In this document: positions 1 through 52,417 of the stretch, piece by piece
Layout: the number at the start of each line of letters is the position of its first letter
Numbering within the stretch: the first letter of the stretch is position 1
Assembly (NCBI GenBank): GCA_002842145.1
Contig: PHCF01000028.1
Location: forward strand, 1 to 52,417
Direction of reading: 5' to 3'
DNA length: 52,417 nt
Source: Betaproteobacteria bacterium HGW-Betaproteobacteria-6
GTDB lineage: Bacteria > Pseudomonadota > Gammaproteobacteria > Burkholderiales > Rhodocyclaceae
Translations under genes and position numbers: made by a program
The notes under the pieces: model-generated
The model's database searches: none
Told to the model about the DNA's origin: nothing
The model's input: only the letters and a program-made list of their open reading frames with translations

Positions 1-57
1 GAAAAACAGGGCGGAATTGATACCGGACTTGGCGAAATCTTCGGGTTTGGTGAACAT
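1..57 (-). CDS. Phasin family protein, N-terminal fragment
   Basis: Only the first 19 codons are in the window; the gene runs off the left edge. The peptide begins MFTKPEDFAKSGINSA, which resembles the N-terminus of PHA-granule phasins (typically MFTxPEQFA). An AGGAG ribosome binding site sits just upstream of the ATG. Phasins coat polyhydroxyalkanoate granules in the cytoplasm and control their size. The upstream region carries a TGC/GCA-rich dyad. With so little sequence the family call is tentative. Confidence 0.6.
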   Translation of the reverse strand, partial: MFTKPEDFAKSGINSALFF

Positions 58-100
58 GGTGAATCTCCTGAGGTTGGGGTGATCTATTCGCCTTGGCGCC

Positions 101-119
101 TATGTTGCACCGCAGCATG
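101..119 (-). promoter_or_regulatory. Possible PhaR-type operator upstream of the phasin gene
   Basis: On the minus strand the sequence reads TGCTGCGGTGCAACA, an imperfect TGC/GCA dyad about 45 bp upstream of the phasin start codon. PhaR repressors that control phasin genes bind TGC/GCA-rich dyads. The assignment rests on this resemblance and on position only. Confidence 0.35.
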
Positions 120-198
120 ACTCCATTCTAACCACAGCAAAACACCTGTCAACACCTTTTTGTGCGCCGCACCAATTATCCCGAATGATGCATTGAAA

Positions 199-1005
199 TT
201 ATCCGGCGACGGCGTCTGTTCGCAGTTCCAGACCGAGCCTGTCGAAGATCGCCGTCATCGCTTCGGCAGCGCCGAGCGGCAGGTAATAATCGACAATGTC
301 GGTGAGCATGGTTTGCGCCGGATTGATTTCCACGGTCGGAATGCCGCTGCCGGCTGCGAGCACAACCGGCTGAGTGATGTAGGGGAAGATGCTCGAGGTC
401 CCAATCGTAAAAACAATGTCGAACCCCGCCTGAAAGGCGTCGATGAAACGATCCAGGGGTTCCTCCGGCAAAGCCTCTCCGAAAAGCACCACCTTCGGCC
501 GCAACACGCCGCCACAAAGTGGACAAAGCGGCGGCACATCCCGGCCGCTCAGGTCGGCAGCAGCCTCCTCATGGCTGCATTCGGTACATTCCAGTTCCTG
601 CAGGTTGCCGTGAATTTCGACAATCTCCCGGCTCCCGGCCAGACGATGCAGACCATCGACATTCTGCGTAAAGACCATGACCCGGTCGAGATGCTGATCA
701 AGGCTGGCAATTGCGAAATGCGCGGCGTTTGGCTTGGCGCCACGACAGGTTTCTTCGATCTGGATCAGGTATTTCCAGGTGATTTCCGGGTGCCTGGCAA
801 AGATTTCGCCAGACAAGGCATCCTCGATCCGCAGGCCCTCTTCGGTAGCCTCGCTGTCATAGAGGCCACCGACCCCGCGATAGGTCGGCAGGCCGGAATC
901 CGCAGAAATGCCGGCGCCGGTAATGAACAGGGCGCTCCGCGCCTGACGGAGATGCTCGGCGACGGCGCAGAGTGCCGCCTCGACGGGCGCTGAATACGAC
1001 TTCAT
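199..1005 (-). CDS. Sir2-family NAD-dependent protein deacylase
   Basis: A sirtuin of 268 aa. It removes acyl groups from lysines using NAD+, in the cytoplasm. Visible motifs are the NAD-binding GAGISADSGLPTYRG (about 30-44), TQNVDGLH (113-120) and the catalytic histidine in IHGN (H132). A zinc ribbon follows with C140, C143, C161 and C164. The length and intact motifs indicate an active enzyme. It is transcribed convergently with nothing nearby and may share a transcript with the FliL-like gene whose end lies 18 bp away. Substrate specificity (acetyl versus succinyl) is not resolved here. Confidence 0.9.
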   Translation of the reverse strand: MKSYSAPVEAALCAVAEHLRQARSALFITGAGISADSGLPTYRGVGGLYDSEATEEGLRIEDALSGEIFARHPEITWKYLIQIEETCRGAKPNAAHFAIASLDQHLDRVMVFTQNVDGLHRLAGSREIVEIHGNLQELECTECSHEEAAADLSGRDVPPLCPLCGGVLRPKVVLFGEALPEEPLDRFIDAFQAGFDIVFTIGTSSIFPYITQPVVLAAGSGIPTVEINPAQTMLTDIVDYYLPLGAAEAMTAIFDRLGLELRTDAVAG

Positions 1006-1023
1006 CGGCGGCAGAAAGCTGAC

Positions 1024-1425
1024 TTACTGGATCAAGAACTGGGTAAACAGCGCTTCGCTGATCCCGGTTTTCTGGTCTTCGTGAATGGCATGGTTGGCCA
1101 ATTCGACGATTTCATCAACCAGCTCCTTCTTGCCCTCGAGCGTGCGCAGCTTGTCCAACTCCTTGCCCGACAGCAGCAGGATGATCTCGTGCTGGATTCT
1201 CGGCCTGTAGGCGGCAATGGCGCCGGCAGCTTCAGGAACGGCCGGTTCGAGGATCAGCCCGAACTGCAGATAATTTTCGGTACCGAGATTGACCGTGAAC
1301 ACCATCGGCTCCGGCGCACCGCCACCACCATGATCGCCAGCCATTGATGGCAAGGGCAAAAGCAAGGCCAGAAGCATCAGTACCGGCGCAACAAGGGCAT
1401 TCACAAATCGGGGAGAGACGTTCAT
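1024..1425 (-). CDS. FliL-like secreted/membrane protein
   Basis: A 133 aa protein starting MNVSPRFVNALVAPV with a hydrophobic signal or anchor segment (about 8-28, ending PLPSMAG). The rest resembles the FliL basal-body-associated domain: MVFTVNLGTENYLQFGLILE, then a helical part containing RPRIQHEIILLLSGK and ending ISEALFTQFLIQ. FliL proteins sit by the flagellar stator. No flagellar genes are nearby, so this may be a stand-alone paralogue. An upstream in-frame extension is less likely because an AGGA site lies about 8 bp before the chosen ATG. Confidence 0.7.
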   Translation of the reverse strand: MNVSPRFVNALVAPVLMLLALLLPLPSMAGDHGGGGAPEPMVFTVNLGTENYLQFGLILEPAVPEAAGAIAAYRPRIQHEIILLLSGKELDKLRTLEGKKELVDEIVELANHAIHEDQKTGISEALFTQFLIQ

Positions 1426-1648
1426 GACAATCCTAAAGATGGTTGATATCCCTTCGGGAGACCCGGACTTTATACCGGCTGAAAACCAAAAAAGCCACCA
1501 TGACGGCGATCTATGACGGTCCTTCGCCAATTCAAATGCCTGCCAGGCGCAATACTCCCCGTAGCTGGCAGACCAGCGTATATTTCGCCCTTCGCTCATG
1601 GTCGCCCCCCGATATTCGGCTTGGCGCCGCCAAAATACACGCTAAATC

Positions 1649-2737
1649 ATGCCGCTTCCCAGTTACGACCCTGCCACCTATCCGGACCAGCTCGCCGACA
1701 AACTCGCCCATTTCGAGCAGAACTTCGCATCGCTCGGCGTGAAAAACACGGTTGCCCATGCCTCGACGCCGCTTCATTACCGGCTGCGTGCCGAGTTCCG
1801 CATCTGGCACGATGGCGACCGGCTGGATTACGCGATGTTTGATCCGGCAGACCCCAAGGTGCCGATCACGCTCGACATCTTCCCGCCGGCTGCCGAGTCG
1901 ATTTGCGCGCTCATGCCGCGCCTGCGCGACCGCCTTGCCGGTAGCGAAGCCCTGCGTCGCCGCCTTTTCCAGATCGACTTTCTGGCGACATTGAGCGGCG
2001 ACATGCTGGTCACGCTGATCTATCACCGCACGCTCGACGAAAACTGGGAAGCCGCTGCCCGCCTGATGGCCGCCGAATTCGGTATCCAGATCATCGGCCG
2101 CAGCCGTGGCCAGAAACGAGTCCTCGACCGCGACCATGTGATCGAAGAATTCGAACTCAATGGCCGTCAGCTGCGCTACAAGCAGGTCGAAGGCAGCTTC
2201 ACCCAACCCAATGGCGGCGTCAATCGCCAGATGCTCGGCTGGGCTTGCCAGCAGGCGGCCGGCATCGGCGGCAATCTGGTCGAGCTGTATTGCGGCAACG
2301 GCAATTTCACCATTGCGCTGGCGCCACTCTTCGATCAGGTACTCGCCACCGAAGTCAGCAAATCGTCGGTACATGCCGCTCAGTACAACCTGGCCGCCAA
2401 CCAGGTCGAAAATGTTGCCATCGCCCGCATGTCCAGCGAGGAATTCAGCGATGCGCTGGCCGGCCGCGAAACATTCACGCGCCTCAAGGACATCGACCTC
2501 GAGCCCTTCCGCCACGCCACGCTGTTCGTCGATCCGCCGCGCAGCGGGCTGGATGCCGTCACGCTCGACCTTGCCCGTGGCTTTGACCGCATTCTGTACA
2601 TTTCCTGCAACCAGCAGACCCTGCTCGAAAACGTCACCGCCCTGCAAGACACCCACCAGATCGACGCGTCCGCCGTTTTCGACCAGTTCCCCTACACCCA
2701 TCATCTGGAATGCGGCCTGCTGCTGACGCGGCGCTAA
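1649..2737 (+). CDS. trmA: tRNA (uracil-5-)-methyltransferase TrmA
   Basis: This 362 aa enzyme makes m5U54 (ribothymidine) in the T-loop of tRNA using S-adenosylmethionine. The length matches E. coli TrmA (366 aa). The SAM-binding motif ELYCGNGNFTIAL lies near residue 211. FVDPPRSGLD lies near 293. The catalytic cysteine is in YISCNQQTL (about 321), and the general-base glutamate is in HHLECGLLL near the C-terminus. It precedes rhlE on the same strand with a 68-bp gap that holds a short GC-rich hairpin. Confidence 0.95.
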   Translation: MPLPSYDPATYPDQLADKLAHFEQNFASLGVKNTVAHASTPLHYRLRAEFRIWHDGDRLDYAMFDPADPKVPITLDIFPPAAESICALMPRLRDRLAGSEALRRRLFQIDFLATLSGDMLVTLIYHRTLDENWEAAARLMAAEFGIQIIGRSRGQKRVLDRDHVIEEFELNGRQLRYKQVEGSFTQPNGGVNRQMLGWACQQAAGIGGNLVELYCGNGNFTIALAPLFDQVLATEVSKSSVHAAQYNLAANQVENVAIARMSSEEFSDALAGRETFTRLKDIDLEPFRHATLFVDPPRSGLDAVTLDLARGFDRILYISCNQQTLLENVTALQDTHQIDASAVFDQFPYTHHLECGLLLTRR

Positions 2738-2805
2738 GCGCATTGCCCCCGCCTCGGTGAAACGGGCGGGTTAAACTCGCCTCTTTGAAATTGCCCTCCC
2801 CGCCC

Positions 2806-4170
2806 ATGACCTTCTCCGCCCTCGGCCTCGCCGAAACGCTGCTCCAGTCCCTCGACACGCTTGGCTACAAGACGCCGACGCCGATTCAGGAGCAAGCCAT
2901 TCCCGCCATTCTCGAGGGGCGCGACGTGATGGCCGCGGCTCAGACCGGCACCGGCAAGACGGCCGGCTTCGCGCTGCCCATCCTGCACAGCCTGGCCACC
3001 GATGGCGTCAAGGTAGGCAGCAATTCGGTGCGCGCCCTCGTCCTGGTACCGACGCGCGAACTGGCCGAGCAGGTTCATGCCAGCTTCCGCCAATATGGCG
3101 AACATAGTGGTGTCAGCACCTACGCGGCCTACGGCGGCGTCAGCATCAACCCGCAGATGATGCGCCTGCGCCGTGGCGTCGACGTCCTCGTCGCCACCCC
3201 CGGCCGTCTACTCGACCTGTACAGCCAGAACGCCCTCAAGCTCAACAAGGTGCAGGTGCTCGTCCTCGACGAAGCCGACCGCATGCTCGACCTCGGCTTT
3301 TCCGGCGAACTCGATGCCGTCTTCGCTGCCTTGCCCAAGAAGCGGCAGACCCTGCTCTTCTCGGCCACTTTCTCCGAGGTCATCCGCAGCCTGGCCAAAG
3401 CCCGTCTGCGCAATCCGCTGACTATCGAAGTCAGCCCACGCAACAGCACGGTCAAGGCCGTCAAACAGTGGATGGTGCCGGTCGACAAGAAGCGCAAGAC
3501 CGAGCTCTTCCTGTTCATGCGCAAGGATAGGCGCTGGGGTCAGGTGCTGGTTTTCGTCAAGACCAAGCGCGGCGCCGATGAACTGGTCGGCATCCTGCAC
3601 GCCAAGCGCATCAAGGCCGACGCGATCCATGGCGACAAGCCGCAAGCGGCCCGCCTGCGTGCGCTGGAAAGCTTCAAGGCTGGCGAGGTGCAAATCCTTG
3701 TCGCCACAGACGTCGCCGCCCGCGGGCTGGACATCGACGACCTGCCGGTCGTCGTCAATTTCGACCTGCCCATCGTCGCCGAAGATTACATTCACCGCAT
3801 CGGTCGGACCGGCCGCGCCGGCGCCACCGGCGAAGCCATCTCGCTCGTCTGCGCCGACGAAGCCCCGTTGCTCGCCGCCATCGAAACCTTGCTCAAACAA
3901 ACGCTCAGCCGCGAAGAAGAACCGGGCTTCGAACCCGATCACCGGGTTCCACTGACCGGCGCCGCCGCCATCGCCACCAAGAAGATCAAAAAACCAAAGG
4001 TACCTGGCGGCCGGGGCGGCAAAGGCACGCCGAGCAACTGGGTCGGCTTCGACGATGCGCCCAAACGGCCCAGCGCCCGTCCGGCAGCCCGTCCGGCAGC
4101 CCGTCCGGGCGGAATGCCACGGTCAACCGGAAAAAACGGCCAAAAACAAAATCGTTCCGGCGGCCGCTGA
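2806..4170 (+). CDS. rhlE: DEAD-box ATP-dependent RNA helicase RhlE
   Basis: A 454 aa DEAD-box helicase that remodels RNA in ribosome assembly or decay. The start MTFSALGLAE is typical of RhlE; a TTG seven codons upstream is possible but less likely. Motifs in order are the Q motif (PTPIQEQAIP), Walker A (AQTGTGKTAGF), PTRELAEQ, VATPGRLLDL, VLDEADRMLDLGF, LFSATF, ATDVAARGLDID and HRIGRTGRAGATG. The C-terminal 80 residues are basic and low-complexity (ARPAARPAARP), as expected for RNA-binding tails. The last 15 or so codons overlap a copy of the dispersed 40-bp repeat and encode PRSTGKNGQKQN. Confidence 0.95.
   Translation: MTFSALGLAETLLQSLDTLGYKTPTPIQEQAIPAILEGRDVMAAAQTGTGKTAGFALPILHSLATDGVKVGSNSVRALVLVPTRELAEQVHASFRQYGEHSGVSTYAAYGGVSINPQMMRLRRGVDVLVATPGRLLDLYSQNALKLNKVQVLVLDEADRMLDLGFSGELDAVFAALPKKRQTLLFSATFSEVIRSLAKARLRNPLTIEVSPRNSTVKAVKQWMVPVDKKRKTELFLFMRKDRRWGQVLVFVKTKRGADELVGILHAKRIKADAIHGDKPQAARLRALESFKAGEVQILVATDVAARGLDIDDLPVVVNFDLPIVAEDYIHRIGRTGRAGATGEAISLVCADEAPLLAAIETLLKQTLSREEEPGFEPDHRVPLTGAAAIATKKIKKPKVPGGRGGKGTPSNWVGFDDAPKRPSARPAARPAARPGGMPRSTGKNGQKQNRSGGR
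4114..4152 (-). repeat. Dispersed 40-bp GTYGACCGTRG element, copy 1
   Basis: On the minus strand the core CCGGTTGACCGTGGCAT is preceded by GTTTTTGGCCGTTTTTT. The copy lies in frame inside the 3' end of rhlE and contributes the end of the helicase tail. Confidence 0.85.
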
Positions 4171-4201
4171 ACACCGGGCCGCAAACCGGGAAGCCTTCAG
4201 C

Positions 4202-4624
4202 TCAGCGCTTTTCAGGCACCTCGATGAAGTGCTTTCTCAGCCAGTCGCGGTCAAGCTCCCAGCTGACATCCTTGATCCCCGGCTGGGCCAGCACGATGGC
4301 CCGCGCCTCGGACTGCACCTCGCCCAGCAACTGCTCGGCGGCGATGAAAGCCGGATCGTTCGGGTTCTTGGTATCGATTTCCGGATAGAGAACGGCCAGG
4401 GCCTTGAAGGCGGGAACGTCAAAATTGCGCGGCGTACTGACCAGCGCCGTCGTGCCATTGACCTTCATGACCCAAAATTTGTACGGATAATTTTTCAGCT
4501 TCGGGCTGGCCTGCGCCTCGATGGCCCGGGTCAATTCGCGCGACCGTGAATCGGGTGCCTGGATGTACCAGTCAAGGCCGGCGAGCAAGACCAGAACGAC
4601 GATGACCCAGTAAGATTTTTTCAA
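4202..4624 (-). CDS. Membrane-anchored hypothetical protein
   Basis: A 140 aa protein beginning MKKSYWVIVVLVLLAGLDWY, an N-terminal membrane anchor or uncleaved signal. The remainder is probably periplasmic. It contains YPYKFWVMKVNGTTALVSTP, suggesting a beta strand-rich fold, and then a helical region ending RDWLRKHFIEVPEKR. No catalytic motif was recognised. It lies convergent to rhlE and downstream of the GGDEF gene on the same strand (51-bp gap), so the two could be co-transcribed. Function unknown. Confidence 0.65.
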   Translation of the reverse strand: MKKSYWVIVVLVLLAGLDWYIQAPDSRSRELTRAIEAQASPKLKNYPYKFWVMKVNGTTALVSTPRNFDVPAFKALAVLYPEIDTKNPNDPAFIAAEQLLGEVQSEARAIVLAQPGIKDVSWELDRDWLRKHFIEVPEKR

Positions 4625-4675
4625 TTCGATTTCCTCTTCCAGAATGACGAATGCGGCATCGATGCAGAAGTGCCA

Positions 4676-5830
4676 TTACCCCAGGGCAGCCTCAACATTG
4701 AGCTCGGAAACCACGCGGTTGCGCCCCGCCGCCTTGGCCAGGTAAAGCGCCTCGTCGGCGCATTGCAGCAGATGCTCGATGTCGTAGCCATCGCTGGCCA
4801 CGCCGATACTGACCGTGTTGCCGACCTCAACGCCGGCGCAGCGTATCGGCGTCGCAGCATAAGCCCGGCAGAAGCGTTCGGCCAACTCCGTCGCCTCGGC
4901 CAGCGAGGTATCCGGCAAGAGCACGGCAAACTCCTCGCCACCCATCCGCCCGCACACATCCGATTTGCGCAGGCTGCGCCGCAACTGGTCTGCCAGCGCA
5001 CACAACACCGCATCGCCGACGGCGTGACCGTGCTGGTCGTTGATCTGCTTGAAATAATCCGCATCGATCATGGCAATGCTCAAGGGCAGCTTGTTGCGCT
5101 CGCAATAATTGGCCAGCGTCTGCCCGCGCGCAAAGAACGCACGACGATTGTCGAGCCCGGTCAGATCGTCCGTCTGCGCCATCAACTCGGCTTTCTGCTT
5201 GGCCGCCGACAAATTGTGAGCCAAGGCGAAATTCTCACTCTGCGCCCGCGACAAAACCGTGCTGGCCCGTGCCAGAAGGCCCATATACAACAAGGCCGCG
5301 ATGCCCAGACTGAGCTTCATCGACTGCCCGCTGAGCATGAACCAGCCTATGGTCGGCAGCAGAATGGTGCCCATCGCCACGATCACCATGTAGCGCCGCG
5401 CCGAATAATGCGAGAAAGCCCCGGCCGCCATACCGAGCAGGAACATGAAGGCGATGAGTTGATGGACCAAGGTGCTTTCAATGCTGATCCACAGTACGCC
5501 CAGCCCCCACAGCGACGTGGTCATGAACAGCGTGACGGCGTAACTGCGCTCCCAATCCAGAATCTGCAACCCTTCCGGCCGCTGCCGACGGTGCTGCCAG
5601 AACAAGGCCCAACGCACCAGACCACCGGCACAAACGGCCGCCAGCCAGCCCATCAGCAACGCGTGCCGCCCACCATCCCAAAGCATCTGACACAGCACGA
5701 CGGCGACGATGACGCTGAGGAAAATCGCAGGAAACGACTGCCGATACAGCAAATGCAACTGATCAGCGCGAACGCGCACGGCCAGTTCGGTATCTTCGTC
5801 CTGCGCAGAGGGGGAATCCATCTTCTTCAT
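4676..5830 (-). CDS. Membrane-bound diguanylate cyclase (GGDEF)
   Basis: A 384 aa protein that makes cyclic di-GMP from two GTP. The N-terminal 200 residues hold about five or six hydrophobic segments (for example FPAIFLSVIVAVVLC and LIAFMFLLGMAAGAF), forming a membrane sensor region of unrecognised family. A short coiled linker precedes the GGDEF domain, which begins at AQTDDLTGLDNRRAFF. The active site is GGEEF (297-301). An RxxD inhibitory site (RKSD, 288-291) sits exactly five residues upstream, so product inhibition is expected. The start MKKMDSPS is preferred because AGG precedes it; MDSPS is an alternative. Confidence 0.9.
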   Translation of the reverse strand: MKKMDSPSAQDEDTELAVRVRADQLHLLYRQSFPAIFLSVIVAVVLCQMLWDGGRHALLMGWLAAVCAGGLVRWALFWQHRRQRPEGLQILDWERSYAVTLFMTTSLWGLGVLWISIESTLVHQLIAFMFLLGMAAGAFSHYSARRYMVIVAMGTILLPTIGWFMLSGQSMKLSLGIAALLYMGLLARASTVLSRAQSENFALAHNLSAAKQKAELMAQTDDLTGLDNRRAFFARGQTLANYCERNKLPLSIAMIDADYFKQINDQHGHAVGDAVLCALADQLRRSLRKSDVCGRMGGEEFAVLLPDTSLAEATELAERFCRAYAATPIRCAGVEVGNTVSIGVASDGYDIEHLLQCADEALYLAKAAGRNRVVSELNVEAALG

Positions 5831-6015
5831 CGGCCTACGACTATGCGGTGGGGCTCTGGTCAAGTCAAGCGACAGGACCAGCGCCTGTTCGCCCGCGCAC
5901 AGCCCGCCGGCCCCCGGTTAGGTACATCCTCCGCATGGGGGTAGACTTTCCAGTTCAGCGTTGCCTTCCGGATTGACGATTGGAAGCTGACGCGATCTGT
6001 TGAAAGGAGTTTTCA

Positions 6016-6822
6016 ATGGGAAAGAAATTGATCCTCATGCTGGGCTTAGCCGTCGCGGTGGGGCTGGGTGTCGTTTTCTGGCTCTATCAGCCGGAAGCCC
6101 CCGAACCCAAACCACTGGCGGTCGCCCCACTGCCGCCACCACCGGCAGCCGTCACCCCACCGCCACCACCGATTGAGCGTTATCCGCTCCCGGCAATCGA
6201 GGCGCCCGCCACGCAGGAGCCGCTACCCGGCGTCGAGCAAAGCGAGACGCGCTACCGTCAGGCGCTGGCCGGATTATTCAGCGAGAAACTGGTGAACCGG
6301 TTTTTCCACTCCGAACGCATGATCCGCCGCTTTGTGGCGACCATCGACAACCTGCCGCGACATGAACCGCTCGACAAAATGATGCCGGTCAAACCGGTCG
6401 GCGGTGCTTTCCTGGTCGAGCGCCAGGCAGCCGGGTTGAGTATTGCGCCGGCCAATGACCAACGTTATGTCGGCTATCTGAAGCTCATGACCATGGCCGA
6501 GGCGCGTCGTTTGGTCGATGTGTACGTGCGTTTCTATCCGCTGTTCCAGCGGGCCTATCGCGATCTCGGCTACCCCGAAGGCTTTTTCAACGACCGGCTG
6601 GTCGAGGCTATCGACAACTTGCTGGAAACACCCGATGTCGCGCCGCCAATCGCGCTGGAACAGCCTAAGGTGCTCTACACCTATGCCGACAAGTCGCTCC
6701 AAGCGCGCTCCTCGGGGCAGCGGATCATGCTGCGCCTGGGGGCCGATAACCGGGCAAAAGCGAGCAAGGCGCTGATCGCCATCCGCCAGGAATTGCTGAG
6801 CCGTTCGCCGTCCCGGGAGTAA
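6016..6822 (+). CDS. DUF3014 family membrane-anchored protein
   Basis: A 268 aa protein with a strong AAAGGAGTTTTC ribosome binding site. An N-terminal anchor (LILMLGLAVAVGLGVVFWLY) is followed by a proline-rich linker (about 27-60, with runs such as LPPPPAAVTPPPPP). The C-terminal domain contains FSEKLVNRFFHSERMIRRFV and YPEGFFNDRLVEAIDNLLET, which are features of DUF3014 proteins. The function of this family is not known. The proline linker suggests it reaches across the periplasm. It is monocistronic and convergent with the small gene at 6828-7163. Confidence 0.75.
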   Translation: MGKKLILMLGLAVAVGLGVVFWLYQPEAPEPKPLAVAPLPPPPAAVTPPPPPIERYPLPAIEAPATQEPLPGVEQSETRYRQALAGLFSEKLVNRFFHSERMIRRFVATIDNLPRHEPLDKMMPVKPVGGAFLVERQAAGLSIAPANDQRYVGYLKLMTMAEARRLVDVYVRFYPLFQRAYRDLGYPEGFFNDRLVEAIDNLLETPDVAPPIALEQPKVLYTYADKSLQARSSGQRIMLRLGADNRAKASKALIAIRQELLSRSPSRE

Positions 6823-6827
6823 GGCCG

Positions 6828-7163
6828 TCAGGCCTCGCCGTTATGCACCGCGCTCAGGCACTCCGAGACGTATTCGCCGCGTGCCGTCGAATTGTTTTCC
6901 TGTCCGTTTTTGGCGCACCAGGCAAAGAACGCTTCGGGAACGATCTGGTATTCAAGGGCCAGCACGCCGGAGCGCTGGAAGTTGCGGCGGGCGAGAACGG
7001 CCATTGCCTTCCATTTGTCGAATGATTCCTCGAAACAGTCGGGATCGACCGCCGTGGCTTTGACCTCGGCCCAGGTTTCCGGCGTGTACCAGGTGACGCC
7101 GATAACCAGCGACTGGGTGCGGCGCTTGGCCTTGATGCTTTGGTAGAGGGTGGGTTTTCTCAT
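6828..7163 (-). CDS. Conserved-looking small hypothetical protein downstream of nrdB
   Basis: A 111 aa soluble protein starting MRKPTLYQSIKAKRRTQSLV. It contains WYTPETWAEVKATAVDPDCF and ends SECLSAVHNGEA. It has three cysteines but no CxxC. It is the last gene on the strand of the nrd operon, 168 bp beyond nrdB, and may or may not be co-transcribed. I do not recognise the family. The codon usage matches its neighbours, so it is probably a real gene. Confidence 0.6.
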   Translation of the reverse strand: MRKPTLYQSIKAKRRTQSLVIGVTWYTPETWAEVKATAVDPDCFEESFDKWKAMAVLARRNFQRSGVLALEYQIVPEAFFAWCAKNGQENNSTARGEYVSECLSAVHNGEA

Positions 7164-7331
7164 TGTTGGTCGAGATGGCAGGATGGGTTGAGGACAGGCC
7201 GCTAGGGAACACGGATCGAGTGATCCACGCAAAAGCGATGCCATCGGCCAGCCTCGTTCTCTCGCCTGGCATTCCGGGGTTGGCCGACATTGGCCGGGCG
7301 ACGCTTGTCAGCTTCCCAACAATCGGGCGCA

Positions 7332-8447
7332 TCACTCCCAGGCCAGCGCCCCGCCCGTCTGGTACTCGGTGACACGGGTTTCGAAGAAGTTCTTCTCCTT
7401 GCGCAGATTGGCCTGCTCGTCGAGCCAGGGCAGGACGTTTTCGGCGCCCGGGAACGGTTCGGCGACGCCGACCTGGCGGGCGCGCCGGTTGGCGATGAAG
7501 CGGAACTGGGCGACATGCAGCTCGGCGTTGTAGCCGAGGATCGGCTCCTTCAGGATGTAGCCGGCGTAGGCGGTTTCGGCCGCCTCGGCTTCGTCCCACA
7601 GTTGGCGCAGGGCGGCCGGGTCGAGCGTCAGGTTCTCCTCGATCAGCAGTTCGCGGATGACACGGATGCCGAAGGCGCAGTGCAGCACCTCGTCGCGCAT
7701 GATGTATTGCAGCTGCTCGGCGGCGCCCTTCATCAGGCCGCGCCGTTGCAGCGCGAAGACCGGCGTGAAACCGTTGTAGAACCAGCAGCCCTCGAAGATC
7801 ACCGCGAAGAAGAAGTAGGACAGCGCGAATTCGTGCAGGTTGGCGCGATCCTCGAGATCGAAGTCGGCGCGCATGACGCGCTCCAGCCGCCGGTTGGCGA
7901 AGGCGATCTTGCCGTGGATCTCGGGCACGACTCGGTAGCGGTTGTAGATTTCCTGCTGGTCGAGGCCGAGGCTTTCGATGCAGTGCTGGTAGGTCCAGGT
8001 GTGCAGCGCTTCCTCATAGACCTGGCGGGCCTGGTAGATCTGCAGTTCCGGGGCGCTCATCTTTTCCATGACGGCGAGGCCGATGTTGCGCATGGCCAGG
8101 ATGTCGGAGGTCGTCAGGTAGGCCAGCACGTTCTCGAAGACGTGGCGCTCGGCGGCGGACAGCTTGTGGTGGTAGTCGTGCACGTCCTGCGCCATGCCGA
8201 TTTCGAGCGGCGTCCAGTGGTTGCGGTTGGCTTTCAGGAAGAACTCCCAGGCCCACGGGTACTTGAACGGCGCCAGCTGGTTGATGTCGGCCTTGCCATT
8301 GACGATGCGCTTGTCGGCGGCGTTGATCGGGGCCAGGGCGGCGAGGCTTTCCATTTTTGGCAAAAAATCCCGGTTGACCGTGGGAACCGGCGGGCGAGCC
8401 GGGGAGGCTGGTGAATCCCAGTCGTCGAAGCGAAAAGCTGCATTCAT
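7332..8447 (-). CDS. nrdB: Ribonucleotide reductase class Ia beta subunit NrdB
   Basis: A 371 aa protein that carries the di-iron tyrosyl radical cofactor needed by NrdA. All ligands can be placed at E. coli-like spacing: D115, E146, H149, E219, E253 and H256. The radical tyrosine is Y153 in EEALHTWTY, so this is a tyrosyl-radical enzyme and not the Tyr-less class Ic type. It is the last core gene of a minus-strand operon nrdA - two mini-ORFs - btuF-like - nrdB and lies 24 bp after the btuF-like gene. Residues 22-32 (PTVNRDFLPKM) are encoded by a copy of the dispersed 40-bp repeat, in the variable N-terminus before the fold. Confidence 0.95.
   Translation of the reverse strand: MNAAFRFDDWDSPASPARPPVPTVNRDFLPKMESLAALAPINAADKRIVNGKADINQLAPFKYPWAWEFFLKANRNHWTPLEIGMAQDVHDYHHKLSAAERHVFENVLAYLTTSDILAMRNIGLAVMEKMSAPELQIYQARQVYEEALHTWTYQHCIESLGLDQQEIYNRYRVVPEIHGKIAFANRRLERVMRADFDLEDRANLHEFALSYFFFAVIFEGCWFYNGFTPVFALQRRGLMKGAAEQLQYIMRDEVLHCAFGIRVIRELLIEENLTLDPAALRQLWDEAEAAETAYAGYILKEPILGYNAELHVAQFRFIANRRARQVGVAEPFPGAENVLPWLDEQANLRKEKNFFETRVTEYQTGGALAWE
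8350..8386 (+). repeat. Dispersed 40-bp element, copy 2
   Basis: ATTTTTGGCAAAAAATCC is followed by CGGTTGACCGTGGG. The copy lies inside the 5' part of nrdB, antisense to the gene and in frame, encoding TVNRDFLPKM. Confidence 0.9.
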
Positions 8448-8471
8448 GTTGTTCTCTCGTGAAAGGTTTGG

Positions 8472-9272
8472 TCAGGCGCCGAAGGCGGCCAGCGTTTGCC
8501 GGAGCTCTTCGAGGCCCTTGAGCAATTCCGGGCCGGGATGGGTGAAGTACTCGCCGGTCAGCGGCAGGATGGGGATGCCCGGCTTGGCGATGGCCGGGTT
8601 GCAGCTTTCGCCGCGCCGACTTTGCAGGGCAAAGATCAGATCGGGCCGGCGCCGGCCGATCCAGGCGGCGACGTCGCCATCCGGGGTATCCGGCTTGAAA
8701 TTGCGGATGCTGTCGTGGTCGGTCACGACCTCGAAGCCGGCGGCGGAAAAGACTTCGTGCAGCGTCGTCCCCCGGCCGAAGGAATACGGCGCATTGCTGC
8801 AGGCCGAGAGAATCAGCACGCGGCGCTGGCGGCTATCGACCCGCGCCGCGGCGCGCCAGTCGGCGGCGAATGTATCGACACGACGGTCGATGTCGGCGAC
8901 ACCGGCAGCCCGGCCGATGTCGCGCAACATCGCCTCGACCCCGGCCATGCCGCGAAAGCCGCCGACGCGCAGCGCCTTGGCACCGGACGGCGTGGCCGCC
9001 TGCGCCGTGGCGGCCGGCGTCCATTCGGAAAAGACGACCAGATCGGGCTCCAGCATGTCGATCAGTCCGGCGTCCGGGTCGATGACGCCGCCGGTATCCG
9101 GCCGCGCCAGGGTGTCGTAGCGGCTGACGCCGACGATGCACTCGGTCAGCCCCAGCCAGTCGAGGGCGCGGCTGATGTAGGGCGACTGGCTGACGATACG
9201 CGGGCAGTCGGCGGCTTGGGCAAGCCCGGCCGAGAGAGCCAGGCAGAGCAAGACAATGCGGCGGAAATCCAT
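8472..9272 (-). CDS. BtuF-like periplasmic cobalamin-binding protein
   Basis: About 266 aa from the chosen start MDFRR, followed by a clean signal peptide (IVLLCLALSAGLAQA). It belongs to the helical-backbone metal-receptor family (PF01497), with features such as RIVSQSPYISRALDWLGL, LEPDLVVFSEW and a C-terminal FTHPGPELLKGLEEL. This family captures vitamin B12 or siderophores for ABC importers. Its place between nrdA and nrdB, in a transcript with a B12 riboswitch leader, supports cobalamin as the ligand. No permease or ATPase gene is adjacent. An in-frame ATG at 9296 overlaps the stop of the preceding mini-ORF (ATGA) and would add eight residues. Confidence 0.8.
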   Translation of the reverse strand: MDFRRIVLLCLALSAGLAQAADCPRIVSQSPYISRALDWLGLTECIVGVSRYDTLARPDTGGVIDPDAGLIDMLEPDLVVFSEWTPAATAQAATPSGAKALRVGGFRGMAGVEAMLRDIGRAAGVADIDRRVDTFAADWRAAARVDSRQRRVLILSACSNAPYSFGRGTTLHEVFSAAGFEVVTDHDSIRNFKPDTPDGDVAAWIGRRRPDLIFALQSRRGESCNPAIAKPGIPILPLTGEYFTHPGPELLKGLEELRQTLAAFGA

Positions 9273-9292
9273 GATCTTCCGGTACTTCGGTT

Positions 9293-9400
9293 TCATTGAC
9301 ATGCTTCGCACTCCGGGTTGTGGCTACGGCCGCTGCGCTTAACCTGGCAGACCAGGTTAGCCTGCGCCGCAACCCGTCGAATAGATTGGTCGAATTTCAC
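9293..9400 (-). CDS. Mini-ORF 2: second repeat of the NrdA C-terminal tail
   Basis: A 108-bp unit reading as 35 codons plus stop. It starts at GTG within GTGA, overlapping the stop of mini-ORF 1. The peptide begins MKFDQSIRRVAAQANLVC and ends RSGRSHNPECEACQ. The last eight residues equal the NrdA C-terminus, whose CxxC pair normally re-reduces the active site. Tail codons differ from those of nrdA and mini-ORF 1 only synonymously. The stop overlaps an ATG in frame with the btuF-like gene. No separate Shine-Dalgarno is apparent, so translation would depend on coupling. Whether it is expressed is unknown. Confidence 0.5.
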   Translation of the reverse strand: MKFDQSIRRVAAQANLVCQVKRSGRSHNPECEACQ

Positions 9401-9500
9401 TGGCAGGCCTCGCACTCCGGGTTGTGGCTACGGCCGCTGCGCTTAACCTGGCAGACCAGGTTAGCCTGCGCCGCAACCCGTCGAAGAGGTTGGTCGAGTT

Positions 9501-9504
<4 letters not shown>
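9397..9504 (-). CDS. Mini-ORF 1: first repeat of the NrdA C-terminal tail
   Basis: A 35-codon ORF whose ATG overlaps the nrdA stop (ATGA), so translational coupling is possible. The peptide begins MKLDQPLRRVAAQANLVC, has basic VKRSGRSH, and ends NPECEACQ like NrdA itself. The tail uses GAG-GCC-TGC-CAG where nrdA uses GAA-GCA-TGC-CAA. All these changes are silent, which hints at selection on the peptide. Alternatively the unit is a non-coding palindromic repeat that happened to copy the gene end. Function unknown. Confidence 0.5.
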
Positions 9505-12266
<2,762 letters not shown>

Positions 12267-12429
12267 GGCGATTCTCCGTATCGGGGGGCGGAGAACCGAG
12301 TGCGCGATTTGCCGGCAGCCGCGCACCGAGGCCGCGGGCGCAAACCCGGCAAAGCTTGGCGACAACGGATGAACGGCAGCAGACCACGCAAAAACCTCTC
12401 GTCAGGGACACCCCGCCCCAAAAACATGA

Positions 12430-12615
12430 AAGAAATTTGTCGCGGCAGGTCTCCTGGCTCTCGGTTCATCGCGTTTCACCGCCTTCCCAGTCCGCAGACC
12501 AGTGGCAGAGAGGCGAAACGCTCGCCGATTACAGTTGCGGGGGCAGCCCCGGAATTCAGACCTTGCGGCCCGGCACCGGATTCCCGTTTTAATCCCCGGA
12601 AGGGAACCATCAACG
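12430..12615 (-). ncRNA. Cobalamin (B12) riboswitch controlling the nrdA operon
   Basis: Read on the minus strand, the order is typical: GGGAATCCGGTGCC, then CTGCCCCCGCAACTGTAATC, then GCCACTGGTCTGCGGACTGG, GGGAAGGCGG and the near-perfect B12 box GAGCCAGGAGACCTGCC. The aptamer starts close to the predicted transcription start and ends about 165 bp before the nrdA start codon. Binding of adenosylcobalamin is expected to lower expression of nrdA, the btuF-like gene and nrdB. I did not identify a clear intrinsic terminator between the B12 box and nrdA, so the mode of control (Rho, translation or other) is open. Confidence 0.95.
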
Positions 12616-12621
12616 GCGCCG

Positions 12622-12650
12622 AGTCTAACGACGACGCATGCCACCGTCAA
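12622..12650 (-). promoter_or_regulatory. Sigma70-type promoter of the nrd operon
   Basis: The minus strand has TTGACG (12645-12650), a 17-bp spacer and TAGACT (12622-12627). This places the transcription start near 12615, at the first bases of the cobalamin riboswitch. The match and position are both good; no transcription data were available. Confidence 0.7.
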
Positions 12651-12688
12651 CACCTGACCACTAAATGCAGCCCCGCCCTTCGATCCGA

Positions 12689-12704
12689 ACACTACCGGTA
12701 GTGT
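12689..12704. promoter_or_regulatory. Perfect 16-bp palindrome resembling an NrdR box
   Basis: ACACTACCGGTAGTGT is a perfect palindrome about 40 bp upstream of the nrd -35 element. It matches the NrdR-box consensus ACACWATATATWGTGT at 12 of 16 positions, differing only at the four central bases. NrdR represses ribonucleotide reductase genes. A run of six T follows on the plus strand, so a terminator is an alternative, but no plus-strand gene ends here. A second, paired box was not found. Confidence 0.5.
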
Positions 12705-12754
12705 TTTTTGACGGATGAGGCGCCAGAGGATGCCGTCCGTGAGAAAATCAAACC

Positions 12755-14131
12755 ATGCGTCCCCTAGCCTTCGTCGACCTAGAAACCACCGGCGCCACCG
12801 CCACCCATGACCGCATCACCGAAATCGGCATCGTTGAAGTCGACGCCGACGGCACCGTGCGCGAATGGCAGCAACTGGTCAATCCCGGCATGCGGATTCC
12901 GCCCTTCATCGAACAACTGACCGGCATCTCCAACGACATGGTGGCCGACGCGCCACCGTTCGAGGCGGTCGCTGCCGAAACCATGAAGCGCCTGGAAGGC
13001 CGGCTGTTCATCGCCCACAACGCGCGCTTCGACTACGGCTTCCTGAAAAACGAGTTCAAGCGCCTCGGCATCACCTTCCGCGCCTCCGTGCTGTGCACCG
13101 TCAAGCTGTCGCGCGCGCTGTTTCCCGAGCACAAGCGGCACAACCTCGACAGCCTGATCGAGCGTCACGACCTGCAGGCCGAGGCGCGTCACCGGGCGCT
13201 AGCCGATGCCCAGCTGATATTTCAATTTTGGCAAAAAATTCGGGTTGACCGTAGCAACGAACAAATCGAGGCCGCGCTCAAGGCGCAGAACGCCCACCCC
13301 AGCCTGCCGCCGCATCTCGATGCCGGAATCATCGACGAATTGCCGGAAGGCCCCGGCGTCTATCTGTTCTACGGTGAAAACAACCTGCCTCTCTACGTCG
13401 GCAAGGCCAAGGACATCCGCCAGCGCGTGCTCTCTCATTTTGCCGGCGACCACAGCGCTGCCAAGGAAATGGAACTGGCCCAGCAGGTCAAGCGCATCGA
13501 CTGGATTGAGACGGCGGGTGAAATCGGCGCCCTGCTCAAGGAGTCGGCACTGGTCAAGCAGTTGAAACCGACGCACAACCGCCAGCTGCGCAAAAATGAC
13601 GAAGCCTGCACGTGGACGCTGGTCGATGAAGGCGAAGGCTGGCTGCGCCCGCAGCTCGTCGCACTGGCCGACCTCGACGCCGGCCTGACCAGCGCCTGCT
13701 ACGGCCTGTTCAAGACGACCAAGGAGGCCAACAACGTTCTGCGCGCCCTGGCCGAATCGCACAACCTGTGCGATGTGCTGCTCGGTCTGGAAAAAGCCAA
13801 GCCCGGCAAGCCCTGTTTCGGCCACCAGCTCCGGCGCTGCAAGGGGGCCTGCGTCGGCGCCGAGCCCTACGCCAAACACACGGTTCGCCTGATCTCCGCC
13901 CTCGTCGGCCTCAAGCTCGTCGCCTGGCCCTTCACCGGCCCCGGACTGGTCCGTGAAGGCGACGAAATCCACCTGATCGAAGGCTGGCGCTATCTCGGCA
14001 GCGCCGCCACGGACGAAGAACTGCACGCCCTGCTCGACAACCCGCGCCCGCCGTTCGACCGCGACATCTACAAGATCCTGACCAAATACGTCGGCAAGCT
14101 GATTCCGCTATCATCGAGCCGTCCCTCCTGA
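12755..14131 (+). CDS. DnaQ-like 3'-5' exonuclease fused to GIY-YIG (UvrC-N/Cho-like) nuclease
   Basis: A 458 aa two-domain nuclease. The N-terminal exonuclease domain (about 1-155) has the DEDDh motifs FVDLETTG (Exo I), HNARFDYGFL (Exo II) and the final HRALADAQ with H and D (Exo III). The GIY-YIG domain (about 200-285) has GPGVYLFYGENNLPLYVGKA and a downstream ESALVKQLKPTHN containing the metal-binding glutamate. The C-terminal part has cysteines (CFGHQLRRCKGAC), as in Cho-type proteins. Such fusions are annotated as epsilon-like or excinuclease Cho proteins in DNA repair. The joint between the two domains is encoded by a dispersed 40-bp repeat (FWQKIRVDRSN). It is divergent from the nrd operon. 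Confidence 0.9.
   Translation: MRPLAFVDLETTGATATHDRITEIGIVEVDADGTVREWQQLVNPGMRIPPFIEQLTGISNDMVADAPPFEAVAAETMKRLEGRLFIAHNARFDYGFLKNEFKRLGITFRASVLCTVKLSRALFPEHKRHNLDSLIERHDLQAEARHRALADAQLIFQFWQKIRVDRSNEQIEAALKAQNAHPSLPPHLDAGIIDELPEGPGVYLFYGENNLPLYVGKAKDIRQRVLSHFAGDHSAAKEMELAQQVKRIDWIETAGEIGALLKESALVKQLKPTHNRQLRKNDEACTWTLVDEGEGWLRPQLVALADLDAGLTSACYGLFKTTKEANNVLRALAESHNLCDVLLGLEKAKPGKPCFGHQLRRCKGACVGAEPYAKHTVRLISALVGLKLVAWPFTGPGLVREGDEIHLIEGWRYLGSAATDEELHALLDNPRPPFDRDIYKILTKYVGKLIPLSSSRPS
13220..13258 (+). repeat. Dispersed 40-bp element, copy 4
   Basis: TTTCAATTTTGGCAAAAAATT is followed by CGGGTTGACCGTAGCAACG. The copy is sense and in frame at the linker between the exonuclease and GIY-YIG domains, encoding FWQKIRVDRSN. 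Confidence 0.9.
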
Positions 14132-14142
14132 ACGGAACCGTC

Positions 14143-14604
14143 ATGAAACCAGCCGCCCTTCTTCTCGCCGCCTTCTCCGCCCTTTCCCTGCCCGCCTTCG
14201 CCGAAGAAATCGGCTGCGCGACCACCACCTGGAAGCTGATCGGGGCGAATCATCGCGTCTGCATTTATGCCTACGACGATCCGAAAATTTCCGGTGTGAC
14301 CTGTCACGTCAGCCAGGCGCGAACGGGCGGCATCAAGGGCAGTATCGGGCTGGCCGAAGATCCGTCGCAGTTCTCGCTGGCCTGCCGCCAGATCGGCCCG
14401 ATCACCCTGCCCGCCAGGCTGTCGGAAGACGAAATCGTGTTCAGCAACGACACCTCGATTTTCTTCAAGGAAACCGATGTCCATCGCTTCTTCGACCACA
14501 AGCGCAACGTCCTGATTTACATGGCGATCAGCCGCAAGATCATCGAAGGCGCCCCGGCCAACGCCATCTCGACCGTGCCGATCCAGCCCTGGGGCGGCAA
14601 GTAA
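14143..14604 (+). CDS. creA: CreA family protein
   Basis: A 153 aa secreted protein with signal peptide KPAALLLAAFSALSLPAFA. The mature part has IGCATTTWKLIGANHRVCIY, DDPKISGVTCHVSQARTGGI and SLACRQIGPI, which are hallmarks of the CreA family (E. coli about 157 aa). CreA is a conserved periplasmic protein of unknown biochemical role. Cysteines are present in each conserved block. It follows the nuclease gene by 11 bp and precedes the cupin gene by a single base, so the three probably form one transcript. Confidence 0.9.
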   Translation: MKPAALLLAAFSALSLPAFAEEIGCATTTWKLIGANHRVCIYAYDDPKISGVTCHVSQARTGGIKGSIGLAEDPSQFSLACRQIGPITLPARLSEDEIVFSNDTSIFFKETDVHRFFDHKRNVLIYMAISRKIIEGAPANAISTVPIQPWGGK

Positions 14605-14605
14605 G

Positions 14606-14974
14606 GTGAAAACCTCACGCGCCGAGATCGGCCCTTACGTCACCAAGGACGGCTCGGAAATCCGCGAACTGCTGCACCCGGCCCATCATGGCGCACGAAA
14701 CCAGAGCCTGGCCGAAGCGCTCGTGCCGGCCGGATGCACGACCTTGCTGCACCTGCATGACATCACCGAAGAGATTTACCACGTCACCGGTGGCACGGGG
14801 ATCATGACGCTGGGCGCCGAAAAATTCCCGATCGGCCCCGGCGACAGCGTGCTGATCCCGCCCGGCACGCCGCATTGCGTGGCGAATACGGGGGATGCGG
14901 CGCTGCTCATCCTGTGCTGCTGCGCACCTGCCTATTCGCACGACGATACGGTTTTGCTCGACTCTCCGACCTAG
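14606..14974 (+). CDS. Single-domain cupin protein
   Basis: A 122 aa protein with a GTG start, one base after the creA stop. The cupin core shows LLHLHDITEEIYHVTGGTG (metal-binding H, H, E) and, after about 20 residues, GDSVLIPPGTPHCVANTG with the second-motif histidine. Small cupins of this type act as isomerases, dioxygenases or sugar/hormone-binding proteins; the substrate cannot be told. A cysteine cluster (LILCCCAP) near the C-terminus is unusual. Convergent with btaB. Confidence 0.8.
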   Translation: MKTSRAEIGPYVTKDGSEIRELLHPAHHGARNQSLAEALVPAGCTTLLHLHDITEEIYHVTGGTGIMTLGAEKFPIGPGDSVLIPPGTPHCVANTGDAALLILCCCAPAYSHDDTVLLDSPT

Positions 14975-14995
14975 GCAAGGCGCCGTCGACGGGCA

Positions 14996-15754
14996 TCAGC
15001 CCGTCTTCCTCAACCATTCCGGCAGCGCCATCGGCAGGGACTTTGTCCCCTCACGCTGCTCGCCGACAAACAGGTAATACGGCGCCTTTACGCCCGGCAG
15101 GTAGGGAACCGGCGCCCGCAACTCAACCGAGAACTGCTCGACGAACAAACGCCGGAGCATCGTCAGATGTTCGCCCGATAAATGCACGCCGTCATGGCCG
15201 AACCATCTGCGCCAGAAGGCGTTGCTCAATCGGCCGCCGGCGGCCGGCAGATGGAAATCGACAACGCCGATGCGGCCGCCCGGGGCCAGCATGGCCTGAG
15301 CATTGGCGATCACCTGAGACCAGTCGGGAATCATCGTCAGCGCATACGACATGAAGACGAAATCGACCGGCTGATCGGGCTGCCAGTTGGTTGCGTCGGC
15401 CTCGATAACCCGGATCCGCTCATGGCCGGCCGCCCGCTGCCGCGCCACGTCGAGCAAGGCCGGACAGAGATCGACCATGTCGAAGCTGGCAAATTGATCG
15501 GCCCGGGCACCGATGCGCATCAGGCTGCTGCCCGTGCCGCAGCCGAGTTCGACGACCCGCGCACCGGGCTGCAGGCCCAGCCGCTGGATCAGCGCCTGCC
15601 GGCCATGCAGCAGGCGTTCACGAAAGGCGTCGTAGCGATCGGCCTGCGGCGCGTAGAAAGCCTGCAAGCGCTCGGCATGGCTGCCCGAATTCGGCTGGCC
15701 GCGCAGCAGGCGCCACAGGATGCGGGCGTCGGCCGCCAGATCAGCCGCGGCCAT
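14996..15754 (-). CDS. btaB: BtaB-like diacylglycerylhomoserine N-methyltransferase
   Basis: A 252 aa SAM-dependent methyltransferase. The SAM site is ARVVELGCGTGSSLMRIG (motif I), followed by FASFDMVDLCPALLDVA and FVFMSYALTMIPDW. The pairing with a BtaA (DUF3419) gene that overlaps its start by 14 bp identifies it as BtaB, which trimethylates diacylglyceryl-homoserine to the betaine lipid DGTS. Such lipids replace phospholipids under phosphate limitation. The upstream partner gene is broken, so BtaB may lack its substrate. Confidence 0.8.
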   Translation of the reverse strand: MAAADLAADARILWRLLRGQPNSGSHAERLQAFYAPQADRYDAFRERLLHGRQALIQRLGLQPGARVVELGCGTGSSLMRIGARADQFASFDMVDLCPALLDVARQRAAGHERIRVIEADATNWQPDQPVDFVFMSYALTMIPDWSQVIANAQAMLAPGGRIGVVDFHLPAAGGRLSNAFWRRWFGHDGVHLSGEHLTMLRRLFVEQFSVELRAPVPYLPGVKAPYYLFVGEQREGTKSLPMALPEWLRKTG

Positions 15755-16882
15755 GTTCCGCCAGCTGGGCAACAACGAACCCGGCGTAGGTGTGCACGCG
15801 ATCATCGCCTTGCAGGCAGGCGGCCAGTTCGCGCTCGTAGTTGAGCATGTCCTTGAGCGGCTGGCGCTGCGGACCGGCCGTGACCCAGTCGAGGAACGGC
15901 GGGTTGGCGTGGGCGCTGCGCAGCAGCAGCCGGGCCTCGGGCGCCGCCCGCTCGAAGATGGCGTTCCATTCCTCGATCAGCGCCGCCGGGTAGTAGCAGC
16001 TCATCCAGTCCATGTGGTCGAGCAGCACGAAGCGCGTGATCGGCTCGTCGCCGGCCTGCAGGAATTCGGTGACGGTGCAGGATAGACGCGCCAGAAATAG
16101 TTTTCGCCGACCGGCAGGTTGCGGAAAACGTATTCGATGGCATCGCGGATGAAGCCCGAAACGCCGTCCGGGTGCTGGCCCTGAACCAGCCGGCGCTGGG
16201 GATGCGGCACACCGAGCAGACTCATGGTCAGTTGGCGGTTGAGGACCCAGTTGATGACCGGCGTCCACAACTCGCTGGCGATCTTTTCGTCGTAAATCTT
16301 GCGTTGTTCGACCAGATTGGTCGAGGCGAACAGTTCGGTAACGCGCTGGGCCAGCGCCGGGCGCATGCGGAAATAGGTGCGGAAGCCGCGCGCCACGAAG
16401 CCGGCCAGGCCATGAAAGTAGAAGCTGCCGTGCCGACTGGCGAACCAGTTGTAGCGACGATCCCAGTAGGTTCTGGCGAAATCGGACAATTCGGTCCGCA
16501 ACTGGTGGCGGTAGATATTCTTGATATTCGGGTGATAGCCGCTGCCAAAAATGGCGAAGAAATCGTCGAAACCGAGCTTGCGGATACCCGCCATTTTCAA
16601 TTCGAGCAGCGCGTTCTGGCGCGGGTTGGCATCAATCGCATAAACCTTGGCCGGCCCCTGCAGGGCGTAATCGAGTGCGTTGCAACCGGCACTGGTGATG
16701 ACCATCACCGTGTCCTGCGGCCCGAGGTGCAGGGCCTGGCGGTCGACCGCCGGGTCTTCCCAGCAGGTGTTGTAGACCAGCGAGCGCGAATAGAGCGCAT
16801 CGAAAATCTTCTGGTCGATGCGATCCTTGAGGGTCAGATTGAGAGCGGGTACGGCCAGGTTTTGCGGTGCGGGTGCGTTCAT
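15741..16882 (-). pseudogene. btaA: btaA (DUF3419 3-amino-3-carboxypropyl transferase), frameshifted by internal deletion
   Basis: BtaA transfers the aminocarboxypropyl group of S-adenosylmethionine to diacylglycerol. The first frame runs from MNAPAPQNL through YNTCWEDPAVDR and VITSAGCNALDYAL to PVGENYFWRVY, then turns into nonsense. The family sequence resumes in another frame as SCTVTEFLQAGDEPITRFVL, DHMDWMSCYYPAAL and so on to the C-terminus. From memory of the family, about 30 residues expected after FWRVY are missing, so the break near 16075-16087 looks like a deletion whose length is not a multiple of three. It is either a pseudogene or a sequence error. Confidence 0.75.
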
Positions 16883-16993
16883 GTCGGCGCGGGTCGGTTT
16901 TGAATTTCCCGAAAGTAAGCGCCGCGTGTTACGACCCCATGACAAACGGCAATCGAACGCATTGCGCGCGCCCTTGTCGTACCGCTACCGACT

Positions 16994-17030
16994 TTGATTT
17001 TGGCCGTTTTTCCCGGTTGACCGTAGCATC
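16994..17030 (+). repeat. Dispersed 40-bp element, copy 5
   Basis: GATTTTGGCCGTTTTTCCC is followed by GGTTGACCGTAGCATCC. The copy is intergenic, in the 254-bp gap between the divergent btaA and the small gene at 17137. Apart from an AT-rich stretch after it (about 17031-17060), nothing else was seen in that gap. Confidence 0.9.
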
Positions 17031-17136
17031 CGGAATTCTGTAAATAATTGATACAAATCGTCGCAAAAACACCCACCGAAAATCGGGCATTCGGGGCAAA
17101 ACTGCCGGTCTACTGATTTTGCAGAAGGAGTCACCG

Positions 17137-17448
17137 ATGCAGACTGATCCCCATTGGCAAGAACAGACTCTCGCCCGATTCATTCTGGCCTCCCGCCAGC
17201 ACCTCGGCCTCGTTCAGGCCCCCGCCGATCTCAGGCCACCTCGCCGGGTTTCCGGTTCGAGCCGCAAGCTCTTGCGTTCGCTGGTCGTCGCCAGTTCCCT
17301 CGGTGCCTTGTTCGGCGCCCCGGCATTCGCCAGCGAGGCGAGCCGCGAACCGGCCAAGCGCAGCCCGAACGAACACGGCACCCGGCTCAAGGCCAGCGAG
17401 CGAACACCCCATGCACACCGGCTTCCCCTGCATGGCCGCAAGCACTGA
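17137..17448 (+). CDS. Small hypothetical protein upstream of the Do protease
   Basis: A 103 aa ORF with a good GAAGGAG ribosome binding site. Its middle has a signal-like stretch, RKLLRSLVVASSLGALFGA then PAFAS, preceded by about 45 residues, and the C-terminus is basic and histidine-rich (HAHRLPLHGRKH). It lies 36 bp before the degP/degQ-like gene and is probably in the same transcript. In beta- and gammaproteobacteria an anti-sigma factor or leader gene often precedes such proteases, but no similarity to a known one was seen. Function unknown. Confidence 0.55.
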   Translation: MQTDPHWQEQTLARFILASRQHLGLVQAPADLRPPRRVSGSSRKLLRSLVVASSLGALFGAPAFASEASREPAKRSPNEHGTRLKASERTPHAHRLPLHGRKH

Positions 17449-17484
17449 TCGATATCACCCAAACCCACTCAACAAGAGGCAAGC

Positions 17485-18960
17485 ATGAAACGTAATTCAC
17501 TCCAAATGACCGTCGCCGCCATTGCCGTTGCCGCCGCCGTCGGCGGTGCCTATTCGCTCGGCCAGAATACGACTTTCGGCAACGCCCATGCCGCGACCCA
17601 ACCGACGGCCGCCGTCGTCGCCGCCCCGGCCCCAGCCGTCAGCGTTGCCATCCCCAATGGCCTGCCCGACATGCGCAGCATCGTCGCCGGCAACGCCCCG
17701 GCCGTGGTCAACATCAGTGTCACCGGCACGCGCAAGACGGCGGCCAACCTGCCCGACCTCCAGCAGATGGACCCGAACGACCCGTTCTTCCAGTTCTTCC
17801 GCCACTTCCGCGGCCAGATGCCGGAAAGCAACCAGCCGACCCGCGGCCTCGGCTCCGGCTTCATCGTCACGGCCGACGGCACAGTGCTGACCAACGCCCA
17901 CGTCGTCGATGGTGCCGATGAAGTCACCGTCAAGCTCAACGACAAGCGCGAATTCAAGGCCAAGGTACTCGGCCTCGACAAGGCCAGCGACGTCGCCGTA
18001 CTGAAAATCGATGCCAAAAACCTGCCAACGGTAAAGCTTGGCACCTCGCTGCAAACCCAGGTCGGCGACTGGGTGCTCGCCATCGGCTCGCCCTACGGCT
18101 TTGAAAGCAGCGCCAGCGCCGGCATCGTCTCGGCCAAGTCGCGCAACCTGCCGGACGGCAGCTACGTCCCCTTCATCCAGACCGACGTCGCGGTCAATCC
18201 CGGCAACTCCGGCGGCCCGCTGTTCAACATGAACGGCGAAGTCATCGGCATCAACTCGCAGATCTACTCGCGTAGCGGCGGCTACCAGGGCCTCTCCTTC
18301 GCCATTCCGATTGAAGTCGCGATGAATGTCGAAAAGCAGATCGTGACCAACGGCAAGGTCCAGCGCGGCAAGCTCGGCGTCAGCATCCAGGAAGTCAATC
18401 AGTCGCTGGCCGACACCTTCGGCCTGGCCAAGCCGGCCGGCGCGCTGGTCGCCTCCGTCGAAAAAGGCAGCCCGGCCGCCAAGGGCGGACTGGAACCGGG
18501 CGACGTCATTCTCGGCATCGACGGCAAAACCATAGAAAACTCGGGCGAATTGCCGGCCGCTGTCGCCATCAAGGTGCCAGGCGAAACCGCCCGCCTGCAA
18601 GTCTGGCGCAAGGGCGAAACGCGCAACATCGACATCAAGGTCGGTAGTTTCGGCGACGAGAAAGTGGCAGCCAGCGAAGACTCATCCGCCAACAAGGGCC
18701 GCCTGGGTGTCGCGGTTCGCCCGCTGACCCCGGAAGAACAGCGCCAGACTGAAGTCAAAGGCGGCCTGCTCGTTGAACAATCGGGCGGCGCAGCCGGCCG
18801 GGCCGGCATTCGCCCGGGCGACATCATTGTTTCGGTCAACGGCCAGCCAATCGGCGATATCGACCAGCTACGCAGCATCATCGCCAAATCCGGCAAGAAA
18901 GCCGCCATCCTGATCGAACGCGGCGATTCGCGAATATTCGTCCCGGTCGACCTGGGCTAA
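17485..18960 (+). CDS. Periplasmic serine protease, DegP/DegQ (Do) family
   Basis: A 491 aa periplasmic protease and chaperone that degrades misfolded envelope proteins. An N-terminal signal segment (about 8-36) is followed by an alanine-rich linker. The catalytic triad is H139 (TNAHVVDG), D169 (SDVAVLKI) and S242 (NPGNSGGPLF). Two PDZ domains follow (about 290-380 and 405-490), with GLEPGDVILGIDGKTI and GIRPGDIIVSVNGQPI. The MPESNQPTRGLGSGF segment is the substrate-loop region. The gene ends at a strong intrinsic terminator. DegP, DegQ and MucD cannot be told apart from the sequence alone. Confidence 0.92.
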   Translation: MKRNSLQMTVAAIAVAAAVGGAYSLGQNTTFGNAHAATQPTAAVVAAPAPAVSVAIPNGLPDMRSIVAGNAPAVVNISVTGTRKTAANLPDLQQMDPNDPFFQFFRHFRGQMPESNQPTRGLGSGFIVTADGTVLTNAHVVDGADEVTVKLNDKREFKAKVLGLDKASDVAVLKIDAKNLPTVKLGTSLQTQVGDWVLAIGSPYGFESSASAGIVSAKSRNLPDGSYVPFIQTDVAVNPGNSGGPLFNMNGEVIGINSQIYSRSGGYQGLSFAIPIEVAMNVEKQIVTNGKVQRGKLGVSIQEVNQSLADTFGLAKPAGALVASVEKGSPAAKGGLEPGDVILGIDGKTIENSGELPAAVAIKVPGETARLQVWRKGETRNIDIKVGSFGDEKVAASEDSSANKGRLGVAVRPLTPEEQRQTEVKGGLLVEQSGGAAGRAGIRPGDIIVSVNGQPIGDIDQLRSIIAKSGKKAAILIERGDSRIFVPVDLG

Positions 18961-18964
18961 ACGT

Positions 18965-18998
18965 CAAAAAGGCCGTTCAAACGAACGGCCTTTTTTCT
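18965..18998. terminator. Bidirectional intrinsic terminator after the Do protease
   Basis: AAAAAGGCCGTTC, an AAAC loop, then GAACGGCCTTTTTT. The perfect stem is flanked by A and T runs, so it can terminate both the protease transcript (plus) and the convergent gene at 19028 (minus). Confidence 0.92.
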
Positions 18999-19027
18999 GC
19001 CATGAATCTGTTTTTGGGAAGTGGACG

Positions 19028-19438
19028 CTACCAGCGAAAAACACCTTCGGATCTGCGCTTATCGGTGATCAACACCTTCCTTTGTTGCGCCTGACCATCC
19101 ATCGAAACCTTGATCACGTAACTCCCCGGCGGCAACTTCGCCAGCAGAAACGGCCCCGCCGAATTCACCTCAAGAACCGCCTCCCCCTTGGGATCAAGCA
19201 CCACCACATCGACGCTCCCCAGATAGGAACCATCCCGCTCGGCAAAAAGAAGCTTGAGATTGAAATCCCGTTCACGCAAGCGAATCTCATCCACCTCCTC
19301 GTCACCGATTCCACCGCTGACGTAGGTCGCATTTCCATAATTTTTTTCGACCAGCGTGAATGCATCGCTTTGTGCCAACACCGTCGAAGGCAACAGGCAG
19401 GCAAGCAGCAGATACACGAGAGAAAAGAGTTTTGTCAT
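19028..19438 (-). CDS. Secreted protein with a carboxypeptidase-regulatory-like beta domain
   Basis: A 136 aa protein with signal peptide TKLFSLVYLLLACLLPSTVLA. The C-terminal half reads VVVLDPKGEAVLEVNSAGPF then LAKLPPGSYVIKVSMDGQAQ, a pattern typical of carboxypeptidase-regulatory or CNA-B-like beta-sandwich repeats. The start MTKLF is preferred over an ATG nine bases upstream because AAAGG lies at the right distance. It is convergent with the Do protease and shares its terminator. Specific role unknown. Confidence 0.7.
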   Translation of the reverse strand: MTKLFSLVYLLLACLLPSTVLAQSDAFTLVEKNYGNATYVSGGIGDEEVDEIRLRERDFNLKLLFAERDGSYLGSVDVVVLDPKGEAVLEVNSAGPFLLAKLPPGSYVIKVSMDGQAQQRKVLITDKRRSEGVFRW

Positions 19439-19569
19439 GACATGCACCTTTCTTTCCGAACCTACAGTTCAAGCGTAGCCTGCCATGGCAATTCGTCAAA
19501 TACTCTTCCGGAAACAGCCGTCAAACAGGCAACCATAGCGGGCAGCCATGTGTGTTTAATGGAAAGACA

Positions 19570-19591
19570 AAGGGCATCCGAAGATGCCCTT
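19570..19591 (-). terminator. Intrinsic terminator of the autotransporter gene
   Basis: On the minus strand AAGGGCATC, a TTCG tetraloop and GATGCCCTT are followed by TGTCTTT. It lies about 50 bp past the stop of the gene ending at 19639. Confidence 0.85.
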
Positions 19592-19638
19592 GTCAAAATA
19601 TACTGCACCGAAAAAGTCAGCACATCGGTGATGACCTA

Positions 19639-21129
19639 TCAAAAACCAACCATATAGTTAATGTAGGCTGTCGTAGAACCCGTACGCTGGAACGCAAGTT
19701 CCTGGTAGTAGATTTCGGCCGACAGGCGCTGCCCCTTGGCAACTTCATAGTAGGCACCAACGGAAGCAACCGGGCGAGTCCGATTGATGCTGTTATCGAA
19801 ACTTTCCGAGGTCAAGCCTGCAATTCCGCTTGCCGCCAAGTTATCAACCTTGTGCTCAAGGTCCTGCTCGATGCCTAGACTTCCAGTCAAATTGATTTTG
19901 GGGGCAAGGTGATGATTCACCTTGACGCCCAGCAAAGCGCTGGTCGAGCGGTCGTTCAGGGCGGTGAAGGTTAACGGAGTGGAAACACCCGTTTCGGTGT
20001 AGCCATCCTGCTGGATATTCGTGTAGCGCACGGCCAGATAGGGGCGCAACAACGTACTGGCACCGTAGTTAAAAGCGTAACTCAACTCTCCGACATAACT
20101 TTCCGTCGTAAGCGTGGTTGAACCCCTGCCTGCCTCCGAACCACCGGTGACGTCACGGGTAATATCAACCCCTTTGGATTGGTAGGCATTTGCTAATTTA
20201 ACTTGCCAGCCCATCCCGTCTTTATTCTGATTCCATACGCCGAACATGCCCATCAAAGGAACGCGATTATTGAGCTGGATACCAGTTGGCATATTGTCAC
20301 TGACGCTCTCATCGACAAAGGCGCCGATCCGGATATTTGGTGTGGCTTTGTAGCCAAGCACCAGAACACCATTGGTCGTTTCCGAATTCGGGCTATTCAC
20401 CGAGGTATAACGCCCCCCGACCGAAACGCAAACACCGTTGGTGTCGAACAGGTTGCACTCATAGGTATTCATGTTGGCAAAATTGGATGCAACCGCGCTG
20501 GCGTTGAATACGTTACGCAGCTTATGTGCGGTCTGCAGCAAAGCTACCTGTGTATCAGCAGCAGATGGACCGGCAGAAAACAGAACATAGTTACCGATCA
20601 GGATCGGTGCCCCAGCGGCACCGATATAAGTCACCGTACCGTCTGCGTTTATTTGAGAAACATCCCCAATTGCATTGACCGTGAGTGTGCCACCTGCGTA
20701 GCTGAAGTTAAGCCCGGGAGCAAACCAACTGTTGCCGGTTAGCGCATTGTAAACACCGGAAAAAAGCTGCGTACTGTTAATCGCATCGCGTACCGTTATA
20801 GTTGAGAGGAATCCTACCCCAGCAATTGCATTGATTCCGCCGCCATTTGGCAAGCCAGCAATGTTACTGGATGAGCTACCCCCACCAGCTTCAGAGTTGC
20901 TAATCGTAAAACCCTTGCCATCAGCATAGGTAAAGGTCGTAACGCCCGCCCCAGTTGGAAAGTAAATCGTGTTTGCCGACGGTTGCGAGAAACCTGAGTC
21001 GTTTGATGAAACAGTGATGCCATTGATGGTGTAACTGGCAGCATGAACCTGAGCGATTTGACCAAATAGCAAGCCAATCGCCAACGCGCTTGCCCGCGGG
21101 AAATGAATTTTTCGAAGTTGAACAGACAT
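19639..21129 (-). CDS. Autotransporter with C-terminal outer-membrane beta-barrel
   Basis: A 496 aa protein with a long N-terminal signal (SALAIGLLFGQIAQVHA). The passenger (about 30-215) is short, rich in Gly, Ser, Asn and Thr, and of low complexity (SEAGGGSSSSNIAGLPNGGG). The last 270 residues alternate hydrophobic and polar residues, as in a beta-barrel, and end TAYINYMVGF with the C-terminal phenylalanine. It is clearly AT-richer than its neighbours and has its own terminator, suggesting horizontal acquisition. Two cysteines (YECNLFDTNGVCVS) may form a disulfide. It is probably a surface adhesin or secreted factor, but the passenger function is not recognisable. Confidence 0.75.
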   Translation of the reverse strand: MSVQLRKIHFPRASALAIGLLFGQIAQVHAASYTINGITVSSNDSGFSQPSANTIYFPTGAGVTTFTYADGKGFTISNSEAGGGSSSSNIAGLPNGGGINAIAGVGFLSTITVRDAINSTQLFSGVYNALTGNSWFAPGLNFSYAGGTLTVNAIGDVSQINADGTVTYIGAAGAPILIGNYVLFSAGPSAADTQVALLQTAHKLRNVFNASAVASNFANMNTYECNLFDTNGVCVSVGGRYTSVNSPNSETTNGVLVLGYKATPNIRIGAFVDESVSDNMPTGIQLNNRVPLMGMFGVWNQNKDGMGWQVKLANAYQSKGVDITRDVTGGSEAGRGSTTLTTESYVGELSYAFNYGASTLLRPYLAVRYTNIQQDGYTETGVSTPLTFTALNDRSTSALLGVKVNHHLAPKINLTGSLGIEQDLEHKVDNLAASGIAGLTSESFDNSINRTRPVASVGAYYEVAKGQRLSAEIYYQELAFQRTGSTTAYINYMVGF

Positions 21130-21228
21130 TGCGACCCTTTCGTTGTTGGTTTTGTGGCGAATCTGGCGATTATTCCGTAAACGGCAGAATTGTCGAGTAC
21201 ACTCAACATTCCCCCGCCCGGATAAAGC

Positions 21229-21250
21229 AAAAGCCCCTTTTTGGGCTTGT
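21229..21250 (-). terminator. Intrinsic terminator of the yecA-like gene
   Basis: On the minus strand AAGCCC, an AAAAAG loop and GGGCTT are followed by TTGCTTT. It lies about 45 bp past the stop at 21293. Confidence 0.7.
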
Positions 21251-21292
21251 TGCGGTGTAACTAAGGCGGGATGAAAGCAGGCAAGGCGCCAA

Positions 21293-21988
21293 TCAGTTCA
21301 GCTTTTCCGGGCTGCCGCAGCACTGCTTGAATTTCTTGCCGCTACCGCAGGGGCATGGGTCGTTGCGTCCGGCTTTGTCACCATCGCGCTGGACGGTGCC
21401 GCCTGTCCGCTTGTTGCGCCAGAAGTTGTACAGCGTTTGAACGATGACCGGGAGGTTTTCCTGAATGTCGGCGACCAGGCGGGCTTCTTCGGCGGGCGGA
21501 AACCAGCGTTCGCCGCTCTTTTCAGCGTCTTCCTTGAGCATGCCGTTGAGCACGAACATGGGTTCAAGCAGTTCGGACAGGTCGTCGGCATGTTTGCCGG
21601 CCATTTCGTACCAGTCACCGGCCAGACCGGCGCCGAAGACGTAGGAATCGGCCCAGGCTTCGTAGTCGTATTCGGTGCAGCTTTCGTCGAGCGGATAGAG
21701 CACCGGCGCGATCGTTTCGTCGGCCAGCAGCGCGGCAGCGAGGTCGTTATTGAGGCGCATGAGCAGTTCTAGCGCAGCTTCGACATCCGGGTTGCCGCCG
21801 GCTTCGAGGCCCTTGCCAAGCGCTTCGGTCAGCCAGATGGCGGGCGGCACAGGCTCGGGGGCGCTGACGACGGCACAGAGCATGGCCTGGATTTCGTCGA
21901 GACGCATGGCCTCGCCCTGGAAAACGTCGGATTCGAGCAGTTCTTCAAGCCGGTCGAGATCGGCATCGGTCAGGGGTGTTGGGTTCAT
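21293..21988 (-). CDS. YecA/UPF0149 family protein with SEC-C zinc motif
   Basis: A 231 aa cytoplasmic protein. The N-terminal UPF0149 region has [20 protein letters not shown] and is acidic and helical. The extreme C-terminus is a SEC-C motif ([18 protein letters not shown]) that binds zinc, as in SecA. A GAGGA site lies about 8 bp before the chosen ATG. YecA-like proteins bind metal and have been linked to SecA and ribosomes. It is monocistronic with its own terminator. Confidence 0.85.
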
Positions 21989-22060
21989 CGCTTGGGTCCT
22001 CGGCAATTGCAGAATGATAGCCCAGAACTGCCCTGCCCGCAGCCTCGGGCTGCCGTCAGA

Positions 22061-22660
22061 CTAAGTAGAAAGCGCGCCGGCCGGGCCGCCCGGCACTTCA
22101 ATTTGGGCCGGCAGGTCAACATCCTTGAGCACGCCGGGATCGTCGACCGGACAGCTGACCAGCGTCGCTGGATTGGCCTCGACAATAGCTTTGCCGCCCT
22201 GGTCGCCGCTCAGTGCCAGCAGCGCTTCCCGATACGCCACGCCAAAGCCGACCGGATGGCCGGGACGTCCTTCGTGGGTTGGCCGGGCCAACGCCGCCCC
22301 GCCCTGCATGGCGTTCAGGGCGGCACGGTAGCTGGCCGTCTGGATGTAGGGCATGTCGGCAAGCGCGACGAGCCAGCCGGCTGCGTCGGCGCTGGCCGCG
22401 ACACCGGCGCTCAGGCTGTGGCCCATGCCCTGCTCCGCCTCTGCGCAGACGACGGTTTCCAGCCCCTCAGTTGCCAGCAGGCTGGCCAGCACCTGGTCGC
22501 CGGGCCGGAGAACGACGACGGTGCGCGAACAGACGGCGGCCAGTTGGCGGGCCGCTGCGAGCGCCATCGGCGTCCCGTCGGGCAGTGGCTGCAGCCGCTT
22601 GTCGGCCCCGAAACGCCGACTGCTGCCGGCAGCCAGCAAAATGCCGACAATCTGGCTCAT
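22061..22660 (-). CDS. mocA: Molybdenum cofactor cytidylyltransferase (MocA-like)
   Basis: A 199 aa NTP transferase. It has the nucleotide-binding start GILLAAGSSRRFGADKRLQP, the metal site region LVALADMPYIQTASY and GRPGHPVGFG. MocA attaches CMP to molybdopterin, giving the MCD cofactor used by xanthine dehydrogenase-family enzymes. Its ATG overlaps the xdhC stop (ATGA), so the two are translationally coupled. Together with iorAB this makes a self-contained enzyme plus cofactor-maturation set. Confidence 0.9.
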   Translation of the reverse strand: MSQIVGILLAAGSSRRFGADKRLQPLPDGTPMALAAARQLAAVCSRTVVVLRPGDQVLASLLATEGLETVVCAEAEQGMGHSLSAGVAASADAAGWLVALADMPYIQTASYRAALNAMQGGAALARPTHEGRPGHPVGFGVAYREALLALSGDQGGKAIVEANPATLVSCPVDDPGVLKDVDLPAQIEVPGGPAGALST

Positions 22661-23652
22661 GCGACGCGGCAGGCGAAGGAATCCGGGACTCCCACGGTCG
22701 ACCGGACATTTTGCCCATTTTTCACAGCGGTCATTTCGGCCAGGATGGAGACGGCAATTTCCGGTGGTGTCCGGCTGCCGATGGGCAGGCCGACCGGGCC
22801 GTGCAGGCGATCCACTTCGGCTTGCGAGAGGTCGAAATACTGGAGCAGGCGTTCGCGCCGCTTGCTGTTGTTGGCTTGCGAGCCAAGGGCGCCGACGTAG
22901 AAGGCCGGGGACTTGAGTGCTTCGAGCAGGGCCAGGTCGTCGAGCTTGGGATCGTGGGTCAGCGCCACCACCGCGCTGCGCGGGTCCAGAGCCAGTTCCG
23001 TGACGGCATCGTCGGGCATGGCGGCGATGCGCTCGATGCCGGGAACATCCCAGCCGTCGGCATACTCGCTGCGAGGGTCGCAAATATACACACGGTAACC
23101 GAGGGCCTGCGCCATGGTCGCCAGGTAGCGCGATATCTGCCCGGCGCCGATGATCAACAGCCGCCAGGTCGGGCCGTGTAGCGTGACCAAGGTCTGGCCG
23201 TCCCACTGCTGGCTGTCGCCGGCGCTGCCGCCTTCGAGGCTGACCGCGCCGGTCGCCAGCACCAAGCGCCGATGCACCAGTTGGCCCGTGCCGATACGTT
23301 GGGCGAGTTGTTCGAGCAAGGCGGCATCCGGCGCCGGTTCAAGGACCAGTTCCAGCGTGCCGCCGCAAGGCAGCCCGAAGCGATGCGCCTCGTCGGCCGT
23401 CACGCCGTAACGCAGCAGGCGCGGCGCGCTGCCGGCAAACTCGCCGGCCGCCGCGCGACGAATCAAATCATCCTCGATGCAGCCGCCGGAGACCGACCCC
23501 AGGACCTGTCCGTCATCGCGCAGGATCATCCAGGCGCCGGGCGGACGCGGGGCGGAACCCCAGGTCCGGGCGACGGTGATCAGCGCGAAGCGATGCCCGG
23601 CCGCTGCCCATGTGCGGGCAGCGTCGAGTACCTGTGTATCCAGGCTGTCCAT
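22657..23652 (-). CDS. xdhC: XdhC/CoxI family molybdenum-enzyme maturation protein
   Basis: A 331 aa protein that carries the sulfurated molybdenum cofactor and inserts it into the hydroxylase. The N-terminal XdhC/CoxI domain has [13 protein letters not shown] and [12 protein letters not shown]. The Rossmann domain has [45 protein letters not shown] and the typical end [20 protein letters not shown]. The last 16 or so residues ([13 protein letters not shown] and on) are encoded by a dispersed 40-bp repeat and lie beyond the conserved fold. It overlaps mocA by ATGA. Confidence 0.92.
22690..22726 (-). repeat. Dispersed 40-bp element, copy 6
   Basis: On the minus strand GAAAAATGGGCAAAATGTCC is followed by GGTCGACCGTGGGAG. 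The copy is sense and in frame at the 3' end of xdhC. Confidence 0.85.
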
Positions 23653-23653
23653 C

Positions 23654-25837
23654 TCAGGCCACCAGCTCGGCGGTATTGAACGGCATCTTGTGCAGGAACT
23701 TGCCGGTTGCCGCCGCGATGGCATTGGCCACGGCCGGAGCCAGCGGTGGTACGCCAGGCTCGCCGATGCCGGTCGGGGCGGCAGTTGACGGCACGATATG
23801 CACTTCGACCACCGGCATTTCATTGATCCGTATCGGCGCGTAGCCATCGAAATTGCCCTGCTCGACACGGCCTTCCTTGAGCGTGATTTCGCCGTGCAAG
23901 GCGGCCGACAGCGCGAATCCTACCGCGCCTTCAACCTGCGAACGGATGTTGTCCGGATTGATCGCCGTGCCGCAATCGACGGCGCAAATCACACGGTCGA
24001 CCTTGAGCGAACCGTCTTTCCTGACCGTCACTTCGGCCACCTGTGCTACGAAGGAGTTGAACGACTCATGGACCGCCACACCCCGGCCACGCCGTTCTCC
24101 GGCTGCCGCCTTGAGCGGCGTTCCCCAGGCGGCTTTCTCGGCGGCCAGCTTGAGCACGCCGACATGTTTGGGATGCTCGGCCAGCAGCTCAAGACGCAGG
24201 GCCACCGGGTCCTTGCCCATAGCCGCCGCCACCTGATCAAGAAACACCTCGGTCGAGTACGCCGTGTGCGAGGAACCGACCGAGCGCCACCAGAGAACCG
24301 GCACGCCGATATCGGTCGGCGTATGCAGGTCGACCAGCAGGTTGGGGATGGCATACGGCAGATTGGCGGCGCCTTCGACCGAAACATGATCGATGCCGTC
24401 CTTGACCAGCATGGCCTCGAATGGCGAGCCGGTAATGATCGACTGGCCGACCAGCCGGTGATGCCAACCGACCAGCTTGCCGCTGCCATCGAGCGCCGCC
24501 TCCAGCGCGTGGTGGAACATGGGCCGGTAATAGCCGCCGCGCATGTCGTCCTCACGCATCCAGACCAGCTTGACGGGCGCCCTCCCGTTGATCGCCTTGA
24601 CGATGTGCGCCGCCTCCAGCACGTAGTCCGACTGCGTACAGGCCCGACGGCCGAAACTGCCGCCGGCGTAGAGCATGTTGAGCTTGACCTGCTCGGGCTT
24701 GAGGCCGAACAAGGCGGCGACCCGGCCTTGGTCGACCGTCTGGAACTGCTCGCCATTCCACACTTCGCAGCTATCGGCCTTGCGCCAGACGACACAGTTC
24801 ATCGGCTCCATGGCGGCATGGGCGAGGTAGGGAAAATCGAAGGAGGCGCTGACCACCTTGGCGGCGCCGGCAAAGGTTTTCGCCGTGTCGCCTTTGTTCG
24901 CAGCAACCAGACCGGGCTTCTTGGCCATTTCCTTGTATTTGGCCAGAATTTCGTCGCTGCCCAGCTTGAAAGCCTTGCTGTCGTCCCAGGCCACCGACAG
25001 GGCATCGCGGCCTTTCTTGGCGCTCCACGTATCGGTAGCCAGCACGGCGACGCCCTGCGGAATCTGCACGACATCGACAACGCCCTTGATAGCCTTGGCC
25101 TTGCTCGCGTCGAACGACTTCACCGTGGCGCCGAACTGCGGCGGGTGGGCGACGACAGCGACCAGCATGCCGGGCAGGAAAACGTCCTGAGTAAATTGCG
25201 CCGTGCCGTTGGTCTTGGCCGCGCTGTCCTTGCGCCTGGCCTGCTTGCCGATCAGGCGAAAATCCTTGGGATCCTTGAGTTTGACCTCGGTCGGCACCGT
25301 TTCCTTGGCAGCATCGAGCGCCAGTTCGCCAAAACTGGCCTTGCGGCCGCTGCCGGCATGGCTAACCACGCCGTCGCGGACGACAATTTCCGCCGCGCCG
25401 ACATTCCAGCGCCTGGCGGCAGCGGATACCAGCATGGCCCGCCCGGCGGCGCCGGCCTTGCGCATCTGGTCCCAGGAATTGGCCATCGCCGTGCTGCCGC
25501 CGGTGCCCTGCGCCGGACCCCAGAAGGTATTGTTGTAGCGCTTGGCGTCGGCCGGCGCCCCTTCGACGCGAACGTGTTTCCAGTCGGCATCCAGCTCGTC
25601 GGCCAGGATCGTTGCCAGACCAGTGTAGGTGCCCTGCCCCATTTCGAGGTGCTTGGACATGACGGTGACGCTGTTGTCGGCGCCGATTTTCAAAAATGCG
25701 TTAATTTCCGCGTCGACCGTAGCAACGGTGCCCAACTTGCCTGCGGCGACGGCTGGCAGGCAAAAACCCAGCGTCAGGCCAGCGCTGCCTTGCAGGAAAC
25801 GACGGCGGCTGAGGTTTTCAATGATGATATCGCTCAT
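23654..25837 (-). CDS. iorB: Molybdopterin-binding oxidoreductase subunit (IorB/aldehyde oxidase type)
   Basis: A 727 aa large subunit of a xanthine dehydrogenase-family hydroxylase. The N-terminus has a Tat signal ([16 protein letters not shown]), so the folded complex is exported. Cofactor motifs include [53 protein letters not shown] and the terminal [23 protein letters not shown] with the catalytic glutamate region. The architecture matches isoquinoline 1-oxidoreductase beta and related periplasmic aldehyde dehydrogenases. The real substrate is unknown. Residues just after the signal ([12 protein letters not shown]) are encoded by a dispersed repeat. It lies downstream of iorA by 11 bp, then xdhC and mocA follow. 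Confidence 0.92.
25687..25726 (+). repeat. Dispersed 40-bp element, copy 7
   Basis: TTTTCAAAAATGCGTTAATTTCC is followed by GCGTCGACCGTAGCAACGG. The copy is antisense and in frame within iorB, right after the Tat signal. Confidence 0.8.
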
Positions 25838-25848
25838 GTTCAGACTCC

Positions 25849-26307
25849 TCAGGCCAGCGCTTGGGCCGCTTCGTGGATGGCAGCGCGAATGCGCACGTAG
25901 GTCGCGCAGCGGCACAGGTTGCCCGACATGGCGGTGTCGATGTCGGCATCGGTCGGCTGGCGGTTCTGGCTGAGCAGCGCGACGGCGCTCATGATCTGGC
26001 CGGACTGGCAGTACCCGCACTGCACGACATCAAGCTTGCGCCAGGCTTCCTGCACCACCTGGCCGACACGCTGGCTGTCGACCGCCTCAATGGTCGTAAT
26101 CTTGCGCCCGACCACCGCCGAGGCCGGCGTCGAACAGGCGCGCACTGGTTCACCGTCGACATGCACCGTACAGGCACCACACAGCGCCTGGCCGCAGCCA
26201 TATTTCGTCCCGGTCATCTGCAGCGTGTCGCGCAGCGCCCAGAGCAGCGGCGTATCGGGTGCCACATCGAGTTGATGCGCCTTGCCGTTAATAGTCAGTT
26301 TGATCAT
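25849..26307 (-). CDS. iorA: 2Fe-2S subunit of the molybdenum hydroxylase (IorA type)
   Basis: A 152 aa electron-transfer subunit with two [2Fe-2S] clusters. The plant-type ferredoxin motif is [17 protein letters not shown] with a later C (VRACSTPAS). The second cluster motif is [15 protein letters not shown] and [20 protein letters not shown] site lies at the correct distance from the second of two close ATGs, so MIKLTING is taken as the start. It is the first gene of the iorAB-xdhC-mocA transcript and is divergent from a frameshifted AraC regulator that probably controlled it. Confidence 0.95.
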
Positions 26308-26484
26308 CTGCATGCTCCTCGTCGGGTTGGGGTCAGCAGCCATCCGGTGACTGCTGTTTGTGCGAATAGTGTCGGCGAGGCAAGGCGTCGAGCGATAACC
26401 CAATCGTGCAGACTTATTGCCTGATCCTCCAGAATCCGTCTGCTGCCTCTCGCCGACCAGCGCCAAAACCGCTACTCTCCGGTC

Positions 26485-27418
26485 ATGGATATTGCCGTTC
26501 TGACCACTCCTCGCCCAAATGATTCCAACGCCATGGAAAACGCCGATCTGGCGCGCCAGCGCGCGGAACTCGCCGCCATCATCGGCCGCCACTGCCCTGG
26601 CGATGGCACGGTGGATACGGCCATTCCCAACCTCAAGCTTTTCCGCGGATCGAACACCGAGGTACCGAACTGCGCCATCATGACATCGGTGTTCGCCATG
26701 ATGGCCCAGGGAGCCAAGCGCATCACGGTCGGCGACGACACCTACGACTACGATGCCCGCCATTACCTCATTTCATCGGTCGATCTGCCGATTTTTGCGC
26801 GCATCACACAGGCCTCCATTGCCGAGCCCTACCTTGGCCTGGGGCTCGCCATCGACCCGCTCAAGATCAACGAACTGACCGCCGCCATGCCCAAAAATCG
26901 GGCATTTGAAGGCGTTGACCGTGGCATTGCCGTCGGCCTGCTCAACGTCGACATCCAGAACACCGCGCTGCGCCTCGCCCGATTGCTCGATACGCCAGCC
27001 GACATCCCGGTACTCGCCCCGATCATCGAGCGCGAGCTGCTCTACCGACTACTCACCGGCCCTCTCGGCTCACGCCTGCGCCAGGCCGCCGCCAGCGGCA
27101 GCCACAGCCACCAGATCGTGCGCGCCATCGACTGGCTCAAAACCAACCTCGACCAACCGCTCAGCATCGAACGGCTGGCCAGCCTGGCGAACATGAGCCG
27201 GTCGTCGCTGCACCATCATTTCAAGGCGCTAACCGCCATGACGCCGCTGCAATACCAGAAGCAGCTGCGCCTGCAGGAAGCCCGCCGCCTCATGCTGGTC
27301 AGCGACACCGATGCCGCCTCGGCGGCGCATCACGTCGGCTACGAAAGCCCCTCGCAACATGTTCGGCGCCCCACCGGGCCGCGATGTCGCCCAGTTTCGC
27401 CAGAGTCAAACCACCTGA
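26485..27418 (+). pseudogene. AraC-family regulator (AraC_N type), frameshifted in the second helix-turn-helix
   Basis: The first frame encodes an AraC_N-type effector domain ([20 protein letters not shown] on) and the first DNA-binding helix-turn-helix ([20 protein letters not shown]) up to GYESPSQ. The expected next residues (like FSREYxRMFG) are missing, and the frame shifts. The family end resumes in another frame as [19 protein letters not shown] before TGA at 27416. This fits a deletion of about 17 bp near 27355-27362. It is divergent from iorA and would be its regulator. An in-frame ATG at 26533 is an alternative start. It is either a pseudogene or a sequencing/assembly error. Confidence 0.75.
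26889..26929 (+). repeat. Dispersed 40-bp element, copy 8 (divergent)
   Basis: CCCAAAAATCGGGCATTTGAA is followed by GGCGTTGACCGTGGCATTG. The copy is sense and in frame inside the AraC gene (FEGVDRGIA). It has the core but a weaker AT tract. Confidence 0.65.
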
Positions 27419-27467
27419 ACCTCCGCCAGCCACGCTGGTCAGACTTGGCCACCTCAAGGAAACAAGC

Positions 27468-27866
27468 ATGCCGAAAATCGAAAAAACCGACGCCGAATGG
27501 CGTGCCCAGCTCGATGAAACCGAATACCGCGTCACCCGCCAGAAAGGCACCGAACGCGCCTTCACCGGCAAATATTGGGACACCCACGAAGACGGCACCT
27601 ACCACTGCATCTGCTGCGGTGCCCCGCTCTTCCGCTCCGAGGCCAAGTTCGATTCCGGCTGCGGCTGGCCGAGCTTCCACACACCGAACGACGAAAAACT
27701 CATCGACGAGCACGTCGACCGCAGCGTTGGCATGATCCGCACCGAAGTTACCTGCCACGACTGCGGCGCCCACCTCGGCCACGTCTTCGACGACGGCCCC
27801 GCACCGACGGGCGTGCGTTACTGCATCAATTCGGCGTCGCTGAAGCTGGAGAAGGACGAGGAGTGA
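27468..27866 (+). CDS. msrB: Peptide-methionine (R)-S-oxide reductase MsrB
   Basis: A 132 aa enzyme that reduces methionine-R-sulfoxide in oxidised proteins. It has the zinc site pairs [11 protein letters not shown] and [19 protein letters not shown], the substrate motif [13 protein letters not shown], and the C-terminal [11 protein letters not shown] with the catalytic cysteine. Full length and intact. The start [11 protein letters not shown] follows AAGGAAACAAGC. It lies 49 bp after the broken regulator. Confidence 0.95.
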
Positions 27867-27994
27867 GGAGCGGGAGAGGTTCGCTGTACGGCCGCAACTC
27901 GGCCCGAAGCCGACGGTCGATCACTTGCTATCGACTGGCGGCGACGTGCCCGAAGATGCCTGCCGAACTGCGCAGAAGCGGTCATTCCGTTCCG

Positions 27995-29200
27995 CTAAAC
28001 CTTGGTGGCAAGCTCCGCCCATTCATCGAAGTTAGTCCTTACGGGTATAGCCCAATTGTTTTCTCCACCGCCCAAAAGCCTTCTCACGCCTAGAGCTCGA
28101 ATTCCTGATGCCACTTCGATCAATTCGGGTAATGTCACCCAGAGCGCTTCAACAATTTTTATGTCCGGCACGATGCCTTCATGCACTAGGTCATTGCGCC
28201 TTTTACGAGCCTGACAAAGCGCCTTGTGGCATTCCTTGCTGATGATCTTTGAGAGGCGTAATAACTGATGTTTTGCCCAAATCTGGTCAAGTTTATTTTG
28301 CCGCTTAAGTTGGTCATGACACTTGGCAAGACGAACGGTGAAAGCATTCCTGTTCTTAACGTAACGCTCTGTCCATAGATACTCGGTAAGCTGCTCCACT
28401 GCTATCCAGAGATTATTGAGTGCGTCACTGTTATTTCGATACACCATCGCGGTGTAGCCGTTCAAGAGAAAGAACGGAGAGAGGTTGTGGATAGCCTTAA
28501 TAACTTGTTGCCCTTGACTGTATGCCTGTCGTATCTCCTCAACCATCAATACCCTTGGCAACATCAAAGGCTGTAGCCGGTCATTTATGGAGGCACAGTT
28601 CAACCGCAGTTGAGTATGAAGGGATGGCGTGTAGGCAAAAAATCTTACCCCGTCTTGCAACGAACCGACGACAAGAGCATCCGAGTGAAGCACCTCAGTA
28701 TGAACACCTCCTAGCATAAGACTACAAAGGATTTCGTTGAGCTTGCTAACACCATCAACGTTGCTCGGAAAGTCTTCACATTGGGGGATTGCTATTGCTC
28801 CGTCATAACTGATAAGCGCAGGTAATCCACTCGGAGAGGCTAACGGGAGTAGAGCAACGACTTCTGCCAGCTTAGTGCCAGCGTAGGAATTCGCATTGAT
28901 CTGGTCGAGGGAGATATTCAACCCAGAGGCTTCATCACGATGGACTGCCGCATATGGGAGTAGATAGGCCATCCATGCGGGGCTATGCGATGGAACACTG
29001 GAGACCGGTTGCGTATAGCCTAGAGGAGCCTCTTCCAGTTTAATCCAGTCGCCTTGGTGCCAAACGTATGACTCATCGGGCTTTTGTTTAATGTTTTCGG
29101 ATAGCGTGGCGGGGATGTTCAGGTTATTCAGAGTACGCGGATCAATGCCATCTTCAAACGCATGGATCAGTCCCGTTTCAGTATCTTGGTAGTACTTCAT
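27995..29200 (-). CDS. Orphan low-GC protein with a HEPN-like RNxxxH motif
   Basis: A 401 aa protein of unrecognised family. Its GC content is visibly lower and its codon use differs from the neighbours, suggesting recent acquisition. The N-terminus (MKYYQDTETGLIHAFEDG) resembles the start of phage tail-fibre or tail-assembly proteins. The middle mixes strands and helices. The C-terminal third is helical, with KRQNKLDQIWAKHQLLRLSK and then CQARKRRNDLVHEG. The RNDLVH there fits the RX4-6H active-site pattern of HEPN ribonucleases found in toxins and defence proteins. No partner gene is adjacent. Function not assigned. Confidence 0.65.
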   Translation of the reverse strand: MKYYQDTETGLIHAFEDGIDPRTLNNLNIPATLSENIKQKPDESYVWHQGDWIKLEEAPLGYTQPVSSVPSHSPAWMAYLLPYAAVHRDEASGLNISLDQINANSYAGTKLAEVVALLPLASPSGLPALISYDGAIAIPQCEDFPSNVDGVSKLNEILCSLMLGGVHTEVLHSDALVVGSLQDGVRFFAYTPSLHTQLRLNCASINDRLQPLMLPRVLMVEEIRQAYSQGQQVIKAIHNLSPFFLLNGYTAMVYRNNSDALNNLWIAVEQLTEYLWTERYVKNRNAFTVRLAKCHDQLKRQNKLDQIWAKHQLLRLSKIISKECHKALCQARKRRNDLVHEGIVPDIKIVEALWVTLPELIEVASGIRALGVRRLLGGGENNWAIPVRTNFDEWAELATKV

Positions 29201-29236
29201 CTACTCTCCGTCGTTGCGCAAGCAGCCAAAAACAAC

Positions 29237-29827
29237 CTATAGCCCATCACTCCCAAAGGCGCCCTGCACTTCCTCATATCGAGGGCAACTGACGAGATGG
29301 TCATTGACCATCCCTGATGCCTGCATGAAGGCGTAGCAAATGGTCGAGCCGACGAACTTGAATCCGGCGCGGGTCAAGGCTTTGCTCAGGGCATCGGATT
29401 GCGCGGTTTTGGCGGGGACTTCGGACAGCGATGACCTGGCGTTTTGGACCGGCACCCCGCCAACGAAGGACCACAGGAAATCGCTGAACGATTGCCCGCC
29501 GGCGGTCAGCGCCAGGTAGGCCTTGGCGTTCTGGATGGTCGCCGCAATCTTGGCGCGGTTACGGATGATGCCGGGGTCGGCCAGCAGGGCGGCGACTTTT
29601 TCGTCGCCATAGAGTGCGATCTTGTGCGGGTCGAAGTTATCGAATACCAACCGGTAGTGCGCCCGTTTCTTGAGCACGGTGGCCCAGGACAAGCCGGCCT
29701 GGGCGCCTTCGAGGATCAGGAGTTCGAACAGGGCGCGGTCGTCGCGTAGCGGCAGGCCCCATTCCGTGTCGTGGTACTCGCGGTAGAGGTCGAATCCTTC
29801 GCACCAGGGGCAGCGTTCCATCGTCAT
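29237..29827 (-). CDS. tag: DNA-3-methyladenine glycosylase I (Tag)
   Basis: A 196 aa base-excision-repair enzyme that removes 3-methyladenine from DNA. It starts MTMERCPWCEGFDLYREYHD, close to the family start, and has EWGLPLRDDRALFELLILEG, AGLSWATVLKKR and the C-terminal zinc-binding part (GSTICYAFMQASGMVNDHLV then SCPRY). Length matches E. coli Tag (187 aa). The second methionine (29821) is an alternative start. Confidence 0.93.
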   Translation of the reverse strand: MTMERCPWCEGFDLYREYHDTEWGLPLRDDRALFELLILEGAQAGLSWATVLKKRAHYRLVFDNFDPHKIALYGDEKVAALLADPGIIRNRAKIAATIQNAKAYLALTAGGQSFSDFLWSFVGGVPVQNARSSLSEVPAKTAQSDALSKALTRAGFKFVGSTICYAFMQASGMVNDHLVSCPRYEEVQGAFGSDGL

Positions 29828-29880
29828 GCATCCGTCAGCAAAAAGCGCAGTGTAGCTGTGACTGCCGCATACCGACAGTT

Positions 29881-30684
29881 TCAGGTGGGCGGCAAACTGC
29901 GTTCCTGCAAAAAGCGCCCCGGTGGCATGCCGAAGGCGCGCTTGAACATGGCGGAGAAGGCGGCCTGGCTGGCGTAGCCCAGTTCCGCCGCGACTTCGCC
30001 GTATGGGCGGCCGCGACCGATCAGATCAAGCGCCCGGGCCAGGCGCAATTGCTGGCGCCAGGCACCGAAACTCAGTTTCAGTTCGCTGACGAACAGGCGG
30101 GCCAGCGTCCGCTCGCTGGCACCGACGCGGGCTGCCCACTCGGCCAGCGACAGCGCCGAAGCGGGGTCGTCGATCAGCGCCTGACACAAGGCCTGCAGGC
30201 GCCGGTCGTGCGGCATCGGCAGACCCAGCGAGAGCGGCGGTGCGCGGCGGATTTCGGTGAGCAGCAATGCCGTCACCTGACGCTGGCGCGGCGACGCCTC
30301 CTGCCCGTCGCCGTCGGCCTCGCTCAGCGCCTCGAAAAGCGCCCGCATCAGGTCTGAAACCTCGATCACCGAGCAGGCGTCGAGGGGCAGCGGGGCCACT
30401 TCCGGTGCGATATAAACGGTGCGGAACTCGACTTCGCCGAGCATGAGCAGATCGTGCTCGATGTGCGGCGGAATCCACACGGCGCGCAAGGCGGGGACCA
30501 GCCAAGTCATGCCGGCCGCCGAAATGCGGATGCCACCGCGCAGCGGATAGGCCAACTGCGCCCAGTCATGGCGATGCGGCGGCACATAGACGTCAGCCGG
30601 CGGGCAACGCAGATTGACCGTCATCGGCAACTCGGCGGTCGGGGCGCGGCGGGGGACGGGGTCGAAGGTGAGGTCTGTCTGCAT
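29881..30684 (-). CDS. AraC-family transcriptional regulator
   Basis: A 267 aa regulator. A cupin-like sensor domain (VYVPPHRHDWAQLAYPLRGG) precedes a C-terminal AraC DNA-binding domain with both helix-turn-helix units intact (LSLAEWAARVGASERTLARL and YGEVAAELGYASQAAFSAMF, then KRAFGMPPGRFL). It is divergent from the MFS transporter gene with an 88-bp shared promoter region, so it most likely regulates that pump. Confidence 0.9.
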   Translation of the reverse strand: MQTDLTFDPVPRRAPTAELPMTVNLRCPPADVYVPPHRHDWAQLAYPLRGGIRISAAGMTWLVPALRAVWIPPHIEHDLLMLGEVEFRTVYIAPEVAPLPLDACSVIEVSDLMRALFEALSEADGDGQEASPRQRQVTALLLTEIRRAPPLSLGLPMPHDRRLQALCQALIDDPASALSLAEWAARVGASERTLARLFVSELKLSFGAWRQQLRLARALDLIGRGRPYGEVAAELGYASQAAFSAMFKRAFGMPPGRFLQERSLPPT

Positions 30685-30772
30685 TGCGATAATTTTTGTC
30701 CGAATATCGCATCACGGTCAATTGGTGGCAAAGCTAGACTGTAATCCTTAACGTTTTACTCGGACATTCGCG

Positions 30773-31981
30773 ATGACGACCGCCACCCTGCCCGCGCCCC
30801 AGCGTAGCGATATCGAAGTGATCACCCTGATCGGCTTCGTGCATGGCGTTTCGCACTTTTTCCACCTGCTGCTGCCACCGCTTTTTCCGTGGCTGATGCA
30901 GGAGTTCGACCTCAGTTTCACCGTCATCGGCATGACGATGACGGTGTTTTTCGTCGTTTCGGGCATCGGTCAGGCGATGGCTGGCTTTCTCGTCGACCGC
31001 TTCGGTGCGGCGCGCGTGCTCGGTGGAGGCATCAGCTGCTTTGCGCTGGCCGGCGTCGTGCTGCATTTCGCCACCGGCTACCCGATGCTGATCGCCACCG
31101 CCGCGCTGGCTGGCCTCGGCAACAGCGTCTTTCACCCGGCCGATTTCACGGTGCTCAACCACCGCGTCTCGCAAGCTCGGCTCGGCCACGCTTTCTCGGT
31201 CCATGGCCTGTCCGGCAACCTCGGCTGGGCGGCAGCGCCGGTTTTCATGACCGGCATCGCCGCAACTGCCGGCTGGCGCAACGCCGCGCTCGGCGCCAGC
31301 CTCGTCGCCCTCGTCGCCCTCGCCCTGCTCTTCTGGCGCCGCGAAGCCATCACCGAGGCGCACGACCATCGCGCAGCCAAAGGCGACGAAGCGAAGTCGC
31401 CAACCTTCGCCTTCCTCGGCTCGCGTGCCGTCTGGCTGTGTTTCCTCTTTTTCCTGCTCATCACCGCCGCCTTCGGCGCCATCCAGAACTTCGCCAGCCC
31501 CATCCTGCAAGCCATCTACGGCCTGTCGCTGACCACTGCCGCGCTGGCACTGTCGACCTATCTGGTCGGCGGCGCTGCCGGCATTATCCTCGGCGGCTTC
31601 CTCGCCCAGAAGAATGCCCACGACAATCTGATCGCCGGCGCCCTCGGCGTCGCGGCTCTGCTGGCCGTCCTGCTCGCCAGCGGCATCCTGCCGGGCTGGG
31701 CTATCCTGCCATTGATGGCCGGCATCGGCTTCTGCACCGGGATTGCCGGGCCATCGCGCGACCTGCTGGTGCGCAAGGCGGCGACAGCGCGCTTCGGCAA
31801 ATCGGCCTATGGCCGGGTCTATGGCTTCGTCTACTCCGGACTCGACCTTGGGCTGGCGACAGCGCCGGTTATCTTTGGCGGCTTGATGGATGGGCGGCGG
31901 TTTGGGGAAGTGTTGATTGGCATTGCCGTGCTGCAGACGCTGGCGATTTTTAGCGCATTGCGGGTTGGGAAGGCGGTTTAA
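30773..31981 (+). CDS. MFS transporter (drug-efflux type)
   Basis: A 402 aa membrane protein with about 12 hydrophobic segments. It starts MTTATLPAPQRSDIEVITLI with a short cytoplasmic N-terminus. The MFS loop signature is seen in GFLVDRFGAARVLGGG. The motif GNSVFHPADFTVLNHRV resembles the fosmidomycin-resistance (Fsr) type of MFS efflux proteins. A cytoplasmic loop rich in charged residues (EAHDHRAAKGDEAKSP) separates the two halves. Control by the divergent AraC regulator is likely. The transported compound is unknown. Confidence 0.88.
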   Translation: MTTATLPAPQRSDIEVITLIGFVHGVSHFFHLLLPPLFPWLMQEFDLSFTVIGMTMTVFFVVSGIGQAMAGFLVDRFGAARVLGGGISCFALAGVVLHFATGYPMLIATAALAGLGNSVFHPADFTVLNHRVSQARLGHAFSVHGLSGNLGWAAAPVFMTGIAATAGWRNAALGASLVALVALALLFWRREAITEAHDHRAAKGDEAKSPTFAFLGSRAVWLCFLFFLLITAAFGAIQNFASPILQAIYGLSLTTAALALSTYLVGGAAGIILGGFLAQKNAHDNLIAGALGVAALLAVLLASGILPGWAILPLMAGIGFCTGIAGPSRDLLVRKAATARFGKSAYGRVYGFVYSGLDLGLATAPVIFGGLMDGRRFGEVLIGIAVLQTLAIFSALRVGKAV

Positions 31982-31985
31982 GCCA

Positions 31986-32026
31986 ATCCCACGGTCAACC
32001 GGAAATTTTGGCTAAAAATGAAATAG
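31986..32026 (-). repeat. Dispersed 40-bp element, copy 9
   Basis: On the minus strand TTTCATTTTTAGCCAAAATTTCC is followed by GGTTGACCGTGGGATT. The copy is intergenic, five bases after the MFS stop codon, between two convergent genes. Confidence 0.9.
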
Positions 32027-32093
32027 TCTCGACTGGCTTGGGGTTCCGCGCTTGCGGATACCCCTGTCAAATAAAATCAAAATCGCCTGATGA

Positions 32094-34382
32094 TCAAATC
32101 GGCTGGAACAGATCATTGAATTTCTGCTGAGCCTCCCGCCGGGCAGCATCGCTGGCATTCGGATCAATGGCCGCCCGGGTCAGGTTGTAGGCCGCATCGA
32201 GCAAGGCCAGGAAACGGCTATCCAGCGTCTTCATCTGCTCGCTATCCAGATGCTTGTCCATGTGGTATTTCTTGAGCGTCGCATGCAGACTTTCCAAGTC
32301 TTCCTGAATCATGCTTGCGCGGGGCGTGCTGACAAAGTAGCTGTTTTCCTGCTTCACCCTTCCCGGCGTTGCCAGGATGTTGTCAACGAAGCTGCGATAG
32401 GCCGCGACGAGTTTGGGCGCGTTGTTCACCAGCATGGCGTTGTTGGTGTCCATCATGTAGCTGCGCACGTCTGCGTTGGCCGAGCCGACGATCAACTGGT
32501 CGCCGATGAGTGAAACCTTGCTGTGCAATGAGAGGTTATGGTTCCCGACCGGCGGTTGGTATTCGTAGTATTCAAAGCGAGCTGCCCGACTGGTCCCGTG
32601 CTGCAGCCCGGTCACCTCGGCAAATGCCTTGATGGCATGGCGGGCCAGCAAATTGACCGGGGTCAGGTCTGTGGTGGCTAATGAATTGGTGATCACTCTT
32701 ACCGTGACATGTGAACAATCCTGCTTGCCATCGACCAGTGCAGCCAGGCTGGAGGCAAGATTGGCCGGCGGGAAGAAATAGGCACTGTGCAGAATGACCA
32801 TCTGGGGTTGGGCCACGGTCGCTTTGCTGCAGATACCGGAGAGTGCCTGTAGCCAGACTTCGGTGATGTGCTTGCCGCCATTGCCCTCCTGGCCAGCCTG
32901 GGCTCCGTAGAACCGAACGCGACTTGCCGGCGGCAGGCGCTTGTCGAAAGGCAGGTTCTCAAGGTAGTAAAGCTGGGCCGATGGATCTACGGCAAGGGGC
33001 TGGCTTGGCTGGATTGTTCCGGCGTAAGCCGCCCTGTAGACCTTGGCATTCTGCGCCATACGCTGGCTCGCCGCTTCTACGCGCTGATCGAGACTCAGGG
33101 CGGCAAGCTTGAACTTGCCATTGACGCAGGCCTCGTGTTTGGCACGTAATTTCTGTTTGCTGCAGGCGCTTTCGGCCATCGTATAGGCCTCCATATTCCA
33201 CAGCACATCATTGGGCGCATGGGTGCGAACCTCGTCCAGGGTCGCCACCATTCGGTTGAAATTCCACAGTCCGTCAAAAGCATCTCTGATGATCTTGCCG
33301 CTATCGCCGGTCAGCGTCGCCACCAGATCGGTGTCCATGAATACATACTTTTCGATCAGGGAATTGGGGTGCATGTGGTAGGAATTTTCGACGTTGCGCC
33401 CGCCCAATTGCACCCGGCTCGAATCGGCGAGCAGGAGTTTCTGGTGCGTGAAGTCGGTGATGTGGTCCCAGTCCAGCTTTTCTTCTGCACTGAACTTGCG
33501 ATCAATCGGCAGTGCTGAAAACAACTCGTTTTTCACCGGCACGATCTGGCTGGCGTACAACTGCTCCGCCATCAATAGCCCCAGGTTCGCCTGCACACGC
33601 TGAAAGACGGGGGCTGTGCGCGACTGCCAGTAGAGTTTGCCCAGCTTCTTGAGACTTTCCTTTTGCTCGGGCGTCGCCTTGCCGGCCTGGCCGGCGGCTT
33701 TGGGATCGATGTTCTGGCCCTGCTCGATGGCCAGCGTCATCAGGTTGGCATTCTTTGCATAGATGCCCGAAAGCAGCAGCCCGGAAGGCCCGGTATTGAT
33801 ATTCGAAACATTGAGGGATGCGGCCGGCACGCCTTCAATTTGCTCGTCGGCAAACAGCTTTTCGACAGCCGCCATCTTGTCGGCAGAGCAGGCCTCTTTG
33901 CTGGCTGCCCCAGCCTGACCACAACCCATGGTCATGTAAACGGCATCCTTGACGATGTTCCGCGTCGGCCGGTTGTAGAAACGCACCGCCAGGCTACCCT
34001 TGCCCGCATTGCCGCGGCGTTCCATGGCCGTGAACATGTCCAGGCGCTTGTAATTGGTTTGATAATCCACGAGCAGGCGAACCCTCACGCCACGCCGGGC
34101 TGCGGCGATCAGGGCCTCAGAGAGCACCGAAGAACTCTGGTCGTCGGCGTAAATGTAGTAAGTGAGGTCAATCGTAGACTTTGCCTCCTCGACCAAGCGA
34201 ATTTTGGACAGGAAGGAAGCATCGTTATCGGTAATGACTGCCCCGTCGCTGATGGCAAGCGCCCCTGACGAAGCTTGGGCCAGCAGTGAGCTATCAGTGA
34301 GCGAAGTGTGGGTGACGGTCGTGGCGCAGCCGGTCAGAAGGCCAGCCAACACCAGCGTGGGAATCATTTTATTGGTCATCAT
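32094..34382 (-). CDS. Phospholipase D-family lipoprotein
   Basis: A 762 aa protein with a lipoprotein signal (LVLAGLLTGCA). It has two phospholipase D HKD-type half sites: HQKLLLADSSRVQLGGRNVE in the middle and HSKVSLIGDQLIVGSANADV near the C-terminus. The N-terminal part has SKIRLVEEAKSTIDLTYYIY, typical of cardiolipin synthase/PLD folds. It likely cleaves or remodels phospholipids at the envelope. It is larger than usual (about 500 aa) because of an insert around 180-290. It stands alone, with a 176-bp gap upstream in which nothing was seen. Confidence 0.88.
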   Translation of the reverse strand: MMTNKMIPTLVLAGLLTGCATTVTHTSLTDSSLLAQASSGALAISDGAVITDNDASFLSKIRLVEEAKSTIDLTYYIYADDQSSSVLSEALIAAARRGVRVRLLVDYQTNYKRLDMFTAMERRGNAGKGSLAVRFYNRPTRNIVKDAVYMTMGCGQAGAASKEACSADKMAAVEKLFADEQIEGVPAASLNVSNINTGPSGLLLSGIYAKNANLMTLAIEQGQNIDPKAAGQAGKATPEQKESLKKLGKLYWQSRTAPVFQRVQANLGLLMAEQLYASQIVPVKNELFSALPIDRKFSAEEKLDWDHITDFTHQKLLLADSSRVQLGGRNVENSYHMHPNSLIEKYVFMDTDLVATLTGDSGKIIRDAFDGLWNFNRMVATLDEVRTHAPNDVLWNMEAYTMAESACSKQKLRAKHEACVNGKFKLAALSLDQRVEAASQRMAQNAKVYRAAYAGTIQPSQPLAVDPSAQLYYLENLPFDKRLPPASRVRFYGAQAGQEGNGGKHITEVWLQALSGICSKATVAQPQMVILHSAYFFPPANLASSLAALVDGKQDCSHVTVRVITNSLATTDLTPVNLLARHAIKAFAEVTGLQHGTSRAARFEYYEYQPPVGNHNLSLHSKVSLIGDQLIVGSANADVRSYMMDTNNAMLVNNAPKLVAAYRSFVDNILATPGRVKQENSYFVSTPRASMIQEDLESLHATLKKYHMDKHLDSEQMKTLDSRFLALLDAAYNLTRAAIDPNASDAARREAQQKFNDLFQPI

Positions 34383-34558
34383 TGCCTCACAAAGTTTGAG
34401 CGCAAGTCATCTCATGGCCTGGCTTCAATGGCTGCTTAGCAGCGACTACGGAATCGCTGGCCAGAAGCACTGCCTGGTAAGTCATTTGGTGAATCAACCA
34501 CTGTGCCTTGCCAAGGCAGTATGACGTTTTCAAATTTTAAGCACAACTGGATAAACGG

Positions 34559-35449
34559 TTAAAGCCCACGCGCCCAGGCCGGGCGCAAATGGGCGAATTC
34601 GGGGGCGGCGATAGCAAGTCGCACCTGCTCAAGCAAGCGCACCTTGTCAGCCCCCAGCGTCCCCTTGAGGACCAGCCAGTTCGACGCATGGTCGCTGCGA
34701 AACACGGTTCGCTTGAGTTCCAGCGCTGACAGAAAGCGCTCCATCTCGACAAACAGTTCATGTTGATCGAGCGGTTCCCAACCGGCAAACCCGGCGCGGA
34801 AGCGCGCCTCGCCTTGCGGGAAGCTGACGACCAGCGTCGCCAGGTATTCCGGCTGGGCGGCATTGGCCAGGCGCGCTGAGTTTTCAGCGTGTTGCTGGCT
34901 CAACGCCTTGCCGCCCAGCCCGTTCAAAATCATCACCGAGCGCGTGATTCCTGCCGTGCCCAGCTTGTCGAGGGCCTCGCATGTGGTGTCGAAGGTTTCG
35001 CCCTTGTCGACGGCCGCCAGCACCTGATCGTCGCCCGATTCGGCGCCAACGTAGACCATTTTCAAGCCGGCTGCGGCCAGTTCATCCATTTCCGCCTGTG
35101 ATTTCTTGCGCAAATTGCGCGGCAGGCAATACGACGAGATCCGCCGCACCGCCGGCAGGTGCGTGCGGATCGATTCGAGAATGGCAAGCAGCCGCCGGGT
35201 GGGCAGCACCAGCGCATCACCATCAGCGAGGAAAACCCGGCGAATCTCCCCACCATAACGTTGCCCGGTCAGCCGGATGCTTTCCAGCACTTCGTCTTCG
35301 CTGCGTGCCACAAACTTTTTCTGCGGCGCTGTGTACATATCGCAGAACGTGCATTTGTTCCACGAACAGCCATCGGTCACCGGCAGGATCAGCGATTCCG
35401 CCTCGCTCGGCGGACGGAAGACCGGCTCGACGTAACGAATCGGCATCAT
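34559..35449 (-). CDS. Radical SAM protein with CX4CX2C cluster motif
   Basis: A 296 aa enzyme of the radical SAM superfamily. The cluster site is VTDGCSWNKCTFCDMY (about 25-39), with four residues between the first two cysteines instead of the usual three. The remaining TIM-barrel features are VFLADGDALVLPTRRL, MVYVGAESGDDQVLAAVDKG and SVMILNGLGGK. Its start codon overlaps the thioesterase stop (TGATG), so the two are coupled. The reaction is unknown. Confidence 0.85.
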   Translation of the reverse strand: MMPIRYVEPVFRPPSEAESLILPVTDGCSWNKCTFCDMYTAPQKKFVARSEDEVLESIRLTGQRYGGEIRRVFLADGDALVLPTRRLLAILESIRTHLPAVRRISSYCLPRNLRKKSQAEMDELAAAGLKMVYVGAESGDDQVLAAVDKGETFDTTCEALDKLGTAGITRSVMILNGLGGKALSQQHAENSARLANAAQPEYLATLVVSFPQGEARFRAGFAGWEPLDQHELFVEMERFLSALELKRTVFRSDHASNWLVLKGTLGADKVRLLEQVRLAIAAPEFAHLRPAWARGL

Positions 35450-35874
35450 CAGGTGGCGACCTTGGCGAGGAAGCCCGGCGGCACCGCGGTGGCTTTGCGG
35501 GCGGCGTAGTCGAAGAACATGATGCCGTGTTTGCCGCGCGCCACTTCGCGGCCGCTGGCTTTGTCGCTGAGGCGCCAGACGAGGTCGCAGCCGTATTTGT
35601 TGAAATCGTTGGCGCCCATCTCGACGACCAGCGTTTCGCCGTGGAAGGCTTCCGAGCGGTATTGGGCCGCGACGTCGGCGACGACGATGCCAACGCCCTC
35701 GACATCGAGTTCGGTGTAACCCAGCGATTTGAAGAAGCGGACCCGAGCCTCGGAGACCAGTGAAATCAGCTGGGCATTGTCGAGGTGGTGACCGTAGTTG
35801 ATGTGGCCGATATAAATGGGAATTTCGGTCGAGAAGCCGAAGTGCTCGGGGAGTTCGATCTTGATGCGGGGCAT
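35449..35874 (-). CDS. Acyl-CoA thioesterase (4HBT hot-dog fold)
   Basis: A 141 aa hot-dog protein. The motif YIGHINYGHHLDNAQLISLV resembles the YbgC/FadM-type 4HBT active-site region, with D as candidate nucleophile. A long beta strand follows (VVADVAAQYRSEAFHGETLV), and there is a typical end segment ARGKHGIMFFDYAARKATAV. It hydrolyses acyl-CoA thioesters. The start MPRIKIELP is chosen by family length; an upstream extension is possible. Coupled to the radical SAM gene. Confidence 0.85.
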   Translation of the reverse strand: MPRIKIELPEHFGFSTEIPIYIGHINYGHHLDNAQLISLVSEARVRFFKSLGYTELDVEGVGIVVADVAAQYRSEAFHGETLVVEMGANDFNKYGCDLVWRLSDKASGREVARGKHGIMFFDYAARKATAVPPGFLAKVAT

Positions 35875-36032
35875 GGTGGCGACGTCGGGAAAATGGGTGA
35901 ATCCGGATTCTACGGACAGGATCAGGGCACGGCCAGCGGTCCACATCGCGCATTGCGGCTAAACTAGCAGCCCCGGCGACTGGCCAGCCAGCGCCACCCA
36001 CCGCCCGCCAGACACTTGTTTGGCGGGCCAGC

Positions 36033-38375
36033 ATGGCAGGACCGCAAGTGAATTTCTTTTCGACCATCGTCAAATTCCTGACGCTCCCGTTGGCCACGGC
36101 CAACTATCGCAACCAGTTGGTGCGCACGCTGGTCGCCATCGGTGTCGATGGCGCCCTGCTGCTCGGCGCGCTACTCACCTACATGTTGCTGACGGTACTG
36201 CCCAGCCTGCCGCCGCTCGACATCGTGACCGACTACCAGCCGAAGATTCCGCTTCGCATCTACACGGCGGACGGCGCGCTGCTCGGCGAATTCGGCGAGG
36301 AACGCCGCGTCTTCGTGCCCATCCAGGAAATTCCGCAGGTCATGAAGGATGCCCTGCTGGCCATCGAGGATTCGCGCTTCTACGAACACGGCGGCGTCGA
36401 TTACCGGGGCGTCACCCGGGCGCTGGTCGCAGACCTGACCGGCGGCTTCCACCAGGGCGCCTCGACGATCACCATGCAGGTGGCGCGCAATTTCTTCCTG
36501 ACGCGGGAAAAGACCGTCAGGCGCAAGCTGACCGAAACGCTGCTCGCCTATCGCATCGAGTCGGCCCTGACCAAGGACCAGATCCTTGAGCTGTACATGA
36601 ACCAGATTTACCTCGGCCAGCGCACCCACGGCTTCGCCAGCGCCGCCCGGACCTATTTCAACAAACGCCTGCCCGAATTGACGCTGGCTGAGGCGGCCAT
36701 GCTCGCCGGCATTCCGCAAAATCCGGCCAAGCACAACCCGGCGGTCAACCCGGTTCGCGCCAAGTCCCGCCAGCTACTCGTCCTCAGGCGTCTGCGCGTG
36801 CTCGGCAAAATCACCGAAGCGCAATACACCGAGGCGGTCGCCCAGCCCCTCGCCATCAGCGACCGCCCGTTGTTGAGCGTACATGCCGACCATGCGGCCG
36901 AAATGGTCCGCCAGGAGGTCTTCGCGCTATGCCAGGCCGAGACCTACACGCGTGGCATCAACGTCTACACCACGCTCAACGGCGCCGAGCAGAATGCCGC
37001 CTACAGTTCGCTGCGCAACAATGTGCTGGCCTATGACCAGCGCCATGGCTACCGCGGCCCGGAAGGCTACGTCGATCTGCCGACGGATGCCAACGAGCGC
37101 GACGACGCCATCGACCGCATCCTGGCCAAACACCCGAACAGCGACAACCTGATCGCCGCCGTCGTCACCGACGTCTCCGGCAAGAAAGTCAGGGCCGAGC
37201 CGGCCACCGGCGACACCATCGAGATCAGCGGCGACGGCCTGCGCTTTGTCGCCCGCGCCCTGCAGGCCAACGCCAAGGCGGCGCAGATTCGCGTCGGTTC
37301 GGTCATCCGCGCCAGCCGCGATGGCAAGGGGCGGTGGTCGATCAGCCAGATGCCCGAGGTCGAAGCGGCCTTTGTCGCCCTCAATGCCGAAGACGGTTCG
37401 TATCGCGCCCTGGTCGGCGGCTTCGATTTCTCGCGCAAGCAGTTCAACCATGTGACCAGCGCCTGGCGCCAGCCGGGATCGAGCATCAAGCCTTTCATCT
37501 ATTCGGCGGCGCTGGAAAAAGGTTATTCGCCGGCCACGCTGGTCGAGGATGCCCCGCTTTCGCTGCCGGCCGGCGCCGACGGCAAGACCTGGGAGCCACA
37601 GAACGACGACGGCTACGATGGCCCGATCAGCCTGCGCCAAGCCTTGGCCAAGTCGAAGAACATCGTGGCTGTACGCCTGCTCCGGGCAATCACCCCGCAA
37701 TACGGGCGCGACTATCTGCAGCGCTTCGGCTTCGATGTCAGCAAGCATCCAGCCGACCTGACCATGACCCTGGGCAGCGGCTCTGTGACACCGCAGCAGA
37801 TGGCCGCCGCCTACGCCGTCTTTGCCAATGGCGGCTACAAGGTGACGCCGCACCTGATCGCCAAGATCACCGACAGCCGTGGCAACGTGCTGCATGAAAC
37901 ACTGCCGCCACCGGCCCGCCAGGACGATCAGCGGGTCATCGACAGCCGCAACGCCTTCATCATGGACAGCATGCTGCGTGAAGTCGCCCACACCGGGACC
38001 GGTGCGCAGGCCGGCCAGCGCCTCGGGCGCCCGGATGTAGCGGGCAAGACGGGAACGACGAGCGATGCCATCGACGGCTGGTTTGCCGGCTACGCCAGCG
38101 ACGTCGTCGCCGTCGCCTGGATGGGCTTCGACCAGCCGAAATCGCTGGGCAGCCGCGAATTCGGCGCAACCCTGGCGCTCCCCATCTGGATCGACTACAT
38201 GCGCCAGGCGCTGGCCGGCAAGCCGGTCGCCCAACGCCCAGCCCCGCCGGGCGTTTCCTTTGTAGACGACGACTGGATCTACGATGAATTCAACGGCGAC
38301 AGCGGCGTCAAGGAACTCGATGTCGAATCGCTGCCGAGCCTGGTCAGGGATTTTTTCAAGCGCCTGGGAATCTGA
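36033..38375 (+). CDS. mrcA: Penicillin-binding protein 1A (class A PBP)
   Basis: A 780 aa bifunctional peptidoglycan synthase at the inner membrane. A single anchor (GALLLGALLTYMLLTVL, about 45-62) precedes the glycosyltransferase domain with catalytic E112 (EDSRFYEHGGVD) and GASTITMQVARNFF. The OB-like insert follows. The transpeptidase domain has SxxK at S483-K486 (GSSIKPF), SKN (AKSKNIVAV) and KTGT at K672 (GKTGTTSD). The length is typical of betaproteobacterial PBP1A. No pilM-Q genes, often adjacent, are in view. Confidence 0.95.
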   Translation: MAGPQVNFFSTIVKFLTLPLATANYRNQLVRTLVAIGVDGALLLGALLTYMLLTVLPSLPPLDIVTDYQPKIPLRIYTADGALLGEFGEERRVFVPIQEIPQVMKDALLAIEDSRFYEHGGVDYRGVTRALVADLTGGFHQGASTITMQVARNFFLTREKTVRRKLTETLLAYRIESALTKDQILELYMNQIYLGQRTHGFASAARTYFNKRLPELTLAEAAMLAGIPQNPAKHNPAVNPVRAKSRQLLVLRRLRVLGKITEAQYTEAVAQPLAISDRPLLSVHADHAAEMVRQEVFALCQAETYTRGINVYTTLNGAEQNAAYSSLRNNVLAYDQRHGYRGPEGYVDLPTDANERDDAIDRILAKHPNSDNLIAAVVTDVSGKKVRAEPATGDTIEISGDGLRFVARALQANAKAAQIRVGSVIRASRDGKGRWSISQMPEVEAAFVALNAEDGSYRALVGGFDFSRKQFNHVTSAWRQPGSSIKPFIYSAALEKGYSPATLVEDAPLSLPAGADGKTWEPQNDDGYDGPISLRQALAKSKNIVAVRLLRAITPQYGRDYLQRFGFDVSKHPADLTMTLGSGSVTPQQMAAAYAVFANGGYKVTPHLIAKITDSRGNVLHETLPPPARQDDQRVIDSRNAFIMDSMLREVAHTGTGAQAGQRLGRPDVAGKTGTTSDAIDGWFAGYASDVVAVAWMGFDQPKSLGSREFGATLALPIWIDYMRQALAGKPVAQRPAPPGVSFVDDDWIYDEFNGDSGVKELDVESLPSLVRDFFKRLGI

Positions 38376-38434
38376 CCTTCATGCCACCTGCCAAGGCCAG
38401 ATAAACTTAATCCCGACATCAACGGACTCCCGCC

Positions 38435-38800
38435 ATGAGCTCAATCGACCACAAACGTCTCGACAAGATCGTCGCCGACGCCCGCAAGGCCGCCGACCAA
38501 CGCGCCGAGGGCTATCGCGAACGCGCCCTGAAAATCTATCCATGGATTTGTGGCCGTTGCGCCCGTGAATTCACCACGACCAATCTGCGCGAACTGACCG
38601 TGCATCACCGCGACCACAATCACGACAACAACCCGAACGACGGCAGCAACTGGGAATTGCTCTGCCTTTACTGTCACGATAACGAGCATCAAAAGCAGAT
38701 TGAAGCCGACCGCGGCTACACCGACACCAGCGGCAAACGCGGTGGCGGCGCCACGCACAACCCGTTCGCCGCGCTGCAAGGCTTGCTCAAAAAGGACTGA
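38435..38800 (+). CDS. YajD family HNH nuclease
   Basis: A 121 aa HNH protein. The zinc and active-site residues are WICGRCAREF, VHHRDHNHDNNPNDGSNWEL and LCLYCHDNEHQKQ (CxxC, HHxxxH, N, CxxCH). This matches E. coli YajD, a small HNH nuclease of unclear physiological role. It lies 59 bp after mrcA and 8 bp before yjbQ and probably shares a transcript with yjbQ. Confidence 0.9.
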   Translation: MSSIDHKRLDKIVADARKAADQRAEGYRERALKIYPWICGRCAREFTTTNLRELTVHHRDHNHDNNPNDGSNWELLCLYCHDNEHQKQIEADRGYTDTSGKRGGGATHNPFAALQGLLKKD

Positions 38801-38808
38801 GCGGCGGC

Positions 38809-39222
38809 ATGGCCGAGCAACATCATCTCGCCATCACCACGCGCGGGCGCGGTTCCGTCGAGATCACCGACGAAATCGCGACCGTAGTCAGGAATGCTAC
38901 GGTCGACGCCGGAATTGCCCACATTTTCGTGCGCCATACGAGCTGCGGCCTGGCCATCACCGAGAACGCCGACGCCAGCGTCCGCCGCGATCTCGAAACC
39001 CTCATGCAACGCTGGGCGCCGGACGGCGACCCGGCCTACCACCACGACCTCGAAGGCAACGACGACATGGCCGCCCACGCCCGCTCGCTGCTCACCGGCG
39101 TCTCGCTGACCATTCCCTTCGCCGGCCGCCGCCTGCTGCTCGGCACCTGGCAGGGCATCTACCTGTTCGAACACCGAACGCAAGGTCATCGCCGGGAAAT
39201 CGTCGTCACGCTCCTCGGCTGA
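38809..39222 (+). CDS. YjbQ/UPF0047 family protein
   Basis: A 137 aa protein of the YjbQ (UPF0047) family, some members of which have weak thiamine-phosphate synthase activity. It has the family signature HIFVRHTSCGLAITENADAS, then DDMAAHARSLLTGVSLTIPF and GTWQGIYLFEHRTQGHRREI. Histidines likely bind metal. The strand before the signature (ATVDAGIAHIFV) is encoded by a dispersed 40-bp element. Confidence 0.92.
   Translation: MAEQHHLAITTRGRGSVEITDEIATVVRNATVDAGIAHIFVRHTSCGLAITENADASVRRDLETLMQRWAPDGDPAYHHDLEGNDDMAAHARSLLTGVSLTIPFAGRRLLLGTWQGIYLFEHRTQGHRREIVVTLLG
38893..38930 (-). repeat. Dispersed 40-bp element, copy 10 (divergent)
   Basis: On the minus strand CGAAAATGTGGGCAATTCC is followed by GGCGTCGACCGTAGCATTCC. 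The copy is antisense and in frame within the yjbQ-like gene. Confidence 0.7.
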
Positions 39223-39569
39223 CCGGCCCAGGCGCCCTCCGCAAGCGTGTCGCGTTGGAGCGACAACCGGCGGGCGCGGAAAAACAGGGGTCAGCCCGGG
39301 TTCCACCCAAGACCTGTCGCCATGCGGCGACACGCCCATGCTCCCCCAAAACACAACATCCATAAAAATCAATGGGTTGCAGTCTGGCCCGTTAGTTGCG
39401 GTAAGCAACAAGACAAAGCCGCCAACGAGGTCCTTCCTTGCCGCATTCATCCAGCGCCACCCGACATCCGGCTGGTGCCCCAACAATCAGGTTGCAACCG
39501 GTCGGCGGCTTTGGCGGCACAGGATGAGGCGATATTGCCAGTTAACCAAGCATCAACAGAGCAAAAGAC
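39223..39569. other. 347-bp intergenic region, no gene seen
   Basis: No convincing coding sequence or RNA was found. A 10-bp inverted repeat (CAAAGCCGCC near 39412 and GGCGGCTTTG near 39503) and a GGGGTCAGCCCGG segment near 39288 suggest a degraded repeat. No clear promoter for the gene at 39570 was identified. Confidence 0.4.
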
Positions 39570-39911
39570 ATGACCCAGAAAACGACACCTTTCGCGCCAG
39601 TTACCGGCTTCATGCGGCAAATGAGCCTGTCCATCCTGATGCCCTTTTTCAGGAAAACGGACAAGTCACCGGTCCCCTATCCGAAGTACGAGTCTTCCAT
39701 CTTTTCTCAGCCGGACCAGTCCGAACTGCTCGCCATGGAAGAAGAAATCTGCCCGCTGGTCGAAGCGGAAGTCTATGTGATCTACGGCAGGAAGGCCGAC
39801 GCCCGGAAAGTGCTCAATGCTGGCGTCAGATCGGGACGCATCACGGCCGACGAGGCCGCCCGATTCTGGGACACGAAAGGCAAGGCCGCCGGCCAGACGC
39901 CCTCAAACTGA
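39570..39911 (+). CDS. Small hypothetical protein, FimV-like C-terminal segment
   Basis: A 113 aa protein starting MTQKTTPFAPVTGFMRQMSL. The C-terminal half (LVEAEVYVIYGRKADARKVL then NAGVRSGRI) weakly resembles the TPR-like C-terminal domain of FimV-type proteins, which often have AEVYxxYGR. The rest shows no motif. It is followed closely by a copy of the dispersed repeat. Function unknown. Confidence 0.5.
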   Translation: MTQKTTPFAPVTGFMRQMSLSILMPFFRKTDKSPVPYPKYESSIFSQPDQSELLAMEEEICPLVEAEVYVIYGRKADARKVLNAGVRSGRITADEAARFWDTKGKAAGQTPSN

Positions 39912-39924
39912 AACTGGCGCCCGG

Positions 39925-39966
39925 CATTTCATTTTTGGGCCTTTTTTCCGGTTGACCGTAGTAATC
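39925..39966 (+). repeat. Dispersed 40-bp element, copy 11
   Basis: TTTCATTTTTGGGCCTTTTTTCC is followed by GGTTGACCGTAGTAATC. The copy is intergenic between the convergent genes ending at 39911 and 39983. It is among the best matches to the consensus. Confidence 0.92.
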
Positions 39967-39982
39967 GAGATCCGGGACCGGA

Positions 39983-41029
39983 TCAGTTGCCGACGCCCGA
40001 TGCCACCGCCCCGCAGGCGTGGCAGAAGCGGGCAAAGGCGCTCTTGCGCTCCTGGCACCGACCACAATGGTCGAACAGGCAGATGCCGCAGTGCGGGCAA
40101 TAATCGATGCTGGTATTGGTCAGATCGACCTGACGCTCGCAGCCCGGGCAAACCTTCTTGGCCAGGCGGGCCAGCGCCGTGTCGTAGCTCAGTTCCTTGC
40201 GTCGCTCGACATCGGGCATGGCCTCGGCCTGTTTCTGTTTTTCCAGGTAGCGATTCAGGGCGACGATGGCGTAGCGCCCGACGAGTACGGTGACGACAAT
40301 GCCGACCGCGTAGCGCACGTAACCGCCATAGCTCGGCAGGTAGGGCACAAGCTCGACAAAGAAGGCGAACAGCGCGAAGTAGATGAAACCCCAGACGAAG
40401 GGCCACCACGTGCTCCGGCGCTGTTTGGCGAACAGCCAGCCGGCAACGACGAGCAACGGCAAGGTCAATGCCAGGCGATAGCCGAAAACCCGCAGCTCCT
40501 GATCGCGGTAGGCCACGGCCAGTTTGCCCGAAGCATCCTGCTCCAGTTCGCGCAGGGCGCGCTGCGCCTTGTCGACGGCCTGACGGGCATCAAGCAGGCT
40601 CTGTTGCTGGCGCTCGACATCGGCCAGCGCCTTGCGCTCAAGCATCTTCAATTCATCGAGCACCTGCGTGCGTTCGATCAACTCGGCGTCCTGTTCCGGG
40701 CGCTTGGTGGCGTGGCGAGTGGCCAGCCAATTGTTGAACGTGTCGCGCGCCGCGGCCGAGTTGGCGCGCGCGCCGTTGTGTTTCAGTTGAGCCTGATCGT
40801 GCGCATCCTGCGCCACCCGGCGTTTTTCCTGCATCGCCTGGAGTTCGGCGCGCAGCGGCGCGGCGGCCTGCTGGTCGATGAAATCATCGAGCGTGACGCG
40901 GTGCTCGACCTTGGGCAGATTCTCGACAATCGTCCCGCCCAGCCCGATCAGAAAGCTGGCGAAAACGAAAGCGACGATCCACAGCCCGAAACGAAACCAT
41001 TTTTCCGACAACCGCAGTGCCTTGCTCAT
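39983..41029 (-). CDS. Membrane protein with coiled coil and C-terminal zinc ribbons
   Basis: A 348 aa protein. An N-terminal hydrophobic segment (about 12-33) precedes a coiled-coil region (about 60-165, with repeated A, Q, E and R). Two or three more hydrophobic segments follow (LALTLPLLVVAGWLF, FIYFALFAFFVELV and YAVGIVVTVLVG). The C-terminus has two cysteine-pair zinc ribbons (CPGCERQ, YCPHCGICLFDHCGRCQ, CHACGA). It overlaps the DUF808 gene by four bases (ATGA). I do not recognise a named family. The architecture suggests a membrane-linked protein-interaction or quality-control role. Confidence 0.7.
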   Translation of the reverse strand: MSKALRLSEKWFRFGLWIVAFVFASFLIGLGGTIVENLPKVEHRVTLDDFIDQQAAAPLRAELQAMQEKRRVAQDAHDQAQLKHNGARANSAAARDTFNNWLATRHATKRPEQDAELIERTQVLDELKMLERKALADVERQQQSLLDARQAVDKAQRALRELEQDASGKLAVAYRDQELRVFGYRLALTLPLLVVAGWLFAKQRRSTWWPFVWGFIYFALFAFFVELVPYLPSYGGYVRYAVGIVVTVLVGRYAIVALNRYLEKQKQAEAMPDVERRKELSYDTALARLAKKVCPGCERQVDLTNTSIDYCPHCGICLFDHCGRCQERKSAFARFCHACGAVASGVGN

Positions 41030-41949
41030 GCCTGAACCCCCTTGAACTTCGCCCGCACGGCCGAAAGTGCCAGCATGCCGAGCAAGGCCACCACCCCGGA
41101 GACCAAGCCGAGAACGGCGTCGAGCGACAGCGAGACCAGACCGCCCATCGCGCCGCTCAATCCGGCCACCTGTTCGATGCCGTGGTGAACCGGCGGAATG
41201 CCGTGCGACAGGATGCCGCCGCCGACCAGGAACATCGCCGCCGTGCCGACGATGGTGAGCAGCTTCATGAGTTTCGGCGCAGCGAGCAGCAAGCCCTTGC
41301 CGATCACTTTCATGAAGCCGCGCCCCTTGAGCAGCAACCAGGCACCGACGTCGTCCATCTTGACGATGCCAGCGACGACGCCATAAACGCCAATCGTCAT
41401 GATCAGCCCGATACCGGCCAGCACCGTCAGCTGTGTCATGAACGGCTGACTCGCCACGGTGCCCAGCGCAATGACGATGATTTCAGCCGACAGCACGAAG
41501 TCGGTGCGGATGGCACCCTTGATCTTTTCCGTCTCGAAAGCGGCCATATCGACCGTCTGGTCTGTGATCGCAGCCAGCTCGTCGGCATGGTGGGCTTCGT
41601 CTTCCGCCTTGCTGTGCAACCACGGATGGGCCAGTTTCTCGACCCCTTCGAGGCACAGGTAGATGCCGCCGATCATGAGCAGCGGCGTCACTGCCCACGG
41701 AATGAACGCGCTGATCGCCAGCGCTGCCGGCACAAGGATCAGCTTGTTTTTCAGGGAACCGACACCGACGGCCCAGACCACGGGCAATTCGCGCTCGGCC
41801 GCAACACCGGCGACCTGTTGCGCATTGAGCGCGAGATCATCACCCAGCACCCCTGCCGTCTTCTTGGCGGCGACCTTGGTGAGTACCGCCACGTCGTCAA
41901 GGATGGTCGCAATATCGTCGATGAGGACGAGCAGGCTGGCCCCGGCCAT
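41026..41949 (-). CDS. DUF808 family inner-membrane protein (YedI-like)
   Basis: A 307 aa membrane protein. The family start MAGASLLVLIDDIATILDDV is nearly diagnostic of DUF808/YedI. Several hydrophobic helices follow, with ALNAQQVAGVAAERELPVVW, KGAIRTDFVLSAEIIVIALG and GGGILSHGIPPVHHGIEQ. Function unknown, possibly transport. It overlaps the zinc-ribbon gene downstream and abuts a small gene upstream, so the three form an operon. Confidence 0.9.
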   Translation of the reverse strand: MAGASLLVLIDDIATILDDVAVLTKVAAKKTAGVLGDDLALNAQQVAGVAAERELPVVWAVGVGSLKNKLILVPAALAISAFIPWAVTPLLMIGGIYLCLEGVEKLAHPWLHSKAEDEAHHADELAAITDQTVDMAAFETEKIKGAIRTDFVLSAEIIVIALGTVASQPFMTQLTVLAGIGLIMTIGVYGVVAGIVKMDDVGAWLLLKGRGFMKVIGKGLLLAAPKLMKLLTIVGTAAMFLVGGGILSHGIPPVHHGIEQVAGLSGAMGGLVSLSLDAVLGLVSGVVALLGMLALSAVRAKFKGVQA

Positions 41950-42141
41950 CTAATGCCCTCCGCCCAGCGTAAATTCACGAATCCAGTTGGCCCGCCGGTC
42001 GATCTGCGAGCGGCGGTCGGAGGTCACGATACCTTCGCGGGCGTTGTAGGGCGGCGGGGCAATCAGCTTGCAGACCCGGCGATCCTGCTGGCGCTGGCGC
42101 TTCCCAGCCGGCCTGGCGTGGTCTTGCGGCTTATCGTTCAT
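41950..42141 (-). CDS. Small basic hypothetical protein
   Basis: A 63 aa ORF (start MNDKPQDHARPAG), rich in Arg, Gln and Lys, containing KRQRQQDRRVCKLIAPPPYN and SDRRSQIDRRANWI. Its stop abuts the DUF808 start codon. The coupling and the acceptable start support a real gene. No family recognised. Confidence 0.5.
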   Translation of the reverse strand: MNDKPQDHARPAGKRQRQQDRRVCKLIAPPPYNAREGIVTSDRRSQIDRRANWIREFTLGGGH

Positions 42142-42220
42142 GTCGGCAGCTCGGTGAAAGTCAAGCTCCGAATTATGCCACGGCACTAGAAATGGCGCGC
42201 CGGACAATAGCTGATGCCGC

Positions 42221-42256
42221 TGCTACGGTCGACCGGAAAAACAGCTCAAAACCGAC
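42221..42256 (-). repeat. Dispersed 40-bp element, copy 12
   Basis: On the minus strand GGTTTTGAGCTGTTTTTCC is followed by GGTCGACCGTAGCAGC. The copy is intergenic, in the 279-bp divergent gap before the TonB receptor. The rest of that gap holds only an AT-rich, promoter-like patch near 42320-42350. Confidence 0.8.
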
Positions 42257-42420
42257 CGCGCATGACAGCAGCAACAGCGCGCCGATCCGACATCGTTGAA
42301 CGCCGTCGACTCGCCGAAAATCAATCACTATAGTTGTGAAAAATCCGAGTTCCGAAAAAGCAAGCACAACCAGACAAGAGAACCCCGCGGGACCGGGAAT
42401 TCAGGAGGAGGGGTATAAAA

Positions 42421-44454
42421 ATGCCTAGAAAATCCATGATCGCCATCTGCCTGACGGCGCTGTGCACCGGGACGCCCGTATTCGCCGACAATATCGACGA
42501 GGAAGACCTGGCGCTGGCCTATGGCGACAAGGCGACGATCAGCCTGGCCACCGGCGCCAAGCAGAGCCTGCGCCGTGCGCCTGCCGTCGCCACGGTCATC
42601 ACCGCCGAGAACATCGCCGCGATGGGCGCCACCGACATCGACGAGGTGCTGGAAGCGGTACCGGGCCTGCACGTCGGTCGCGTCTCCAGCATGGGGTTGG
42701 CGATGTACATCATGCGGGGGGTGTATGGCACCAATAATCCGCAGGTACTGATGCTGCAAAACGGCATCCCGGTCACGGTCGCAATTACCAACAACAAGGG
42801 CAACCTGTGGGGCGGCCTGCCGGTCGAAAACATTGCCCGCATCGAGATCTTGCGCGGCCCCGGATCGGCGCTATACGGCGCCGATGCCTTCGCCGGCGTC
42901 ATCAACATCATCACCAAGACCGCCGAGGACATCCGCGGAACGCAATTCGGCGTTCGCGCCGGCGACTATCAACGCCAGGATGCCTGGTTCCAGCATGGCG
43001 GCCAGTTTGGCGACGCTTCGGTAGCCGCATTCCTGCGCGCCGGCTCAACCGACGGTTACCACCGGACAGTCGAATCGGATGCCAGCGGGCGCAGTGGTCG
43101 GGTCAATATCGGCCAGACTGCAATCGATGGCAGCCTGGATCTGGCCGTCGGCCGGTGGCGCTGGCGCAGCGGCTACAAACTGCGCGACGACATGGGAACC
43201 TACACCGGCATCGCCCAGGCACTCGATCCGTACGGCCAGGGCCGTAGCGAACGTTTCACCAGCGACCTGTCGTGGACCGCCAATGACATCGCGCCGAACT
43301 GGCGCGCCGGTGCGACCGTTGCCTTCATGCATTACAAGCAGACCTTTACGTCACCGGCCCACCTGTTACCGCCGTTCGGCGCCTTTACCAGCGATCTGCT
43401 CGGCGCCCCCGAATTCGCCGACCGCCAGTGGCGCCTTTCCGCCCACGCAACCTACGCCGGTTTCAGGAACCACCAGATTCGCGTCGGCACCGGTTACGAC
43501 GACATCGACCTGTACATGACGCGGGAGTACCGCAACTTCAATTACAACAGCTCGGGAGTACCCATTCCGGCAGCCGGCGGCTATGCGCTCAGCCCGACCC
43601 CCTTCATTCTGCCGCAACAGCGTCAGGTCTTCTATCTCTACGCCCAGGACGAATGGAATTTTGCCCGCGACTGGACGCTCACCGCCGGCGTTCACCATGA
43701 CCACTATTCCGATTTCGGCGACACGACCAATCCGCGCCTGGCACTGGTCTGGGACACGGCGGTGAACCTGACGACCAAGCTGATGTACGGCACCGCCTTC
43801 CGCGCTCCGTCGTTTACCGAGCAGTATTCGACCAACAACCCGATCGGCCAGGGCAATCCGACGATCATGCCCGAGAAAAGCCAGACACTGGAGCTGGCTT
43901 TTGCCTGGCAGGCACGGCAAGACCTTCAGCTCAACCTGAGCATCTTCCGCTACGAAATGCAGGACATCATCCGCACCACGGCGGTTGCCGGCGGCACGAT
44001 GTACAACAATACCGGCCAACAGCATGGCACCGGTTACGAGCTCGAAGGCATTTGGGAAGCATCGCGCAACCTGCGCCTGAGCGGCCACTATTCTGTGCAG
44101 AAGTCGATCGACGAAAATACCGGCCAGGACGCCGGCTACGCTCCGCACCAGCAAGCCTATCTGCGCGGCGACTGGATTCCGGCCGCACAATGGATGCTGA
44201 GCGGCCAGATCAATCATGTCGCCGACCGTCAGCGGCCCGCCGGCGATACGCGCCCGACCGTCCCGGACTACACGACCCTTGACCTCACCCTGCGGACGAC
44301 TTCCGCCCGACAAAAAGGATGGAACTTCGCCGCCTCGGTGCGCAACCTGTTCGACGCCGATGCACGCGAACCGAGCACCTACCCCGTCCGCATCCAGGGC
44401 GATCTGCCGGGCGCGCCACGCACGTTCTGGCTACAAGCGACCTACGGGCTGTAG
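42421..44454 (+). CDS. TonB-dependent outer-membrane receptor
   Basis: A 677 aa beta-barrel receptor for uptake of a metal chelate or cobalamin-like ligand. The signal peptide ends TGTPVFA. The plug domain has APAVATVITAENIAAMGATD, VLEAVPGLHVGRV and RIEILRGPGSALYGADAFAG. The barrel ends FWLQATYGL. An AGGAGGAGGGG ribosome binding site precedes the ATG. No Fur box or riboswitch was recognised upstream, so the ligand is not inferred. It stands alone before parE. Confidence 0.9.
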   Translation: MPRKSMIAICLTALCTGTPVFADNIDEEDLALAYGDKATISLATGAKQSLRRAPAVATVITAENIAAMGATDIDEVLEAVPGLHVGRVSSMGLAMYIMRGVYGTNNPQVLMLQNGIPVTVAITNNKGNLWGGLPVENIARIEILRGPGSALYGADAFAGVINIITKTAEDIRGTQFGVRAGDYQRQDAWFQHGGQFGDASVAAFLRAGSTDGYHRTVESDASGRSGRVNIGQTAIDGSLDLAVGRWRWRSGYKLRDDMGTYTGIAQALDPYGQGRSERFTSDLSWTANDIAPNWRAGATVAFMHYKQTFTSPAHLLPPFGAFTSDLLGAPEFADRQWRLSAHATYAGFRNHQIRVGTGYDDIDLYMTREYRNFNYNSSGVPIPAAGGYALSPTPFILPQQRQVFYLYAQDEWNFARDWTLTAGVHHDHYSDFGDTTNPRLALVWDTAVNLTTKLMYGTAFRAPSFTEQYSTNNPIGQGNPTIMPEKSQTLELAFAWQARQDLQLNLSIFRYEMQDIIRTTAVAGGTMYNNTGQQHGTGYELEGIWEASRNLRLSGHYSVQKSIDENTGQDAGYAPHQQAYLRGDWIPAAQWMLSGQINHVADRQRPAGDTRPTVPDYTTLDLTLRTTSARQKGWNFAASVRNLFDADAREPSTYPVRIQGDLPGAPRTFWLQATYGL

Positions 44455-44488
44455 AATCGCAGCCCGTTTCCGTCTCAGAGCACAGCGC

Positions 44489-46438
44489 ATGACCGACTAC
44501 TCCGCCGCCTCGATTCGCGTCCTCAAGGACCTCGAACCCGTCAAGGAACGCCCGGGCATGTACACCCGGACGACCTGCCCGACCCACATCGTCCAGGAGG
44601 TCATCGACAACGCCGCCGACGAGGCGCTGGCCGGCTTCGCCAAGAAAATTTCGGTCGCCATCCGGGCCGATGGCGTCATCGAGGTCAGCGACAACGGTCG
44701 CGGCATCCCGGTCGAAATCCACCCGGAAGAAGGCCGGCCGGCCGTCGAACTGGTTTTCTGCAAGCTTCACGCCGGCGGCAAGTTCAACAAGACCGAATCG
44801 GGCAACGCCTACCGCTTCTCGGGCGGCCTGCACGGTGTCGGCGTTTCGGTCACCAACGCCCTGTCGATCCGCCTCGAAGTCGAGATCAAGCGCGGCGGCG
44901 GCGTCCATCACATTGCCTTCGGCGCCGGCTTCGTCACCGAACCGCTGAGCCGGATCGGCGACGTCGGCCAGCGCAACACCGGCACGACGGTCCGCATCCA
45001 GCCCGATCCGAAGTATTTCGATTCTCCGAAGATAAACCTGGCCCAACTGGAGCACTTGCTGCGCTCCAAGGCCGTACTGATGCCGAATGTCACGGTCGAA
45101 CTGGACATTGAAGGCCAGGACAAGAAAGTCTGGTGCTACCAGAACGGCATGGCTGACTATCTCAACGAAATGATGGTCGGCACGCCGGTGGCGCCGATTT
45201 TTGTCGGCGAGAAATATGTTGAATCGGCCAACGGTTTTGCCGTCGGCGAGGGCGCCACCTGGGCGCTGGCCTGGTTCGAGGAAGGCGGCGGCAAGCCGGA
45301 AAGCTACGTCAACCTGATCCCGACGCTCGACGGCGGCACCCACGAGGCCGGCCTCAAGGCCGGCGTCTTCGAGGCGGTCAAGACCTTTGCCGAACACCAC
45401 GCCATTCTTCCCGCCAAGGTCAAGCTGGCGCAGGAAGACGTCTGCGGCCGCATGACCTACCTGCTCTCGGCCAAGGTGCTCGATCCGCAGTTCCAGGGCC
45501 AGACCAAGGAAAAACTGACCAGCCGCGACGCCTACAAGCTGGTCTCGCAGATGGTGCGCGACCCCTTCGAGCTGTGGCTGAACAGCCACGCCGATTTCGG
45601 GAAGAAAATTGCGGAACTGGCCGTCAAAGCGGCCCAGAACCGCATGAAATCGACGCAGAAGGTCGAGAAGAAGAAATCCTCGGGCATCGCCACCCTGCCC
45701 GGCAAGCTGACCGATTGCGAATCGGACGACATCGCCCGCAACGAAGTCTTCCTGGTCGAGGGTGATTCGGCCGGCGGCTCGGCCAAGCAAGGCCGCGACA
45801 AGGAAACCCAGGCCGTCCTGCCGCTGCGCGGCAAGGTGCTCAACACCTGGGAAGTCGACCGCGACCAGCTGTTCAAGAACAACGAAGTCCATGACATTTC
45901 CGTGGCCATCGGCGTTGACCCGCATGGCATCGACCAGATCGACAGCATCGATGTCAGCGGCCTGCGCTACGGCCGGATCATCGTCATGTCCGATGCCGAC
46001 GTGGATGGCTCGCACATCCAGGTGCTGTTGTTCACGCTCTTCCTCAAGCACTTCCCGGCCCTCGTCGAGCGCGGCCACATCCACGTCGCCCAACCGCCGC
46101 TGTTCCGCGTCGATGTCGAAGCACGCGGCCATACGCGCAAGGTTTATTGCCTGGATGAAGCCGAAAAAGAACAAACACTGGTCAAGCTGCGCGACGAAGG
46201 CGTCTCGGAAAACAAGATCACCGTCTCCCGCTTCAAGGGCCTCGGCGAAATGAACCCGGACCAGCTCTGGGAAACCACCTTGTGCCCGGACACCCGTCGC
46301 CTCGTCCCCTTCCAGGCTGACCGCGATACGATTAAACAGATGACCGCCACCTTCACGCTGCTCATGGGCAAGGGCGAAGCGGCCGGTCGCCGGGCCTGGA
46401 TGGAAAAGGACGGCGGGCTGGTCGAGGCCGACGTCTGA
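44489..46438 (+). CDS. parE: DNA topoisomerase IV subunit B (ParE)
   Basis: A 649 aa ATPase subunit of the enzyme that decatenates replicated chromosomes. The GHKL ATPase has EVIDNAADEALAGFA, VSDNGRGIPVEIHPEEGRPA and SGGLHGVGVSVTNALS. The transducer domain follows, and the TOPRIM domain has VEGDSAGGSAKQGRDKETQA and MSDADVDGSHIQVLLF. The C-terminus ends EADV. parC is not in this window. The last codons are followed 8 bp later by the phospholipase gene. Confidence 0.96.
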   Translation: MTDYSAASIRVLKDLEPVKERPGMYTRTTCPTHIVQEVIDNAADEALAGFAKKISVAIRADGVIEVSDNGRGIPVEIHPEEGRPAVELVFCKLHAGGKFNKTESGNAYRFSGGLHGVGVSVTNALSIRLEVEIKRGGGVHHIAFGAGFVTEPLSRIGDVGQRNTGTTVRIQPDPKYFDSPKINLAQLEHLLRSKAVLMPNVTVELDIEGQDKKVWCYQNGMADYLNEMMVGTPVAPIFVGEKYVESANGFAVGEGATWALAWFEEGGGKPESYVNLIPTLDGGTHEAGLKAGVFEAVKTFAEHHAILPAKVKLAQEDVCGRMTYLLSAKVLDPQFQGQTKEKLTSRDAYKLVSQMVRDPFELWLNSHADFGKKIAELAVKAAQNRMKSTQKVEKKKSSGIATLPGKLTDCESDDIARNEVFLVEGDSAGGSAKQGRDKETQAVLPLRGKVLNTWEVDRDQLFKNNEVHDISVAIGVDPHGIDQIDSIDVSGLRYGRIIVMSDADVDGSHIQVLLFTLFLKHFPALVERGHIHVAQPPLFRVDVEARGHTRKVYCLDEAEKEQTLVKLRDEGVSENKITVSRFKGLGEMNPDQLWETTLCPDTRRLVPFQADRDTIKQMTATFTLLMGKGEAAGRRAWMEKDGGLVEADV

Positions 46439-46446
46439 GACGGGCC

Positions 46447-47475
46447 ATGAAGCCGCCAGTTTTCGCGCTGCTCCTGTGCGCTTCCCTGCCTCTGGCTGCC
46501 AACGGCCAGTCGCTTGAGGACTGCCGGCGCGTCGCCACCCCGGCTGACCGCCTGGCCTGCTACGATGCGCTGACACCAGCAGAAACGCCGGCGCCGCAAG
46601 CGACAGCGGCAGCCACGTCGCCCGAGGCAGCGGCCAGTGCCGACCTGAAAGAGCCGGAGGCCGACTCCCTGCTCGGCGCCGCCTGGGAGCTCGACCCCGA
46701 CAAGCGCGGCCGCATCCTGCGCATACGCCCCTACAAGCCGGTGTATATCCTGCCCGGCTTTCATACCAGCCACACCAACCCTTTCCCCGCATCGCCCTCG
46801 GTTGGGCACACCAGCACTACCGACACCGGGCAGGCCAGCGACGAAGCCAAACTGCAAATCAGCCTGAAGACGAAGCTGGCCGAAGATCTCTTCGGTGACA
46901 ATGGCGACCTTTGGTTCGGCTACACCCAGTCGTCGCGCTGGCAGGTCTATTCAGCCAGCACTTCACGGCCGTTCCGGGAAACCAACCACGAACCCGAAGT
47001 CATGCTGGTCTGGCGTACCGATTACACGCTCGGCGGCTGGCGCGGCCGTTATCTGTCGCTCGGGGTCAACCATCAGTCGAACGGTCGCTCCCTTCCGCTA
47101 TCGCGCAGCTGGAACCGCGTCATCGCCGGCATTGCCCTGGAAAGAGGCGACTGGACGCTAACCCTCCGGCCCTGGTGGCGCATACCGGAAGCCGGGGAAC
47201 ACGACGACAATCCGGACATTTCCAACTATCTCGGCCGCGCCGACCTGCAAATTGTCCGGATCTGGGGCAAACATCAGCTGTCCCTGCTCCTGCGCCATAG
47301 CCTGCAAGGTGGCGGCAACAGCCACGGCGCCCTGCAACTCGACTACGCCTTTCCGCTATCGGGCAGTCTGCGCGGCCATCTTCAATGGTTCTCGGGCTAC
47401 GGCGAAAGCATGATCGACTACAACCACCGCGCCAATTACTACGGCGTCGGCGTGTCCCTGCTGGAATGGTATTGA
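46447..47475 (+). CDS. pldA: Outer-membrane phospholipase A (OMPLA/PldA)
   Basis: A 342 aa protein with a signal peptide (VFALLLCASLPLAANG). A 100-residue N-terminal extension with two cysteines precedes the PldA barrel (about 110-342). The catalytic H209, S211 and N223 lie at the E. coli spacing (H142, S144, N156), in LGVNHQSNGRS and SWNRV. The enzyme hydrolyses phospholipids that reach the outer leaflet. A tight link to parE and a following small gene suggests co-transcription. Confidence 0.92.
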   Translation: MKPPVFALLLCASLPLAANGQSLEDCRRVATPADRLACYDALTPAETPAPQATAAATSPEAAASADLKEPEADSLLGAAWELDPDKRGRILRIRPYKPVYILPGFHTSHTNPFPASPSVGHTSTTDTGQASDEAKLQISLKTKLAEDLFGDNGDLWFGYTQSSRWQVYSASTSRPFRETNHEPEVMLVWRTDYTLGGWRGRYLSLGVNHQSNGRSLPLSRSWNRVIAGIALERGDWTLTLRPWWRIPEAGEHDDNPDISNYLGRADLQIVRIWGKHQLSLLLRHSLQGGGNSHGALQLDYAFPLSGSLRGHLQWFSGYGESMIDYNHRANYYGVGVSLLEWY

Positions 47476-47521
47476 TCGCCAGCCTCCGGCTCCCGCACCA
47501 GAATCTGTTGAGGAACAACCC

Positions 47522-47782
47522 ATGCTGAAAACAGTGAAAACCTTCATCGCAGTCGCCATCGCCATTGCCCTGGCTTTTGCCCTCAATCCCCCGGCCGAAA
47601 AGCACCGCGACAAGATCAGGACCACCATCGCCGAACGGAGCCAGATCGAGCGCGTTCTCGGCATTGGCCACCTGGCCTCCTTCGTCTCGCAATATCACTC
47701 GCTGGGGGTTGCTTCCTACACCACCGTCAGCGACAAGATCGCTTCGGTCGGTGCATTTGGCATGGTCTTCGTGCTGGACTGA
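47522..47782 (+). CDS. Small secreted protein, probably DUF4359-like
   Basis: An 86 aa protein with a hydrophobic N-terminus (TFIAVAIAIALAFA) followed by NPPAEKHRDKIRTTIAERSQ and the C-terminal VSDKIASVGAFGMVFVLD. This resembles the DUF4359 family, of unknown role. It lies 46 bp downstream of pldA and precedes a terminator. Confidence 0.65.
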   Translation: MLKTVKTFIAVAIAIALAFALNPPAEKHRDKIRTTIAERSQIERVLGIGHLASFVSQYHSLGVASYTTVSDKIASVGAFGMVFVLD

Positions 47783-47805
47783 ATCTGCCAAGAATACGCG
47801 CACAA

Positions 47806-47836
47806 AAAAAGGGCGCCGATGGCGCCCGTTATTTGG
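47806..47836 (+). terminator. Intrinsic terminator
   Basis: GGGCGCC, a GAT loop and GGCGCCC, flanked by A7 upstream and GTTATTT downstream. It ends the transcript of the small gene at 47522 and may also serve the convergent gene ending at 47849. Confidence 0.8.
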
Positions 47837-47848
47837 TGTGAAAGTGAG

Positions 47849-48418
47849 TCAGGCGCGAGGATGGCGGCGAGCGACGGCGCCAAGCAGGCCGAGGCCGGCC
47901 AGCAGCATGGCGTAGCTTACCGGTTCGGGAACCGGTGCGGCAGCCAGGGTGCCGAAATCCTGGGTCCAGTAGGTACCGTACCTGGAACCGCCCTCGTAGA
48001 CATAGCCGATGCCAATCCCGAGGAAGGACGAATTGAGGATATTTGCCTTGTGTCCCGCGCTATTCATCCAGCCGGTTACCACCGCTTCGGGCGTCAGGTA
48101 GCCGGCAGCAATGTTTTCGCCGATACCGCCGGTAGGGTAATAGCTGCGCATGCGGGTTACCCAGGCAGTGCCGTCGCAACTGTCGTGCGTAAAACAATCG
48201 GCGTGTACGGCCATGTCCAGCGAATGGGCCTCCGCTGCCGCCTGCAGGTGAACATCGAACGCCAACGCCGACAAACCGGCAGAACTGCGTTCGGCATTGA
48301 CCAGTTCGAGCACCCGGGATTCGAACTCATCGATGACGACCGGTTCGATGGTCGCTGCGAAAGCCTGACCGGCAAATGCTGCGGAGAGCGCCAAGACTGA
48401 AATTGCAAGCTTTTTCAT
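47849..48418 (-). CDS. CAP-domain protein with PEP-CTERM sorting signal
   Basis: A 189 aa secreted protein with signal peptide KKLAISVLALSAAFAGQAFA. The CAP/SCP domain has ELVNAERSSAGLSALAFDVH, AAEAHSLDMA and NIAAGYLTPEAVVTGWMNSA then GHKANIL. It ends with a PEP-CTERM tail: VPEPVSYAMLLAGLGLLG followed by basic RRHPRA. PEP-CTERM proteins are processed by an exosortase and delivered to the surface or extracellular matrix. No exosortase gene is nearby. Four of its residues form a cysteine pair motif CFTHDSC. Confidence 0.88.
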   Translation of the reverse strand: MKKLAISVLALSAAFAGQAFAATIEPVVIDEFESRVLELVNAERSSAGLSALAFDVHLQAAAEAHSLDMAVHADCFTHDSCDGTAWVTRMRSYYPTGGIGENIAAGYLTPEAVVTGWMNSAGHKANILNSSFLGIGIGYVYEGGSRYGTYWTQDFGTLAAAPVPEPVSYAMLLAGLGLLGAVARRHPRA

Positions 48419-48576
48419 ATTCCGTTCCCTGAAAATAGTGGATCGCATTATGCCATTGGATTTTCAATTAATGAAAACGGAATACACAGTTCCCGCCCCT
48501 TCCTCCTGCCGCTGTCCGCAACCGGCAAATATCTGCCAGAATTCGTCTCTTGAACAACCACCACCCTCATCCCGCC

Positions 48577-49515
48577 ATGACCTATAAAGTCTTTGTCGAC
48601 GGCCAGGAAGGCACGACCGGCCTGCAGATCAACGAATACCTCGCCAAGCGCAGCGATGTCGCGCTGCTCCGGATCGACGCCGACAAGCGCAAGGATCTGG
48701 CCGAACGCAAGCGGCTGATCAACGAATCCGACGTCACTTTCCTGTGCCTGCCCGACGAGGCTGCCAAGGAGTCGGTGACGCTCGTCGACAACCCGAATAC
48801 CTGCGTCATCGACGCATCGACGGCACACCGGGTCAATCCGGAATGGACTTTCGGCCTGCCCGAGCTGGCCCCCGAGCAACGGGCGAAAATCCGCGCCAGC
48901 AAGCGCATCGCCAACCCCGGCTGCCACGCCAGCGCCTTCATCCTGGCGCTGCGTCCGCTCGTCGCCGCCGGCCTGCTGCCGGCCGCCACGCAGATCGCCG
49001 CCAACTCCATTACCGGCTATTCCGGCGGCGGCAAGTCGATGATCGCCCAGTACCAGAGTCCGCAACGCATCGATGCGCCGCGCGCCTACGGCCTCACGCT
49101 GGCTCACAAGCACCTGCCGGAAATGCAGGCATATACCGGGTTGACCGTAGCACCGATCTTCCAGCCCATCGTCGGTCCGTTCTATAAGGGTCTGGCCGTC
49201 ACCGCCTTCATCCATCCGCAGCAATTCACGCGCCCGGCAACGCCGGCCGACGTGCAGAAGATCATCGCCGACTACTACACCGGCGAGCCGTTCATCCGCG
49301 TCCTGCCGGTCGATCTCGAGGCGACCACCGATGGCGGCTTCTACAACGTCGAAGCCAACAACGACACCAACCGCGTCGACATCGCCGTCTTCGGCAACGA
49401 TGAACGCATGCTGCTCATCGCCCGCCTCGACAATCTCGGCAAGGGCGCCTCGGGCGCCGCCGTGCAGGCAATGAACGTGCATCTTGGCGTTGAGGAAAGT
49501 CTCGGGCTGGTCTGA
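48577..49515 (+). CDS. argC: N-acetyl-gamma-glutamyl-phosphate reductase (ArgC, short type)
   Basis: A 312 aa enzyme of arginine synthesis that reduces N-acetylglutamyl phosphate to the semialdehyde with NADPH. The short type is seen from [20 protein letters not shown] and length. The catalytic cysteine lies in [11 protein letters not shown] (about 115). [11 protein letters not shown] and [13 protein letters not shown] follow. Codons for GLTVAPI are part of a copy of the dispersed repeat core. Full length. Confidence 0.93.
49121..49152 (+). repeat. Dispersed element, copy 13 (core only)
   Basis: ATATACCGGGTTGACCGTAGCACC keeps the core and a short AT step but lacks the long AT tract. The copy is sense and in frame inside argC. 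Confidence 0.5.
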
Positions 49516-49526
49516 TCGGCACGCTC

Positions 49527-49973
49527 ATGCCCTCCGCACTTCCGGCCCGCCTCTGCCTGCTGCTTGCCTTGGTCCTTCCGGGCTGGCCGGTTGGTGCCCA
49601 GTCGATCCTGCTTGATCCGAACACGGCGACTTACGGCCCCCCCTGGGTCACGCCGATGCCGCAAGGCTCAAGTGCAAGCCCGCGCGATACCAAGGTGCTC
49701 ATCACTACCAGTGCTCTGCCGGTCCAGGGGGATTTCGAGACGCTTGGTGCGCTCTACGTCAAATCAGGCTGGCCGGGCAGCACGAGCAAGGCAAAAAAGT
49801 TGCTGGCCGAACAGGCGAAGGGCTTGGGCGCCAACGTCGTGGTCGAGGCACGGGTCTGGCAGGGGCTGGCGTTTCCCGCCGTCGTCGCCCCGCAAGGCAG
49901 CGGCATCGCCATCCTGGTCAGGGATAGCGAGCAGCTTGAAAGCCTGGTCAGTTCGGGCAGCACCTGGGAGTGA
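49527..49973 (+). CDS. Secreted hypothetical protein
   Basis: A 148 aa protein with signal peptide ARLCLLLALVLPGWPVGA. The mature part has VLITTSALPVQGDFETLGAL and AKKLLAEQAKGLGANVVVEA, a pattern shared with YbjQ/YdgH-like folds that have an ALxxxA helix after a beta strand. No family certain. It lies 11 bp after argC and its stop is 3 bp before the next start, so it is in that operon. Confidence 0.6.
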   Translation: MPSALPARLCLLLALVLPGWPVGAQSILLDPNTATYGPPWVTPMPQGSSASPRDTKVLITTSALPVQGDFETLGALYVKSGWPGSTSKAKKLLAEQAKGLGANVVVEARVWQGLAFPAVVAPQGSGIAILVRDSEQLESLVSSGSTWE

Positions 49974-49975
49974 GC

Positions 49976-50266
49976 ATGCATCTCGTGATCGGTCACATCA
50001 CCGTCAAGGATGCCGCCAAATGGGCAGCGTATCGCAGCCAGGTGCCGGCCACCCTGGCCCCATGGCAGGCCGAGCTGGTATTTCGCGGTCAGACAGTGGC
50101 CGTACTGGGCGGCGAACACCGCCACAGCGATACGGTCGTCATCCGTTTTCCGAACGCCGAGGCAGCCAACGGCTGGTACAACTCGGCTGCCTACCAGGCG
50201 CTCATTCCGCTGCGCATGGCAGCGGCCGAGGTCGATCTGGTCAGTTTCAGCGAGGCGAGCGCGTAG
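49976..50266 (+). CDS. DUF1330 family protein
   Basis: A 96 aa protein with the DUF1330 ferredoxin-like (dimeric alpha-beta barrel) pattern: LVIGHITVKDAAKWAAYRSQ, GEHRHSDTVVIRFPNAEAAN and WYNSAAYQALIPLRMAAAEV. The start at 49976 follows GGGAG at the correct distance. Its end overlaps by 20 bp the end of the convergent gene at 50247. Function unknown. Confidence 0.8.
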   Translation: MHLVIGHITVKDAAKWAAYRSQVPATLAPWQAELVFRGQTVAVLGGEHRHSDTVVIRFPNAEAANGWYNSAAYQALIPLRMAAAEVDLVSFSEASA

Positions 50267-51089
50267 CCTCGCTGTAATCCCGGGCGTACTGGGAACTGGC
50301 CAAGTCGAGCACCTGGGCGATCCGTTCGCTGCTGGTCGCGACATTTTGAACCGCCGTCCCGTCGCCTCGCCCGGTCATGCCCAGGCGGCTGATGGCGCTG
50401 TCGAAGAATATCCATTGATTTCTGGCCAGGCCTATCGCATCGCGGCTGGCTGAGGTGTTATCGCGGGCTGTATCGAGTTCGAGCAGGCCACTTGCAAATT
50501 CCTTGCGCGCCTGCTCGATGTCGACGATCACGCCCTGCGAGCGATTGCCGCCCTGGGCCTGCAGGTAGAGCCGGGCCAGGCGCTGGGAGAGCATGTTGAG
50601 ACGCGAGGAGAGGTCGAGCAGGCGGCCAATAGGGGCCTCGGCCTCGGCTTCGATGAGCAGGTTCAATTTGCCGGTATGGATCATCAACTCGTCGGCCAGT
50701 TGATTGACCCTCTCGCTGCCAGCCGGCGTTGGCGCCTCCTTGAGGGCCGCGCGCATTTCCTGCCAGAGCGACTCGCAACGCGACAGCACGCGGCGGATGT
50801 TCGCTTTCGTCGGCCCGCTGCCGAGGCGGCTGAATTCGGCATTGACTTCGGCGGTCGAGGCGGTGATCTGCTGCGTCGCCTGTGCCGCGTTCAAGCCCAT
50901 GCCGGCCTGCTGGTAAAGTTTGGCCAGGCGCTGCGATTGCATGCGCAAGCGGCCGGCGCTGACAATGTCGCCGGCTATCGGTCTGGTATCGCCGGATTTC
51001 GCAGTCGGCGACGCCGCATCGGCGCAAGCCATGAACAAAAAAGCGAGGATCGATACAAGAGCCTGAAGCAGCCGGCGCGGGAGAAGCAT
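50247..51089 (-). CDS. Periplasmic PilJ-type (type IV pili MCP N-terminal) sensor domain protein
   Basis: A 280 aa secreted protein (signal LLQALVSILAFLFMACADA). Two copies of a helical PilJ/NIT-like sensor repeat are seen: SAGRLRMQSQRLAKLYQQAG and, later, LSSRLNMLSQRLARLYLQAQ. These are typical of the type IV pili methyl-accepting chemotaxis N-terminal domain. There is no HAMP or signalling domain, so it is probably a stand-alone periplasmic sensor. AGGA lies nine bases before the chosen ATG. Overlaps the DUF1330 end convergently. Confidence 0.8.
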   Translation of the reverse strand: MLLPRRLLQALVSILAFLFMACADAASPTAKSGDTRPIAGDIVSAGRLRMQSQRLAKLYQQAGMGLNAAQATQQITASTAEVNAEFSRLGSGPTKANIRRVLSRCESLWQEMRAALKEAPTPAGSERVNQLADELMIHTGKLNLLIEAEAEAPIGRLLDLSSRLNMLSQRLARLYLQAQGGNRSQGVIVDIEQARKEFASGLLELDTARDNTSASRDAIGLARNQWIFFDSAISRLGMTGRGDGTAVQNVATSSERIAQVLDLASSQYARDYSEATRSPR

Positions 51090-51193
51090 TGAAGTCATCC
51101 TGAAACAAAATTGAAATGAACGGGGCGCATTGGAACACGCCAATATTTCACTCCCTTTACAAGTGCGCCGCTTCCCCTATCATTCGCCCCACC

Positions 51194-52417
51194 ATGACTG
51201 TCGCCTCCCCCCGCATCCTGAGCATCATCCCGCCGATGACCCAGCTCAACACGCCCTACCCGGCGACCGCCTACCTGACCGGCTTCCTTCGTTCGCGGGG
51301 CTTTCAGGCCGAGCAGACCGATCTGGCGCTGGCCCTCGTCCTCGAACTGCTGTCGCCGGCCGGCCTGCCGAAGATCAAGGCGGCGGCGGAAGCCATCCCC
51401 GGCAAGAAGCGCTCGAATACGATCAAGATTTTCCTCAACGAGTTCACGCGCTACCAGGCCAGCATAGCCCCGGCCATTGCCCTGCTCCAGGGCCGCGACG
51501 GCTCGATCGCGCACCGCATCTGCACCCGCGCCTTCCTGCCCGAAGGGCCGCGCTTCGCCTCGCTCGACAACTATCTCGACGAAGACGGCGGCGACCCGCT
51601 GGCCTGGGCTTTCGGCTCGCTCGGCGTACAGGACCGGGCGCGGCATCTGGCGACGCTCTACCTCAACGATCTGGCCGACGTGTTGCGCGAGGCGGTCGAC
51701 ACCCGTTTCGAGTTCGTCCGCTACGCCGAATCGCTGGCCCAGAGCCAGGCCAGCTTCAATCCGCTGGCCACCGCACTGGCCGCGCCACCGACGCTGGTCG
51801 ATACGACACTTCAAAATTTGGCCAAAATTGCCGTTGACCGTAGCAATCCGGACATCGTGCTGATTTCCGTGCCCTTCCCCGGCTCGGTCTATGCCGCCTT
51901 CCGCATCGCCCAGACGATCAAGGCGCAGAATCCGAAGATCATCACCGTCCTCGGTGGCGGCTACGTCAATACCGAGCTGCGCGAACTGGCCGAGCCGCGC
52001 GTTTTCGATTATTTCGACTACGTCACCCTCGACGATGGCGAAAAGCCGCTGCTCGCGCTGTTCGAGCACCTCGCTGGCGAGCGCCCGCGTCTCAACCTCG
52101 TCCGCACCTTCACCCGCGTCGATGGCGCCGTGCGCTATTTCAACGCCAGCGAGCCCGACATCCCCTTCGAGGAAGTCGGCACGCCGACCTGGGACGGCCT
52201 GACGCTCGACCGCTACCTGTCGCTGCTCGACATGCTCAATCCCATGCACCGCCTGTGGTCGGACGGGCACTGGAACAAGCTGACCGTCGCCCACGGCTGC
52301 TACTGGAAGAAATGCAGCTTCTGCGACGTCAGCCTCGACTACATCGGCCGCTACGACGCGGCCAGCGCCAAGGTGCTGGTCGACCGCATCGAGCAGATCA
52401 TCGCCGAAACCGGCCAC
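51194..52417 (+). CDS. B12-binding-domain radical SAM protein, N-terminal part (runs off window)
   Basis: 408 codons without a stop; the gene continues past the right edge. It starts MTVASPRILSIIPPMTQLNT, a typical B12-binding radical SAM start. The Rossmann part contains IVLISVPFPGSVYAAFRIAQ and IITVLGGGYVNTELRELAEP. The cluster site is AHGCYWKKCSFCDVS, again with four residues between the first two cysteines. Codons for NLAKIAVDRSN are a copy of the dispersed repeat, in the joint before the B12-binding fold. Substrate unknown. Confidence 0.88.
   Translation, partial: MTVASPRILSIIPPMTQLNTPYPATAYLTGFLRSRGFQAEQTDLALALVLELLSPAGLPKIKAAAEAIPGKKRSNTIKIFLNEFTRYQASIAPAIALLQGRDGSIAHRICTRAFLPEGPRFASLDNYLDEDGGDPLAWAFGSLGVQDRARHLATLYLNDLADVLREAVDTRFEFVRYAESLAQSQASFNPLATALAAPPTLVDTTLQNLAKIAVDRSNPDIVLISVPFPGSVYAAFRIAQTIKAQNPKIITVLGGGYVNTELRELAEPRVFDYFDYVTLDDGEKPLLALFEHLAGERPRLNLVRTFTRVDGAVRYFNASEPDIPFEEVGTPTWDGLTLDRYLSLLDMLNPMHRLWSDGHWNKLTVAHGCYWKKCSFCDVSLDYIGRYDAASAKVLVDRIEQIIAETGH
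51810..51849 (+). repeat. Dispersed 40-bp element, copy 14
   Basis: TTCAAAATTTGGCCAAAATTG is followed by CCGTTGACCGTAGCAATCC. The copy is sense and in frame in the radical SAM gene and encodes KIAVDRSN, the same frame and nearly the same peptide as copy 4. Confidence 0.9.

What the first reader, a model, noticed from the sequence alone, without database searches (positions are those of the whole stretch)
4114..51849. Unrecognised dispersed element: invariant GTYGACCGTRG core with phased AT tracts, 14 copies in 52 kb
Seen directly: 14 copies (4114, 8350, 11548, 13220, 16994, 22690, 25687, 26889, 31986, 38893, 39925, 42221, 49121, 51810), nine on the plus and five on the minus strand. All share GTYGACCGTRG; most also share CCGGT before it and a preceding TTTTTGGCCAAAATTTC-like tract. 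The core is centred on a near-palindrome (CGGTYGACCG). With uniform base use about 0.1 matches to the core would be expected by chance in this window. Known uptake signal sequences (for example of Pasteurellaceae) also consist of a short invariant core plus AT tracts at helical spacing, and are tolerated inside genes. By inference this could be a DNA uptake sequence, a chromosome-organising or segregation site, or a very short mobile palindrome. I know of no described family with this core.
Basis: partly seen in the sequence, partly recalled or inferred. Interest (0 to 1): 0.92.

Follow-up and report, generated by a model that had tools for sequence, protein, structure and literature searches.

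The report
Likely new bacterial DNA uptake sequence
Many species of one genus of environmental bacteria (the Azonexus/Dechloromonas group) carry hundreds of copies of a short DNA signature that looks, in most computational tests made here, like the 'self' tag some bacteria use to choose which free DNA to take up, a trait known best from two other bacterial families.

Summary
GTYGACCGTRG occurs 14 times in the window (0.1 expected) and 742 times in the genome (reversed control 10). The full element is about 40 bp: aTTTcAAtTTTGGcCntTTTTtCCGGTTGACCGTaGcAatc. Across a genus of 76 species that includes Azonexus/Dechloromonas MAGs, the shared part is GTYGACCG with an A/T tract two helical turns upstream and a weaker one at one turn. 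Forty species carry 308-1142 matches, 12 carry 33-140, 24 carry 4-28. 241 sampled genomes of 67 other genera of the family have 0-13. Species use different 3' dialects. Copies show no replichore polarity. Perfect cores far outnumber single-mismatch cores. In one gene compared over 30 species the element arose by substitution, not insertion. None lies in a 34-kb island in comEC. The known Neisseria-type core gives a like profile in this assay. Best reading: another, separately evolved DNA uptake sequence, laid out like Haemophilus USS. Uptake and receptor are not shown; competence genes do not track the motif. The paper searches made here found no prior description.

The parts
4112..4151 (-). 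element copy, inside rhlE-like helicase gene (2806-4170)
8349..8388 (+). element copy, at the 5' end of or just before the nrdB-like gene (ORF 7332-8447 on -; start codon uncertain)
11547..11586 (+). element copy inside nrdA-like gene (9501-12266, - strand)
13220..13259 (+). element copy inside DEDD exonuclease/GIY-YIG gene (12755-14131); compared over 30 species, no gap
16992..17031 (+). element copy, intergenic
22687..22726 (-). element copy inside xdhC-like gene (22657-23652)
25688..25727 (+). element copy inside molybdopterin-binding oxidoreductase gene (23654-25837)
26890..26929 (+). element copy inside AraC-type regulator gene (26485-27735); AT tracts shorter than usual
31984..32023 (-). 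element copy, intergenic between convergent genes
38892..38931 (-). element copy inside yjbQ (38809-39222)
39927..39966 (+). element copy, intergenic between convergent genes
42218..42257 (-). element copy, intergenic; not matched by the dialect-free pattern
49116..49155 (+). element copy inside argC (48577-49515)
51809..51848 (+). element copy inside a gene with weak B12-binding/radical-SAM similarity (51194 to window end; matches below the curated cut-offs)
18944..18970 (-). further match to the dialect-free pattern (GTCGACCG with phased AT tract)
27695..27721 (+). further match to the dialect-free pattern

Best explanation
The element is a DNA uptake sequence of the Azonexus/Dechloromonas group. 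A sequence-specific receptor, probably a minor type IV pilin on a transformation pilus, would bind the GTYGACCG core plus its species-specific 3' extension, while the helically phased A/T tracts upstream help the DNA bend or kink for entry through the outer membrane. Preferred uptake of tagged DNA, followed by homologous recombination, would make the motif accumulate by mutation and biased replacement at tolerant places, inside genes as well as between them, giving hundreds of near-perfect copies. Shown: abundance, layout, dialects, no polarity, substitution origin in the gene compared in depth, absence from one mobile island. Inferred: receptor, uptake bias, bending.
For: 742 copies in the genome vs 10 for the reversed pattern. 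Forty of 76 genus members have 308-1142 dialect-free matches, their reversed controls 1-16; 241 sampled genomes of 67 other genera in the family have 0-13, controls 0-20. A W-rich stretch near -19..-16 in all 10 sampled motif-rich genomes, a second near -9..-5 that is strong in G000, G409, G442 and G465 and weak (one or two positions) in G401, G404, G430 and G445. Moving the tract out of phase drops perfect-core counts from 85 to 1.5 (G000), 80 to 2.2 (G409), 107 to 1.8 (G307). Excess of perfect over single-mismatch cores: 83.5 vs 10, 77.8 vs 1.8, 105.2 vs 5 in these, and the same direction in the other four motif-rich genomes tested (33.5 vs 2, 33 vs 2.2, 27.8 vs 6, 17 vs 4.2); PMC1626085 (passages) names this as an attribute shared by USS and DUS. 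Dialects around a constant inner core, as PMC3630211 describes for DUS (passages). The exonuclease gene is ungapped at the element in all 30 species compared, the best 30 of 75 with a match. A 33.7-kb island holds 0 of the 7 GTYGACCG in 55 kb. Density rises with GC in the three 20-stretch samples, rho 0.64-0.69, though the element is AT-rich. Only 2 viral contigs hold TTTCCGGTTGACCGTRGCA. No strand bias by replichore. The known core GCCGTCTGAA shows a like profile in one genus of the order, 247-4285 copies in 9 genomes, both strands.
Against: No uptake experiment exists here and no receptor was found. ComEC is found in 71 of 76 genus members whatever their motif status, so competence genes do not track the motif. 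ComEA (TIGR00426) is not over its cut-off in 9 of 76, of which five are motif-rich: G419, G426, G431, G447, G465 (G431 and G447 are under 80% complete, G426 and G465 are 100%). comEC is interrupted in motif-rich G428, which could be recent. A FimT-like pilin tested as receptor candidate did not track the motif: near-full-length matches at 47-100% identity are in six motif-rich species (one the source) and two motif-poor ones, G420 and G460, while 34 of 40 motif-rich species have none. Elements are hardly more conserved between close species than their flanks (0.91 vs 0.89-0.90). 24 of 76 species have under 30 matches. In G404 (5 stretches) density falls with GC (rho -0.67, p 0.22). The motif-poor G406 has GTCGACCGC at the exonuclease site without the AT tracts, so part of the core there is ancestral coding sequence. 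Rarity in viral contigs is weak evidence, since it is unknown how many of them infect this genus.
Confidence: 0.75

Rival explanations
1. A genome-wide binding site of an unknown nucleoid or chromosome-organising protein (not polar), comparable in abundance to cyanobacterial HIP1 (recalled), maintained by selection for chromosome structure.
For: Random to slightly even spread over sampled stretches (variance/mean 0.25-1.08 in five genomes), both strands, near-palindromic core, AT tracts that could bend DNA; competence genes do not track the motif.
Against: Abundant in 40 and nearly absent in 24 species of one genus, dialect change between species, absence from an acquired island, a codon change from His to Phe at the exonuclease site. 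An essential organiser would be expected to be more constant.
Confidence: 0.12
2. A self-identity mark for defence or recombination (for example a Chi-like hotspot or a site that exempts self DNA from an immune system).
For: Absent from one foreign island and rare in viral contigs; genus-limited.
Against: No strand polarity by replichore, unlike Chi or KOPS; a 40-bp site with helically phased tracts is unlike restriction or Chi sites (recalled).
Confidence: 0.08
3. A small mobile or REP-like repeat that spreads by insertion.
For: High copy number, strong consensus, some palindromic pairs in G307 (12 with AT tracts on both sides in 400 kb). Four of 14 sites had no alignment in any of 7 relatives, so insertion was not tested there.
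Against: At 13220-13259 species without the element align without gaps; yjbQ of G449 and G399 likewise. Where one search shows larger gaps beside an element (11-27 bases, at sites 22692, 25712, 31989, 38897), the extra bases are in the relative (G465 or G409), not in the window.
Confidence: 0.03
4. Codon-usage or composition artefact.
For: About 10 of 14 window copies lie in predicted coding sequence, and the exonuclease site already had GTCGACCGC in a motif-poor species (G406).
Against: Reversed-pattern control 10 vs 742; dinucleotide shuffles; other genera of the family 0-13; loss of signal when the AT tract is shifted.
Confidence: 0.01

Closest known systems
Uptake signal sequence (USS) of Pasteurellaceae, Hin and Apl types
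   Same: Short strong core plus two AT-rich segments on one side, at spacings of about one helical turn; perfect copies outnumber near-misses; arises by mutation; subclade-specific cores (PMC1626085, passages).
   Different: Core sequence unrelated (AAGTGCGGT / ACAAGCGGT there; GTYGACCG here); lineage is Azonexaceae; density of core+AT is 11-34 per 100 kb in the motif-rich samples against close to one per kb for USS; receptor unknown.
DNA uptake sequence (DUS) of Neisseriaceae
   Same: Dialects around a constant inner core, intragenic and intergenic copies, overlapping inverted pairs in one species (PMC3630211, passages); like search profile.
   Different: Core GCCGTCTGAA is at background here (2-12 copies in the 6 genus members searched); DUS has no flanking AT motifs (PMC1626085, passages); no ComP counterpart was identified here.
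HIP1, KOPS, Chi, REP (recalled)
   Same: Abundant short chromosomal motifs.
   Different: No polarity, no insertion signature at the gene compared, long asymmetric layout with phased tracts.

Membership tests
DNA uptake sequences (USS/DUS) | Hundreds to thousands of copies, far above chance, on both strands | tested here: met
   368 + 374 copies, control 5 + 5; 40 of 76 species 308-1142
DNA uptake sequences (USS/DUS) | Strong consensus: more perfect than single-mismatch copies | tested here: met
   7 of 7 motif-rich genomes tested, e.g. excess 83.5 vs 10, 77.8 vs 1.8, 105.2 vs 5
DNA uptake sequences (USS/DUS) | Arises by mutation in place, tolerated in genes | tested here: met
   ungapped alignments of 30 species at one site, two motif-poor species at a second; 4 of 14 sites could not be aligned; about 10 of 14 copies coding
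DNA uptake sequences (USS/DUS) | Clade-specific dialects around a shared inner core | tested here: met
DNA uptake sequences (USS/DUS) | Rare in foreign DNA | tested here: met
   0 of 7 core sites in a 33.7-kb island, the only island examined; 2 viral contigs; rise with GC in three of three larger samples
DNA uptake sequences (USS/DUS) | Competence machinery present | tested here: inconclusive
   ComEC 71 of 76, ComEA over cut-off 67 of 76, 15 type IV pilin-like N termini over cut-off in G000; not tied to motif status; five motif-rich species without ComEA over cut-off
DNA uptake sequences (USS/DUS) | Sequence-specific pilin receptor (ComP; PpdA/ComN proposed) | tested here: inconclusive
   GspH/FimT-type pilins in 69 of 76; one FimT-like candidate did not track the motif
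DNA uptake sequences (USS/DUS) | Raises uptake or transformation of DNA that carries it | not testable with these tools
   needs an uptake assay
Pasteurellaceae USS | Core AAGTGCGGT or ACAAGCGGT with AT segments on one side | tested here: not met
   layout alike but core differs
Neisseriaceae DUS | GCCGTCTGAA-type core | tested here: not met
   2-12 copies in the 6 genus members searched
REP or other insertion repeats | Inserted copies, gaps in orthologues | tested here: not met
   (one gene, 30 species), in part
KOPS / Chi | Orientation bias along replichores | tested here: not met
   Fisher p 0.58-1.0 by half of the contig in five genomes; 0.11 and 0.85 by GC-skew sign in two; sampled stretches only

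The most novel reading that the evidence does not exclude
The element is not for uptake but a new kind of genome-wide self-identity mark, gained, re-spelled or lost repeatedly within one genus, read by an unknown DNA-binding protein that organises the chromosome or separates self from foreign DNA.
Probability: 0.15. Interest if true: 0.92.

Novelty: new variant of a known kind. Interest (0 to 1): 0.8.

Why it matters
Uptake sequences are best known from two families (Pasteurellaceae, Neisseriaceae), and why they evolve is disputed (recalled). A further origin, in an environmental genus where 40 species are rich in the motif, 24 nearly lack it and several spell it differently, would give a natural experiment: receptor and motif can be compared across close relatives with opposite states. 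It would also suggest that the design of a core plus phased AT tracts arose more than once, which points to a physical requirement of uptake such as bending. Azonexus/Dechloromonas are common in wastewater sludge (recalled), where gene exchange is of practical interest.

Tried and rejected
Replichore polarity: the listing of G307 first looked all-plus; the listed part was cut off at the first places, and sampled stretches showed both strands. Competence-gene loss as explanation of motif-poor species: not supported. GspH/FimT pilin as receptor: my extraction of the pilin from 30 loci failed in 12 and seems to have taken a neighbouring pilin in some others, so no alignment was built on it; a genus search with one FimT-like protein gave no matching pattern. 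Higher conservation of elements than flanks: no clear difference. A viral scan with ArgC found nothing. In one search, 4 of the 14 sites (4117, 39951, 42223, 49140) had no alignment in any of 7 relatives, so the insertion test rests mainly on one gene. The stretches of the own genome were taken from contigs listed, that is contigs known to hold copies, so their density is slightly too high (20.9 against 17.2 per 100 kb genome-wide). Gene models in the window are my own heuristic, partly backed by family matches. The literal-string paper search found 34 papers with GGTTGACCGT, of which 15 were listed and none opened; the listed titles are on unrelated subjects.
Full report
What is there. GTYGACCGTRG occurs 14 times in the 52-kb window, nine times on + and five on -; 100 dinucleotide shuffles gave 0.10 on average and never more than one. 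In the genome that holds the window (4,315,322 bases, 226 contigs, 93.9% complete) it occurs 368 + 374 times, the reversed control 5 + 5 times. Alignment of the window copies and of 79 and 72 copies from sampled stretches of this genome and of G409 shows a long element. The consensus over 165 copies with the AT tract is aTTTcAAtTTTGGcCntTTTTtCCGGTTGACCGTaGcAatc. In G000 and G409 the A/T tracts start about 9 and 19 bp before the core, one and two helical turns.

Whose genome. A scan of named genomes with a 30-base pattern of this dialect gave 83 stretches in eight MAGs, labelled Azonexus, Dechloromonas, Azonexaceae, Rhodocyclaceae or only Betaproteobacteria, Gammaproteobacteria or Proteobacteria. 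I therefore take the genus as the Azonexus/Dechloromonas group (NCBI Azonexaceae, Rhodocyclales); the genus name is an inference.

Distribution. In 399 genomes sampled from the order, the 11-mer is high only in this genus: 41-742 in its six sampled members against at most 47 elsewhere. In the 76 genus members searched it ranges from 4 to 822. K-mer surveys of 17 sampled genomes (40-400 kb each) showed why: motif-rich relatives use other bases after the core (CGCAGCA-type in G404, G430 and G445; CGTGRAA and palindromic pairs in G307; CGCAG and CGTGG in G465), around GTYGACCG with the A/T tract near -19..-16; the tract near -9..-5 is weak in G401, G404, G430 and G445. Seven sampled motif-poor genomes showed no such word. 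A dialect-free pattern, WWWW-N7-W-N7-GTYGACCG, then split the genus: 40 species with 308-1142, 12 with 33-140, 24 with 4-28; reversed controls were 0-16. In the family, 8 members of the genus had 72-962 and 241 genomes from 67 other genera 0-13. A species whose dialect changed the core itself would be missed by this pattern. On a tree of one gene from 30 species the motif-rich state needs at least 3 changes by well-supported branches, so it was gained or lost more than once, or moved.

Behaviour of the element. (a) No strand bias by replichore in sampled stretches. (b) Counts per 20-kb stretch are near-random to slightly even. (c) With the A/T tract in phase, perfect cores exceed a shifted-tract control by 83.5, 77.8 and 105.2 in the three larger samples, single-mismatch cores by only 10, 1.8 and 5; four smaller motif-rich samples go the same way. 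PMC1626085 describes this strong consensus as a puzzling attribute shared by USS and DUS (passages). (d) In the exonuclease gene at 12755-14131 all 30 species compared (the best 30 of 75 matches) align without gaps. Seven high-copy species read a form like TTTCAATTTTGGCAAAAAATTCGGGTTGACCGTAGC; other motif-rich species carry dialect or partial forms; motif-poor species read codons such as CACCAGTTCTGGCAGAAGATCCAC, though motif-poor G406 has GTCGACCGC there without the tracts. The element was thus built by substitutions, including a His codon becoming Phe, on a sequence that partly resembled the core. At yjbQ two motif-poor species are likewise ungapped; four of the 14 window sites had no alignment in any of seven relatives. 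(e) In G428 a 33.7-kb island with a large serine recombinase, a Type ISP restriction enzyme and a replication module has no GTYGACCG, whereas the 21 kb around it fetched with it has seven. (f) Density rises with GC in the three 20-stretch samples (rho 0.64-0.69); of five samples with 5 stretches four rise and one, G404, falls. (g) Two viral contigs contain a 19-mer of the element; I did not work out what these are.

Positive control. Searched the same way, the Neisseria core GCCGTCTGAA lit up one genus of the order, nine genomes with 247-4285 copies on both strands, and was at background (2-12) in six members of the present genus; one unrelated genome had 57 + 11.

How it most likely works. 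I read it as a DNA uptake sequence. The layout, a core with two A/T segments on one side about a helical turn apart, is that of the Pasteurellaceae USS, for which core and flanking motifs were proposed to allow kinking during entry (PMC1626085, passages). Dialects around a fixed inner core, and overlapping inverted pairs in one species, are described for Neisseriaceae DUS (PMC3630211, passages), where ComP binds the sequence; a minor pilin, PpdA/ComN, is the predicted receptor of USS (PMC12616744, passages). Receptor, uptake bias and bending are inferred here.

What speaks against it. Competence genes do not track the motif: ComEC is found in 71 of 76 species, and ComEA above cut-off in 67 of 76, with five motif-rich species, G419, G426, G431, G447 and G465, among the nine without. 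G428 is motif-rich though its comEC is interrupted. One FimT-like pilin did not track the motif. Elements are not clearly more conserved than flanks (0.91 against 0.89-0.90). The searches of the paper library listed no uptake sequence and no transformation study in this group; listings were partly capped, and subscription journals and preprints are not held, so prior description cannot be ruled out.

Verdict. Observation confirmed and much larger than reported. Probably a further lineage with uptake sequences, new core, own dialects; function to be tested.

Noticed in passing
L341-L343 (G428 contig 33, about 109.6-143.3 kb): A 33.7-kb low-GC island with a large serine recombinase, CHAT-domain protein, Type ISP restriction enzyme, family-B DNA polymerase and D5/VapE-like primase splits comEC. 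In G449 the ComEC domain is split by about 32.5 kb at nearly the same domain position, so comEC may be an integration site that switches off transformation.
   Followed up: partly
comEC of G416, G408 and G406: ComEC pieces in two frames (G416), on two contigs with a stop (G408) or truncated to a 236-aa frame (G406): comEC looks broken in several species of the genus.
   Followed up: no
L173 (G465), at the sites equivalent to window 25712 and 38897: Next to the element position G465 has 27 extra in-frame bases in two different genes compared with the window; by eye the two inserts look alike at several positions. Unexplained.
   Followed up: partly
L080-L099 (G307): Many cores are palindromic (CGGTCGACCG 49 times in 400 kb), 12 with A/T tracts on both sides; two opposed copies share one core and could form a hairpin.
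   Followed up: partly
exonuclease gene of G436, G462, G444 (L132, L131, L134): A motif-poor clade keeps the A/T tracts and a near-core GCCGACCG at the element site: decay after loss, or another dialect.
   Followed up: partly
window 12427-12627, - strand: Cobalamin riboswitch upstream of the nrdA-like gene.
   Followed up: no
G495, G550, G584 and G540 (other genera of the family): A few full-looking elements (for example in G495 contig 6 and G584 contig 143) among 3-13 matches per genome, possibly DNA acquired from the motif-rich genus.
   Followed up: no
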